Positions 1-64,000 of a DNA stretch of 64,000 nucleotides are shown here, one piece after another. The notes beneath the pieces were generated by a model. The model was not told the origin of the DNA, searched no databases, and saw only the letters and a list, made by a program, of their open reading frames with translations. Source of the DNA: Imbricaverruca yamaguchii. Lineage: Eukaryota > Arthropoda > Thecostraca > Neoverrucidae. Each line of letters begins with the position of its first letter. Within the stretch, counting starts at the first letter, position 1. Both the position numbers and the translations under genes were made by a program. The DNA is taken from positions 186,001 to 250,000 of the forward strand of contig JAOTOL010001245.1 of the NCBI GenBank assembly GCA_034440575.1. The letters run 5' to 3'.

Positions 1-437
1 GTGGTGACATATCTACCGCCAGTTACTGGCGCGGTGGTGACATATCTACCGCCAGTTACCGGCGCGGTGGTGACATCTACCGTCAGTTACTGGCGCGGTG
101 GTTACATATATACCGTCAGTTACTGGTATGGTGGTGACATATCTACCGCCAGTTACTGGCGCAGTAGTGACATATCTACCCCCAGTTATTGGCGCGGTGG
201 TGACATATCTACCACCAGTTACTAGCGCGGTGGTGACATCTACCGTCAGTTACTGGCGCGGTGGTGACATATCTACCGTCAGTTACTGGAGCGGTGGTGA
301 CATATCTACCACGTTACTGGTATGGTGGTGACATATCTACCACCAGTTACTAGCGCAGTGTTGACATATCTACCGCATTACTGGTATGGTGGTGACATAT
401 CTACCGCCAGTTATTGGCGTGGTGGTGACATATCTAC
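1..437. repeat. ~34-bp minisatellite at left edge
   Basis: About 13 imperfect copies of a unit containing GTGGTGACATATCTACC and GCCAGTTACTGGC. The second motif is an inverted repeat (CCAGT/ACTGG) that could form a small hairpin in each unit. The array is cut by the window edge. It lies downstream of cyclase exon 3, so within the next cyclase intron. Confidence 0.9.
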
Positions 438-1385
438 CAGATTGCTCACCTGAAATATATGTACTGGACATCTTCATTACTCCAGAAGAAGAGTGTTTTC
501 TCAGATACTGAGCACCATTTAATGGGCGCCACTTTCCCATGGGTGACATGTCCCCAGTACCCTTCCCTGCATCAACCCCTGTATGTGGTTCACATTTATC
601 AGTTGACTCCGGTTTTCCGCGCTCATCTCACGCTGTACATCAGCTAGGTTGCATGATCCAGACAATTAATTTGGCCGAAACAATATCTAGCCAGGACGGT
701 GTTTTTTTTGTCTGCATCACTGAGCTCGAGTAACTGACAGCAGATGGGAAACATTGTCATTGGCAGCATGGGGAGGGCGATTTTTCAGAATAGGCCATGC
801 GTGTGACGTGTTGCACATTTTATGAAAGGTGATCCTTTTTGACCATTACTTACCTAAATGTTGACATCTGCATGTGCATTTATCACGTCATCGGGCCCGT
901 CATCCTGCTAGATACTGCGCACCGCTATTCATAAGTTGTGATGCCATTGGGCTTCATTAGCATGCCGCTGAACTACCGGTAATTGTGTGCCGCTGGGCTC
1001 CCTACAATGCTGTCTGGTGGGCACCACGTAACACTTTATCGGAACGTCCTGCTGTGGGTTATGTGTCGAAGTGCTGGCCATCCAAAGCCCACCCACTGGC
1101 GGATCAAAATAAGTGGAAGGTAATTGTCAAAGCTCGCAGCTTGTGGCTTTACGTCAGGAAATAGCACTTATCTGAACTTGTATCACGTTGTACGTCCAAA
1201 AGTTACAAGGTAGAATGGATTCACGTTCGAATAATGTTAGGTGCCGAAAGGTTTATCGAAAATAAATCAACGCACTTGCCCTCCAAAACAATTTCAGTTT
1301 TGACAGTAAAATCCACCACTCACCCCAGCCCACCATCAGGCCACCGCCTGGATACTATGCCGCAATGCTGATTACTGGATACTGT
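438..1385. other. Unique intronic sequence, nothing recognised
   Basis: Non-repetitive, moderate GC, with only short open frames and no splice-bounded coding stretch that I can identify. By position it is intron following cyclase exon 3. Confidence 0.5.
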
Positions 1386-1399
1386 GCCGCCGTGCTCAC

Positions 1400-1539
1400 C
1401 AGTGCAGGTAGTCGATGTTCTGCACGAAGCTTTCGAAGGTGCGGCCGATGCCGTTGATGATGTCGCCGAAGCCGATGTCGACCAGGAACGGCAGGAAGTG
1501 TGCGCCGACAGCGTGCATCACCTCACCGGACGGCATCCC
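1400..1539 (-). CDS. Cyclase H-NOX exon 3 with proximal haem histidine
   Basis: Reads GMPSGEVMHAVG, then HFLPFLVDIGFGDIING, then FESFVQNIDYLH, ending CACTG|gtgagc (phase 2). NIDYLH aligns with the haem-ligand helix of beta subunits, and the histidine is present. The acceptor is GGTGGCAG|. From this acceptor the exon starts GGGATG, one G more than needed to stay in frame after exon 2 (ACA G|). The three other copies of this acceptor in the adjoining repeat read GGCAG|GGATG, which is the right phase. Ending the exon with a stop (TGG TGA) is unlikely because a good donor overlaps it. Confidence 0.85.
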
Positions 1540-4500
1540 CTGCCACCGGGGGGAGGCAGGTCATCAGAGGCGGGAAAGGGGCCTCAGCGTGCATCACCTC
1601 ACCGGACGGCATCCCTGCCACCGGGGGGGGGGGGGGCAGGTCATCAGAGGCGGGAGAGGGGCCTCAGCGTGCATCACCTCACCGGACGGCATCCCTGCCA
1701 CCGGGGGGGCAGGTCATCAGAGGCGGGAGAGGGGCCTCAGCGTGCATCACCTCACCGGACGGCATCCCTGCCACCGGGGGGGGGGGGTGGCGGACAGGTC
1801 ATCCAAGGCGCAGCGAGAGGGGGCCTCGACGTTGCAGTGCACGGCTGATAAATCACAGCACGAGCAGAGTACAGCATCAATCGTTCAAACTTGTACGAGT
1901 TAATTGAAATTCTGTCACGTGCACGCGGTTTTTACAAGCGGTTTGTGTAATTCACCCGGCGATTTGGGCGATCCACAAACTGTCCACGCAACATTTCCAA
2001 CACAGCGGGCAAAAAGCGCAGTAAGCTATGTGACAGCAGAGTGGAAATGTGTGCGGCTAAAGCAAGCCTCACGTGTCGATCATGGCTCTGGGCTGTTAGC
2101 CCAGTGGACAGTCTGACAGAACGGCTACTTGGCTGATCTGCTACTTGTCTACTTGTCTTCTTAGCCCGAGCAGGTGCGTTCACGAGGTGCTAAGCTTTCG
2201 ATTCAATGCCATCAAAGTAGATACCCCAGGTCGTGTGGAAAGTGTAGCGTAGGCTGTTGGGTTACTTGACCCCAGCGTCGCATGGGCTGGCTCCACAGGG
2301 GACGTGGCTGCAGCACCTGCAACTCTGTCTGTGAACTATTCCAGCGTCACATGAGGTAGCTCAATAGGGGGCAGATCTGTAGCATGTCGGTAGAGAGACA
2401 TGCCAATGGCATGAATCCCATAGAGACTAGTGGCGCCCCCCCCAACCTTTGGACACTAACCACCAGCACCACGGGCACCTCTCCCAACCTTTGGACACTA
2501 ACCGTCAACACCATGGCCACCTCTCCCAACCTTTGGACACTAACCGTCAGCACCACGGGCACCTCTCCCAACCTTTGGACACTAACCACCAACACCACGG
2601 GCACCTCTCCCAACCTTTGGACACTAACCACCAACACCACGAGCACCTCTCCCAACCTTTGGACACTAACCACCAACACCATGGGCACCTCTCCCAACCT
2701 TTGGACACTAACCACCAACACCACGGGCACCTCTCCCAACCTTTGGACACTAACCCCCAACACCTCGGGCACCTCTCCCAACCTTTGGACACTAACCACC
2801 AACACCACGGGCACCTCTCCCAACCTTTGGACACTAACCACCAACACCACGGGCACCTCTCCCAACCTTTGGACACTAACCCCCAACACCTCGGGCACCT
2901 CTCCCAACCTTTGGACACTAACCACCAACACCACGGGCACCTCTCCCAACCTTTGGACACTAACCACCAACACCACGGGCACCTCTCCCAACCTTTGGAC
3001 ACTAACCATCAACACCACGGGCACCTCTCCCAACCTTTGGACACTAACCACCAACACCACGGGCACCTCTCCCACCTCTCTCAACCTTTGGACACTAACC
3101 ACCAACACCACGGGCACCTCTCCCACCTCTCTCAACCTTTGGACACTAACCACCAACACCACGGGCACCTCTCCCAACCTTTGGACACTAACCACCAACA
3201 CCACGGGCACCTCTCCCAACCTTTGGACACTAACCACCAACACCTCGGGCACCTCTCCCAACCTTTGGACACTAACCACCAACACCACGGGCACCTCTCC
3301 CAACCTTTGGACACTAACCACCAACACCACGGGCACCTCTCCCAACCTTTGGACACTAACCACCAACACCACGGGCACCTCTCCCAACCTTTGGACACTA
3401 ACCACCAACACCTCGGGCACCTCTCCCAACCTTTGGACACTAACCACCAACACCACGGGCACCTCTCCCAACCTTTGGACACTAACCCCCAACACCTCGG
3501 GCAACCTTTGGACACTAACCACCAACACCACGGGCACCTCTCCCCCTCCCAACCTTTGGACACTAACCACCAACACCACGGGCACCTCTCCCAACCTTTG
3601 GACACTAACCACCAACACCACGGGCACCTCTCCCCAACCTTTGGACACTAACCACCAACACCACGGGCACCTCTCCCAACCTTTGGACACTAACCACCAA
3701 CACCACGGGCACCTCTCCCAACCTTTGGACACTAACCACCAACACCACGGGCACCTCTCCCAACCTTTGGACACTAACCACCAACACCACGGGCACCTCT
3801 CCCAACCTTTGGACACTAACCACCAACACCACGGGCACCTCTCCCAACCTTTGGACACTAACCGTCAACACCACGGGCACCTCTCCCAACCTTTGGACAC
3901 TAACCACCAACACCACGGGCACCTCTCCCAACCTTTGGACACTAACCGTCAACACCACGGGCACCTCTCCCAACCTTTGGACACTAACCACCAACACCAC
4001 GGGCACCTCTCCCACCCTTTGGACACTAACCGTCAACACCACGGTAGCACCCGACTCAAAAGCGATCCTCTCACTCAGCGATAGTTTGGGTTTCCCAGGC
4101 GACTGGAAAACTTCCTCTATGTGCCGTTCTGGAAGTTAGTTGGTTATTAAGGTTTTCAGTTGATCTACTGCTCTGGTTATACGGCTCCCGTAATTAATTA
4201 ATTCGAGCCTTATCTACGCTACCCTAGTACGATGCGTGTGCGACCACACAACGGTTAGGCCGGTGTATAGATCGGGTACAATGCGGCGCAGATCTCAGGT
4301 GAGTGTGTACGTTGAAAAGAAAGTGGTGCAGTCTACCAGACCTGATCGCAGCCGACCCGTCACTGAGAGCGTCACGTACAGCGAGAGCGACCGACACGTC
4401 TCGGAGAGCGTCACGTACAGCGAGAGCGTCACGTACACCGAGAGCGTCACGTACAGTGAGAGCGTCACGTACAGCGAAAGCGTCACGTACAGCGAGAGCG

Positions 4501-7500
4501 TCACGTACACCGAGAGCGTCACGTACAGTGAGAGCGTCACGTACAGCGAGAGCGTCACGTACAGCGAGAGCGTCACGTACACCGAGAGCGTCACGTACAC
4601 CAAGAGCGTCACGTACAGTGAGAGCGTCACGTACAGCGAGAGCGTCACGTACAGCGAGAGCGTCACGTACACCGAGAGCGTCACGTACAGCGAGAGCGTC
4701 ACGTACACCTAGAGCGTCACGTACAGTGAGAGCGACCGACCCGCCTCTGAGAGCGTCACGTACACCAAGAGCGTCACGTACAGCGAGAGCGTCACGTACA
4801 GTGAGAGCGTCACGTACAGCGAGAGCGACCGACCCGCCTGAGAGCGTCACGTACAGCGAGAGCGTCACGTACAGCGTCACGTACAGCGAGAGCGTCACGT
4901 ACAGCGAGAGCGCCGACCCGCCTCTGAGAGCGTCACGTACAGCGAGAGCGTCACGTACACCGAGAGCGTCACGTACAGGGAGCGTCACGTACACCGAGAG
5001 CGTCACGTACAGTGGAGGCGTCACGTACAGCGAGAGCGTCACGTACAGCGAGAGCGTCACGTACAGTGAGAGCGTCACGTACAGTGAGAGCGTCACGTAC
5101 AGTGAGAGCGTCACGTACAGTGAGAGCGTCACGTACAGTGAGAGCGTCACGTACAGCGAGAGCGTCACGTACAGCGAGAGCGTCACGTACAGTGAGAGCG
5201 TCACGTACAGCGAGAGCGTCACGTACACCGAGAGCGTCACGTACAGCGAGAGCGTCACGTACACCGAGAGCGTCACGTACAGTGAGAGCGTCACGTACAG
5301 CGAGAGCGTCACGTACAGCGAGAGCGTCACGTACAGTGAGAGCGTCACGTACAGTGAGAGCGTCACGTACAGCGAGAGCGTCACGTACAGTGAGAGCGTC
5401 ACGTACAGTGAGAGCGTCACGTACAGTGAGAGCGTCACGTACAGTGAGAGCGTCACGTGAGAGCGTCACGTACAGTGAGAGCGTCACGTACAGCGAGAGC
5501 GTCACGTACAGCGAGGCGTCACGTACACCGAGAGCGTCACGTACAGCGAGAGCGTCACGTACACCGAGAGCGTCACGTACAGTGAGAGCGTCACGTACAG
5601 TGAGAGCGTCACGTACAGTGAGAGCGTCACGTACAGTGAGCGTACAGTGAGAGCGTCACGTGCAGTGAGATCGTCACGTACAGTGAGATCGTCACGTACA
5701 GCGAGAGCGTCACGTACAGTGAGATCGTCACGTACAGTGAGAGCGTCACGTACAGCGAGAGCAACTGCGATCGTCCCAAGTTATTCCTTGCCTATGCTCA
5801 TGCTTGGCACCCTGTTTGAACAGCTTGGTTTGCTTGAACAGCTTGTCTCCCTCGGGAAATCGTTGTGGCTGCCCCTGGGCGTGACATGTTCGCCTTAGAA
5901 CTGTGGCACAACCTCCAGCCTAGGATGTTACCAGCAACTTCAGCATGGGGAGCACTATTCATCTATGACCTCATGTACACTATATGCGTCTCGTCTATGA
6001 TGTCGCACACACAGTTTGTACCACCCACCTTTGATGTCGCACACAGTCGGTATCCTTACCTGTGATGTCACACACAGTCGGTATCTTTACCTGTGATGTC
6101 ACACACAGTCCGTGTCACTCACATGTGACATCACACGTAATCTATACCACCCACCTGTGATGTCACACACAGTCTCTACCAGCCTGAAGAGCACACTGTC
6201 CGCATAGATCTTGTAGTGCAGGAAGTCGGCCTCGTCTAGGATGTCCGGACAGGTGGTCCTGCAAGTCCGCAGTCACCGGGTAACGCTTGTTGTCGGGTAA
6301 CAGTTGCTACCTGGTAACGGTTGTTGCCAGGTAACGCTTGTTGTCGGGAGCAGTTGTTACTCCGTAAGAGGCACTGTCTGATAGCTGAGATTGCTCGTTA
6401 AGTGTGTGAATAGCAAAAGCAACATTCAGTATAATACGGCATGCTGTAGAACATGCCAGATATTTTAACTGGCCTGATGTCTAAAACCTTGGATATATTT
6501 TAAACTAGAATGCCTAGAATGTTAAAGCGTGCTCTGTTGTCACTTTCTCCACTTAAAAATACCACAACTTCGATTTTCCCCACTGATCGGGTGAATGAAT
6601 CGGGGAAGTTGACATGACTTCATGTCAGTAACCTCGACCTTAATAAAACGTCGAGATGCCAGAGTTATTCGTCTTGACGAAAGACCAAAAGACCAGTGGT
6701 CCGGTAGTCCGGTGGTCCGGTGGTTCTGTTGGTCCGGTGGTCCCATGGTCCGGTGGTTCTGTTGGTCCGGTGGTTCTGTTGGTCCGGTGGTTCTGTTGGT
6801 CCGGTGGTTCTGTTGGTCCGGTGGTTCTGTTGGTCCGGTGGTCCCATGGTCCGGTGGTTCTGTTGGTCCGGTGGTCCGGTGGTCCGGTGGTCCGGTGGTC
6901 CGGTGGTTCTGTTGGTCCGGTGGTCCCATGGTCCGGTGGTTCTATTTGCATGTTGGTTCCGTGGTCTCCGGGCGTCCGCTGCTCGGCCGAATACAGCAAC
7001 GACCATCGTGTGAACGGATCCCCGACAGCGGTCGGGGTTCGAGGACGTTCGGGGGCGTTCCGCGCGTTCGGAAACGTTCGGGAGCGTTCGGAGGCGTTCA
7101 GGGCGTTCGGGGGCGTTCTGGAGCGTTCGGGAGCGTTCGGGGGCGTTCGGCGCGTTCAGGGCGTTCGGGGGCGTTCTGGAGCGTTCGGGGACGTTCAGGG
7201 ACATTCGGGAGCGTTCGGGGGCGTTCGGGGGGCGTTCGGCGCATTCGGGAGAGTTCTGAGGGGTTCGGGGCGTTCGGCGCGTTCGGGGCGTTCGGGGGCG
7301 TTCGGCGCGTTCGGGAGCGTTCGGGGACGTTCGGGGGCGTTCGGCGCGTTCGGGAGCGTTCGGGGACGTTCGGGGCGTTCGGGAGCGTTCGTGCGCCGGC
7401 CGAGCATACCGACGCCGTCGCCGCTTGACCGACTCGACTGCCGTTCGCGACGCGTGTTCTCCCTCTTGCGATGACTGTGGCCAGGAGGACGACTGTGGCC

Positions 7501-9774
7501 AGGAGGACGACTGTGGCCAGGAGGACGGCTGTGACCAGGAGGACGGCTGTGGCCAGGAGGACGACTGTGACCAGGAGGACGGCTGTGGCCAGGAGGACGA
7601 CTGTGACCAGGAGGACGGCTGTGACCAGGAGGACGACTGTGACCAGGAGGACGGCTGTGGCCAGGAGGACGGCTGTGGCCAGGAGGACGGCTGTGGCCAG
7701 GAGGACGGCTGTGGACCAGGAGGACGACTGTGGCCAGGAGGACGGTGTGGGGCTGTGGCCAGGAGGACGGCTGTGGCCAGGAGGACGGCTGTGGCCAGGA
7801 GGACGACTGTGGCCAGGAGGACGGCTGTGGCCAGGAGGACGGCTGTGGCCAGGAGGACGACTGTGGCCAGGAGGACGACTGTGGCCAGGAGGACGGCTGT
7901 GGCCAGGAGGACGACTGTGGCCAGGAGGACGACTGTGGCCAGGAGGACGACTGTGGCCAGGAGGACGACTGTGGCCAGGAGGACGGCTGTGGCCAGGAGG
8001 ACGACTGTGGCCAGGAGGACGACTGTGGCCAGGAGGACGACTGTGGCCAGGAGGACGGCTGTGGCCAGGAGGACGACTGTGGCCAGGAGGACGACTGTGA
8101 CCAGGAGGACGGCTGTGGCCAGGAGGACGACTGTGGCCAGGAGGACGGCTGTGGCCAGGAGGACGACTGTGACCAGGAGGACGGCTGTGGCCAGGAGGAC
8201 GGCTGTGGCCAGGAGGACGGCTGTGGCCAGGAGGACGGCTGTGGCCAGGAGGACGACTGTGACCAGGAGGACGGCTGTGGCCAGGAGGACGACTGTGGCC
8301 AGGAGGACGACTGTGGCCAGGAGGACGACTGTGGCCAGGAGGACGACTGTGGCCAGGAGGACGACTGTGGCCAGGAGGACGACTGTGGCCAGGAGGACGA
8401 CTGTGGCCAGGAGGACGACTGTGGCCAGGAGGACGACTGTGGCCAGGAGGACGACTGTGGCCAGGAGGACGACTGTGGCCAGGAGGACGACTGTGGACCA
8501 GGAGGACGACTGTGGCCAGGAGGACGACTGTGCCCAGGAGGACGACTGTGGCCAGGAGGACGACTGTGGCCAGGAGGACGACTGTGGCCAGGAGGACGGC
8601 TGTGGCCAGGAGGACGGCTGTGGCCAGGAGGACGACTGTGACCAGGAGGGAGCCAGGAGGACGACTGTGGCCAGGAGGACGACTGTGGCCAGGAGGACGA
8701 CTGTGGCCAGGAGGACGACTGTGGCCAGGAGGACGACTGTGGCCAGGAGGAAGGAGGAGACTGTGGCCAGGAGGACGACTGTGGCCAGGAGGACGACTGT
8801 GGCCAGGAGGACGACTGTGGCCAGGAGGACGACTGTGGCCAGGAGGACGGCTGTGGCCAGGAGGACGACTGTGGCCAGGAGGACGACTGTGGCCAGGAGG
8901 ACGACTGTGGCCAGGAGGACGACTGTGGCCAGGAGGACGGCTGTGGCAAGGAGGACGACTGTGCCCAAGAGGACGACTGTGGCCAGGAGGACGATTTTGC
9001 CCAGGAGGACGACTGTGGCCAGGAGGACGACTGTGACCAGGAGGACGACTGTGGCCAGGAGGACGGCTGTGGCCAGGAAGACGACTGTGCCCAGGAGGAC
9101 GACTGTGACCAGGAGGATGACTGTGGCCAGGGGGACGACTGTGCCCAGGAGGACGACTGTGCCCAGGAGGACGATTGTGTCCGATTCCAGTCGAAATACG
9201 TCACCGTTTAGCGGCCCGGAACGTATCGAAGCCGGCAGATATCGAGGGATGATCTTGCCACGTCCAGCCGAACCCCTCCACGCCGCACGGCATGCTCAGA
9301 ATTAATCCGTTGGAAACATCGGTTTGTGAATCATTAGAATCATGACACCCACGATATGAAGTTGATCCCGGCGCAGCATGCCGAATGTCATTGCCTACAA
9401 CTTAAAGAGTTGATTTGTGGTATAGATAAAGTGGCTGTGCAGCTATGCGTCAGCTGTATGACAACCGATTAAGCAGACGAGCTGATCATTTGAATCAATT
9501 GCAAAACTGAACGTAGATAGGTTGTTCAAACAAGCGATCGATATATTTTGATCAAAATTCCATACTCGTGATCAGTATGCAGCGGTCGATGGCTGCCCCA
9601 CAATAATACCAGAGCAAGCTTACGCCCCCCCCCCTCCCCGGCGGCAGTGGCCGTGTGGAGTGTTCACACGGCCCACCTTCGGTAGTCATGAAGCACTTAC
9701 AGAACCTTTGACCACGTGTCGTCGCCGTGCTCTTTGATGACCCAAGATCGCAGGCATGCCTGGATGAGGCCGTA
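1400..9774 (-). CDS. Soluble guanylate cyclase beta-type subunit, N-terminal H-NOX part (exons 9701-9774, 6155-6258, 1400-1539)
   Basis: Three minus-strand exons encode the start of an H-NOX (haem-NO/O2-binding) domain, the sensor of soluble guanylate cyclases, which make cGMP from GTP in the cytoplasm. Read in order they give YGLIQACLRSWVIK, then HYKIYADSVLFRL, then FVQNIDYLH. These match the family layout: MYG start, YGxxTW-like GDDTW motif, hydrophobic core, and the LxxLH helix whose histidine binds haem iron. With an initiator Met added upstream that histidine is residue 106; in vertebrate beta1 it is His105. Phases are 0/2, 2/1 and 1/2, but the exon 3 acceptor next to the exon body carries one extra G (see findings). 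The Tyr-x-Ser-x-Arg haem motif, PAS, coiled-coil and cyclase domains must lie left of the window. The sequence resembles the beta2 or atypical insect beta branch; I cannot say which. Confidence 0.85.
1510..1800. repeat. 73-80-bp repeat carrying the exon 3 acceptor and exon start (4 copies)
   Basis: GTGCATCACCTCACCGGACG recurs at 1513, 1589, 1669 and 1742. Each unit holds, on the minus strand, a C-rich tract, GGTGGCAG and the first codons of cyclase exon 3. Copies differ mainly in the length of a G-run and in one C near the acceptor. Confidence 0.9.
2440..4045. repeat. 42-bp minisatellite, ~38 copies
   Basis: Unit contains CCCAACCTTTGGACACTAAC. Because 42 is a multiple of 3, both strands stay open for hundreds of codons, giving a 14-residue Thr/Asn-rich repeat on plus. 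It lies inside the cyclase intron between exons 3 and 2, so I read it as noncoding. The flanks (1801-2439, 4046-4362) hold nothing recognised. Confidence 0.95.
4363..5765. repeat. 18-bp minisatellite, ~75 copies
   Basis: Unit GAGAGCGTCACGTACAGC. It lies in the same cyclase intron and is open on both strands because the period is a multiple of 3. Every unit contains the CRE-like core CGTCA. Confidence 0.95.
5990..6187. repeat. 31-bp repeat carrying the cyclase exon 2 donor
   Basis: About six units with GATGTCACACACAGTC. On the minus strand these read GACTGTGTGTGACATCACAG|GT, i.e. the last codons of exon 2 plus its donor. Downstream copies have CAG|GTAAAG and CAG|GTAAGG, closer to the animal consensus than the exon-proximal CAG|GTGGGT. 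Confidence 0.85.
6155..6258 (-). CDS. Cyclase H-NOX exon 2
   Basis: Acceptor cttgcag|G; 104 nt, phase 2 in and phase 1 out. It encodes (L)TTCPDILDEADF, then LHYKIYADSVLFRL, then VETVCDIT. Spacing and pattern match the H-NOX segment between the GxxTW motif and the GxxF helix residue for residue in length (24 residues from LVETV to GAHF, as I recall for beta2). Confidence 0.85.
6263..6660. other. Intronic sequence with short GGTAACG repeats
   Basis: Between 6278 and 6365 there are about five degenerate copies of a 17-bp unit with GGTAACGCTTGTTG. The rest is AT-richer unique sequence with no recognised feature. Confidence 0.5.
6670..6950. repeat. 17-18-bp repeat (GGTCCGGTGGTTCTGTT)
   Basis: About 16 copies of interleaved GGTCCGGT and GGTTCTGTT motifs in cyclase intron 1. 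Confidence 0.9.
7035..7400. repeat. GCGTTCGGG short-unit array
   Basis: Variable 9-12-bp units built on GCGTTCGGGG, highly CpG-rich, in cyclase intron 1. Confidence 0.9.
7470..9185. repeat. 18-bp minisatellite, ~95 copies
   Basis: Unit GTGGCCAGGAGGACGACT. It fills half of cyclase intron 1 and gives long apparent open frames in several frames (period a multiple of 3). Copies are very similar, suggesting recent homogenisation. Confidence 0.95.
9186..9700. other. Unique intronic sequence upstream of repeat
   Basis: No recognised feature except a C-run at about 9627-9640. By position it is the start of cyclase intron 1, just after the exon ending at 9701. Confidence 0.5.
9701..9774 (-). CDS. 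Cyclase H-NOX exon 1 of the mature domain (YGLIQ...)
   Basis: Acceptor tttctttcag|TAC and donor GTTCT|gtaagtgc; 74 nt, phase 0 in and phase 2 out. It encodes YGLIQACLRSWVIK, then EHGDDTWSKVL. H-NOX proteins start MYG, so the Met must come from an upstream exon ending in ATG|GT. Confidence 0.9.
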
Positions 9775-9779
9775 CTGAA

Positions 9780-10230
9780 AGAAAACACCGACATTTTGTA
9801 TCAGCTATTTTACAGTTGACAGGCTTTCACCATCAGATATTTTAACACAGAGCCGAACACGTGCTATGCACGTGCACGTGCTATATGTCGAGCTGTGCCT
9901 GTTGCCTTGTATTGTCAACGATTACCAATTGAATTGCGGTGTTATTTATATCATAGTAACGCATGCTTGTATTGAATCATTTATTGATCACATCATATTA
10001 ATATTAAGTACGAAATCTAATTAGATATTATTTATAAAGTATGGGCATAATATCAATCATTTATAAAGTATCATGATGTCATAACATGAAAATATCCTAA
10101 TTATAATTTATATTTTAAGTAATATAATTTAAACCCTTGTGAAATGAACGCTCGTGTACGTCCATATCAGCGGCACGGCGACTTTAACGCCCGCTACAGA
10201 TCTATCACCTAATGGGCTGGTGTTAGACCG
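9780..10230. other. AT-rich unique sequence
   Basis: From about 9900 to 10130 the sequence is clearly AT-rich compared with the rest of the window. I see no coding or RNA feature. It would be the intron between the ATG exon and 9774. Confidence 0.5.
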
Positions 10231-10580
10231 AACGCCATTTCACAGCACTCTTACCATAATTGGTTGGTGTTAGATCGTTCACCACATCTGGCTGGTGTTA
10301 GACCGGGCGCCCTTTCCCAGCACTCTCACCATATCTGGTTGGTGTTAGACCGGGCGCCCTTTTCCAGCACTCTCACCATAGCTAGCTGTTTTTAGACAGG
10401 ACGCGCTTTCCCAGCACTCTCACCATATCTGGTTGGTGTTAGACCGGGCGCCCTTTCCCAGCAATCTCACCATATCTGGTTGGTGTTAGACTGGGCGCCA
10501 TCTCCCAGCATTCTCACTATTGCTGGTTGATGTTAGACCGGGCGCCATTTTCCAGCACTCTCACCATAGCTGAAGCTGGT
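10230..10580. repeat. 47-bp repeat with ATG|GTGAGA on minus
   Basis: Units with GGTTGGTGTTAGACCGGGCG. On minus, ATG directly followed by GTGAGA or GTAAGA occurs at 10255, 10330, 10377, 10424, 10471 and 10565; the last five fall on an exact 47-bp register (10518 is a decayed copy). Confidence 0.9.
10565..10567 (-). other. Candidate initiator ATG of the cyclase, at a donor
   Basis: The outermost ATG|GTGAGA of the 47-bp array. An exon ending ATG| has exactly the phase required to join TAC at 9774 and produce MYG. Any of the six ATG copies would work equally well, and the 5' UTR would lie at higher coordinates. Inference only. Confidence 0.35.
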
Positions 10581-10637
10581 ATGTTGCCGCCAGCTGCAGT
10601 GGTCAGCTGTGGCCAGCTGTTTGCCGCAGCAGGTGTC

Positions 10638-10732
10638 GGGTCGCCGGGTCACCAGCTCCTGTCGGGAGTGTCGTGTCAAGTTCAGGTCGCCGGGTCACCA
10701 GCTCCTGTCGGGAGCGTCGTGTCAAGTTCAGC
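10638..10732. repeat. Two-copy ~45-bp direct repeat
   Basis: GGTCGCCGGGTCACCAGCTC occurs twice, followed each time by CTGTCGGGAG and GTGTCAAGTTCA. It lies just upstream of the predicted ATG exon, possibly 5' UTR or promoter. Confidence 0.8.
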
Positions 10733-10854
10733 CCGCACACACTGAACTAGATGTCGCTGTGTACTGGGCTGAGCTGACCCTTAGGGTGTGAAGGCGCGCC
10801 GACGTAGAGAGCGGTACGGGGTCAATGTTGATGTTGACACTGCACAGACGGCAG

Positions 10855-10950
10855 TGGCGCAGCCAGGACTTTCTTAGGGGGTCAGACACACTTTAGCCAG
10901 ATACACTTTCGGCACGCTTCGCGTGCCGAAAGTGTTTGGTTTTGGTTTTG
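10855..10950. mobile_element. Possible DNA-transposon end with perfect 15-bp hairpin
   Basis: CAGTGGCGCAGCCAGGAC looks like a common DNA-transposon terminus. It is followed at 10913-10945 by a perfect inverted repeat ACACTTTCGGCACGC / GCGTGCCGAAAGTGT around TTC. No partner end was found, so it may be a fragment or solo MITE. Confidence 0.4.
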
Positions 10951-11139
10951 GGTGGTGAAAATCTAAAAATGCATCGTTCCATCTAGTGCATTGTTCGCTG
11001 CTTAGGGGAACCGGGCCACGGCCCTGCCCTTGGCTTCGCCTGGGGCACTAATACAGCACAACACTACGATGCAGCGCAGCAGCGCACTACACCTGTAAGC
11101 GCGGCACCCCTCGGCGGCGAATGAGCGCTGGCTCGGCTG

Positions 11140-11605
11140 CGGTGTCCTCTGATGTGTCCTGTGTCCCGCTGTGTCCTCTGATGTGTCCTGTGTCCTGCTG
11201 TGTCCTCTGATGTGTCCTGTGTCCTGATGTGTCCTCTGATGTGTCATGTGTCCCGCTGTGTCCCGCTGTGTCCTCTGATGTGTCCTGTGTCCCGCTGTGT
11301 CCTCTGATATGTCCTGTGTCCCGCTGTGTCCTCTGATGTGTCCTGTGTCATGATGTGTCCTCTGATGTGTCATGTGTCCTGTGGTGTCCTCTGATGTGAC
11401 CTGTGTCCTGCTTTTGTCCTCTGATGTGTCCTGTGTCCTGATGTGTCCTCTGATGTGTCCTGTGTCCCGCTGTGTCCTCTGATGTGTCATGTGTCCCGCT
11501 GTGTCCTCTGATGTGTCCTGTGTCCTGCTGTGTCCTCTGATCTGTGACCTGTGTCCTGCTGTGTCCTCTGATGTGTCCTGTGTCCAGCTGTGTCACTGGG
11601 GTCCG
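11140..11605. repeat. ~26-bp TGTCCTCTGATG array
   Basis: Repeated TGTCCTCTGATGTGTCCTGT units, about 18 copies, upstream of the cyclase. No coding evidence. Confidence 0.9.
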
Positions 11606-11794
11606 CCCGAGGGCTCGGACGGAATGCAGCCAGTCAGAGGTCTGTACGCACCGCATCACAGGCCAGAGGTCTCACGCCCAGTAATGCAGGCAAAGTTTGC
11701 ATTAGCTGCATTGTTCATGGAACGGTGTGTCCGTGACAGGTCACACGTTGAACGGACATTGAAGCTGATCCGAGTCGAATGTTCCCGATGTTCC

Positions 11795-12130
11795 CGTCAC
11801 TATTTATCTTTCTGCCACTACTCATGTTCCTGCCACTGTCTACCTTCCTGCCACTACTTATCTTCCTGCCACTACTTATGTTCCTGCCACTGCCTACCTT
11901 CCTGCCACTACTTATTTTCCTGCTACTACCTACCTTCCTGCCACTATTTATCTTCCTGCCACTACTCAGGTTCCTGCCACTGCCTACCTTCCTGCCACTA
12001 CTTATCTTCCTGCCACTACTTATATTCCTGCCACTGCCTACCTTCGTGCTACTACTCATCTTCCTGCCACTGCTTATGCTCCTGTCACTCCTCATGTTCC
12101 TCTCATTTCTGATTTTCATGTCACTTCTTA
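11795..12130. repeat. 18-bp TTCCTGCCACTACTTATC array
   Basis: About 18 degenerate copies, open in frame on both strands because the period is 18. The following sequence to 12600 shows decayed relatives of the unit and otherwise nothing. Confidence 0.9.
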
Positions 12131-12599
12131 TGCTTCCGTCACTCATTATGTTCCGTCACTCCTTACGTTGTGATCGCTCCTCCGTATGCTGCTGTCACTT
12201 CTTATTTTCCTGTTAATCCTTATTTTTCTGTGACTTCTTATACTCCTGTCAAGCCTGATTTTCATGTCAGTTCTTACGCACCGCATATGCAGTTCAATGC
12301 ATGAGTGAATGCATTTATGATCAAAGAGCTTTTCAATTGTACCCATTCTGCCCATTTCGTGCAAAGCGTACTGTGGGCAAAGCGTACTATGTTTTGAGAT
12401 GCGGTCACTGACCCACCTGTGGGCCATGTCGTCATTACTGACTTTCTATCATCTGTCACACTGTCGTCTTCTCTGAGAAGAATGCTCCTAAATGATACTC
12501 AAAGCGATCGCAAGCAAATCCCCCATTTTAAGGTCAGATCACTGGCCCGTATGCCACCTCGGTAGTTTGTGGTGTACTGACATTCTCATCACCGTGCTG

Positions 12600-12867
12600 T
12601 CCATGCGGCAGGTTGGCCGAATCAGGAGTGCGAGCGAAGATGAGGCGGTCGGCAGCTACCACTTCAACTGCCGCGTCCATGCAGCGCTGCAGGCGCCGCA
12701 CGGTGCCGCCTGCGAGGCCTCCCTGACTCGCACCAGCAGGGCACCGGGCAACACCACGCCGCCGGTCGGCAGGCTGGCCGCTTTAGCAATCAAGGATAGG
12801 GACGACGTGCGCGCCCTCGTCATCTCCGCCCGCTGTACGACTCCCCAGGGCAGCCTTGGGGTGGGGT
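12600..12867. other. GC-rich non-repetitive stretch open on both strands
   Basis: This 270-bp segment is unlike its repetitive neighbours and open in several frames. Plus has an acceptor-like ATGCGGCAG|GTTGG, then DEAVGSYHFNCRVHAAL; minus has MTRARTSSLSLIAKAASL. Neither strand gave a family I recognise or a convincing donor. It could be a lone exon of an unseen gene or chance. Confidence 0.25.
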
Positions 12868-13413
12868 GGGAGGCTGGACATGCGGACTTGGCTGGAGCCC
12901 GAGGGACGGGCTGGACATGCGGACTTGGCTGGAGCCCGAGGGACGGGCTGGACATGCGGACTTGGCTGGAGCCCGAGGGACGGGCTGGACATGCGGACTT
13001 GGCTGGAGCCCGAGGGACGGGCTGGACATGCGGACTTGGCTGGAGCCCGAGGGACGGGCTGGACTTGTGGACTTGGCTGGAGCCCGAGGGACGGGCTGGA
13101 CATGCGGACTTGGCTGGAGCCCGAGGGACGGGCTGGACATGCGGACTTGGCTGGAGCCCGAGGGACGGGCTGGACATGTGGACTTGGCTGGAGCCCGAGG
13201 GACGGGCTGGACATGTGGACTTGGCTGGAGCCCGAGGGACGGGCTGGACATGTGGACTTGGCTGGAGCCCGAGGGACGGGCTGGACATGCGGACGAGGCT
13301 GGAGCCCGAGGGACGGGCTGGACATGTGGACTTGGCTGGAGCCCGAGGGACGGGCTGGACATGTGGACTTGGCTGGAGCCCGAGGGACGGGCTGGACATG
13401 CGGACGAGGTTCC
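12868..13413. repeat. 37-bp minisatellite, ~15 copies
   Basis: Unit with GGACTTGGCTGGAGCCCGAG. Period 37 rotates the three frames, so all three are open over long stretches without selection. Confidence 0.95.
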
Positions 13414-13459
13414 AGGGGAGCCTGGAGCCTTATGAAGCTCAGAGTCGTGTAGTCACAAG

Positions 13460-13735
13460 CACGTACAGTCCTACAGCCCACAATCTCACAGCCCACAGCC
13501 CCACAGCCCACAGTCCCACGGCCCCACAGCCCACAGTCCCAGAGTCTCACAGTCTCACAGTCCCACAGTCTCACAGTCTCACAGTCCCACAGTCCCACAG
13601 TCCCACAGTCCCACAGTCTCACAGTCTCACAGTCCCACAGCCCAACGGCCCCACAGTTCACAGTCCCACGGCTCGACAGCCCACCGTCCCACAGGTCACA
13701 GTCCCGCAGCCCACAGCCCACAGTCTAATACCGTC
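13460..13735. repeat. CCCACAG/TCTCACAG short-unit array
   Basis: 7-8-bp units (CAGTCCCA, CAGTCTCA) repeated about 35 times, then a C-run near 13755. Confidence 0.9.
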
Positions 13736-14649
13736 CCACGGAGCCCGCCTCCGCCCCCCCCCCCCTCGGTCATCACTGAGATTGCCGCCACCTTATACTG
13801 GGTGGATATCATTGGAAGCCCGAGGAACATGTGTGCCACTGCACATCCACAGTAGGGTGTGACGTACTCGTGACTTTTGTCACAGGGACAAAATGCCAGG
13901 GTGGGGTTTTACGGGGGCGATGTTGAAAAGCGGTTTGTAGAAGAAAAAATATTTCAAAGCGACTTGGAGCTTGCCCTCACGCCCGGAAGGTTCCCCCATT
14001 CCCTTACTATGTCACACTAGCGCCATCTATGCACGTGTTTTTTTGTATCTCAGTTTGTAGCGGACGTACAAAGACGAGACAAGGACCATCGTATTGCTCA
14101 TGCTGAGAGCTTTCCATTGATAACCATTTTATGACCTGGGGTCACTAGGTCGCCTTCAAGGTCAGGTCACATATCTCACTCAACACCGGAACGGGTCATT
14201 CAGGGACCATGAACATATATTGCAGAACTAAGTCACAACACTGTTCACTTGGTCTCATTGCGATGTTGTGGACTCTTAGGTGGGTACAGTGAGCAATGTT
14301 TAACCACCGTGACCTGCAAAAGGTAAAAGGTCAGATACCCAAGGTAGTGGAGATACGCAGGCCGTCGAACGAGCGATCAAGGTTGTGACGGCAGCCTCCA
14401 GCAAAGTGCAAGAAGAAAACCGACACGGCTCCATCTGCGCCAGGCTGAAACACCGTGAAACTATGAAGTGCGTGAACACAAAGTCGGATTTGTAGCTATC
14501 GAGCCAGTTGTCACCTGAGGCCTTGCATCCAAAGGTCTTCAAAGACGTCTGCAGTTTTGGTAGCCTGACGACAGTGCGTGGCGAGTGTGGATTGTAAAGA
14601 ACTGGTGTTTAATCATAGCCTTATATGTGGCATCACATGTTCAGCGGAT

Positions 14650-14999
14650 GCTGTCGGCATAGGCGCACCGGAGGGGGGCCTGCCCCCCCCATGAGACCAA
14701 AGTGCCCTTTTGACCAAAAGTGCCCTTTTTACCGAAAAGTGCCCTCTTGGCCGGAATGTCCCAAATTCAGCCAAAAAATCACCTGCCTCATGTGCCAAAG
14801 GTGCCCTTTGGGCCCAAAACTCCCCTTTTAGCCAAACATTTTTTTTCACGCCCAAGCCTCCCCCCCGGTCAACAGACCTTCCAGTGTGCCCCGGGCCGCA
14901 AAGTGCCCTTTTGGAGCCGGTCAGGTGCCCTTTTGGAGCTGGCCAAGTGCCCTTTTCGGTCCGGGCCCCCCATGGAAAAATCCTGGGTGCGCGCCTGAC
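14650..14999. mobile_element. Nested MITE-like insert with AAGTGCCC motifs
   Basis: Bounded by AGGCGCACCGGAGGGGGGCC on the left and GGCCCCCCATGG then TCCTGGGTGCGCGCC on the right, an imperfect inverted repeat. The interior repeats (A)AAGTGCCCTTTT about eight times. No coding capacity. Confidence 0.5.
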
Positions 15000-15324
15000 T
15001 GTCGGCGATCCGTTTGTACGTCTTTGGGGCCTGCCTCCCTGCCCATCCGCGACAGCAGCATAGGCGGATCTGGGCCCGAAGATACGCGCCCATGCCGCCT
15101 CCGCGCCTCCCATCCTCTGGACGTCGGCCAGAGTCCTTCGGGATACAGTCCCGCAGGTCAGCTGGCAAGCCAATCTTCCCGCTGCGGCGGAGAGACACGA
15201 GCGTCGGATCCACCCTCGGCCCAAACCTCTCCCAGCCATCCTCTCCACTTCGCTGCTTCCAGGCAAGTTCTGTTCTTCATGTCTCTGCTTTTGGAGCACG
15301 AGATGTTTGATGTCGCTGACCGAG

Positions 15325-15480
15325 AGTGAGATCCGAGGCATAAAGACATAAAATATCAGTGCAACTATGAGCCACAAGGGCCCTTCTTGCACTCTGTACA
15401 CTGAACCAGTTGCCCACCAAATCTGTCAATCAGCCCTCCCTGTAATACTGAAAAGCAAGCCCTCTATTCTTATAATGAGG
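15325..15480 (-). mobile_element. CR1/L2-like retrotransposon 3' end, truncated copy
   Basis: Nearly identical to 62281-62435, the 3' end of the larger fragment: GAGCCACAAGGGCCCTTCTT, AACCAGTTGCCCACCAAATC and CAGCCCTCCCT. It is 5' truncated and sits inside the foldback element. Confidence 0.7.
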
Positions 15481-16384
15481 CATACAATAATGCAATGAAA
15501 TGGCAATGAAAGATATAGGTTGGAAAAGGGACATGTATAGCTGGTTTGGTGCTTATCAGCACGAAGGGCCATGCAGCTTAAATATAAGCTTGCTGGTAGT
15601 ACAGGCCGGTGCACCCGCCTCCAAAAAGATCAGTTCCATTTTCGCTGTCAACCCGGCGAGTATTTACGGACTGCCGGTACGGTGGCGTCCGAGGTTAGGT
15701 CCGATCTCCGGCCCTGGTTAGGTCCGACCTCCGCAGAAGAAGGGAAGCGCTATCCCAGTTATTAACGCCACTCCCCCAGGCTATGCTACTGACCGGAAAT
15801 TGAATGTGGGAAACATGGGTGTAGCTAAAACAGCACATTCACCTAACTTTTCCCATTGGGTATGAAAATGATAGGTCCTTCTGCTCTGCTTCCCACATAA
15901 AACTACCAGAGATTCTTGACCTTTGGCCTCGCCTGGCCTTTGACCTTTTGCAGGTCACGGCAGTCAAATATTCCCAAATGAACTCCAAAAACTCCAGAAT
16001 CTCACAATGAGACCAACATAATATTATTCACTGACTTATTAGTTGTGCGGTCATGTTTACCGGCTCTGAATGGCTCATTTCAGCCCGTGAGGAACGTGAC
16101 CTGACCTGGACAGCAACCTTGTGACTCCAGGTCATCAAAATTGGTATCAATCGAAAGCTCTCATCATGAGCAATACGATGGTTTTTGTCTCGTCTTTGTA
16201 CGCCCACTAGAAACTGAGATCCCTAAAACACGTGCATAGATGGCGCTAGTGTGTCATAGTAAGTGAATGGGGGAACCTTCCAGGCGTGACGGCAAGCTCC
16301 AAGTCGCTTTGGATTCGTTTTTTTTTTGCTACATATCGTTTTTATCATCGCCCCCGTAAAACCCCACCCTGGCATTTTGGATCT

Positions 16385-17033
16385 GCAATTGAAGAGACAC
16401 CCTAATCAACAAGCTAGAGTGTGCAGTGATGTGCACATGGGCGTGATAAAAGGAGGGGTGTGGCAAGAAGGGGAGAGGAGGGTGGTAATAAGGAGTGAGA
16501 AGGGGTGGCAACAAGGTGAGATGGGAGTGGCAGCAAGGGGTGAGAAGGGGTGGCAATAATGGGAAGGGCGGGGTGTAAGGAGGAAATTTATTGTGTGGGA
16601 GATGCACAAGTTCGAGCCAGTAATTGGAGGAAATATCCGTTGCCTTCCACGTTTCAGTCTGCAGTTCTGTTTTCCACTGCGATATATATTGTAGTTTGCG
16701 ATAGGGGAAAGAAAAGCGAATCAAAGTCACGCATATCGTTGTAGCATGCCGTCAGGGACGTAGTCAATAATTGCTCACTTGGATGTCGGTTTTCGCACAG
16801 GGCTCGGTCTACCCCAAGGCATTTCAAAGGCTCCGGATTTCGGCCACTTGATTTCGAAATGGATAGGATTTGTCCAAGAGTATCGAGGTATTTTTGTAAA
16901 GTTCTGATTGTGGGCCCCGATGCTCGGATTCGCTCCCTCTTTAGCTTGCAAGTATGGAAGGCATTGTTACAAACCCGGAATGCAGACCGTCTAAGTATGC
17001 ATCTGCAGGGCTTGCAGGGTATGCATCTGCATC
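16385..17033. other. Unique sequence, no feature
   Basis: Contains a short purine-rich stretch with GAGAAGGGGTGGCAA repeats at about 16497-16560. No coding or RNA feature recognised. Confidence 0.5.
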
Positions 17034-17192
17034 TGGTTGGCTATTGGTTTCACACCACATCGACCGTTGAGTCATGTAGCGTCGCCAATCTCTCACGCCG
17101 ATTGGTCGCGAGCGAAGAATAGGTGAGACACGAACCCACAACCTCTCGACTGTGAGACGGGAAGCCTACCCATAGACTACTCATCCCATGTA
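17034..17192 (-). mobile_element. tRNA-Val-like SINE (family V)
   Basis: On minus: tRNA-like head with A-box TAGTCTATGGGTAG and B-box GTGGGTTCGTGTC, then the shared body with ATTGGCGACGCTACATGACT and CAACGGTCGATGTG. The head resembles tRNA-Val (CTCACA in the anticodon loop). Mutated and not a functional tRNA. Confidence 0.8.
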
Positions 17193-17814
17193 TCTGCATG
17201 CACAATATTAAAACGTCATTGGAAAGGACGTCGATTCGGCATCGGACACGGGGCAAGTACACGAGAGCAACGGGCCGCAGACATTCGGGAGATTACTTAA
17301 ACGCTTGAAATCGCCACATCTATCACCTTTACGGAGTTGTGTAGACAATGACACTTGAGGAAATGACACACCGACGCAGAACCAGCGATTTCCACTTCAC
17401 CCTGACCCCAATCCCCATCCCCTCACCTGCACCCAGTCCACGACGCAGACAGGTACTTCGTCCCTCGATATTTACCACGTCACCAGGAGCGACTCTCCAC
17501 CAATCAGGAGGCGGCGGCCGATCGCCAGGGGTCAGAGGTGGTGCGCGCCGCACGACTTCGCTGACACTGACCGAGCAGCGGTCGGGTGTCAGAACGAGTC
17601 CTGGGAGGAGGAGAGGGAGGGGACGGCGTCGCAGCTGGCCCAGAGAGTGGTCGGGCTGCGTGGCTGGCCGGTGACGCCGACTTCCAGTCGATATGACCGG
17701 CACCTCCCGCCGGGCCCACACGCAATCTCCTCCAACAAGTTCTCTCGCACAATGGGGCGCAGTGGGGAAAGACGCAGCAGCGACGTGAGCCTGCGCGCTG
17801 TACCAGCGTGAGTG
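17193..17814. other. GC-rich unique sequence between two SINEs
   Basis: Open frames occur on both strands at 17348-17750, but no splice-consistent exon and no recognised family. Nothing else seen. Confidence 0.4.
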
Positions 17815-17972
17815 TGAAGACGAGTAGTCTAGGGGTAAGTTACCCGTCTCACAACCGAAAGGTTGTGGGTTCGAGTCTCACCTATCGCTACTCTTCGCCC
17901 ACGACCAATCGGCGTGAGAGTTTGGCGATGCTATATGGCTCAACGATCGACGTGTCGTAAAACCAACAACCA
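17815..17972 (+). mobile_element. tRNA-Val-like SINE (family V)
   Basis: A-box TAGTCTAGGGGTAAGT, anticodon-region CGTCTCACAACCGAAAGG, B-box GGTTCGAGTC, then body GACCAATCGGCGTGAGAG and an end in CGTAAAACCAACAACC. Opposite orientation to the copy at 17034. Confidence 0.85.
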
Positions 17973-17984
17973 CCACCAGCACCA

Positions 17985-20010
17985 CCAGCGTGGGTGTGTG
18001 GGCTGTACCAGCGTGGGTGTGTGCGCTGTACCAGTGTGGGTGTGTGGGCCGTACCAGCGTCGGTGTGTGGGCTGTACCAGCGTGGGTGTGTGGGCTGTAC
18101 CAGTGTAGGTGTGTGAGCTGTACCAGTGTGGGTGTGTGGGCTGTACCAGTGTGGGTGTGTGGGCTGTACCAGCGTCGGTGTGTGGGCTGTACCAGCGTGG
18201 GTGTGTAAGCTGTACCAGCGTGGGTGTGTGGGCTGTACCAGTGTAGGTGTGTGGGCTGTACCAGTGTAGGAGTGTGGGCTGTACCAGTGTAGGTGTGTGG
18301 GCTGTACCAGTGTGGGTGTGTGGGCTGTACCAGTGTAGGTGTGTAAGCTGTACCAGTGTGGGTGTGTGGGCTGTACCAGCGTCGGTGTGTGGGCTATACC
18401 AGCGTGGGTGTGTAAGCTGTACCAGCGTGGGTGTGTGGGCTGTACCAGTGTGGGTGTGGGGGCTGTACCAGTGTGGGTGGGTGGGCTGTACCAGCGTCGG
18501 TGTGTAGGCTGTACCAGTGTGGGTGTGTAGGCTGTACCAGCGTGGGTGTGTGGCCTGTACCAGTGTGGGTGTGGGGGCTGTACCAGCGTGGGTGTGTAGG
18601 CTATACCAGTGTAGGTGTGTGGGCTGTACCAGCGTGGGTGTGTGGGCTGTACCAGTGTAGGTGTGTGCTGTACCAGTGTAGGTGTGTAAGCTGTACCAGC
18701 GTGGGTGTGTGGGCTGTACCAGTGTGGGTGTGGGGGCTGTACCAGTGTGGGTGTGTGGGCTGTACCAGTGTGGGTGTGCGGGCTTTACCAGTGTGGGTGT
18801 GCAGGCTGTACCAGTGTAGGTGTGTGGGCTGTACCAGTGTGGGTGTGTGGGCTGTACCAGCGTCGGTGTGTGGGCTATACCAGCGTGGGTGTGTAAGCTG
18901 TACCAGCGTGGGTGTGTAGGCTGTGCCAGTGTGGGTGTGTGGGCTGTACCAGTGTAGGTGTGTAGGCTATACCAGTGTAGGTGTGTAGGCTATACCAGTG
19001 TAGGTGTGTGGGCTGTGCCAGTGTGGGTGTGTGGGCTGTACCAGTGTGGGTGTGTGGGCTGTACCAGTGTGGGTGTGTGGGCTGTACCAGTGTAGGTGTG
19101 TAAGCTGTACCAGTGTAGGTGTGTGGGCTGTGCCAGTGTGGGTGTGTGGGCTGTACCAGTGTGGGTGTGTAGGCTGTACCAGTGTGGGTGTGTAGGCTGT
19201 ACCAGTGTAGGTGTATGGGCTGTACCAGTGTAGGTGTGTGGGCTGTACCAGCGTGGGTGTGTAAGCTGTACCAGCGTGGGTGTGTAGGCTGTGCCAGTGT
19301 AGGTGTGTGGGCTGTACCGGCGTGGGTGTGTAGGCTGTACCAGTGTGGGTGTGTGGGCTGTACCAGTGTGGGTGTGTGGGCTGTACCAGCGTGGGTGTGC
19401 AGGCTGTACCAGTGTGGGTGTGTGGACTGTACCAGTGTGGGTGTGTGGGCTGTGCCAGTGTGGATGTGTGGGCTGTACCAGTGTAGGTGTGGAGACTGTA
19501 ACATCGTGGGTGTGTGGACTGTACCAGTGTAGGTGTGTGAGCTGTACCAGTGTGGGTGTGTGGGCTGTACCAGTGTAGGTGTGGAGACTGTAACATCGTG
19601 GGTGTGTAGGCTGTACCAGTGTGGGTGTGTGCGCTGTACCAGTGTGGGTGTGTGGGATGTACCAGCGTGGGTGTGTGGGCTGTACCAGTGTAGGTGTGTG
19701 GGCTGTACCAGTGTAGGTGTGTGGGCTGTACCAGTGTGGGTGTGTGGGCTGTACCAGTGTGGGTGTGTGGGCTGTACCAGTGTGGGTGTGTGGGCTGTGC
19801 CAGTGTGGGTGTGTGGGCTGTACCAGTGTGGGTGTGTGGGCTGTACCAGCGTGGGTGTGCAGGCTGTACCAGTGTAGGTGTGGAGACTGTAACATCGTGC
19901 GTGTGTAGGCTGTACCAGTGTGGGTGTGCGGGATGTACAAGCGTGGGTATTTGAGCTGTACCAGTGTAGGTGTGTAGGCTGTACCAGTATAGGTGTGAGG
20001 GTCGTGGATT
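17985..20010. repeat. 23-bp minisatellite, ~88 copies
   Basis: Unit GTGGGCTGTACCAGTGTGGGT with variants (GCGTGGGT, GTAGGT). It starts immediately after the SINE tail at 17972. Confidence 0.95.
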
Positions 20011-20166
20011 TTCAGGATGTATCGTTGTGGGCTGCACACTCACTTACTGTGGAATCTTCCAGGATACCTTTACTATGGCTGGCCCCTAGGAACGCACGAT
20101 GTGCCGCTTCACATCAATATTTGCCGGTAGGTTGAGCCGCTTCACAGTTATGCGTTGCGTGACAGT

Positions 20167-20631
20167 CTACCAGATGCACCCAAGAGGACTAACTGGATCC
20201 AAAACTGACGAAGCTAGATCGGAGTAGTGGAATTTCGCCCGGGATCTGGAGTTGCCGAGCGGGTACGGTATTGACCCGCCGGCGTCCTCTCCACGCTCTG
20301 CAATGTGCCTTATTGAAAACTTCCCCACTGTGTGACAACCGAGTTTGCACAATACTGAGACGAGGCACTCAGCTGGTGCATCGCAAGAGCGGATGAGTCT
20401 CGTGTCCAGCCCCCCGAGCGGAGTAACTTCGTGAATCACCTCCGACCCCGTACCACAAAGCTCGACAATTAGGCGGCTAACACTGGAGGCGTGGATGGCG
20501 AGCGAGGTTTGTTTGGAGCGAAAACTGTTAGCACGTCGTGTTTGACCGTTTCCACTTTCGATGGTGAGGATCTCAAAATGTCTTGTTTCGTCTAGCCTTT
20601 CTGTTGCTACTGCTACTGGGGGGATGTCCAA
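20167..20631 (-). CDS. Unassigned 154-codon open frame
   Basis: The only sizeable non-repetitive open frame between the two genes. It begins MDIPPVAVATERLDETRHFE, has mid-part LIVELCGTGSEVIHEV and ends SVLDPVSPLGCIW. No domain, membrane segment or family is recognised and no promoter is evident. It may be a decayed transposon-derived frame or chance. Confidence 0.2.
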   Translation of the reverse strand: MDIPPVAVATERLDETRHFEILTIESGNGQTRRANSFRSKQTSLAIHASSVSRLIVELCGTGSEVIHEVTPLGGLDTRLIRSCDAPAECLVSVLCKLGCHTVGKFSIRHIAERGEDAGGSIPYPLGNSRSRAKFHYSDLASSVLDPVSPLGCIW

Positions 20632-21239
20632 TTGTCTGTGTCTCGGTTACAAACTTGCTGACCGCGAGAATAACTTCACAGCCAGCCCCATCGCCTGCTG
20701 GTCTTCCAACTCACAATGACGTACCATTCGGGGGGTAGCACCAATAACTACATAACGCGCTGAAACCCAACGGCTATCCTAACTCTTGGTCCCATCGACA
20801 CTTCATCAGAATTGCACATATACGCATTTTATTGGCGTGACATAAAACAGAGCGTCCACCAGGCTCGGCTATCAGCAACATGGCGGCCGCCATTGCATAT
20901 TTCCCATATGTAGTCTCATCTGTGCGCCATCTCTTATATAGACGTAGACATATATCCGCCGGGTTCCACCGGACTATCTCGCTAGACACGGAAATGTAAC
21001 GCCGGCGCGCTTTGGAACCGCCGCTTCATCCCATCAGAAATCACGCGTACACGCACACTCATCGCACGCACGCAAACAAACAAACACGCACACACATATA
21101 TAGACGTCCGCGCACGCACATGTGTTCACAATCAAGCCACAGCAATCTCCAGCTGTACATCTGCCGTCGCAGGCACTTGTATTTGTAAATGGTCAGAGGC
21201 GGCTCCAGGGAGGCCACGGGGCGGGCACGACGGCGCCGG
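20632..21239. other. Unique sequence
   Basis: Contains short AT motifs (CTTATATAGACG near 20932) and a CA-rich stretch at about 21040-21120. No gene recognised. Confidence 0.4.
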
Positions 21240-21905
21240 CCCGCCAAGGACCGGACGCCAACGTCCCTGGACGTCCCTGTACGTCGCTGACGGACGCTAA
21301 TGTTCCTGGACGTCGCCGACGGCGGTGGCGGACGCTAACGTCCCTGGACGTCGCCGACGGCGGTGGCGGACGCTAATGTCCCTGGATGTCGCCGACGGCG
21401 GTGGCGGCGTTAATGTCCCTGGACGTCGCCGACGGCGGTGGCGGACGCTAACGTCCCTGGACTTCGCTGACGGCGGTGGCGGCCGCTAACGTCCTGGATG
21501 TCGCCGACGGCGGTACGGACGCTAATGTCCCTGGACGTTGCCGACGGCGGTGGCGGACGTTAATGTCCCTGGACGTCGCCGACGGCGGTGGCGGACGCTA
21601 ACGTCCCTGGACTTCGCTGACGGCGGTGGCGGCCGCTAACGTCCCTGGATGTCGCCGACGGCGGTTACGGACGCTAATGTCCCTGGACGTTGCCGACGGC
21701 GGTGGCGGACGTTAATGTCCCTGGACGTCGCCGACGGCGGTGGCGGCCGCTAACGTCCCTGGACGTCGCCGACGGCGGTGGCGGCCGCTAACGTCCCTGG
21801 ACGTCGCCGACGGCGGTGGCGGCCGCTAACGTCCCTGGACGTCGCCGACGGCGGTGGCGGCCGCTAACGTCCCTGGACGTCGCCGACGGCGGTGGCGGAC
21901 GCTAA
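21240..21905. repeat. 38-bp CpG-rich minisatellite, ~17 copies
   Basis: Unit with AACGTCCCTGGACGTCGCCG followed by ACGGCGGTGGCGG. Contains palindromic GACGTC in most units. Confidence 0.95.
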
Positions 21906-22434
21906 CGTGTGACAGGTACTGTTTCCAGATCTGATAACCCATATGTGACGGATGACCGCTTCTGGCGTGCGCTGCCATGATGCCTGCTACCGTGCAACTA
22001 CGTTGAGTGTTTCGCGCGTAGACGAAACCTGTCATACATAGCTGGGACGTGTCATACATGGCTGGAACTTGCGAAACGGAGCTGGGACCAACATACATAA
22101 CTGTGACCTGCATGCGTGTGTGGAACCTGCCACATGGCTGTAACTGTGACCTGCATGCGTGTGTCATGGCTATCCACTGCCACATGGCTGTGACCCGATG
22201 TAGCTGGAATCTGTCATACATGGGTGGATCTCGCCATGCATTGATCGACACCATCATACATGATTAGTCCTGCCGCACACAGCTAGAATCTGACACGTGT
22301 GCGTGGATAACGAACGCCATGCGTAGGTGAAACCTAGCATACACAGGTCATCCTACGCACGGGTGGGTACACCATACACAGGTGAGTACGCCATGCGCAG
22401 GTGGACACGTTAAAGCCGCATACACAAACAAGCT

Positions 22435-22775
22435 ACACATACATGGGCGAGTCATACGCATGTGAAGCACATCCTACACACGTGGGCGAGTCATACGCAT
22501 GTGAAGCACATCCTACACACGTGGGAGACGTCACACACTGGCGTAAACTGTGACGTGCACGCGTGAGATACGTGCACGTCAGCCGGTATGCCGACATGCG
22601 GCCGAGTAAGACATGTTTGCATGGTGACCGTGCGTCGTCATGGTGACCACGCGTAGTCATGATGATCACGCGTCGTCATGGTGAACACGCGCCGCCATGG
22701 TGACCACGCGTCGCCATGGTGACCACGCGTCGCCATGGTGACCACGCGTCGTCATGGCGACCGCGCGCCGCATAA
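22435..22775. repeat. Degenerate GTGAAGCACATCC and CATGGTGACCACGCG repeats
   Basis: A perfect two-copy ~40-bp repeat (GGCGAGTCATACGCATGTG...) at 22443-22522, then about eight 18-19-bp units with CATGGTGACCACGCG at 22618-22765. The preceding 21910-22434 stretch holds weaker relatives. Confidence 0.75.
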
Positions 22776-23300
22776 CGAATGAGATGACGCCCGTTCGGCA
22801 CCGCCGCGTCGTACGACAGCCAAACACGTGTCGGCGCACCCAGCCGAGAACACCCGGCGGCGAGCGTGGCGCGTCAGGTGCGCAGAGGACAGCCGTGTGA
22901 TGTGACCGTGACGCTCGCTACGGCCGGCCGCGTCTCGCGCAGGCCAGGGCGGGCGGGCTGAACGGCGGCGGCGGCAGCGGCGGCGGCGACCTAATATCAC
23001 AGCGGAGAGCCGTCCCGTCGGTCGGCGCCGCAGTCTGCAGCCTGGTCCGTGTGTGCGTTTAAACCGGCGCGAGTCGCGCCGCGGGGACGGCCGCGGTCAG
23101 GTGGCCGTGCTACGGCACGAAGCTGCCGGCGCCCCACGCTCGCCGCGTCACCGGACGCAACTCGCAGTGCCGGCGACTGAGCCTAGATGGCACCACCGTT
23201 GGCGGCGGTGGTCCCGAACTGCGCCGCGCTTCAGGCGCGTTGGGGCCTGCCGGGATGGAGGACCAGAACACGTTAGTGGGAGGACAAACTGCGCGGCTGA
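22745..23300. promoter_or_regulatory. CpG-rich patch, possible promoter/5' exon
   Basis: Dense CpG with GGC trinucleotide runs at 22965-22990 and no repeat structure beyond that. It could be a first exon or promoter, for example of the cyclase on minus, or of a short plus-strand frame beginning ATGGAGGACCAGAACAC at 23254. No direct evidence. Confidence 0.2.
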
Positions 23301-24107
23301 GAACGCATCACAAACCCGCTTCCCTCAACACCTGCATGTCGTAATACCTGGTTTCCGTGGTACAATTTACACAGATGAATCTGGTTATGGTGGAGTTCCG
23401 TGTTATATCCGTGTCCGTGATGGAGTGCCGTGTACACAAGGCTCGATTCCCCTCTGCCAAATTATTTCACTTTTGTGTTATGATTCCTGTGAGGGTACGT
23501 GAAATAAAACACAGATCAACGTCATTGAGGGGGGGGGGGTCACATCGACTGCAAAAATCATGCAGCCGCCACTGGGACACTTAATAATTTCGCTAAGTTC
23601 CACCCCTGTACCTGATTGCATGATACGGACATAGCCGGGTTTGTTCAGCTCATCCGTCTCCGATACACAGCAGAACAGTAAAGGAATGGTAAATGTAGAA
23701 AATGTTGAATCTGCTATGCAAAGGCCGAACAGTTGGAAATGGGGAGAACTTGTATGTCTTAGGAACGCTCATGGGCGTGATATTGCGTACTACGGAAGAA
23801 TTGTATGCGAAATGTATCCAATCCCCTGTAGGGAAGACTGTGCACCTAAGCCTCCATGAAGCAACCGTTTTCTTCAATTTAACGCCTACAGCTGCCTGTC
23901 ATCTTGCCTGTCACAAGTCCACAACCACACCAAGTCTTGCCCCATCCCCGGCGCTGACCAGTCTCTCCCTTGGAACAAAACCTAGCTGCGCCCCTGCTAC
24001 TCGGAGTACTCTACACCTGGACCACAGCACAACTGACGGGGAAGAATGTCCAGACGGGGAGAGAAGAAGAGGATCCTACCGGCACATAACGTAGCGGACA
24101 GCATGCA
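23301..24107. other. Unique sequence, no feature
   Basis: G-run at 23530-23540 and short frames only. Nothing recognised. Confidence 0.4.
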
Positions 24108-24340
24108 ATAGTGTCACAGTTATGCGGCGGTACACTTATCAGTTATGCGGCGGTACACTTGTCACAGTTATGCGGCGGTACACTTGCCACAGTTATGCGG
24201 CGGTACACTTGTCACAGTTATGCGGCGGTACACTTGCCACAGTCATGCGGCGGTACACTTGCCACAGTTATGCGGCGGTACACTTGTCACAGTTATGCGG
24301 CGGTACACTTGCCACAGTTATGCGACGGTACACTTCACAG
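24108..24340. repeat. 25-bp repeat, 9 copies
   Basis: Unit GTCACAGTTATGCGGCGGTA then CACTT; copies nearly identical. Confidence 0.95.
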
Positions 24341-24604
24341 CAACAGCGATCTAACAGGTCAGATTAAAGCTAGGACCATGCAGACAGGTGACATTAGGTA
24401 TTTCAGCGGGCAGCAGTGTCGGCACCATCAGCAGTAGCACCCTCAGCATCAGCGGTAGCACCCTCAGCATCAGCGTCAGCACTCGGCCGGAGTCGCATCT
24501 CCAGCTGAGCTCGAGTGGAGTGGAGTTTGCTGAACCCGAGGCAAGTGACGGCAATCTCCAGGCCTGCTCTCTGCTCTCGTGCAATATGCGTACCTATGCG
24601 AAAT

Positions 24605-24750
24605 AGGTGCGTGTGCGTGCGTGCGTGCGTGCGTGCGTGTGTGTGTGTATGTGTATGTGTATGTGCGCGTGTATGTGCGTGTATGTGTGTGTGTGTATAT
24701 GTGTGTATATGTGTGTGTATGTGTGTGTATGTGTATGTGTATGTGCTGCC
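24605..24750. repeat. GTGC / GTGTAT dinucleotide-type tract
   Basis: Alternating purine-pyrimidine GT-rich run of about 145 bp, capable of Z-form DNA. Low-complexity frames here are not genes. Confidence 0.9.
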
Positions 24751-25014
24751 AAAACGTACTCCACTACTGCCAAAACGTGCTCCACTACTGCCAAAATCAG
24801 GCTCTTATGCAGATCATGGTGCACGCATGTAAAATGGAATGGCCCTTTGCTGAACCTCCGAAATTGGTTCCACTTCCTGCTGAAATGTTAGCATTCGACA
24901 AAAATTCGACGCAAAAGTGGTGCGTGCTCGTGATGGCGATGTGTGGAGAAGGTGGAGAACATGCGGCCAGAATACATTCCCTCCAACAACGGCGCGATGC
25001 CCGATGCTGTGGCC

Positions 25015-25275
25015 CAGGGGCGTGCACCTCACCCTCGCCCCTGCTGACCCTACACCACCAATGTCATCTTATACAGGCTCAGGGGCGTGTACCTCACCCT
25101 CCCCCTGCTGACCCTACACCACCAATGTCATCTTATGCAGGCCCAGGGGCGTGCACCTCACCCTCGCCCCTGCTGACCCTACACCACCAATGTCATCTTA
25201 TACAGGCTCAGGGGCGTGTACCTCACCCTCCCCCTGCTGACCCTACACCACCAATGTCATCTTATACAGGCTCAG
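25015..25275. repeat. 64-65-bp repeat, 4 copies
   Basis: Units begin CAGGGGCGTGCACCTCACCC and end ATCTTATACAGG; the fifth start runs into GGGGCGGATCCAGG. Four near-identical copies. Confidence 0.9.
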
Positions 25276-25799
25276 GGGCGGATCCAGGTATCTTCATGGC
25301 GGCATTCGCCACTTCCTCGAGCGCCTTCGGCGGTAATTCTGGCGTCTGCTTATGGCTGAAAATCCCTTTGAGCGGGATGGAAGACTGGGAGAGAGGTGTA
25401 CTCGTGTCTTTCTGTAGGCCATTTCCCGATCAGTGAAGCGTCATTTCCAGTGGGAGGCACGTGCCCTCAGTGCCCTCCTATATTCGTGCATTTACGGGCT
25501 TGGTTTGGTTATGGGTTCACTAACTCTGGAGATGGCAATGCATTCGCGGGTGCACACATAAAACCACTGGGGCTACCGTTGAAAACCACGTGATTCGGTT
25601 ATTGACAACGATAATAACGCGCGCACGCACACACACATACAGCGGCCAGCACAGTTCGAGATTATCACCGCTCCAGAGTTGGCCACACCAGGCTACCACC
25701 AAACGTAGATGGCATGGATGGTTATAGACTACTGTTAGTCAGGGGTCTGTCGGCAGGGCACAACACACAGCAGCATGTCCTGCAGCCCCTGCAGCCGCT

Positions 25800-26465
25800 G
25801 CAGCACGGCTCGCCGTCGGTACATGCTCCGACAGCGGCGGCCAGTACACACTCGGACACACGCTCGCCGTCGGTACATGCTCCGACAGCGGCGGCCAGTA
25901 CACACTCGGACACACGCTCGCCGTCGGTACATGCTCCGACAGCGACGGTCAGTACACACTCGGACACACGCTCACAGTCGGTACATGCTCCGACAGCGGC
26001 GGTCAGTACACACTCGGACACACGCCCGCCGTCAGTACATGCTCCGACAGCGGCGGCCAGTACACACTCGGACACACGCTCGCCGTCGGTACATGCTCCG
26101 ACAGCGGCGGTCAGTACACACTCGGACACACGCTCACAGTCGGTACATGCTCCGACAGCGGCGGCCAGTACACACTCGGACACACGCTCACAGTCGGTAC
26201 ATGCTCCGATAGCGGCGGTCAGTACACACTCGGACACACGCTCACAGTCGGTACATGCTCCGACAGCGGCGGCCAGTACACACTCGGACACACGCTCACA
26301 GTCGGTACATGCTCCGACAGCGGCGGTCAGTACACACTCGGACACACGCTCACAGTCGGTACATGCTCCGACAGCGGCGGCCAGTACACACTCGGACACA
26401 CGCTCACAGTCGGTACATGCTCCGACAGCGGCGGTCAGTACACACTCGGACACACGCTCGCCGTC
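25800..26465. repeat. 51-bp minisatellite, 13 copies
   Basis: Units contain CGGTACATGCTCCGACAGCG and CAGTACACACTCGGACACAC. Period 51 keeps frames open on both strands (17-residue repeat). No promoter or splice context supports translation. Confidence 0.95.
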
Positions 26466-27747
26466 GGCCGACGCTGCCACAAGATCCTCGTCGGAGCGGC
26501 GGACGGCAGACAGCGCCCGTGCCAGCAGCGGGTGAGAGTCGTACGAGCGAAGCGACACTCCGTCACTATGGCAACCGGCCGGAAAGCGAGCGTCACCAGC
26601 GAGCGCCGCTGGCAGACGAGACGGCGAAGCGGCGATAAGAACGCCAACAGCTTGGGGACGGAAGATAATCGGCGGATCGGGGGCGGCTACTGTAGAAAAG
26701 CTTCCTGTGGGGGATACTCGGAACACATAAATCCCCCCCGTTCATGTAATACGGCAGGTACCGCGACAGAAATAATCGATCCCAGTGCCGGCGAACTGTT
26801 GCTGCTTACTCGGCAGTCGCCGCCAGCCGGGCCGTCGAGGCCAGTGTCTATTGTGACCCCTCCCCTCCGGTCAAGTTGCAACTGCAACACCGGCACCGGC
26901 GTCCGCCGGCGTCCGCCGGTGCCGGATGTTGACATGTCAGTGTCTGACGGTTGGATGTGACCGTCATGGGTGTATGGTGATGTGACAGCTTATTCCGGGA
27001 ACCCTCTGGGAAAATGTGTTTGTGTGTTCGTGTACATGACAGTATCTGACAGGATTCTAAGTATATCAGTAGTATGACAGTTGTCTAGTGGAGCACGTGC
27101 GTGGGTGTGATTGAGTGTAATGACAGTGAGATCACGGTGGTGTGATTGTGATGTGATGTCTCGAGTGCAGGTGTCTGTGTAATGTCGGAGGTGAATGCTA
27201 GGTGTACGTGAGGTGAAGTGTGAATATGTAATGTCTGGTGTGTCCCGAGTGCAGTATAAGTGTAGGTGGAATGGCATAGGTATGACAGACGTCATACCTA
27301 TGTCATACAGACATGTGGCCAATGTCTGAGTTATCAGGTGTTACCGGATGTAGTACAGGAATGGATGATGTTACGTGTGTATAAGCTATGTATGTATGTA
27401 TGTGATTTATGAATGGAATTCTAACGTGGAATATTGAATGACTGCTGAGTGAATGTTCATATCTCTGTCATGTCTCTGTCAGGTGGGCCTGTAGCGCCAC
27501 GCACTACTGGCTGCCTCTGTGCAGCGCGGTTCAGCTGATGTAGGCATATCATGGGATACTGTGTCTGTCTCCAACAGTAGAGTCGGCCGACCGGGGCCGA
27601 GGCTCAGAGGTGTCTGAGCTGGCGGAATGTCTTAGACAGACAGTGTGACCCGCTGGTGTAGTGCATCGAGTCCGGGCATCGCTCTTGATAGTTAGAGCCG
27701 CGTGACGATGACGGTGTCTCTGGCGTGTGGCCAAGGGAGGTTGCCTG
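26466..27747. other. Unique GC-rich then neutral sequence
   Basis: CpG-rich to about 26950, then AT-neutral with many TGTGA/GTGA words. No exon recognised. Confidence 0.4.
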
Positions 27748-27776
27748 AGGCTATATAGCCGCCGAGCGAGGTGGAA

Positions 27777-27812
<36 letters not shown>
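27748..27812 (-). promoter_or_regulatory. Possible TATA/GAGA promoter
   Basis: On minus, an uninterrupted GA run (27779-27812, GAGA-type) is followed about 20 bp later by the palindromic GGCTATATAGCC (27749-27760). GAGA repeats upstream of a TATA box are a known arthropod promoter layout. It would fire leftward, toward the cyclase, but is 17 kb away. The TATA is palindromic, so direction is uncertain. Confidence 0.2.
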
Positions 27813-27819
<7 letters not shown>

Positions 27820-28975
27820 ACTCTGTTAGTGAGTGGACGCTGCAGGGCGGCTGGCTGGTGGCTAGCCACCCGGGCTAACTACTGAAGGTATGTCTGCGAC
27901 TGTCTGAAACCGCTGTATAACTGTTGAGATGTAATCTTTTGAGATGGGAGTAGTATGCTTGAAGATCGATCTGTGTGCAGGTTGGAGATTGTGTGTGAAT
28001 GTTCTTAACAAGAGATTGAGCTGGTGTCAGGCTGAGTTTGTATGAAGACTTGGATGCATATATGTGTGAGATGGCACAGAGCCTTTGAAATCATAACCGG
28101 ATTCACAAAATCGCAAACGCCGAGGTCCTGTAGACTATTCACGTGCCTAATGGAAGTTTACCTCGGACAAAGTGTGAAATGTCTGAAAAAGCTCTAGGGA
28201 GCAAAACGTCGCTACAGTACTAACGCCAGACCAACTATCCAAGCTGGACTAGGCATGTCCAGAATTGCGTCCGGCGTCGGGGGCATGGCCGTTTAAAGTC
28301 CCTGTCATTACATCTCACCCGGTCAAAATTAACAGAGGAACCAACTTGCTTTGCGGGAATCGTATTTAACATAATATGCAACAAAAACAAAAAAATATTG
28401 TGGAGGGATCCACGCTAGCATTGACAGGTCATCAAAATTATACCAGACTCCACCCCTGCTCTGTAATCAGATGGAGGGTTGTCAGACTACCCATAACTGA
28501 CAGCAGGGGTGCTGTAGTGAAAAAAGGCTATGTAACGTGACTTCAACGCTGGGCATCTTGTTCGCCACGCTACAAAATAAACAAAGCGGCCTCCTTCCCT
28601 CCCCTTCTGCTTCGCCGGATATACTGCTACTCTGCGGCTACACTAACCTTCTGTCGTCAAGACCCTGCCCTTCCCCAACTACGCGCGACAGTAGCCATCA
28701 CTCTCATAGTACCAACATGAGGTCGCCAAAGCTCACCAACAGGCATCACCCCCCCCCCCCGCGAATTCAAGGAAAGTAACGCACCGCAGCGGCCAGGCTT
28801 ACGGCCCATCGATGTCTTACGGCTTATGTCGTAAGACATCGACTTATACCAGGCTTACGGCTTATGTCGAAATCGACAGTCGTGGCGCTGGTACACGTGC
28901 CACCATCACGTTTGCAACGTGACACATGCGCATGCGCAAACAGCTAGACACGCGCATGCTGTACAGGAGCAGCGG
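27813..28975. other. Unique sequence, no feature
   Basis: No recognised gene. Contains a short tandem duplication of CAGGCTTACGG / CTTATGTCG words at 28795-28870. Confidence 0.4.
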
Positions 28976-28979
28976 GGAT

Positions 28980-29125
28980 GGAGCGGTGGACGGTGGACGG
29001 TGGACGGTAGACTGTGGACTGTGGACTGTGGACGGTGGACGGTGGACGGTGGACGGTGGACGGTGGACGGTGGACGGTGGACGGTGGACGGTGGACGGTG
29101 GACGGTGGACGGCGGACGGTGGACA
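28980..29125. repeat. 7-bp GGTGGAC array
   Basis: About 20 copies of (GGTGGAC). Confidence 0.95.
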
Positions 29126-29608
29126 GTACTGTGGACGACTACGGCACCGCGGGCAGTACCACCGACGGACAAGGACAGAAACGATCACGTGGCAGCTTGA
29201 GGGGTGCCACGGCCCGAGGGAACAGGGCTGGTCGCTTCAGCATAATGATATTTGCCATAGTCCTCAAGCAAACCTATGTCCATCGCAATGTTAATCCAGT
29301 GTTGATCAGACCCTCTTGCCATGGGTGTAGGAGCCAGGAGTGGGGACAGAATCCCCACAACCGATTTTGGACAAGCTTTACATTGACTTCGTGGGCGATG
29401 TACGGAAATAATCTACTTTAAGACGGTTGTCGTGCCCTTCATAACTTTCGGGAAGTTCCTATGCCTCTGCCCCTTGTCCGCTGAAGGTCTGCCAGAGAGC
29501 GATGACATGTGACGAGAGGTACGTATGTCTAATAGAAGCTCCAATGTACAACACAGCTAAACCGTAGTCGCCTTTATCTCCACTGGGCCGATCCAAACGT
29601 TCATAAGC

Positions 29609-29680
29609 GGTTGATTGATTATTTGGGCTTAAGGGCGCGCCGACTACAAGGTCATTTAGCGCCCATAACAGTGTTCATAA
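29609..29680. mobile_element. Dispersed GGGCGC...GCGCCC element, copy 1
   Basis: TTAAGGGCGCGCCGACTACA then AGGTCATTTAGCGCCCAT. Related copies lie at about 40110-40175, 55910-55965 and 60717-60775. The ends GGGCGC and GCGCCC are inverted. The surrounding 29126-29984 stretch has nothing else recognised. Confidence 0.55.
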
Positions 29681-29984
29681 GTGGCGCAAACCGAAACAGC
29701 TATAACCCTACGTCCCCCGTGAACACGTGTCTGTACCTGAAGCTGGACCGGATTGAGGGAATCCGCTTCGCAGCGACCCCAAAGTAACTTCCCACAAGAG
29801 GTCCTGGCTGAGCCACGCTTCAAGCTCCGAACATTGACCAGTGATCAGGCCCAGGGTGAGAGTGGGGTGGGAGGGGACCGGGCAGAACATTTGCGGCCTC
29901 ACGCCAAGTTCCGACGCGATATCTCCGTCCATCTCCTGACATTCACCAGTGATCCTGTGACTCAGCTCAAGCCACCGTGCGCAG

Positions 29985-31812
29985 TGAAAGGCGGTGGGGA
30001 CGAGCAGGTCACGGTGGAAGGCGGTAGGGACGGGCAGGTCACGGTGGGAGGTGGTAGGGACAAGCAGTTCACGGTGGAAGGCGATAGGGACGGAACGGCT
30101 ACGGTGGAAGGCGATAGGGACGGGCAGGCTACGGTGGAAGGCGGTAGAAACGAGCAGTTCACGGTGGAAGGCGATAGGGACGGGACGGCCAAGTTGGAAG
30201 GTGATAGGGACAGGCAGGCCACGGTGTAAGGCGATAGGGATGGGCAGGCCACGGTGGGAGGCGGTAGAGACAAGCAGTTCACGATGGAAGGCGATAGGGA
30301 CGGGACGGCCACGGTGGAAAGCGATAGGGACGGGCAGTTCACGATGGAAGGCGATAGGGACGGGACGGCCACGGTGGAAGGCGATAGGGACGGGCAGGCC
30401 ACGGTGGAAGGCGATAGGGACGGGCAGGCCACGGTGGAAGGCGGTAGGGACGGGTAGGTCACGGTGGAAGGCGATAGGGACGGGCAGGTCACGGTGGAAG
30501 GCGATAGGGACGGGCAGGTCACGGTGGAAGGCGATAGGGACGGGCAGGCCACGGTGGAAGGCGATAGGGACGGGCAGTTCACGGTGGAAGGCGATAGGGA
30601 CGGACGGCCACGGTGGAAGGCGATAGGGACGGGCAGGCCACGGTGGAAGGCGATAGGACGGACGGCCACGGTGGAAGGCGATAGGGACGGGCAGGTCACG
30701 GTGGAAGGCGATAGGGACGGGCAGGTCACGGTGGAAGGCGATAGGGACGGGCAGGTCACGGTGGAAGGCGATAGGGACGGGCAGGTCACGTGGAAGGCGA
30801 TAGGACGGGCAGGCACTAGCAACCAGGGGGAGGGGCACGAGGATAGGGACGGCAGGCCACGGTGGAAGGCGATAGGGACGGGCAGGCCACGGTGGAAGGC
30901 GGTAGGGACGGGTAGGTCACGGTGGAAGGCGATAGGACGGGCAGGTCACGGTGGAAGGCGATAGGGACGGGCAGGCCACGGTGGAAGGCGATAGGGACGG
31001 GCAGGCCACGGTGGAAGGCGATAGGGACGGGACGGCCACGGTGGAAGGCGATAGGGACGGGCAGGCCACGGTGGAAGGCGATAGGGACGGGCAGGTCACG
31101 GTGGAAGGCGATAGGGACGGGCAGGCCACGGTGGGAGGCGGTAGGGACGGGCAGTTCACGGTGGAAGGCGATAGGGACGGGAACGGCTACGGTGGAAGGC
31201 GATAGGGACGGGCAGGCCACGGTGGAAGGCGGTAGAAACGAGCAGTTCACGGTGGAAGGCGATAGGGACGGGACGGCCAAGTTGGAAGGTGATAGGGACA
31301 GGCAGGCCACGGTGGTAAGGCGATAGGGATGGGCAGGCCACGGTGGGAGGCGGTAGAGACAAGCAGTTCACGATGGAAGGCGATAGGGACGGGACGGCCA
31401 CGGTGGAAAGCGATAGGGACGGGCAGTTCACGGTGGAAGGCGATAGGGACGGGACGGCCACGGTGGAAGGCGATAGGGACGGGCAGGCCACGGTGGAAGG
31501 CGATAGGGACGGGCAGGCCACGGTGGAAGGCGATAGGGACGGGCAGGCCACGGTGGAAGGCGATAGGGACGGGCAGGCCACGGTGGAAGGCGATAGGGAC
31601 GGGCAGGCCACGGTGGAAGGCGATAGGGACGGGTAGGTCACGGTGGAAGGCGATAGGGACGGGCAGGTCACGGTGGAAGGCGATAGGGACGGGCAGGCCA
31701 CGGTGGAAGGCGATAGGGACGGGCAGGTCACGGTGGAAGGCGATAGGGACGGGCAGGTCACGGTGGAAGGCGATAGGGACGGGCAGGCCACGGTGGAAGG
31801 CGGCAGAGACGA
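29985..31812. repeat. 30-bp minisatellite, ~60 copies, with a higher-order duplication
   Basis: Unit GGTGGAAGGCGATAGGGACG then GGCAGGCCAC. A block of about 350 bp at 30050-30420 recurs with the same unit variants (e.g. GGCCAAGTTGGAAGGTGATA) at 31141-31500. Open frames in several frames are a result of the 30-bp period. Confidence 0.95.
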
Positions 31813-32398
31813 ACAGGCACGCAGAGCACACGGTACAGCAGGCACCGGCCGACCATGGAGCACGCGACAGCAGAAAGCAGTCGAGGACAGCCTCAATGGC
31901 GCGCGCACCTGATCAGCGCCTCACAAGTGAGCGGCGCTGACGGAACGTGAGCTTTGTTGTGTCGACAACAGATGGAGCCGGTCGCTACTGGCAGTCAGCT
32001 GGCGCGGGGTGGCGCCACTGTCAGCGCTGGTGCCGCCGCCGCTCCCGCTGGGGCACGGTGCACTCCGCTACACACACGCACATACATACACACGAGCACA
32101 CAAACTAGAGGTGCAAATTATGCACAGCTTTGGCGACAAGTGGTGGAAACTTGCGCAGTTGCAGAGACGGCATTCCGCCGCACATTGAAACATGGTGACA
32201 ACGTCACTCAAGACATCAAGACAACGACATCAAGACAACAGCACCGATATGGACGGTGACGGAGTGGAAATGTTCGACATCCTGCTACATTCAACTCCGT
32301 GCTTCAGCTAAGATATATTCATTGATTCATTTATGTATGCATTCAATTATTATTGATTTCTTTGTGTCTGCTCAATTATTTGTGTATATATTTCCCGG

Positions 32399-32404
32399 TT
32401 TATT
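32399..32404 (-). terminator. Possible polyadenylation signal (AATAAA) for prominin
   Basis: AATAAA on minus about 0.85 kb downstream of the predicted prominin stop. The 31813-33247 stretch otherwise has no recognised gene and could be 3' UTR plus intergenic DNA. Confidence 0.2.
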
Positions 32405-33247
32405 TATGCCAATCACGTCTTGCCACATGGAAGCTGCTTTGCCCGAAGCTCAACGCAACGCCAACGAAGTGATGTACGATTGACTAACAATAGGTGACGG
32501 ATGAGTGGTCAACCTTATGGAAATTGTGAATGGAAAAGAGAGACTTTGAAATGCGACCCCTTCCCAAACTTCGATAATTCTGCACTCTCGATGATCTGTT
32601 GGCAATGACTGTCCTGAGACCCATTCCAAGTGATGAAGCAGAACGTCACTGACATCCAGACTCCGGCTCCGGTTCTTGAATGCTATATAAGTTGTGTACT
32701 GTAGTATTATGTAATATACATGGTGTACCAGTGTCCAGTGTGCCCGTACAGTCCACCTGCACCGGCCACAACACAGGCCACCCCTCATACAGTCACCCTG
32801 GCGCAATATCAACACATGGTGTACCAGGCTGTGTCAAAAGAAGGGCGCCACCACATTGCCAGCAGCACGGGTGAAAGGTCTCTGAAAATAATTGGGAGGG
32901 CACGGTATGTGAAGGCAATGGACGGGCTCAAATGGATTGGGCAGCATACCGCACAGGGTTTCCAGGTTAAAAGTTTGAAGTATTGGAAGGGCACAACCAA
33001 CATTGTGGGCGAGCGTCCTCTCCAAAGCGTACACAGCTACGCCGCTTGCCAGCAGTACGGAAGCTGCGTCTATTCGCACAGTACAGCAGTGCTAGCTGAA
33101 GAACGACTACTACGAGATAACAGAGAACTACAGAAGAGAGCGTACCGACTACAGGGGTACGCTGTAGTCTCCACAGCGACCACAGGGGTACGCTGCAGAG
33201 GGCGTGCAGACGTCGACAGAGCATCACAGCACTGGACCGGGGTGTAC

Positions 33248-33344
33248 CTACCCGGGGCCGGGGTAGAAGTAGGGCGGCGGGCGGTCGTACCCGGTGGAGT
33301 TGGTGCTGTCTGTGTAGCCGGGAGGACCTCCGTTCAGATCCCAC
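33248..33344 (-). CDS. prom: Prominin exon 17 (terminal), PPPY tail
   Basis: Acceptor gacctctgcag|G, phase 2 in. Encodes [15 protein letters not shown], then [16 protein letters not shown] and TAG. PPPY is a WW-domain ligand motif. CCCGG|gtaggt overlaps the stop, so further splicing cannot be excluded. Confidence 0.75.
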
Positions 33345-36300
33345 CTGCAGAGGTCGCGTGCACAGTCAGACCTAATGACGGCCTCGTACAGCAGATGTGC
33401 GGATAACACAGGATGGCTTACAGGAAAACTTGTTATAGGAGCTCTGTGCCACCGTTTGGTGATGAATTCGTAGAGATGACATCACAGTAAGTTTATTTTC
33501 CGCGAGGAATTTCCTTCCTTCCCTCGTCAAAACAATCGCCGGCAAATTGCACGTGCAGTAGAGTCACTGACGTAGGCGGAAAATGGAGTGTCTGTACCAA
33601 GAAATCTCAGTCTCCCTGCTATACCCAGGGGGAATGATACCGACAGCGGAGGAGCCTTTGGCTCAGTTTCACTGCTATACTGACAGCGGAGGAGTGGCTG
33701 TTGGTTTTACAACACATCGACCGTTGAGTCATGCAGCGTCGCCAATCACTCACGCAGATTGGTCGCGGGCGAAAAGTAGCGACAAGCGAGACTAGAACCA
33801 ACAATATTTCGAGACGGGTAACTTACCCCCAGACTACTCGTTCCCCTGACATCGGAGGAGCATTTGGTTCAGTATCACTACAATACTGAGGGCGGAGGAG
33901 TGATACTGACAGCGGAGGAGCCTTGAACCCAGTTGCTGTGCTGGGGGCGGAGGCGAGATACTGAGAGCGGAGGACCCTTGAGCCCAGTTGCTGTGCTGGG
34001 GCGGGGGAGAGATACTGACAGCGGAGGACCCTTGAGCCCAGTTGCTGTGCTGGGGCGGGGGAGAGATACTGACAGCGGAGGAGCCTTTAGCCCAGTTGCT
34101 GTGCTGGGGCGGAGGAGAGATACTGACAGCGGAGGAGCCTTGAGCCCAGTTGCTGTGCTGGGGCGGGGGAGAGATACTGACAGCGGAGGAGCCTTGAACC
34201 CAGTTGCTGTGCTGGGGCGGAGGAGAGATACTGACAGCGGAGGACCCTTGAGCCCAGTTGCTGTGCTGGGGGCGGAGGAGAGATACTGACAGCGGAGGAG
34301 CCTTGAACCCAGTTGCTGTGCTGGGGCGGAGGAGAGATACTGACAGCGGAGGAGCCTTGAACCCAGTTGCTATGCTGCGGGCGGAGGAGAGATACTGACA
34401 GCGGAGGAGCCTTGAGCCCAGTTGCTGTGCTGGGGGCGGAGGAGAGATACTGACAGCGGAGGAGCCTTGAACCCAGTTGCTGTGCTGGGGCGGAGGAGAG
34501 ATACTGACAGCGGAGGAGCCTTGAACCCAGTTGCTATGCTGCGGGCGGAGGAGAGATACTGACAGCGGAGGAGCCTTTGGCTCGGTGTCAGCCGTGTCGG
34601 CCGCTGCGCCGAGCGGCCGGAACTGCTGGCCACGCGGCGGGATGGCCGTGTACGGCGGCGAGTCGGGACTGTAGCCATGGTAGCGGTTGCTGTTGTCGTA
34701 CATGCCGCTGGTGCGCCGCCGCTCGCCGCCGCCGGCGGACGATGCGCCGCGTTTTCCGGCCCGCTGCTCCCGCACGCTGAAACAGTGACAAGTGTCATCT
34801 ATCGGTGGTGACGGTAAGTTTTGATTTCGAAGCTTAACGACAGGGGCAGCGCATCCAGCAATAGTGTTCCGGGAGTTTGACGTCCGAACCAGCAGCACGC
34901 GTGCGGGAATGAACCTGAAGACCGTGTTGCCGGCGTTGATTCTGGACGCGTCGCGCCCACCGCTCCGTGCCAGCCGACAGGCAGCACCCGACGCTGCCGG
35001 ACGCAGAGCTGCCAACTCTCCCGGCTGCCAGATCGTGGGCTGGAATCACACCGCCGGCGGCAGTACCGAGTCCACCCGCCGTCAGCCTGTGCGAGAGGAT
35101 GGCAATCATGTGGGGCCTAGCAGTCGAATGTACTAAAAAAGAAAACTGTGTGATTCTCTTTCGGGCCCTGAAGAATCTATGGTGAATGTCGAGCAATTCC
35201 CAAGCTGATGAACAAGGCGCATTGGAGGTGCTCGTCGAGTTTACCTAGAGGGTGATCGAGTAGGGCCAGGTTATCCTTAGCATTGGTGTCGAAATGTGTG
35301 CTATTCAGAAGGTCGTCCCCCGCCCCCTCAATGTTGGATCGCCCCTCGCCGTGAACATTTACAATCTTAGTGTGGGCCCTATGGGATGGGCTCCAAGTCA
35401 ATGTGGGCCTGCCTATTGTGTCCACATATTGCCCACACCACGTCGATTGTGTTGAATAAATTTACACCCCTGCCCGTTACTGTTCAAATTCCTTGCTTCC
35501 GGAGCCTGAAAGCGTTAAATTAAAGGTAATCAACCCTCGAACCCAATCTACGCCCAACTATATTTGTGGAAAGAAAAAGTTCCTCTGAAAATAAAGTCCA
35601 GAAGTTACACCCGCCCAACAGTTGTTTTTTTAGAAATCGGGAGACTCGCCTATCTCGAGCCTCCGCTGCGAAGGTCGTAGGTTCGCCCCGGACACACCGA
35701 CGCCAGTCCATGCAAAGTCCTCAACAATAGGAAGCTCCTTTCACCTTGCGTGAAAAGAGCCCGAACCTGGTGGAACGCTGGAAGCATCGGATATTCTAAC
35801 ACCATCAGTGAAGACACGGACATGCCAACACCATTCGTGAAGACTTGACAACTATTACCTAATCTGGGGATCACCGAAACATTTTGGTTCTTGAACGTCT
35901 AGTGTACATCATAGGCCCAATGTAGATTTGTTGCCAGCATGGCCCAGCATCCGTCCCAGGGCTCTCCGCAAACGAGGTTCCGTACTACTTACCCGGGGTC
36001 GGTAAGGCAGCCACGACGCTGATACGGCGCCACCCTGCCGACTTAAACACCTCTTCCTGCATGCCCATAATTAACAATATAACGCCGAAATCTCAGCTGG
36101 TGATTGTGATCACGAGTCGCCCTGTTACTATATTTTGGAATGTTGTAATGCTACTAAATCGTTATGCAATACTACCAAATCGATATGGAATGCTACCAAA
36201 TTGATATGTAATGCTAACAAATCGCTATGTAATGCTACAAAATCGCTATGTAATGCAATGTAACGCTACCAAATCGCTGAAGATGGCGCCCAGCTGAGGC

Positions 36301-39300
36301 GTGTTGGTCACCATTGCGGGTGAGCGTGACAGCCGGCTCCAAACAGCTCCTTTCTCGTGAGTACCCGACCTGTCCCGTTATATTGTCCCGAGTTCGGCGA
36401 GGTTGAGCCCCCTTCATTTGGATGTGTTAGTGCACATACGTGTCGGGAATTTCAAGCATTTTAGTGCGTGGCATCAGAAGCTGAGCAAAAGCCACCAGAA
36501 GCTCATCAGCAGAAGCAGAGCAGAGGGCAACACAAGCTGATCGGCAGAAGCAGAGCAGAAGGCAGCAGAGGTAGAGCAGAAGGAATCAGAAGCTGAAAAG
36601 AAGCTTACCAGCAGAACCAGAGCAGAAGGCAGAACAAACTGAGCAGCAGAAGCAGAGCAGAAGGCACCAGAAGCTGAGCACCAGAAGCAGAGCAGAAGGC
36701 ACCAGAAGCTGATCAGCAGAACCAGAGCAGAAGGCAGTACACAATGAGCAGCAGAAGCAGAGCAGAAGGCACCAGAAGCTGAGCAGCAGAAGCAGAGCAG
36801 AAGGCACCAGAAGCTCAGCAGAAGAAGCAGAGCAGAAGGCATCAGAAGCTGAGAAGCAGGAGCAGAGCAGAAGGCATCAGAAACTCAGCAGAAGGCATCA
36901 GAAGCTGAACAGCAGAAGCAGAGCAGAAGGCACCAGAAGCTCATCAGCAGAATCAGAGCAGAAGGCAGTACACAATGAGCAGCAGAAGCAGAGCAGAAGG
37001 CATCAGAAGCTGAGCAGAAGAAGCAGAGCAGAAGGCACCAAAAGCTGAACAGAAGAAGCAGAGCAGAAGGCACCAAAAGCTCAGCAGAAGAAGAGCAGAA
37101 GGCATCAGAAGCTGAGCAGAAGGCATCAGAAGCAGAGCAGAAGGCACCAGAAGCTGAGCAGAAGAAGCAGAGCAGAAGGCACCAAAAGCTCAGTAGAAGA
37201 AGCCGAGCAGAAGGCATCAGAAGCTCAGCAGAAGGCATCAGAAGCAGAGCAGAAGGCAACAGAAGCAGACCAGCATGCTGGCGTCCATTAGTGGGCATGA
37301 CCAAGCATGTCTCGAATCAGAAATGAAAGCCATGAGCGTGGTGTGGCACAGGTGGGTTCAGAAGCTTCAATCGAGCCACATTTCCCATATAAGGCGGTGA
37401 GGTGGCGCTGCGCTCAACACACTGTTTCACCTCGACACCGTCTAGCAAGTTCACCTGGCAAATATTCAGACTAAATTCAATTGATAAACACACACAATCA
37501 ACCAAGCAAGCAAGCAACAACACAAGTAGTCGCTGTTGGCTAGGGTAGGGAGCGTAAAAGTTGAGTTAGTTCTTTGAGCTTTATAACGCACAAATTGCAT
37601 TGGTTATGCAACTACCATAGCAGGTCATAGGAGCATCGACGAGCGCATATTTAGTAATGATAGCCAGCGTTACAACTATGGTTTGCGACGAGATGAGGTC
37701 AAACTCTTACTAAGTACCTGGCAACATCGTTCGAACTGTGATTGTCCAGGAATGTCGGGGCACAAAGTGTGTTCGCCAATGGAGAGACTCACGCCTTGTC
37801 CCATCACAGGGACGTATCCAAGGAGTGGCGAAGTAGGTAACAAACATAACACACCTTTTCACCTTTGCTGCTTCATATTTGTAGGCCAACAGGCGGCATC
37901 TTTTTTTTATGAATGCGCCCGAAACAAACTTTGATATAAGTCACCTAGATGTGCAAAACACTCACACCCTCGCACATATTATAAGCGAGAAGCGGTACGG
38001 GAGTATACGTACCCTCGCCCAATTATACACAAAAATGCACAAAATGCACTTTTCACTGTTCAGCGGTTAAAGAAATAGGATTGGCACCCCTCCCTCCCCC
38101 ACCCCACCAAATTAAAACACGTTGCACCCATGCACACAGTCAAGATGCAGCAAAACACCGCAAATCCACGCAAACCATCCGCAAAAGCCAATCACACATG
38201 GGAGCGCCGGAGACCGGCACTGAGCATGCGCAGCAACGGCGCATGCGCACGAGCTACCGGACTTACTTCGCCAGCGGAATATTATCGTGCTCGCCGTAGG
38301 CATCGTACAGATACTCGCTGAAAACGGTGGTGTGTTAGTGGGCCGCAGTCGCAGATGTTGGCCGACGCGAGCGGCGAATAACGACAGCGATCAGCGTAGA
38401 AATGACAAGCACGTGACATTTGTCACTGCAGACTCGTGCGCTTGTATTTGAAGACAATGAGTGAAACGTGATTTAACACGCAAGGAGATGCGACGGATTA
38501 ATGGGAAAGAAGCGATTTTTTTGCGGTAGTCACTATTTACCCCAACAACCAGAACTCGGTTGGTATTGGTTTTTACGACACATCGACCGTTGAGTCATGT
38601 AGCGTCGCCAATCTCTCACGCCTATTGGTCGCGGGCGAAGAGTAGCGACAGGTGAACAACCAGAACTCATCGTGTGTGAAAATTGAAAGGCCTGTGAACA
38701 GAGACATGAATATTGGTGAGGTTGAAAGTGATGCAAGGCCCCTGGGGATCTCTTCGGGGTGAAGTCTAAAACTTCCATGGAGATTTGGGGGCTTGGGGGT
38801 CTGAAGCCTCTGTTCGAACAAAATCGAACTTTAGGGCCCCATGCCGTACATTAGACATGGAGCCAAAAATGCATGTCCGGCGCCCCTTCTCACCGCTCGC
38901 TCTAGCCCGAACATATGCCCACGCTAGCTGACTAAAATGCATTTTCAGCTCAGAAAATCCTCAATGTATCGCTGCACTTGTGCCACATCCACTGCCAGCC
39001 GGGGGCCGCAGGCTGACGACTCTCAGCCATCTCCTCACGAATTTGTGTGCCATTCAGACGCTCCACGACCTCATGCTACTATCGAATTCGCTCCTGCGCG
39101 GCTTCTGTCCTGCACTGCCCTCTGGTGGCAGCCTCATGGCTCCGCGCCTCTTCGTGGCTTCTTCTCCAGCAGGCAGATACGCGCGAGGCGAGATGCCAGA
39201 CCACGACAGACTACTCTTGGCTTGGAGATAGCTGACCAGTAGTGGCTTAGAGAGAACATGACTAAACGGCGACCACGTACGGTCGCCGTGGACACTCATG

Positions 39301-42300
39301 ACTTGACGTGACCTGACATGACATGGCATGACCCGACATGACCTGATATGCCATAATCCGACCTGACCTGACATGACCTGACATGATATACACGATAACA
39401 TGTGACATGACCCGATATGACAGACCCGCATGACCTCTGTTCGATAGCATGCTCAATGCTTAATGCTCAAAAGTAAATGCATATACATATGCATAATGAT
39501 ATCATGTGATGATAAATAAGCATACTGGCATAAGCATACTGGCATGGCAATGACAAGCGGATATAATGAAAACAAAACTAACATCCAAAGCGAGGCCAGC
39601 ATCAGGCCAGACGATCACTTCGCAGCTCACTTTGCCGCTCATGCTAGAAATGCACGCCTCAGTGCCTGATCGGCGCTGGACAGCATCGTGTTATCCAATT
39701 TTGACGTGCATCTGGCACCATTCGTTATCAGTTCATCCGCAGTACCGGACGTGTTCGCTGAAGAAGACCCTTGGGTTCTTTTACGACGCATTCAACCGTT
39801 AAGTCACATAGCGTCACTAACCTCTCATGCTGAATGGTCGCAGGTGGACTCTGTAAATTCCATCGGTTGTGAGATTCTAACCCACAATCTTGTGATCAAG
39901 AGTCCGACGCTCTACCAACTGAGCTACCGCGGCCCCCGACGTGCTCGCTGAGATAACGTACATCCCCTCTCAGGTGATGTCACATTATGACGTCACACAA
40001 TGACGTCACCATGACGTAATTAATCATACCTGAACATTAGGAGAGTTGCAGTGTATGGTCGGTGCCCTTATTGCGCCAACACCCATTCACCACCAGCTAG
40101 GTGGACCAGTCGACTATTTTGACTAAAGAGCGGGCCGACTGCGATGTCATTTAGCGCACACGGCTAGGAGGGCCCTAACTGTGCCGACAGTGTTGGGGAA
40201 GCATCGGCTGAATGGACTGCATTGGGATATCCTCCGATAGACCAACCGCAACGGCAATCCTCGACTATATTGACGATGTCTCGGTACCTCGGCTATGCCG
40301 ACCGTACCGGGAACAGTCAGTTGCGTGGGCGTGGCTTGGCAGCCTCAGATATACGGACTGTAACGGGGAAGCTCCAGTTTGCCTTATGTCGACCACACGG
40401 GTGGATAATTTGGGCTCTTCGGCAATCGAGTGATGGACAAGGAAGAGTCGAGCGCGTACCTCGCGGACCGGCCCAGAGTGGTTCGAATCGCTCGCGTCGA
40501 CGCAATTCCCCGTGACATTCCACGGTGCAAACTCAACCGTTGCTCTACTGTAGCAAGGTAAATATGGCGCAAAAACTAACTGCTCAAATTCACAATCAAG
40601 ATCGTGGCATATACGGGATACATAGTTAACTTACTATTGTCATAGTCTGCAAATGTCGAGACAAGCGTACGATTTATAGTTTACTTAGTATCGCCACAGT
40701 CCGAAAATGTATTCAAAAGTATGGCTGCTGCTCAATTTCGAGGTAAATTCAAGCAGATTCAAGTAGTACCTGAAACTAGATGCTGCTCGGTCACCGTGCA
40801 TTAACTCTCTAGAATGTCATACATGAAAAATTGCTATGAACGAAACGTGGGCACCGTTAGAGTAACTGGGAGCACAGGAAATTGCTGAGAACTTGCATGA
40901 AGCACACGTGACGCGAGAGCCGAATTCATCACACGATCGGCCTATTCTACCACCATAGCGACGGCATGTGAAATACTAGTCTACTACCTGCGCCAGGCGT
41001 TCCCAGTGGCGCCTTTGGAAGCTCAAACGCTCCGAGACTGTGCACATTCTACTAAACACCAGACACGAGCTGCCGAACGCTGTCGACGTTGCATCTACTA
41101 GTCTCCAACGCCCACACCCCCACTGCGTGTCACTACCTGCCAAATCTCTACCGGAACTCTACCCAACTCCACCGGCCGGCAGCGTCCACTCACTTGTTGG
41201 CGTAGGCCTCCGAGTATGGCTCCGTCTTCCGGTAGAGTGAAGTCAGGCGAAGGCCGACGATGACGCAGGGAATGAAGAGCAGCACGCTCCAGCCAATCGA
41301 CGCCCAGAAGCCGTTCTGGGGTGGGGGGTGGGGGTCAGAAACATCAATCGAGCCGCTAATCACCGACGTACACCGGCGACAGAGGGTAAGCATGTCCACA
41401 GCTTAGGCCGACGGCAACGTCGGGAGCGTTAAGTGCATGACCGTTATGGTAATTGAGGGTATCCACCGGCAAAGTAGCAATCTATATTACAAGACGCGAC
41501 ACAGACCAGAGAGCCGAACGTCACTGGAACCATGAGGCGAACAGACTGCGCTCGGAACTGCATCCCACTCGTGGGCTAGATTATTTCTTATCAGACGAAA
41601 TTGTATTCGGCATCGATGTTCATAAAGGAAGAACCTTGGCATCTCCTACCACGCATCCGATCGCCGCGCCATATCCAGCCGGCATGTGAGAAATGACAGC
41701 TGTGTGCTGACGAAGGGTTCTGCCTGGCGGAGACACCGGACCAGCAAAGTGGTCCCGGCACTAATCTTCCTTTGTTTGTTTGTTTGATGTTGCTCATTCG
41801 AGACAGTATGCCGGACGACAGGGACATAACCCATAAGCGTGGCGTGGCTCCTTGGAAAGGTCGTCCAACAAATGTATTCAGAACACCCCCGACCGTGTTC
41901 GTAGAATGCTGGAGCGCCGCTCCATCCTCTCTCAACTTAGTTGTTCTTGGGGTTTAGGGGCTCATGAACTGAATAGGTTATCCTCTCAACTTAGCAATTA
42001 TCGGGACGCAGTTCGCATATCTTAATTGAAAGGCGAAGACAGCCTTTTAATAGGAGTTTTACACTTTAACTACAATCATCTCCCTCGACGAAAAGCTAGT
42101 CCTCACAAGGGCATAGTGATGGTCCAAATACATCGGTTTCTGCTTGAAACAGTAGTTCACTCACGAACGGATAGATGACGTTACTGCAGAGGGTGACCTC
42201 GGTGCCGTTGTAGACGGTGCTGAGCGGGCCACATCGACCCAGCGTCTGCCGGAAGCTGCGCTCCACGCGCGCCGTGTACGCGTCCAGGTGCGCCAGAAAC

Positions 42301-45300
42301 TCGGCCGCGTACTCATCAGCCAGCTGACGACGGCGCGCTACGGTCAATATCGTCCAGGTGCGCCAGAAACTCGGCCGCGTACTCATCAGCCAGCTGACGA
42401 CGGCGCGCTACGGTCAATATCGTCCTGTGATCGTTCACTGGCTCCAAACAACTCGTGACAACGAGGTGTGGCTAGTGTCACTCGCTGGCGACGGTGCGGT
42501 ACGGCCAATGTCATTCTCCGCGGGCGCACTGGCTCGAAACAACTCGCAGCTATTTGGTGTTGCTAGTGTCACTCGCCGGCGACTGATGAACTGGATTGGC
42601 AGCAACTAGCAACAACACAGATGCGTCGCTGTTCCCACCCCCCAGCTCGCACGTTAGGCAGGAGATGGCGCCAGTAAACGACCATACGTGTGACCCGCTA
42701 CCGAGCTTACAATGACCTCAGACACGTTACAAAACCATGACACATAAACTACAACAACCGTCTTCCTCTCCTATTGACCTTGGCGACCTTATGACCCTTC
42801 ACACTGATCCCATGACTTCAACAGCTCTACACCAATTAAATCCCGGACATTCTCACACGGCACGCTCACGCCACTAACGCGATCCCCCGAGCGACGAGCT
42901 CGGTAGCCGCCCAACAGCACTGACCTCGATGACCTCGGAGCCACCGCGCGTTCTCAGGTACAGCTGAGCAGCCTCGGCCTGCTCGATCAGCTCCCGCACC
43001 GCCTCCGTCACGTTGGTGCGGTTGAAGCGCACGTGCTCCTGGAGCGACAGCGTCGCGTTCTGCCGGCCAGACAGCACGACGTCACCGACTGTTGGCACTG
43101 GTCTCACGCTACAACTGTCTGTACTTGTACCTGTAAGCCTGTGTTATTGGTACAGTCTGAATATCCATGAAGTAGGGGCTGCAGGAAATACATGATAATT
43201 ATAATGATAATGATGATGATTATTATTTGTATTGTTACTTTTAACATTGTTCGTCTTAAAATTTTTATTTTTTATTTTTAACCTTATGCCATCATTATTA
43301 TTATTGCCATTGTAATTATTATTACATTTCTTAGTTGTATCCTCATTATTATTCTTAATTTATATTTTTAACCTTATGGGTGTAGATTGATATAATTAGT
43401 CCCAAAACATTGGCTATGCTATCTTGAACGGAAATCTGAGGACACGTCTTCTAGATCTCAGTTTAGGGGAGCGAAATCCACTCCGCGCAGCAATCGGCTT
43501 CAAATGCCTAGGTCCAAGGAGCCGCTGGTGGAGCCGCTGGTGGAGCCGCTGGTGGAGCCGCTGGTGGAGCCGCTGGTGGAGCCGCTGATGGAGCCGCTGA
43601 TGGAGCCGCTGATGGAGCCGCTGGTGGAGCCGCTGGTGGAGCCGCTGGTGGAGCCGCTGGTGGAGCCGCTGGTGGAGCCGCTGGTGGAGCCGCTGGTGGA
43701 GCCGCTGGTGGAGCCGCTGGTGGAGCCGCTGGTGGAGCCGCTGGTGGAGCCGCTGGTGGAGCCGCTGGTGGAGCCGCTGGTGGAGCCGCTGGTGGAGCCG
43801 CTGGTGGAGCCGCTGGTGGAGCTGCTGGTGGAGCCGCTGGTGGAGCCGCTGGTGGAGCCGCTGGTGGAGCCGGGTCGGGCCCGGACGCGTCACTCACGTC
43901 AAACTTCTCGACACGGAGACGACAGCACACTCAACCGGGTTCCCCTTTTCTCGCAACAATGCACATCCTCACATTCACAGCTAAAACCACAGCTTCGCCG
44001 CCCACCTCCCCCTTCCTTCCCAGTCCGACGATGAACCATCATCCTCGCGCCCCCTCCCCTCCCCTCCCCTCCCCTCGCTGCAAAAGCCCGGTCTTACCCG
44101 CAGCGTGACGATGATCCTCGGTCATCTCGTCCACCACTTACCCGCAGCGTGACGATGATCTCGGTCGTCTCGTCCACCACTTACCCGCAGATGATCTCGG
44201 TCATCTCGTCCACCACTTACCCGCAGCGTGACGATGATCCTCGGTCATCTCGTCCACCACTTACCCGCAGCGTGACGATGATCTCGGTCATCTCGTCCAG
44301 CCACCTTACCCGCAGCGTGACGATGATCCTCGGTCATCTCGTCCACCACTTACCCGCAGCGTGACGATGATCTCGGTCATCTCGTCCACCACTTACCCGC
44401 AGCGTGACATGATCCTCGGTCTTTCTCCTGATGATCTCGGTCATCTCGTCCACCACTTACCCGCAGCGTGACGATGATCCTCGGTCATCTCGTCCACCAC
44501 TTACCCGCAGCGTGACGATGATCTCGGTCATCTCGTCCACCACTTACCCGCAGATGATCTCGGTCATCTCGTCCACCACTTACCCGCAGCGTGACGATGA
44601 TCTTCGGTCATCTCTCCACACTTACCCGCAGCGTGACGATGATCTTCGGTCATCTCGTCCACCACTTACCCGCAGCGTGACGATGATCTCGTATCTCCAC
44701 TACCATGTCTCGGTCATCTCGTCCACCACTTACCCGCAGATGATCTCGGTCATCTCGTCCACCACTTACCCGCAGCGTGACGATGATCCTCGGTCATCTC
44801 GTCCACCACTTACCCGCAGCGTGACGATGATCCTCGGTCATCTCGTCCACCACTTACCCGCAGCGTGACGATGATCTCGGTCATCTCTACATTAGCAGCG
44901 CGATGATCTCGGTCATCTCGTCCACCACTTACCCGCAGATGATCTCGGTCATCTCGTCCACCACTTACCCGCAGCGTGACGATGATCTCGGTCATCTCGT
45001 CCACCACCTGTTGCTGAGCCCCGAGGATGGCCGCCTGGTTACGCAGGCGGTTGGCGGCGCCACGCTCAGACGGCGGCAGGACGTCAGCGGCGTCCTCCAG
45101 GGCGGCGCCCATCTTCCCCAGGTCAACAGACGTGATCCGGTCCTCCAGCTGGGGGTCAGATGTCAGGTCAGGTCAGGTCAGGTCAGGTCAGGTCAGGTCA
45201 GGTCAGAAACGGTTAGTGGCATGTGAACTGAAAGAACGTAAACGATGAGTAATTAAATTATTTCGTGAAGACCCCACAGCAACAGGTTAGCATTGCATCC

Positions 45301-48300
45301 ACAATCAATCTCATACTATATTATATCATAGCCACAGCACACCAAACGCACTTCACAAACACATATTCCCCGCCACACGACAAACTCGATAACGCATGTC
45401 ACAGCTCACTATATTTCATAAACATCCGACCTTTGATGTCGGTGTCTGTGAACAGGCCTGTGAACAGGCCTGTGATCAGGTTTGTGAGTGGCTCTGTGAG
45501 CAGACCTGTGAGCAGGCCTGTCAGCAGGCCTGTGAGCAGGCCTGTCAGCAGGCCTGTCAGCAGGCCTGTCAGCAGGCCTGTCAGCAGGCCTGTCAGCAGG
45601 CCTGTCAGCAGGCCTGTCAGCAGGCCTGTCAGCAGGTCTGTGAGCAGGTATGTGAGCAGGCCTGTGAGCAGGCCTGAGCAGGTCTGTGAGCATGTCTGTA
45701 AGCATGCCTGTGAGCATGTCTGTGAGCATGCCTGTGAGCAGGTCTGTGAGCAGGTCTGTGAGCAGGTCTGTGAGCGGGTCTGTGAGCGGGTCTGTGAGCG
45801 GGTCTGTGAGCGGGTCTGTGAGCGGGTCTGTGAGCGGGTCTGTGAGCTGGTCTGTGAGCATGTCTGTGAGCAGGTCTGTGAGCGGGTCTGTGAGCAGGTC
45901 TGTGAGCAGGTCTGTGAGCAGGTCTGTGAGCGGGTCTGTGAGCGGGTCTGTGAGCGGATCTGTGAGCGGGTCACGAGACCGTCGTCGCCTCACCGTGAAC
46001 GAGATCTTGTGAATAGTCACCGTTGCGAATGTGAGCATGCGTTCGATACCTCACGGTTGATTCAGTCATCCTCGATGACGGCCACGATCGTGAATGTGAG
46101 CATGTAATCAACACCTTACGGTGGATACAGGCACCGTCAATTACTGCCACGATCATGGATGTGATTACAGACATCTCAGTTTAGGAGTGCGAGTTGTGGT
46201 GAAGGCAGGCAAGACGCGTATGGTATTGAGGAGCGCGATTTGGCGGACAGATCGTGCAGGCTCTGACACGATGGACAGCTAATGAGTGTTGAGTGGAGAC
46301 GAGGGTCATCTAGTGTCGTAAAATTAATGTTTTTAAAAACTTGGACACTACTGCCTGACGGTTGTATTGGCTTGCACGAAATGTTATCAGTTCTGAATTG
46401 GCTTCCACGAACGATGGATGTGTTCAACTGCAATAGTACAGCCCATAATTTATACACCCCATTCTGTCATAATCGTCATCGACGCGTTTCACTAACAACA
46501 GTTATTTTTTCAACTTTGTCACTTCTCGTGCAATATTTTTCCCTTTCTTTCGACGTCATCACTGGCTTTGACATATTGGACCCATAACGTCCACTCTATC
46601 GAGAAAAACAATCCCAGGACACTGACCTCACTTACCTGCTCATGTGAATGATAAGGGGTCTCCTCAAGCCGAATTACCTTGGGTTCTCTTACGACAGATT
46701 CAACCGCAAGGTCACATTGCGTCGCCAACCCCTTACGTCGCTTGGTGGCGGGTGGGCTCAACAATCCAGCCGGCCGTGGGATTCGAACCGACCATCTTGC
46801 TATCAGGAGTCCAACGCCGCACCGACCCAGCTGCCGCGACCCAGCCGAGGCGGCTCACCGTAAGTGTGAAGGCGGTGTAGTTGATGCGAGCCACGTCCGA
46901 TCTCGCCAGCTCGTACAGCTGCTGCTTCCCCAGCGGGGTGAGGATCTCCACCGCCGTGTCAACCTGGCGGCCCGGCGATAAATAACGTCATCGGACGACT
47001 CCGAGCACGGAAACGTCGTCCTCTCCGTTTTCTATTCCGTAACAATTTTCCTGTCCACATTCGGGATAACAAGGTACAAATCGAACCCTGGTCGCTACCG
47101 AGCACTGTAGTGGATAATGTGCTGTCCAAACGTATGAAAGGGGGACCAGAGCATATCCTACCCCTCCCACACTACACAGTGAAGTGTGCTGTCCAAACGC
47201 ACGAGAGGGGGACCAGCGCCCCCCCCCCCCCACCACGCTGATACGACAAGTCTCCACTGGCCTGTATCCGGCTTCGGAGTGCGTCCAGCTGCTGATCGAT
47301 GCCCAGCCTCTCCTTGTAGCGGCGCATCTCAGAGAAGTCGTACACTCCGTCCAGCTGCAGTACTGTGTAGATGGACTGGTTCTGATGGCACCTCCTGCGA
47401 TGGCAAACAGGTCAAGGTCGCCTACACACAGGTCAATGTCACTTACGCACAGGTCAAGGTCACTTACAAACAGGTCGATTACACCTACAAACAGGTCAAG
47501 GTCACTTACACAGGTCAAGGTCACCTACATACAGGTCGATGACACCTACAAGCAGGTCAAGGTCACATGCAACAGGTCAAGGTCACCACAAGAAGGCCAC
47601 GGCTGTCGGAAGCAAGGCCGTACTCGCACCGGCCACACAAGTGCACCAACACTGCACTAACACTGATACTGATTATAATTCACAGCCTACTAAGCGACTG
47701 TCATTGGAGTTACTCAGCTACGGACGAGGGTGACAGCAAAGACTTCTGTCGACCAGGTTAAAATTACATTACGACGCATTCAACTGCGAGGTGATATAGC
47801 GTAGCTAGGCTCTCACGCCCATTGGTCGCGGGTGGTCTCGGTGATTCGGCCTGTTGCGGGATTCGAACTCACAATTTTTCGGTCAAAACTCCAACGCCCT
47901 ACCGACTGACCTACATATGTACACGTGCGCGCAATGCATAGCGCAAGTACACAGTTGTGAATTAAGATGCACACCATATATGCAGAGGTCATGTGTGGGT
48001 CAGGTTCAGCCCATTTATTCCCGACCCCAATCAGTGCCTCCCAGGCCGGGATGTCCTCCAACCCTGTCCACATGTGTGCTAGGCCTTTCTGCATTGATTC
48101 TGACCCAACCTGCATGCCCATTGTCATCGACATCGCCACGGTGGGTGTTGGTTGGTTGGCTATTGGTTTTCGACACATCGAACGTTGAGTCGCGTAGCGT
48201 CGCTAATCTCTCACGACGAATGATCGCGGGCGAAGAGTAACGACAGGTGAGACTCGAACCCACAACCTTTCGATTGTGAGACGAGCAACTTACTCCTAGA

Positions 48301-51300
48301 CCACTCGTCCCCCACGGCGGGGTTGAGAGCGAGTCCCTCCAGACGTCGTGGGGCGTAACATCACCACCATTGCGCCGCATGGAAAAGCTAACCTAAAGCC
48401 CTTGCGTGCGCCATCCAAAATCCGTGCGAACGCCCGTGCCTATCACCCTGCTCACAGCATAGTCACCTGCGCCTGCCTTCACACCCACCGCCTACCTACA
48501 CGCCCACTGCCTGCCTACAACCCCACCGGCTGCCTACACCCCCACCGCCTGCCTTCACACCCACCGCCTACCTACACGCCCACTGCCTGCCTACAACCCC
48601 ACCGGCCGCCTACACCACCACCGCCTGCCCACATCCCCACCGGCCGCCTACATCCCCACCGGCTGCCTACACCCCCACCGTCTGCCCACACCCCCACCGC
48701 CTGCCTACACCCCCACCGCCTGCCTACACCCCCACCGCCTGCCCACACCCCCACCGTCTGTCTACATCCCCACCGCCTGCCCACCCCCCCACCGTCTGCC
48801 CACACCCCCACCGTCTGTCTACATCCCCACCGCCTGCCCACACCCCCACCGTCTGCCCACACCTCCACCGCCTGCCCACACCCCCACCGCCTGCCTACAC
48901 CCCCACCGGCTGCCTACACCCCCACCTGCTGCCCACACGCCGACTGACCCGATCACGTCGACCAGGTTGAAGTCGGTGCCGTTGAGCCTGGCGTACTGCT
49001 CGAGCGGCAGTGCGGCCTGCAGCAGAACGGCCGGGCTGGCCGGCGACGTCGGTCTGGCCAGACCGTCGCACAGGTAGAACTGCGCCAGACCGCCCACCAG
49101 GAACATGGTGGTCACCACCAGCAGCAGCAGCCAGCCGAACAGGAAGCAGAAGAACGTCGCGCTGCGGGAGGCCAGGTGACGCGCCGGTCAGAACACGGAG
49201 GGAACGGCGGCGGGAACGGTGGCGGGAACGGCGGAGGGAACGGCGGCGGGAATGGCGGAGGGAACGGCGGAGGGAACGGCGGCGGGAACGGCAGATGGAA
49301 CGGCAGAGGGAACGGTGGAGGGAACTGCGGAGGGAACGGCGGCGGGAATGGCGGAGGGAACGGCGGAGGGAACGGCGGCGGGAGCGGCGGCGGGGACGGT
49401 GGAGGGAACGGTGCAGGGAAGGGTGGAGGGAGCGGTGGAGGGAGCGGCGGCGAGAGCGGCTGCGGGAACGGTTGAGGGAACGGTGGCGGGAACGGTGGAG
49501 GGAACGGTGGCAGGAACGGTGGAGGGAGCGGCGACGGGGACGGTGGAGGGAACGGTAGAGGGAACGGTGGAGGGAACGGTGGAGGGAACGGTGGAGGAAG
49601 CGGCGGCGAGAGCGGCTGCGGGAACGGTGGTGAGAACGGTGGCGGGAACGGTGGCGGGAACGGTGGCGGGAACGGTGGCGGGAACGGTGGCGGGAACGGT
49701 GGCGGGAACGGTGGCGGGAACGGTGACGAGAACTGACCAGGAACGGTGGCGAGTTACGGCAGCAGAGGTCGCATACACACATGGACAGAGAGATGCGGCG
49801 GCACTGGGAGGCAGACATTCCGCCAGCGAGGGAGTGCAGAACATCTGTGGATTCGCAACTCCAACAGCAACGGCACCAACAACAGCAACAACAGCCAGGG
49901 TAATATAGCAATACTCCGACCACCGGCTGCTGGATGTGCTCCTTGTCGACAAGGAGCAAGCAACTCAACAAGGCTCCTTGTCGCTGGCACCATGACGCCA
50001 CGGGACGAGTGTCAACCAATCAAACATCAAAGCATAACGACTGACAGTCATGGGGAAAGCTACCAGCACCAACACAGTCTCGAGCCATACAGATTTCGCA
50101 TCACGGATGTATACGTCATGAGCGGGAGTCTTCTCTACTGGTTGTTGTGACGACATTAGCATAAAAACACCCAATCAGCTTCCGCAGGCACGCGTCGTTG
50201 GGCAGCAAGGGTCGTCCCACCTGAGCAGGAAGTTGGCGCCGGAGCCCTTGTTGCACGTGTCGTCTCCGTACACGTTGCCTGGTCGGCGGCCACAGAGTCC
50301 GCAGAACAGTCCCAGCACCAGGCAGAAGGTGATGACCAGCGTCAGACCAGACATGATCAGGAACAGGTAGTACCTGCCGACGTCAGACGGTGTAAACAAC
50401 AGGCAGAAGGTGATGACCAGCGTCAGACCAGACATGATCAGGAACAGGTAGTACCTGCCGACGTCGGACGGTGTAAACAACGGGCAGAAGGTGATGACCA
50501 GCGTCAGACCAGACATGATCAGGAACAGGTAGTACCTGCCGACGTCGGACGGTGTAAACAACGGGCAGAAGGTGATGACCAGCGTCAGACCAGACATGAT
50601 CAGGAACAGGTAGTACCTGCCGATGTCGGACGGTGTAAACAAAGGGGTCACCCGAGCTGTCTGATATGGTTGTTGGTCGGGCATTCAAATCACATGTGTC
50701 GAGGGGATCAGGGGAATAGGACTAGATAGATGGCTATAGTAGATAGGCATTGATAGGTGTTTGGGATGTTGGTGGATGGTTTCTTTGGGGTGTGTTCGGG
50801 CGAGTCTTTTTACTGGGCTTATTGTACCTTCCATTGAAAACTTAATTGGATTGCACCTTTTATCAAGTCCAAACGCTTTATGATTGTATGATGAGGAACT
50901 GGAGATGTCCAATGATATCAGACATGATGGTGCTAAGCATTGGTGGCATCGGACATGACGAGCAGCATGTGGATGGGAGAAATAAACAGGCAGAAACAGG
51001 GGTGGAGCTTCCTGTACACTTGGTGGAGTGGGTGCCCACCACCTTTGGCCCCTTTTGTCCCCTTGGCCCCACAAACTTCTTGCTTTTAACACGGGACTCT
51101 ATACAGTGGGCCCACCAATCAAATTGGGAGCACTCAATCCCTCCATGCATTGGACCACATGCATGTAACAGAGACAGAGACAGAGACAGAGACAGAGACA
51201 GAGACAGAGGCAGAGGCAGAGGCAGAGGCAGAGACAGAGACAGAGACAGAGACAGAGACAGAGACAGAGACAGGGACAGAGACAGAGACAGAGACAGAGA

Positions 51301-54300
51301 CAGAGACAGAGACAGAGACAGAGACAGAGGCAAAGGCAGAGGCAGAGGCAGAGGCAGAGGCAGAGGCAGAGGCAGAGGCAGAGAGTGAGTGGAACAGCCA
51401 TATGTAAAACAGACCGCCCACCACGGCAGTTCGGTGTCGGTTGTGGCGCACTGACCTGAAGCTGCCGTACTGTTGCAGGTAGGTATCGGCCTGACTGATG
51501 GCTTCATGAGCTGGCTGTAGCTGAACTCGATCCAACAGGCTCGATATATGTTTTGCACGTTGTTCTAGTTGTATGCCTGAAAAAGAGCACCACATTGGAA
51601 CACAGTCAGAAATATGTTCACATATATAATAGCTGAAAACGAGTTCGAAAAGCACCAGCACACACATATAAACAGACATCTCCAGACACACAGACAGCAT
51701 GTGAAAGCCAGCCTATCCCACTGCCAGTCAGGCACATGGCACTGTGAAAGCCAGCCTGCCATGAATCTGAATGGACTACGCTACGGTGCTCGACATACTT
51801 TCTCGAACCTTCATTTACTTGCAAATTCTTATCTGATGCCAGTCAAGGATATCAACAACCTCTTGATGTTTGGACAGAAATGACGCAACACGCTTGGAGG
51901 TAATCGAATTATCATCCAAAACAATTAAGTTCCCCGGTAGTGGTACTCCAAGTAGAGAACAAGGAGCTGCTCCTCTCCTTCCCTCCCAAGTTTGGCACAG
52001 ATTGGCAGTCGCTGTCGGCGACATCAGGGTCGTCAAACAAGTTCCGAACATCGGAAGTGCTAAAAAGATATGTGAGAAATACTCGCTGAGCTAAAAGCTC
52101 AAAATCAACAATCAGGAAAGCCAGAAAGATCGAGAGTACTGCGTATGAGTGGCCAAAGGTGCGAAAAGGCTGCAATTATACAGAAGACCGACATTTCCGA
52201 GAACATCGGGAGGGCCATGGAGATCGGAAACGCCACAGAAGAAATCACAGTAGTAGAAGTCACGGGAACGATGATCAGTAGCCGAGATTAGGAAGATTGG
52301 ATCCACTAGATATAAGAGGGTGGTTATGGAAACAACGGTGAATCAAGGGGCAATGGTGAACGTCGAAAATGTCAGTAAAGTCTGTTTTTCTACTGCCGTC
52401 GTCAACATCACCATCTATCTCCACGCATTATTCCGTCAGTTCACCAACTGGTTATAAACAGCAAATTTTCAACTGTCAAAACACAAGAAGCGCTCTCCCT
52501 GTCGATGGTACGAGCGCTTCACAAACTTGAGGAGCGTCTTGAAATAACAAAGCGACGCTCCGACCCTGCGGAGCCCGAAAACAAAAGCCGTGCGGACTGA
52601 GATCTGCAGCCTGCGCAGAAATCCCACTGAACGGACGGGCTGTGACCACTGCATCCCGGCGGTGGCCAACACAAATCGATTCCCAAAACGTCACTGGCGG
52701 TACTGCAACGTCCGGGAATTATTCGGAACTTCACGTGGGGAACAACGCCCATCGGAAGCTTGTTTTGATATCCTGCAGAGAGTTTGAGCACCGAAATTTA
52801 TTCCATGAAACGTCACGACATACAACTGTAGTGACTGTAACTTTTCACGGTAGTCGATTCATGGTCGTATTCGACCCGAAGTTGATCTGCACCATCACAA
52901 TCTTACCAGCAGGTACAGAGTTCTCTTGTCAGCAGTATCCATTGCTCGCACTTTCCCTAGAATACAGCCAAATTGTTTCGACTTTATCAGGAGGTTTGAC
53001 ATATTTGTTTACTACCCTCCACTCTACGAAAAAATAATGAATGCTTCCCAGGACACTGGGCGGTGGTCACGATTTATGGTGCTTCATCAACGCACGACGG
53101 AAGAAATGAAGCGTAACTGTGATTAGTCGTCTTTTGGGAGACCAAACCTGTGTATATGAACACACCAGTGGGCTCCATGGAGCCACTGGAGGAATGTGCC
53201 CCCCCCCCCCCCCATGGAAAGTTGGCGCCCCTCCGGCCGGGAAAGGCGCTCATTCAAGAAGTGCCCGCCACTCGACGGATTTGTTATCCAAACTCCTCCG
53301 TGGAAATGTGGAGATCCGCCCCCGGAGTCAACATATCTAGAAGAAAAAAAAACAGCAGATCCGCCCGCCATATCGGTGCCGATACTAATACTGATAACCC
53401 AGGAAAGCGGGAAGCATCCAAGTGTACTGGCATGACAAACAAAATAAACAAAACATAATAATGTTGAAATACGAACCAGTTGTTTGCATTCGAACAGACA
53501 AGCGCCCGTTTCGCAGCATGATCACGACGTTGTTAACTAAGCGTCCCAAGTGAAGCCAACGGCCGGGGAATCTTGGTTCTTCACAAGGTACTTTAGTAGC
53601 GGACGGTAATCCACCCAATCATACTAAAGACGTCACAGTAGGATTCAATACCAGCCGTATACCCCCCAAAAAGGGCCAATAACTGTTCGACAACAACTCT
53701 TCGATCAAAACACATTAATAGCTATCAAACCTAGAAAGGAGTGCAATCAACATCCATTTAGCATGTAGTCACGACGTATTACTGACTGCAGAGGCGAGAG
53801 AAGGACTAGCAAAAGCTGTGCAAGTCCTGGTCAGAAATACAAAAATAGCGGATGAAAAGCCAACGGCATTTCATCCGCTGCTCATCGTTCATTTTACACA
53901 CTCGACATAGCACCTTCAGCTCATAGTGACCAGCTGTACGGCTTCAAGTGACTGCACGCCACTCAGAATGAGTGATGAAAGGACGTAAAGACATCAGACA
54001 ATTTGGACGGATTTTGGTAAGAGATTTTGGTAATTTCTGCTTTATGCTTTCTCCACTCTACATGTGTGGTAGGAGGTGCAGAAAACAACTGTCACGTCAA
54101 CTCGTATCATGCCATTACCGATAGTGTGATTACTGTTCGCGAGGAGTGAAACCTCCCCTTACGGTTCCCACACCTATGTGCCGGGGGCGAGTCCAATAAT
54201 TTTTATCGGGAGCGGTACTTGCCCCGAGGAGCGCCATTTCTCCTGACGACACATTTTGTATAGAGGTAAAAACTCGTTCAGCTGAAATGTCGTCGAGCGG

Positions 54301-57300
54301 GGAATGGGCGTGGCTGCAAAATCCAGCGTCCTGGAGGAGCCTTCTTAGTCAAAGGTGTGCCACATCTCCACCGGGGTAACAGGCACACTCCCCAGTCACA
54401 TCCCTCTAGATCCGCCAGTGCTAGAAGGAACATACACCGCCATGAAGAGACGGCCGACGTACAGAACGAGCGATGGATCAATGGGCGTCGACAGTAGCCG
54501 TCCATAACTCACCGGCCTGAGCCAGTCGACGGCGCACCTCGGGCACCAGGTCGGCCACCTCGCTCTGGATCCGCTCGGACAGCTGGTCGAACGACCGCTT
54601 GCCGGCCAGCACCTCTCTCTCGATTCCGTTCTCAATCAGAGCGGAGATCTCGCGCGCCGTCCGGGTCACGTCGGGCAGCTGCCGGGTCACGAAGGTTGCG
54701 GTCGGGTCACACTCAGGTCACACTCAGGTCAGTTATGGCTGCATGGATACTGTAGTCAGGATGGGACATATCATTGTGAGATAAAACAAGATAAGTTCAG
54801 ATAAAACAGGTCATTTCAAGTCGGGTTAGAAATCGGGCAACACCACGATCAAGAAGCAGTCATGGCCAGGTCAAAGCCATGGTTGCTCAAAGCCATGCCG
54901 GGTCAAAGACGCAAAGGAGATGACTTCCGTCGTGACAGGTGAAGCTAGGTCGTGGCTGCTGTCAAGCAAGGTGACGGCTGCTGGCGGGCACTCGTGGATC
55001 AAATGTGCGTCACTTCAATAACCGTCACTTATTTAATTAGTGGAGAGGCGACTTTGCAATCGATCTGGCCACGATGAAAACCAGTTAGAATGTCTGAGTG
55101 TGTCATTGTAAACTACAAAGGCATGGGGCAACCTAGCAGTGTTGGCCCGGAGCCTGAAGCAGGCACCTAAAGGTGCCTGCTTTTCTGCGTGACAAATATC
55201 TACGCAGCTTCCTTTCACATTATCCGCACCGTTGTACAAACGCTGCCTTCTATTATTTGTGCTCATTCATTGCATTTTTCGTATAGCTTCGACGTCACTT
55301 CGGGCGATTTTGTCATTACTCGTAAATTTGACGATCAGTCGGCAACACTGGGCGCGAATGATCAAGACTGGTCGAAGCGCGCAAAAGCACAGGGAACTTA
55401 GTCGGCAATGCACTAGAGACGTCTATGATTGGCATCGTAAACACCTCGACTGCAAAAACAGACACTGCCAGCAGATGGTGTCACAAATTGACACCGCCAG
55501 CAAACGGTGTCACAGACTGACACCGCCAGGAGACGGTGTCACAGACTGACACCGCCAGGAGACGGTGTCACAGACTGACACCGCCAACAGACGTTGTCAC
55601 AGACTGACACCGCCAGCAGACGGTGTCACAGACTGACACCGCTAGCAGACGGTGTCAGAGACGGACACCGCCAGCAGTCGGTGCCATAACGCCGGCATCG
55701 CTGATCGTGTCAACTGCGTCTTAACGGGGACGGGCGGTTCACCTATGAGTCATGAGTCTGACCGTCAACAACGCTGCAACAGAGAGCGAGAGCGACCGGC
55801 TGAATCAGATAAATGCCGAGCTGCACATATACAGTAACCGCGCCGTGGCTGGAGAGGACCTTTGGTAGATCCATGTCCTTCGAATTGAAACAGCATCGCG
55901 GTGGTGGTGGATTTGTGCTTTAGGGCGCGTCAGCTACGCCGGTCATTTTGCGCCCATGAAATACACCCAGCATTTTGGGTTCAGAACATCCAGTATGCTT
56001 CACAGGCATTATACTAAAGTTGCTGTATTTAATGAGTTTAGAATGACAACCCATACCCTACGTGCCATAAGAGATGTATTTAGGAACAAGTAATATTTGC
56101 ATAATTATCACTGAAGTGTAAGCGACTTACGGCAGCAAACGCTCCAAGGTTTGAAATTCTCCAGATTGTTGTTCCTATACATTTCTTAGCGGAAGATGGT
56201 CGAGTAAATTGGTACAAGGCAACAGCGATGCATTAAATATTCAACAAAGCTGAATGTCCAAATGAAAATATTTTGCTGCTAAACCTGGGCATTCCTTTAT
56301 AAACTACTGACATACAAGCTCCTGACGCACTGAGCTACCGATAAGCTGCTAATAGAAGCCACTGTAACACATGCGTAAACAGACAAAGCTCAACACTAAG
56401 CGTAGCTACATCGGACGACCAAAACCGGCACCACCAAACCAATGAACTGGCACCACCAAACCAATGAGCTTGCACCGCCAAACCGCCGGACTAAAACACA
56501 GAACGATACGACACCTGGACCCCACCCCTCCGCCACGATAAAAAGGACAGACAATCACGTGACCGACTCCACTACGACTCGCGTGACCACGTGTAGCGAA
56601 ACATTGGCGCGCGGCGTCGTCATGGCAACGGGCAACAGTGGGCGTGCGGCAGGCGTGCGCCTCATGCCTCGCCGCACAGCCGGTACGTTACCTTGGGGAT
56701 GAGGTCGTTTGAGAGCCACTGAAAACACATTGTTAGCGAGGGGTTAGTCGGAGAGGCGGTGTTATACAGCGACAGCCGACAGGAGACAGAACCATCCATA
56801 GAAGATCCTGACAGCGCCACCCGCCACCGATAGTACGGCATGTAGGCAAGGATCACGGCGTAATGGACGCTTAAAGTGACGAGTATCGGCGCCGCACCAA
56901 GTGAAAGATTCGCGACATCCTCCCCCTTCCGCAGCCCACAACTCCATCATTGTAAACACGCGGTATCAAAATCAGCGAACTGTAAGTAATAGGTATGAAC
57001 GTCAATATAGCAAAGTAAAAGGATCCATATCAATCCGGTATCTCCTCACCTTGAAAACTATATTGGGACCACAAGAAGATATCCAAAAAAGCCGAAGCTC
57101 GAGAACCAGCAAAAAAGTGTAAGTCAGGAGACAGGAAGTACCAGCATGCACCAAAACCATCGCCCACAACATTTTTTTGTAATCGGGTTGTGGCATGATA
57201 ATTGCATCACCCTTCGGCCTATTCGGGCTGGGGTAGAGCAAAGTTCACCAAAGTGTCTGCATCTCTGCCTGGTCACAGAAACGAAGGACGCTTCCGGAAG

Positions 57301-60300
57301 CGCGGTTAGCAGTGGCGGATCCAGGGGGAGACCGGGGTCCCCGTCCCCGCGGTGGATATGCGCGCCCCTCCAGCATGCACGGCGGTGACCTCGTCAGCGA
57401 CCTGGAACCTGTTCCCCTCACGCCCTCCCGACCTTCGCTCTACACTCCGCAGGCGTCAACTATTGGCAGCGATGCTGTGCTCCACGGTCCGTACAGAACA
57501 CAGGGCTACAGAACACAGGGCTACAGAACACAGGGCTACAGAACACAGGGCTACAGAACACAGGGCTACAGAACATAGGGCTACAGAACACAGGGCTACA
57601 GAACACAGGGCTACAGAACACAGGGTTACAGAACACAGGGCTATTCAATATGCACTGCGAATCTTCACTTTGCCATATTCGGATCCTCCATAAGATGAAT
57701 TGACGATCACAAAAATCACGAATTACCTACTCCCTGCAATTTCTGTACCTGTTGCCCTTCACATTTCCACACCTCTCCCAATGGTAATTGCTCATATTAC
57801 CAATCCACATATATAATCTTGTTTTCTTTGTCCATCCTCGCTGGATTTCTCTCAAATGATGTGCTTCACAGCACAGCACGCCGTCCGCCGCACAACCTCG
57901 CTTGAGATGAGCTTCTGATGCCCAATACTCAACCAGTCAGCCACATCAATTCACCTCCGTCGCTGCCATACCACCTCCGTCGCGTTCTCCCACTCCCAGC
58001 GCACACCCCCCTGCACCTACTCCCCTTTTCCCACCACCTACTCTGCCTCCCCTGGCGGTACATACACACACACACACACAGACAGACACACACATACACA
58101 CACACACGCACGTCTTGACACAGCCGTACCCACCTGGCGGAACTCGTTCTGCACGGCCAGCTGACTGAGGTTGTACTCGCGCGCCAGCTGGCGGCACGTC
58201 GGCGAACTGCAGAGCAGCAGGAGCGTCGACAGCTCGGACTGTACGCCCTGCAGGCCGACCGTCAGCTGGTCGGCGCGCACCTGCAGCTGCTGAGTCTGCT
58301 CACCGATCACCTGCCGGGGGGCACAGGTCACCTGCGGGGTCACAGGTCACCACAGGTGCCAGCACGGCGGGCCAGCTCCTCGACCTCAAGACATTCGTTG
58401 CCTGAACCCAGGAACGTTTCGAGTTTTTCCCGATCGGAAATTGACACAAATCGTGGCACAAGCTTGATTTGCCGCTCCCCATCCCCCAATTCGAAGGCAT
58501 GGCAATGTCGGTGCCGGGCAGTGTCGGTGCCGGTCATCAACGGGGTCGTCACGAGCTTCTTCTGGACCAGCGGACACAAACCAACTTCTCAGCAGCTGTC
58601 CTGCTGATAAATGTGAAATAACGGTGAATTGCGTGAACGCCGAATGGAGATAAATCACCACTTACTCAGCGTGACCAACAGCCATGTTAGTTGGTGAGCA
58701 TGTACCAACAAAGATAAGGATAGAGGTCATGGGACAGCGTGAACCACCACCGACATGAGATAGTCGGCCGGTACAGCACTGCTGGTCAGCATAAAAGATC
58801 TGCTGGAAGACACACAGATACACGACGGGTTGCTAGTGAGCGTGCGTCCACCCGGGGACGACACAGCGTCTCCAGCCGGCAGGTACGCACGTTCAGGTCG
58901 CGCCGGATGTCCCGCAGGCCCTCGGCGATGGCGGCCAGGTCGTCCACGGCCACGGCACGAGAGATGTTGGCCAGCTTCGCCTTGACGCGGTCTCCGCACT
59001 CTGCCGCGTGGAGGTGGAGTGGTCAGGTCGTACCTCGTGCAGCACTAAGACGCAGCCCGTCTGGAGGTGGAGTGGTCAGGTCGTACCTCGTGCAGCACTA
59101 AGACGCAGCCCGTCTGGAGGTGGAGTGGTCAGGTCGTACCTCGTGCAGCACTAAGACGCAGCCCGTCTGGAGGTGGAGTGGTCAGGTCGTACCTCGTGCA
59201 GCACTAAACAGCCGTCTCGTGCAGCACTAAGACGCAGCCCGTCTGGAGGTGGAGTGGTCAGGTCGTACCTCGTGCAGCACTAAGACGCAGCCCGTCTGGA
59301 GGTGGAGTGGTCAGGTCGTACCTCGTGCAGCACTAAGACGCAGCCCGTCTGGAGGTGGAGTGGTCAGGTCGTACCTCGTGAGCACTAAAGTAGCCTCTGG
59401 GGTGAGCTAACGTGCAGCACTAAGACGCAGCCCGTCTGGAGGTGGAGTGGTCAGGTCGTACCTCGTGCAGCACTAAGACGCACCCCGTCTGGAGGTGGAG
59501 TGGTCAGGTCGTACCTCGTGCAGCACTAAGACGCAGCCCGTCTGGAGGTGGAGTGGTCAGGTCGTACCTCGTGCAGCACTAAGACGCAGCCCGTCTGGAG
59601 GTGGAGTGGTCAGGTCGTACCTCGTGCAGCACTAAGACGCAGCCCGTCTGGAGGTGGAGTGGTCAGGTCGTACCTCGTGCAGAAAGCACGCAGCCCGTCT
59701 GGAGGTGGAGTGGTCAGGTCGTACCTCGTGCAGCACTAAGACGCAGCCCGTCTGGAGGTGGAGTGGTCAGGTCGTACCTCGTGCAGCACTAAGACGCAGC
59801 CCGTCTGGAGGTGGAGTGGTCAGGTCGTACCTCGTGCAGCACTAACACGCAGCCCGTCTGGAGGTGGAGTGGTCAGGTCGTACCTCGTGCAGCACTAACA
59901 CGCAGCCCGTCTGGAGGTGGAGTGGTCAGGTCGTACCTCGTGCAGCACTAACACGCAGCCCGTCTGGAGGTGGAGTGGTCAGGTCGTACCTCGTGCAGCA
60001 CTAAGACGCAGCCCGTCTGGAGGTGGAGTGGTCAGGTCGTACCTCGTGCAGCACTAAGACGCACCCCGTCTGGAGGTGGAGTGGTCAGGTCGTACCTCGT
60101 GCAGCACTAAGACGCACCCGTTTAGTTCGTGCAGCACTAAGACGCAGCCCGTCTGGAGGTGGAGTGGTCAGGTCGTACCTCGTGCAGCACTAAGACGCAG
60201 CCCGTCTGGAGGTGGAGTGGTCAGGTCGTACCTCGTGCAGCACTAAGACGCAGCCCGTCTGGAGGTGGAGTGGTCAGGTCGTACCTCGTGCAGCACTAAA

Positions 60301-61879
60301 ACTAAGACGCAGCCCGTCTGGAGGTGGAGTGGTCAGGTCGTACCTCGTGCAGCACTAAGACGCAGCCCGTCTGGAGGTGGAGTGGTCAGGTCGTACCTCG
60401 TGCAGCACTAAGACGCAGCCCGTCTGGAGGTGGAGTGGTCAGGTCGTACCTCGTGCAGCACTAAGACGCAGCCCGTCTGGAGGTGGAGTGGTCAGGTCGT
60501 ACCTCGTGCAGCACTAAGACGCAGCCCGTCTGCAGGTCAGCTCATGGCTCGCGGGCTGCGTGTTATCGCTTTACGCTTTGTCAAACGCTGGACACAATCA
60601 ACTGAGTCCATGCCAGGTGACGTGCACCTTCACGCTACAGATTATGCGTTCCGTGGTCGTAGGTAGGTCATGTAAGGCTACATCAGGTTACAGCGGGTCA
60701 AGATTCACAAACAGTTGGTTGGTTAATTGAGTTTTAGGGCGCATCGACCAGGTTTGGCCATTTAGCGCCCATCACATACAGAGACGAACGATAAAATAAA
60801 ATACGTAAAATAGAATATCAAGTGAGGTTAAATCACCTACGGGTGCGCCGGTACGCGCGTGGGCACCCGGCGAACGGGAATAGCCGGGTACCCGGGACGG
60901 AGACAGATGAACGGGGGATGAAATTGAAGATGGACGGGGGAAGATGAACGGGGAGGGCCCATGAGGCCCTGCCCATTCATCCCCACGAATAGTCGCGGAG
61001 CCCGTTGAGCCCCTCATGGTGCTGTCCCCTCAAACGCGCTAACGTCGCTGCCGCCGCCGCCAAATATGACGCATGTGCGGACTGGGTAAAATCGAGCCGC
61101 ACAGAGGATGAAGCGCAATAATGAAAACGTCCCACAATTTGCATAGTCGAGCTATTCACTTGCCTTCGGATATTCCTTCCCCTTGCCAGTCCAGTACCGC
61201 CACCCGTCACCCGTCTCTCCCTCCACAAATCACTCAAATCTTCCCTCTGCACCCCACCCCAAGGGCACACCGCGACCGCCCGTCTCCCGTTCTTCTACAA
61301 AAACAACCACCCATCACTTCTGTCTCGCCCCGCGTCAAGAGCACACACCGACCGCTCATCTCCCGCCCCACCCCAAAAACATCCCAATCCCTCCTCTCCC
61401 GCCCAGCCTCCAAAAACATACATCGACCGATCCTCTTCCGCTCCTCAAAACCACACTCCTCCCGCTCCTCGCTGAGGCACACTCTGACGTCCCTTCCTCA
61501 CAATCCACAACAGCACATTCCTCTTCTACTCCTCCCCAAAAGAGCTTACCCAACGCCACTTTCCCATCCATACGCAAGAGGGCATCCATACACAAGATAT
61601 GCAAAGCACATGGCGTGGCAGTAGCCTTGTGCTGCGCGGAGGATGGCGACGCACCCTTTCGGCCGTCTCTCAACGCTAAACAGCACATTGTAATTTGTTG
61701 GGGGCTAAGTCAGGGCTTGTACCCCCATCCCCAGGGTAGGTGACAGATCTGGACGCAACAGCTCGAATACAATGGCATTCAGCAGCAAAAGGTCCCGCGA
61801 GTTTGTACTCACTGTTGAGCGAGTCGTCCAGTACTATCTGCAACTCCTTGTAGTTGTCCACCAGGAGGTGGTTTACCTC
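33248..61879 (-). CDS. prom: Prominin (CD133-family) pentaspan glycoprotein, 17 exons, 5' end missing
   Basis: Seventeen minus-strand exons join without any frame break into 2229 nt (742 residues plus TAG). Order: 61813-61879, 58891-59000, 58134-58310, 56692-56718, 54513-54678, 51456-51576, 50221-50373, 48949-49161, 47262-47394, 46859-46963, 44969-45148, 42925-43059, 42165-42323, 41194-41315, 38267-38317, 34564-34776, 33248-33344. Layout matches prominins: coiled-coil-like extracellular loop 2, TM3, Cys-rich short loop with [12 protein letters not shown]4, loop 3 with [15 protein letters not shown]5 ([14 protein letters not shown]) and a cytoplasmic tail. Nine N-glycosylation sequons fall in the loops. 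Prominins bind cholesterol and mark membrane protrusions such as microvilli and photoreceptor membranes. The signal peptide, first extracellular domain, TM1 and TM2 are not in 61.9-64 kb and are presumed beyond the window. Several splice sites lie inside tandem repeats. Confidence 0.92.
33630..34575. repeat. 53-56-bp repeat carrying the exon 16 donor (~15 copies)
   Basis: On minus each unit reads GGCTCCTCCGCT|gtcagtat, then a pyrimidine-rich stretch CTCTCCTCCGCCCCAG, then CACAGCAACTGGGTTCAAG. That is the end of exon 16, its donor, and an acceptor-like site. Copies left of 33910 are decayed, and a SINE interrupts them at 33699-33846. Confidence 0.9.
33699..33846 (-). mobile_element. tRNA-Val-like SINE (family V)
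   Basis: Minus-strand head with AGTAGTCTGGGGGTAAGTTA, a damaged B-box and the family body (ATTGGCGACGCTGCATGACT). Inserted into the decayed end of the exon 16 donor array. Confidence 0.8.
34564..34776 (-). CDS. prom: Prominin exon 16, cytoplasmic tail
   Basis: Acceptor cactgtttcag|C, donor CCGCT|gtcagt, phase 2/2. Basic, Gly/Ser/Pro-rich tail: [46 protein letters not shown]. Reading through the donor stays open into the repeat array, giving a long Ser/Pro-rich alternative tail. Confidence 0.85.
34777..36470. other. Prominin intron 15, right of exon 16: unique part
   Basis: No exon, RNA gene or transposon recognised. A run of CTACCAAATCG-like words at 36150-36275 is a weak repeat. Confidence 0.5.
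36475..37265. repeat. ~33-bp polypurine array
   Basis: Variants of AGCAGAAGCAGAGCAGAAGG over 790 bp with strong purine bias on plus. The prominin transcript would therefore carry a long CUUCUGCUCUG-type pyrimidine tract in intron 15. Confidence 0.95.
37270..38266. other. Prominin intron 15, left of exon 15
   Basis: Unique sequence with no recognised feature. A (CAA/GCAA) stretch lies near 37498-37520. Confidence 0.4.
38267..38317 (-). CDS. prom: Prominin exon 15, post-TM5 tail
   Basis: Acceptor ccaccgttttcag|C, donor GCGAA|gtaagt, 51 nt, phase 2/2. Encodes [16 protein letters not shown], tyrosine/acidic-rich like the start of prominin tails. It could be a skippable cassette because length and phase allow it. 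Confidence 0.8.
38558..38654 (-). mobile_element. 5'-truncated SINE with target-site duplication
   Basis: SINE body only (ATTGGCGACGCTACATGACT and the CAACGGTCGATGTG part), without the tRNA head. Flanked by a perfect 14-bp direct repeat AACAACCAGAACTC at 38544-38557 and 38655-38668, the expected footprint of LINE-driven insertion. Confidence 0.85.
39290..39445. repeat. GACATGACCTGACATG degenerate array
   Basis: Irregular 10-20-bp units of TGACATGACC/TGACCTGACA in prominin intron 14. Confidence 0.8.
39766..39936 (-). mobile_element. tRNA-Lys-like SINE (family K)
   Basis: On minus: GCGGTAGCTCAGTTGGTAGA, GGACTCTTGATC (CTT anticodon position as in tRNA-Lys), B-box GTGGGTTAGAATC, then a body with TGAGAGGTTAGTGACGCTAT and a TTGAATGCGTCGTAA end. 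B-box mutated. Confidence 0.8.
39937..41193. other. Prominin intron 14 remainder
   Basis: Contains a copy of the dispersed GGGC...TCATTTAGCGC element at about 40110-40175. Otherwise no recognised gene or repeat. Confidence 0.4.
41194..41315 (-). CDS. prom: Prominin exon 14, TM5
   Basis: Acceptor cccaccccag|AAC, donor AACAA|gtgagt, phase 0/2. [30 protein letters not shown], then [10 protein letters not shown]. Single membrane span followed by a basic stop-transfer and an acidic/Tyr stretch, as in prominins. Confidence 0.9.
41316..42164. other. Prominin intron 13
   Basis: Unique sequence, nothing recognised. Confidence 0.5.
42165..42323 (-). CDS. prom: Prominin exon 13, end of extracellular loop 3
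   Basis: Acceptor cgccgtcgtcag|CTG, donor CCGTTC|gtgagt, 159 nt, phase 0/0. [20 protein letters not shown], then [20 protein letters not shown], then VIYPF. The two cysteines and an NGT sequon match the membrane-proximal part of loop 3. Confidence 0.9.
42281..42420. repeat. Perfect 70-bp tandem duplication over the exon 13 acceptor
   Basis: 42281-42350 and 42351-42420 are identical. The unit spans the first 43 nt of exon 13, the acceptor and 27 nt of intron. Using the outer acceptor would shift frame and soon hit a stop. Confidence 0.95.
42421..42924. other. Prominin intron 12
   Basis: Short and unique, with two related GTGACACTAGC / ACTCGCTGGCGAC words near 42473-42590. No other feature. 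Confidence 0.4.
42925..43059 (-). CDS. prom: Prominin exon 12, loop 3
   Basis: Acceptor ctggccggcag|AAC, donor ATCGAG|gtcagt, 135 nt, phase 0/0. [20 protein letters not shown], then [16 protein letters not shown]. Three N-glycosylation sequons in 16 residues. Confidence 0.88.
43060..43510. other. Prominin intron 11, AT-rich part
   Basis: AT-rich (ATTATT runs at 43195-43370), contrasting with the GC-rich surroundings. No gene. Confidence 0.5.
43511..43870. repeat. 12-bp array CTGGTGGAGCCG, 30 copies
   Basis: Almost perfect copies, open in all frames (Leu-Val-Glu-Pro or Ala-Pro repeats). On minus, each unit reads CGGCTCCACCAG, so it offers a CAG acceptor-like end every 12 nt in intron 11. Confidence 0.97.
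44090..45012. repeat. 43-44-bp repeat carrying the exon 11 donor, ~20 copies
   Basis: On minus, each unit is GTGGACGAGATGACCGAGAT then CATCGTCACGCTGCGG|GTAAGTG, i.e. the last 36 nt of exon 11 plus its donor. Some units lack CGTGACG or carry an extra C. The copy at 44969-45012 is joined to the exon body. Confidence 0.95.
44969..45148 (-). CDS. prom: Prominin exon 11, loop 3
   Basis: Acceptor tctgacccccag|CTG, donor CTGCGG|gtaagt, 180 nt, phase 0/0. [20 protein letters not shown], then [20 protein letters not shown], ending [13 protein letters not shown]. The LPP...LRN segment matches prominin loop 3. Alternative downstream donors in the array would shift frame by 43/44 nt. Confidence 0.92.
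45159..45205. repeat. AGGTC pentamer run
   Basis: About 9 copies of AGGTC, starting 11 nt upstream of the exon 11 acceptor on the transcribed strand. Confidence 0.9.
45430..45970. repeat. 12-bp array (CCTGTGAGCAGG), ~45 copies
   Basis: Variants CAGGCCTGTCAG, GGTCTGTGAGCA and GGTCTGTGAGCG. On minus it gives CCTGCTCACAGA, an acceptor-like CACAG in every unit of intron 10. Confidence 0.95.
45975..46671. other. Prominin intron 10 remainder
   Basis: Unique sequence with a short duplicated ACGATCGTGAATGTGAGCAT-like word near 46023 and 46084. No gene. Confidence 0.4.
46672..46842 (-). mobile_element. tRNA-derived SINE (family K)
   Basis: On minus: GCGGCAGCTGGGTCGGTGCG, TTGGACTCCTGATAGC, B-box GGTTCGAATCC, then GTTGAGCCCACCCGCC and a TTGAATCTGTCGTAAGAG end. 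It lies 17 nt from prominin exon 10. Confidence 0.8.
46859..46963 (-). CDS. prom: Prominin exon 10, loop 3
   Basis: Acceptor gggccgccag|GTT, donor CTTACG|gtgagc, 105 nt, phase 0/0. [20 protein letters not shown], then [15 protein letters not shown]. The INYTAF sequon and pattern match the segment of vertebrate prominins with a Met-Asn-Tyr core. Confidence 0.9.
47262..47394 (-). CDS. prom: Prominin exon 9, loop 3 start, with GC donor
   Basis: Acceptor gccatcgcag|G, 133 nt, phase 2/0. [20 protein letters not shown], then [20 protein letters not shown]. The C..N.SIY.VLQL motif is typical of the loop after TM4. The only donor giving phase 0 is ATACAG|gccagt, a GC-AG intron. Confidence 0.88.
47405..47590. 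repeat. ~17-20-bp AGGTCAAGGTCACTTACA array
   Basis: About 10 units. On minus the unit is GTAAGTGACCTTGACCTGTT, so each holds a good donor-like GTAAGT, and the last unit supplies the pyrimidine tract of the exon 9 acceptor. Confidence 0.9.
47752..47917 (-). mobile_element. tRNA-derived SINE (family K)
   Basis: On minus: GTAGGTCAGTCGGTAGGGCG, B-box GAGTTCGAATCC, GACCACCCGCGACCAATGGG and the TTGAATGCGTCGTAAT end. Confidence 0.8.
48150..48312 (-). mobile_element. tRNA-Val-like SINE (family V), well preserved
   Basis: On minus: GGACGAGTGGTCTAGGAGTA, CGTCTCACAATCGAAAGG, GGTTCGAGTCTC, then CGATCATTCGTCGTGAGAG and the CGATGTGTCGAAAACCAAT-like end. Confidence 0.85.
48475..48937. repeat. ~18-bp CTGCCTACACCCCCACCG array abutting the exon 8 donor
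   Basis: About 25 copies. On minus it is GGTGGGGGTGTAGGCAG, G-rich and potentially quadruplex-forming, beginning within 12 nt of the exon 8 donor. Confidence 0.95.
48949..49161 (-). CDS. prom: Prominin exon 8, TM4 and loop 3 start
   Basis: Acceptor cctcccgcag|C, donor ATCGG|gtcagt, 213 nt, phase 2/2. [37 protein letters not shown], then [18 protein letters not shown]. One strong membrane span followed by the loop with an NGT sequon. Confidence 0.92.
49195..49740. repeat. 12-bp GGGAACGGTGGC array, ~45 copies
   Basis: On minus: CCGCCACCGTTC. It starts 34 nt upstream of the exon 8 acceptor. The remainder of intron 7 to 50220 shows CAACAGCAACA words and nothing else. Confidence 0.95.
50221..50373 (-). 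CDS. prom: Prominin exon 7, TM3 and intracellular loop
   Basis: Acceptor acgtcggcag|G, donor CTCAG|gtgggac, 153 nt, phase 2/2. [32 protein letters not shown], then [20 protein letters not shown]3 followed by the Cys-containing loop is a strong prominin signature. Three further acceptors upstream (50454, 50535, 50616) continue the same open frame. Confidence 0.93.
50302..50650. repeat. 81-bp in-frame repeat of the TM3 segment with its acceptor, 4 copies
   Basis: Acceptors fall at 50373, 50454, 50535 and 50616, exactly 81 bp apart. Each unit codes [18 protein letters not shown] followed by [13 protein letters not shown] residues; the latter is intron in the inner copy. The frame is open across all four. 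Confidence 0.95.
50651..51169. other. Prominin intron 6, unique part
   Basis: No recognised feature. Confidence 0.5.
51170..51382. repeat. CAGAGA / CAGAGG hexamer array
   Basis: About 35 hexamers, purine-rich on plus, so the transcript carries a long UCUCUG pyrimidine tract in intron 6, downstream of exon 6. Confidence 0.95.
51456..51576 (-). CDS. prom: Prominin exon 6, end of loop 2
   Basis: Acceptor gctctttttcag|GC, donor CTTCAG|gtcagt, 121 nt, phase 1/2. [20 protein letters not shown], then [19 protein letters not shown], directly before TM3. Confidence 0.88.
51577..54512. other. Prominin intron 5
   Basis: Mostly unique. 53180-53340 (C-run, GCGCCCCTCC, GATCCGCCCCC) and 54380-54425 (GATCCGCCAGTGCTAG) resemble ends of DNA-transposon fragments with CAGTGGCGGATC-type termini. 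No coding evidence in the short frames. Confidence 0.4.
54513..54678 (-). CDS. prom: Prominin exon 5, loop 2
   Basis: Acceptor gacccggcag|CTG, donor GGCCG|gtgagt, 166 nt, phase 0/1. [20 protein letters not shown], then [20 protein letters not shown], then [15 protein letters not shown]. Helical heptad character as in prominin loop 2. Confidence 0.9.
54679..55480. other. Prominin intron 4, right of exon 5
   Basis: Starts with a small repeat GGTCACACTCA x2 next to the exon 5 acceptor, with CAAAGCCATG words at 54870-54900. Otherwise unique. Confidence 0.5.
55480..55680. repeat. 29-bp repeat with palindromic ends, 7 copies
   Basis: Unit GACACCGCCAGCAGACGGTG then TCACAGACT. GACACCG and CGGTGTC within each unit are inverted and could form hairpins. 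Confidence 0.92.
55681..56691. other. Prominin intron 4 remainder
   Basis: Holds a copy of the dispersed TTTAGGGCGCG...TTTGCGCCCAT element at 55910-55965. Otherwise unique and AT-richer. Confidence 0.4.
56692..56718 (-). CDS. prom: Prominin exon 4, 27-nt micro-exon
   Basis: Acceptor atgtgttttcag|TGG, donor CCCAAG|gtaacg. Encodes WLSNDLIPK, phase 0/0, so it is removable without frame change. It fits between NEFRQ and LPDVTR, where prominins have a short linker. Confidence 0.65.
56719..57490. other. Prominin intron 3, part
   Basis: 57306-57370 contains GCAGTGGCGGATCCAGGGGG, a likely DNA-transposon terminus. Nothing else recognised. Confidence 0.4.
57494..57642. repeat. 15-bp GAACACAGGGCTACA array, 10 copies
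   Basis: Near-perfect copies in prominin intron 3. Confidence 0.95.
58061..58112. repeat. CA microsatellite next to the exon 3 donor
   Basis: (CA)n with CAGACA interruptions. On minus a UG-rich run starting about 22 nt after the exon 3 donor, a position where UG/CELF-type elements can influence splicing. Confidence 0.9.
58134..58310 (-). CDS. prom: Prominin exon 3, loop 2
   Basis: Acceptor ccccccggcag|GTG, donor CGCCAG|gtgggt, 177 nt, phase 0/0. [39 protein letters not shown], then [20 protein letters not shown]. The paired cysteines with CSSPTC correspond to the conserved loop 2 disulphide region. A second acceptor 21 nt upstream (exon start 58331) would add VTCAPRQ in frame. Confidence 0.92.
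58311..58890. other. Prominin intron 2
   Basis: Short intron; GACCTGTG words duplicated near the exon 3 acceptor. No other feature. Confidence 0.5.
58891..59000 (-). CDS. prom: Prominin exon 2 of this window, loop 2
   Basis: Acceptor ccacgcggcag|AG, donor CTGAAC|gtgcgt, 110 nt, phase 1/0. [18 protein letters not shown], then [18 protein letters not shown]. One NIS sequon; amphipathic helix pattern as in loop 2. Confidence 0.9.
59008..60535. repeat. 53-bp repeat, ~27 copies, each with a micro-exon-like core
   Basis: On minus each unit reads CTGACCACTCCACCTCCAG, then 27 nt (ACGGGCTGCGTCTTAGTGCT plus GCACGAG), then GTACGAC. AG and GT therefore bracket a 27-nt segment that is open in the frame linking exons 1 and 2. 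The array ends 7 nt from exon 2's acceptor and supplies its upstream tract. Confidence 0.93.
60536..61812. other. Prominin intron 1, right part
   Basis: Contains a dispersed TTTTAGGGCGC...TTTAGCGCCCAT element at 60717-60775 and a C-rich low-complexity stretch at 61180-61560 with CACACCGACCGC/TCTCCCGCCC words. No exon recognised. Confidence 0.4.
61813..61879 (-). CDS. prom: Prominin first exon in window, loop 2 start
   Basis: Acceptor tgacgttttcag|GAG, donor CTCAACA|gtgagt, 67 nt, phase 0/1. [20 protein letters not shown] then LN. It corresponds to the start of extracellular loop 2 after TM2. Upstream exons are not visible. Confidence 0.85.
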
Positions 61880-62044
61880 CTGAAAACGTCAGAACAGGTC
61901 AGGTCACTGATAAAGAGACCCATGGGTCTCGTTACGGGTCGGCTACTGGTCGGTTATAGTTATGCTTCCCATGGGCCTGAGCACGGTCGTTTCTGGTGCT
62001 CCTCGGGCAACAAGGGTCACACCAGGCAGCACTAGACCGATCGG

Positions 62045-62200
62045 ACTAAACAAGACCAGACCAAACCAAATAAGACAAGACCAGACCAGACCAGACCAGA
62101 CCAAACCAAACAAGACCAGACCAGACCAGACCAGACCAGACCAAACCAAACCAGTCCAGACCAGACCAGACCAGACCAGACCAGAACAGCACACCAGACC
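62045..62200. repeat. AGACC/CAGAC pentamer array
   Basis: (ACCAG)n/(ACCAA)n with little interruption. Similar words recur at 62212-62270 and 63225-63480, so the retrotransposon fragment appears inserted in one larger ACCAG-rich region. Confidence 0.9.
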
Positions 62201-62280
62201 ATGGAACAATCGGACCAGACCAAGCAGCACTAGACCGATCAGACCAAACAAAACCAGACCAGGGGATCACGCCAGATAAG

Positions 62281-63215
62281 GGAAGACATAAAGACATAAA
62301 GACATAAAATATTAGTGCAACTATGAGCCACAAGGGCCCTTCTTGGTTGCACTCTGTACACTCAACCAGTTGCCCACCAAATCTGTAAATCAGCCCTCCC
62401 TATAATAATGAAAAGCAAGCCCTATATTCTTATGATTGTCTATGCGGTTTTTAAAGATGTTCAATGTGCTGCTACTGACAATGTTTTCTGGCAGCTGGTT
62501 CCAGTGTTCTACTACCCTGTTGGTGAAGAAAGTCTGCCTTAAACTTGTTCTGCTGTGGTTAACTTTAATTTTGAATTTATGACCTGTAATTGCATCATTT
62601 CTGTTCAATTCAAACATTTCCCCAAGATATCCCCTTTCCAGACCATGGACAAATTTAAAGACCTCGATGAGATCTCCTCTTAGCCTTCTACATATATCTA
62701 AGTGAAAACATATTCAATTTCTTCAATCTTTCCGCATATGCCAGGTTGCTTATGCCATTAACCATTTTTGTAGCCCTCTTTTGTACTCTCTTTAAAAGCC
62801 AACAATCTTTTTCATAGCTAGGAGACCAAGCTTTGATGCAGTATTCCAAATGTGACCTGACATATGCACAGTAAAGCTTCCTGACCTGATCACTTCCTCA
62901 CTTCTGTATGATACATTCCTATTTATTGCCCCGAGCATTCTCAGCGCCTTCTTCCTGGCTTCCTTGGTCTGTTCTGATGCCCCCAATTTTGTGTTTAGAA
63001 TAACACCTAAATCCTTCTCCTGTTGAGTCACTGATAGCACTTGGCCACCCATCAAGTATGGAGCCTTCATATGCTGCTTGCCTACATGCATGATTTTGCA
63101 CTTATCAAAATTTAATTTAATTTGCCATTCTTCGGACCACCTCACAAGTTCGTCTAAGTCTTTTTGCAGCAAGATATGCTCGTTTTGAAGAACCAGAGAG
63201 ATGCCAGAGAGCACT
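62281..63215 (-). mobile_element. CR1/L2-like non-LTR retrotransposon, 3' part, degenerate
   Basis: On minus, from about 63190 down: LLQKDLDELVRWSEEWQIKL, then NFDKCKIMHVGK, then LGVILNTKL, and after a frameshift SHLEY/RRLRGDLIEVFK-like and FFTNRVVEHWNQLPENIV motifs. This is the C-terminal part of a jockey/CR1-type reverse transcriptase and tail. The frame is broken and the 5' end missing. It ends in three copies of TTTATGTC, an octamer tail typical of CR1/L2 3' ends. Confidence 0.88.
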
Positions 63216-64000
63216 AGACCGATTGGACCAAACAAGACCAGAGCAGAGCACCACACCAGACTAGGGATGTCAGGTCAGGTCAGGTTAGGTCAGGCCTGGA
63301 CAGACCACGTCAGGTAGTATTAGACCAGCAAACTAAACTAAACCATACCAGATCAAAGGACCACGCAAGTCCTGACCAGATCATCAGATCACATCAGATC
63401 ACATCAGATCACATCATCAGAGTCACACCAGATCCCACCCGAAAGGATCAGACCAGACCAGACCAGACCAGACTAGAGTAGACCAGGACACCTGAGCTTG
63501 TCAGCGTATTCTGCTCAGTCCTCTCCTCCCTTCCTCATCCTCTCAGTCCATCAGCATCATTGTCTCGTCCCTTATCCACATCCGCATTATCTGCTCCTAT
63601 TGTCGTTATTTCTCTGCACGACTTTTCCCCTCCACCTCAGACTTCGCAGTTCCTGGACTCCGCAGTTGCGTAGGTAGAAGATATTTCCTTTAGGTTGGGA
63701 GGACGAGATTCTATTCATACAAGGTCTGTTCCGGTGACCTCATCCAGAATATGTTGAGGGTCCATTTACTCTACCACCAGTTCTGGCGTTTACCCCCATC
63801 GAACCTTCATCGGATGAGCAAAATCTAATCCGGCCGGTCGGCGGTTGAGGAAGCGCAATCTCGGAATACGACAAACATGCCGCAACAATGGCGTTCAGAA
63901 TGAAATACTTGTTTTAACTTGACTTAGGCCATGAGCAGCCTTAGGTTGTACAAGTCGTACTTTCTTTATTTTACAACTATTTTTTGGGGGAAGAAATCCA
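63216..64000. other. Right edge: ACCAG/AGGTC words then unique sequence
   Basis: 63225-63480 holds AGGTC, ACCAG and ATCACATCAG short repeats. 63490-64000 is unique without a recognised exon. No TM2-coding prominin exon is visible here. Confidence 0.5.

Follow-up and report, generated by a model that had tools for sequence, protein, structure and literature searches.

Tandem repeats over splice junctions of a barnacle resemble amphioxus mirages and occur in moderate, partly replicated excess

The closest described counterparts of the repeats that we report here are the 'mirages' of amphioxus, in which a tandem unit extends across the exon/intron boundary in the globin genes BflGb6 and BflGb9 and in Adh3 (PMC3087553). 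Mirage units are 10-160 bp long, are found at either end of an exon and carry splice signals in many, not all, of their copies; the genes are spliced normally, and the arrays show allelic or somatic length instability (PMC3087553). In lancelet PGBD5, tandem repeats of 60 and 108 bp lie over splice sites, and troponin C presents a similar case (PMC3902484). Human segmental duplications contain variable internal tandem repeats with units of 30 bp on average, some of them located at an exon-intron boundary (PMC2812944). According to a 2012 review, tandem genomic duplication is the only mechanism of intron gain shown in vivo, and the tandem duplication of exon segments bearing AGGT is a supported route (PMC3443670). 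Published work on barnacle genomes covers repeat content, along with the extreme diversity of Balanus improvisus (PMC8270832, PMC8917513, PMC9582164); the passages available from these three papers make no mention of junction repeats, nor does the portion at hand of an earthworm paper with intronic minisatellites describe them (PMC12783039). A literature search that covered few subscription papers returned no arthropod or barnacle case and no count against chance. The phenomenon itself was known before, from amphioxus mirages and human boundary minisatellites; within the scope of this search, its presence in an arthropod and the count against chance appear to be new.

We analysed a 64,000-nucleotide stretch of the Imbricaverruca yamaguchii genome, hereafter the window, together with held-out loci of the same assembly. 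As in amphioxus mirages, the units of the barnacle arrays span the boundary (6 clear cases and 1 weak among 40 junctions of the window, 8 of 128 in the held-out loci), both donors and acceptors are hit, and most copies keep the splice signal. Mirage copies are homogenised, the array edges less so, and the barnacle copies are near-identical. Unlike mirages, the barnacle arrays affect several unrelated genes, contain up to 20 copies of one donor and have been counted against chance. The PGBD5 repeats of lancelets differ in being imperfect duplications in one gene, for which the available passages give no placement statistics (PMC3902484). Human variable minisatellites likewise alter exon and intron structure, some of them at the boundary, whereas they belong to recent gene duplicates, lie half in coding sequence and have been proposed to yield novel introns; the passages at hand describe no array in which a working splice site is present many times over (PMC2812944). 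Intron gain by AGGT tandem duplication also copies splice-signal sequence (PMC3443670), but there the two copies become the donor and the acceptor of a new intron, whereas in the barnacle one side of an old intron is multiplied. Ordinary intronic minisatellites share unit sizes, copy similarity and local birth with the barnacle arrays, from which they are set apart by the content of the barnacle unit, an exon edge plus a predicted working splice site.

The window corresponds to C1012:186001-250000 of a 767-Mb assembly of 1430 contigs. Two genes were recognised in it, both on the minus strand: a soluble guanylate cyclase at 1.4-9.8 kb and a prominin at 33.3-61.9 kb, for which we modelled 20 exons (3 and 17, respectively) with 40 splice junctions. 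A protein search with the prominin gave five matches, three of them from Amphibalanus amphitrite (best 75% identity) and one from Pollicipes pollicipes, and the joined exons 1-17 read through 741 codons in frame with no stop. Between exons 2 and 17 the Amphibalanus orthologue aligns through all 15 junctions, and no copy of the repeat units is present in it in the protein alignment. Orthologue alignment is the basis of exons 2 (58891-59000), 3 (58134-58310), 4 (a 27-nt microexon, 56692-56718), 5 (54513-54678), 6 (51456-51576), 7 (50221-50373), 8 (48949-49161), 9 (47262-47394), 10 (46859-46963), 11 (44969-45148), 12 (42925-43059), 13 (42165-42323), 14 (41194-41315), 15 (38267-38317), 16 (34564-34776) and 17 (33252-33344), unlike exon 1 of the window (61813-61879), which is placed by tblastn and phase. 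Taken singly, exon pieces hit Pfam PF05478 without reaching its curated cut-off (exons 3 and 7, and exon 13 just below it); a PF05478 search also contributed to exon 8. The donor of exon 9 (47262) is GC, not GT, and is backed by phase and by the orthologue. The exons of 27 nt (56692-56718) and 51 nt (38267-38317) are present in Amphibalanus record P0001 and missing from record P0002, and are possibly alternative exons.

The cyclase borders, drawn from weaker homology and AG/GT signals, are less firm than those of prominin. Exon 1 of the window (9701-9774; H-NOX) is a weak tblastn match to an approximate human sGC beta1 query with AG/GT borders; exon 2 (6155-6258) has a frame that is H-NOX-like by eye, its donor at 6155 lying within an array; exon 3 (1400-1539), found by a PDB search, covers about residues 60-105 of the H-NOX domain. 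The phase of exon 3 is off by one G relative to exon 2, in a homopolymer run (within 1509-1560), so that its border is less sure; the one-base misfit may be an assembly error. Upstream decoy copies at this exon have a phase-fitting length. The remaining cyclase gene, sought in 50 kb of further DNA, matched the approximate human query poorly. Between the two genes (10-33 kb), a codon-bias scan returned a few weak segments, the best of which (12579-12833, plus strand) scored 20.4, about the level of the weaker true exons.

Several other elements lie in the window. A piece of LINE-type reverse transcriptase with a weak RVT_1 match is located at 62792-63274 on the minus strand. The neighbouring segment 62390-62713, also on the minus strand, has no Pfam match; we take it to resemble the C-terminal region of LINE-type elements. 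By eye, a minus-strand element recurs at about 39770-39940, 48160-48300, 46670-46830, 38560-38660 and 33700-33830, and is perhaps a tRNA-derived SINE, a tRNA-promoter-like head being discernible in one copy; ARAGORN reported no tRNA gene in the window. Within a prominin intron, an 805-bp array (36471-37275) is made up of 35-bp units in which AGAAGCAGAGCAG is abundant and contains long open frames.

Tandem Repeats Finder (TRF) produced 120 rows on the window, which were merged into 67 arrays covering 36% of it. Seven of the 40 junctions, four acceptors and three donors, lie within a tandem array (six unmistakably, one weakly), and eight further junctions lie at most 40 nt from one. The units of the former consist of an exon edge with its donor or acceptor, repeated up to 20 times. 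At the donor of cyclase exon 2, a 31-32 bp array (6006-6181) of five units reaches 27 nt into the exon and keeps three extra AG|GT donors, one having been lost, and at the acceptor of cyclase exon 3, 3.6 units of 73 bp (1509-1784) reach 31 nt into the exon and carry four copies of the acceptor. In prominin, the acceptor of exon 7 is covered by four 81-bp units of 98% similarity (50319-50642; 55 exonic nt) with four acceptors, every copy being in frame; the donor of exon 11 by 21 units of 44 bp (44093-45007; 39 exonic nt) with 20 intact donors; the acceptor of exon 13 by a perfect (100%) 70-bp duplication of 2.1 copies (42281-42425; 43 exonic nt) with two acceptors; and the donor of exon 16 by 12.6 units of 54-55 bp (33883-34577; 14 exonic nt) with 12 intact donors and one more beyond the array at 33685. 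The weak case is a 19-bp array of 2.2 copies (58307-58351) that takes in 4 exonic nt at the acceptor of exon 3. In each array it is a terminal copy that adjoins the exon body; the copies are near-identical, with scattered substitutions and indels.

Arrays close to a junction comprise a 53-bp array 9 nt ahead of the acceptor of prominin exon 2 (59009-60537), an (AC)n array 23 nt past the donor of exon 3 (58060-58111), a 12-bp array 36 nt ahead of the acceptor of exon 8 (49197-49725), a 19-bp array 11 nt past the donor of the same exon (48470-48938), a 21-bp array 10 nt ahead of the acceptor of exon 9 (47404-47591) and a 5-bp array 14 nt ahead of the acceptor of exon 11 (45162-45206). An earlier note on this DNA had named these six, along with the six unmistakable junctions within arrays, and TRF bears out every one of them. 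To its list we add the weak acceptor of prominin exon 3, the acceptor of cyclase exon 2, 18 nt from a 17-bp array (6276-6348), and the acceptor of prominin exon 5, with an array of 11 bp x 2.5 located 27 nt ahead of it (54705-54731). A local-alignment scan that does not use TRF found unmistakable extra copies at six of the 40 junctions, with scores between 25 and 50 where controls reached 13.5 at most; these are the same six strong cases, separated from the rest by a clear gap. The acceptors of prominin exons 3 (11.5), 2 (12.0), 9 (11.0) and 1 (9.5) rise barely above their own controls, the donor of exon 8 scores 12.5, a value reached by 2.9% of its controls, and at the other 29 of the 40 junctions the scan for decayed junction duplications stayed at background. 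Splice-junction tandem repeats are confirmed in the window.

In raw coordinates no excess is seen: arrays occupy 37.5% of non-exon bases, and at exon edges 7 bases out of 40 fall in one, so that the share is lower at junctions. We do not use this as the main test because it counts each copy of an array, whereas a junction that lies in an array must have been contained in the founding unit, so that each array should be counted once. In the main null, every array was therefore contracted to one unit and the contracted arrays were shifted around the window. Under this null, 1.49 of the 40 junctions would be expected inside an array and 7 were observed (P 0.0009); within 40 nt of one, the expectation is 2.43 and the observed count 8 (P 0.0026). 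With exon 1 omitted (38 junctions), the excess of inside cases holds at TRF score thresholds of 50, 100 and 200 (P 0.0008 to 0.0044), and that of near cases is weaker at the same thresholds (P 0.0018 to 0.06). Random placement of each array in its own intron gave 7 of 34 inside against 1.78 (P 0.0012). The density of array units climbs with GC content, and junctions are GC-rich (0.61); the GC-matched expectation for the window is 2.2-2.3 against the 7 observed (P 0.007 with 2.2 expected). The window was chosen for its repeat pattern, which makes its P values optimistic, and for this reason we tested held-out loci.

The held-out set consists of 13 regions that were selected for their genes and without regard to repeats; they amount to 227 kb of the 767-Mb assembly and contain 128 junctions and 127 arrays. 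It includes a prominin paralogue (prominin-2), the N-terminal region of the window gene (prominin-1), clathrin heavy chain, ATP1A, part of ATP6V1A, VCP, parts of five proteasome ATPase loci (the PSMC5-like one without a junction), EEF2 and an EEF2-like gene. Exon borders were set by a spliced-alignment script, except for one prominin-2 donor placed by hand from sequence; introns with weak models (VCP 722/718, ATP6V1A 137/142) were excluded before counting, as were gaps in exon chains and pairs without a valid junction. The prominin-1 N-terminal region shares 4 kb with the window, and the acceptor of exon 1 consequently belongs to both sets. Eight of the 128 junctions lie inside an array against 2.52 expected (P 0.0041) and six near one against 2.91 (P 0.07), the two classes together giving P 0.001; at TRF scores of at least 100, seven lie inside against 2.09 (P 0.0058). 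Without the prominins, 4 of 98 lie inside against 1.46 (P 0.056; P 0.007 for inside and near together), or 4 against 1.23 at scores of at least 100 (P 0.034). GC matching at score 50 leaves 8 against 4.4 for all held-out loci, which is not significant (P 0.08), and 4 against 0.98 for the non-prominin loci (P 0.018); pooled GC rates mix loci with very different array density, and we treat neither of these two P values as final.

The inside cases are distributed over prominin-2 (4/24), clathrin (1/20), ATP6V1A (1/14) and PSMC2 (2/6); no junction lies inside an array in ATP1A (0/18), VCP (0/10), PSMC1 (0/8), PSMC4 (0/4), PSMC6 (0/6), the prominin-1 N-terminal region (0/6), EEF2 (0/10) or the EEF2-like gene (0/2). 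They include four prominin-2 donors, an ATP6V1A acceptor (67 bp x 11), a PSMC2 donor (108 bp x 2.5) and a clathrin acceptor (47 bp x 2.1), and a PSMC4 array lies near, 36 nt from its junction. The held-out inside arrays reach 2-44 nt into the exon, and a reach of only 2-4 nt is seen in 2 of these 8 cases and in 1 of the 7 of the window. No unit with a score of at least 100 lies wholly within a modelled exon body of the held-out loci. Array coverage varies by locus, from 1% in EEF2 (L039-L040) and 3% in clathrin (L018-L020) to 36% in the window. The junction excess is not confined to the window, GC content accounts for part of it, and we describe it as moderate and partly replicated. The earlier proposal that junction duplication is genome-wide gains from its reappearance in held-out genes and is weakened by the pooled GC matching (P 0.08) and by the extent of the sample, 227 kb of 767 Mb.

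A position profile was compiled from the window and part of the held-out loci (156 junctions, one counted twice). Contracted units take up 8% of the last 10 exon bases and 10-12% of the first 30 intron bases; their share falls to 0.8-1.9% at 90-169 nt and is up again, at 1.6-3.8%, at 170-209 nt. In this pool, which includes the window, 15 of 156 junctions lie inside arrays against a GC-matched 6.3 (P 0.002). Away from exons, strong donor-like motifs show no enrichment in arrays (2/160), from which we conclude that a donor motif alone does not attract arrays. Acceptor-like motifs far from exons fall in arrays in 26 of 669 cases (3.9% against a background of 2.3%), and a small motif effect may exist at acceptors.

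The earlier note also suggested that the repeats lengthen introns and multiply splice sites, and here the window agrees with it: introns are made longer by the arrays, and four junctions together have 35 extra splice sites, one of them just past its array. The motif is kept in the copies at exon 11 (20 donors, in units picked there by motif, against 21 copies by TRF), exon 7 (4 acceptors), cyclase exon 3 (4 acceptors) and exon 13 (2 acceptors), and the donor is lost in 1 of 13 copies of the exon 16 array and in 1 of 5 at cyclase exon 2. A different suggestion, that junction duplication feeds an ongoing gain of introns, is not supported. An intron born by tandem duplication would have donor and acceptor surroundings that are copies of one another; in 76 introns, the similarity between the two surroundings never exceeded the 99.9th percentile of mismatched donor-acceptor pairs, and the best value, that of a prominin-2 intron, is matched by 1.2% of such pairs. 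For all 11 prominin introns compared, the position in the protein differs from that in the paralogue by no more than 2 residues, one of these 11 positions having the extra 27-nt exon in prominin-1; because the positions are common to both genes, we conclude that the introns are older than the arrays. The arrays mostly differ between the paralogues at common junctions, which indicates that they are younger than the introns and turn over: donors of exons 9, 10 and 14 carry them in prominin-2 and the acceptor of exon 7 in the window gene, and the donor of exon 16 alone has an array in both genes, built on a 54-bp unit in the window gene and on one of 36 or 214 bp in the paralogue. This comparison extends to junctions modelled in both genes, which excludes the acceptor of exon 3, the donor of exon 11 and the acceptor of exon 13. 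Nor does AGGT, on which the suggestion drew, clearly stand out at repeated junctions: AG|GT is present at 3 of the 7 that lie in arrays and at 7 of the 33 others. As for the word ongoing, its one basis is that the copies are near-identical; the 70-bp duplication at exon 13 is recent, given that its copies are perfect, and we also count the 81-bp units of exon 7, at 98%, among recent copies.

From these observations, we consider it likely that the arrays are mirage-type minisatellites founded by tandem duplication in place, with junctions favoured over random founding. A segment of about 20-170 bp across an exon-intron border would be duplicated in tandem where it stands, perhaps by slippage or microhomology-mediated copying; the copy beside the exon body would be kept by selection as the splice site, further copies would go to the intron, and the mRNA would be unchanged if the exon-proximal site is used. 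The array would then grow and be homogenised as any minisatellite, as its near-identical copies suggest. Intact decoy donors or acceptors are carried along in the arrays. When the exon 11 unit, the one unit searched genome-wide, was compared with the 767-Mb assembly in a search that skips very common words, all 8 matches fell in C1012:230100-231007; since the unit matches its own locus alone, the array was probably born in place rather than brought by a mobile element. Arrays at junctions exceed random founding by a factor of 1.8 to 4.7, which varies with the junction set and the control used (40 window and 128 held-out junctions). The candidate causes of this excess are more births at junctions, GC content and slower loss of exon-anchored arrays.

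Of the other readings, the one that fits the same counts as well as preferential birth does is differential retention, by which arrays would be born anywhere and those at exon edges lost more slowly, because deletions there would take the exon away, while a conserved copy re-seeds homogeneity. The peak on the junction and the position of the exon-bordering copy at the end of its array agree with it; arrays at most 40 nt away that are free of exon sequence are nevertheless also in excess (8 against 2.4 in the window; 6 against 2.9, P 0.07, in the held-out loci), and exon anchoring does not directly explain these since they do not touch the exon. We regard retention as a possibility, on balance an unlikely one. 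Somewhat less probable still is that chance in a repeat-rich and GC-rich region produced the pattern with no junction preference, arrays in exon bodies being purged and those at edges tolerated. The 36% coverage of the window by arrays, the climb of unit density with GC, the high GC content of junctions (0.61) and the non-significant pooled held-out excess after GC matching (P 0.08) all speak for chance, but it sits poorly with the GC-matched pool of 15/156 against 6.3 (P 0.002, window included), the GC-matched non-prominin loci (4 against 0.98, P 0.018), a sharp peak that extends no further than about 80 nt from the junction and the clathrin region, where coverage is 3% and yet one of five arrays lies over a junction and another abuts one.

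The decoy sites might instead be used to produce variant proteins, such as a prominin with a repeated transmembrane segment. The three decoys of exon 7 are all in frame (81-nt units) and, like 9 of the 12 at exon 16 (some of them frame-shifted), open to the end of the model; in silico, however, premature stops follow the use of 17 of the 19 decoys at exon 11 and of the single one at exon 13, and the Amphibalanus orthologue is without the copies, which makes such a role very improbable. A route to new introns, which the earlier note mentions as a known proposal, is a shade more improbable again: tandem duplication of AGGT exon segments is a supported mechanism (PMC3443670), the amphioxus authors proposed intron gain from mirages (PMC3087553) and the human study ties exon-intron boundary repeats to novel introns (PMC2812944), but against this stand the 0 of 76 introns with similar ends, the shared location of all 11 compared prominin introns in the two paralogues and the observation, by eye, that real splice sites of a single kind are multiplied in any one array of the window. 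Least credible of all is that the assembler made the copies or their numbers. Assembly of tandem arrays is difficult, the amphioxus draft genome contained a misassembled mirage (PMC3087553) and the homopolymer of cyclase exon 3 has its one-G frame offset; the copies, however, differ by scattered substitutions and indels, and the pattern recurs at loci on five contigs (C1012, C1345, C1241, C857 and C1261).

A stronger proposition makes the junctions of barnacle genes genuine hot spots at which minisatellites are born, through a process tied to transcription, splicing or exon-edge chromatin, with the same process at work in lancelets; we hold this to be doubtful, to the same degree as chance. 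Should the excess fail a whole-genome test, the arrays would be an ordinary by-product of a minisatellite-rich genome. What the present analysis does is to carry mirages from lancelets to an arthropod and to count them against chance, and it brings to light a natural array in which up to 20 identical donors follow one another, offering a direct test of the spliceosome's choice of site. A duplication bias focused on junctions, if true, would link DNA mutation to gene structure, and if junctions are indeed hot spots of birth, they would form a mutational class of their own that is constantly making decoy splice sites.
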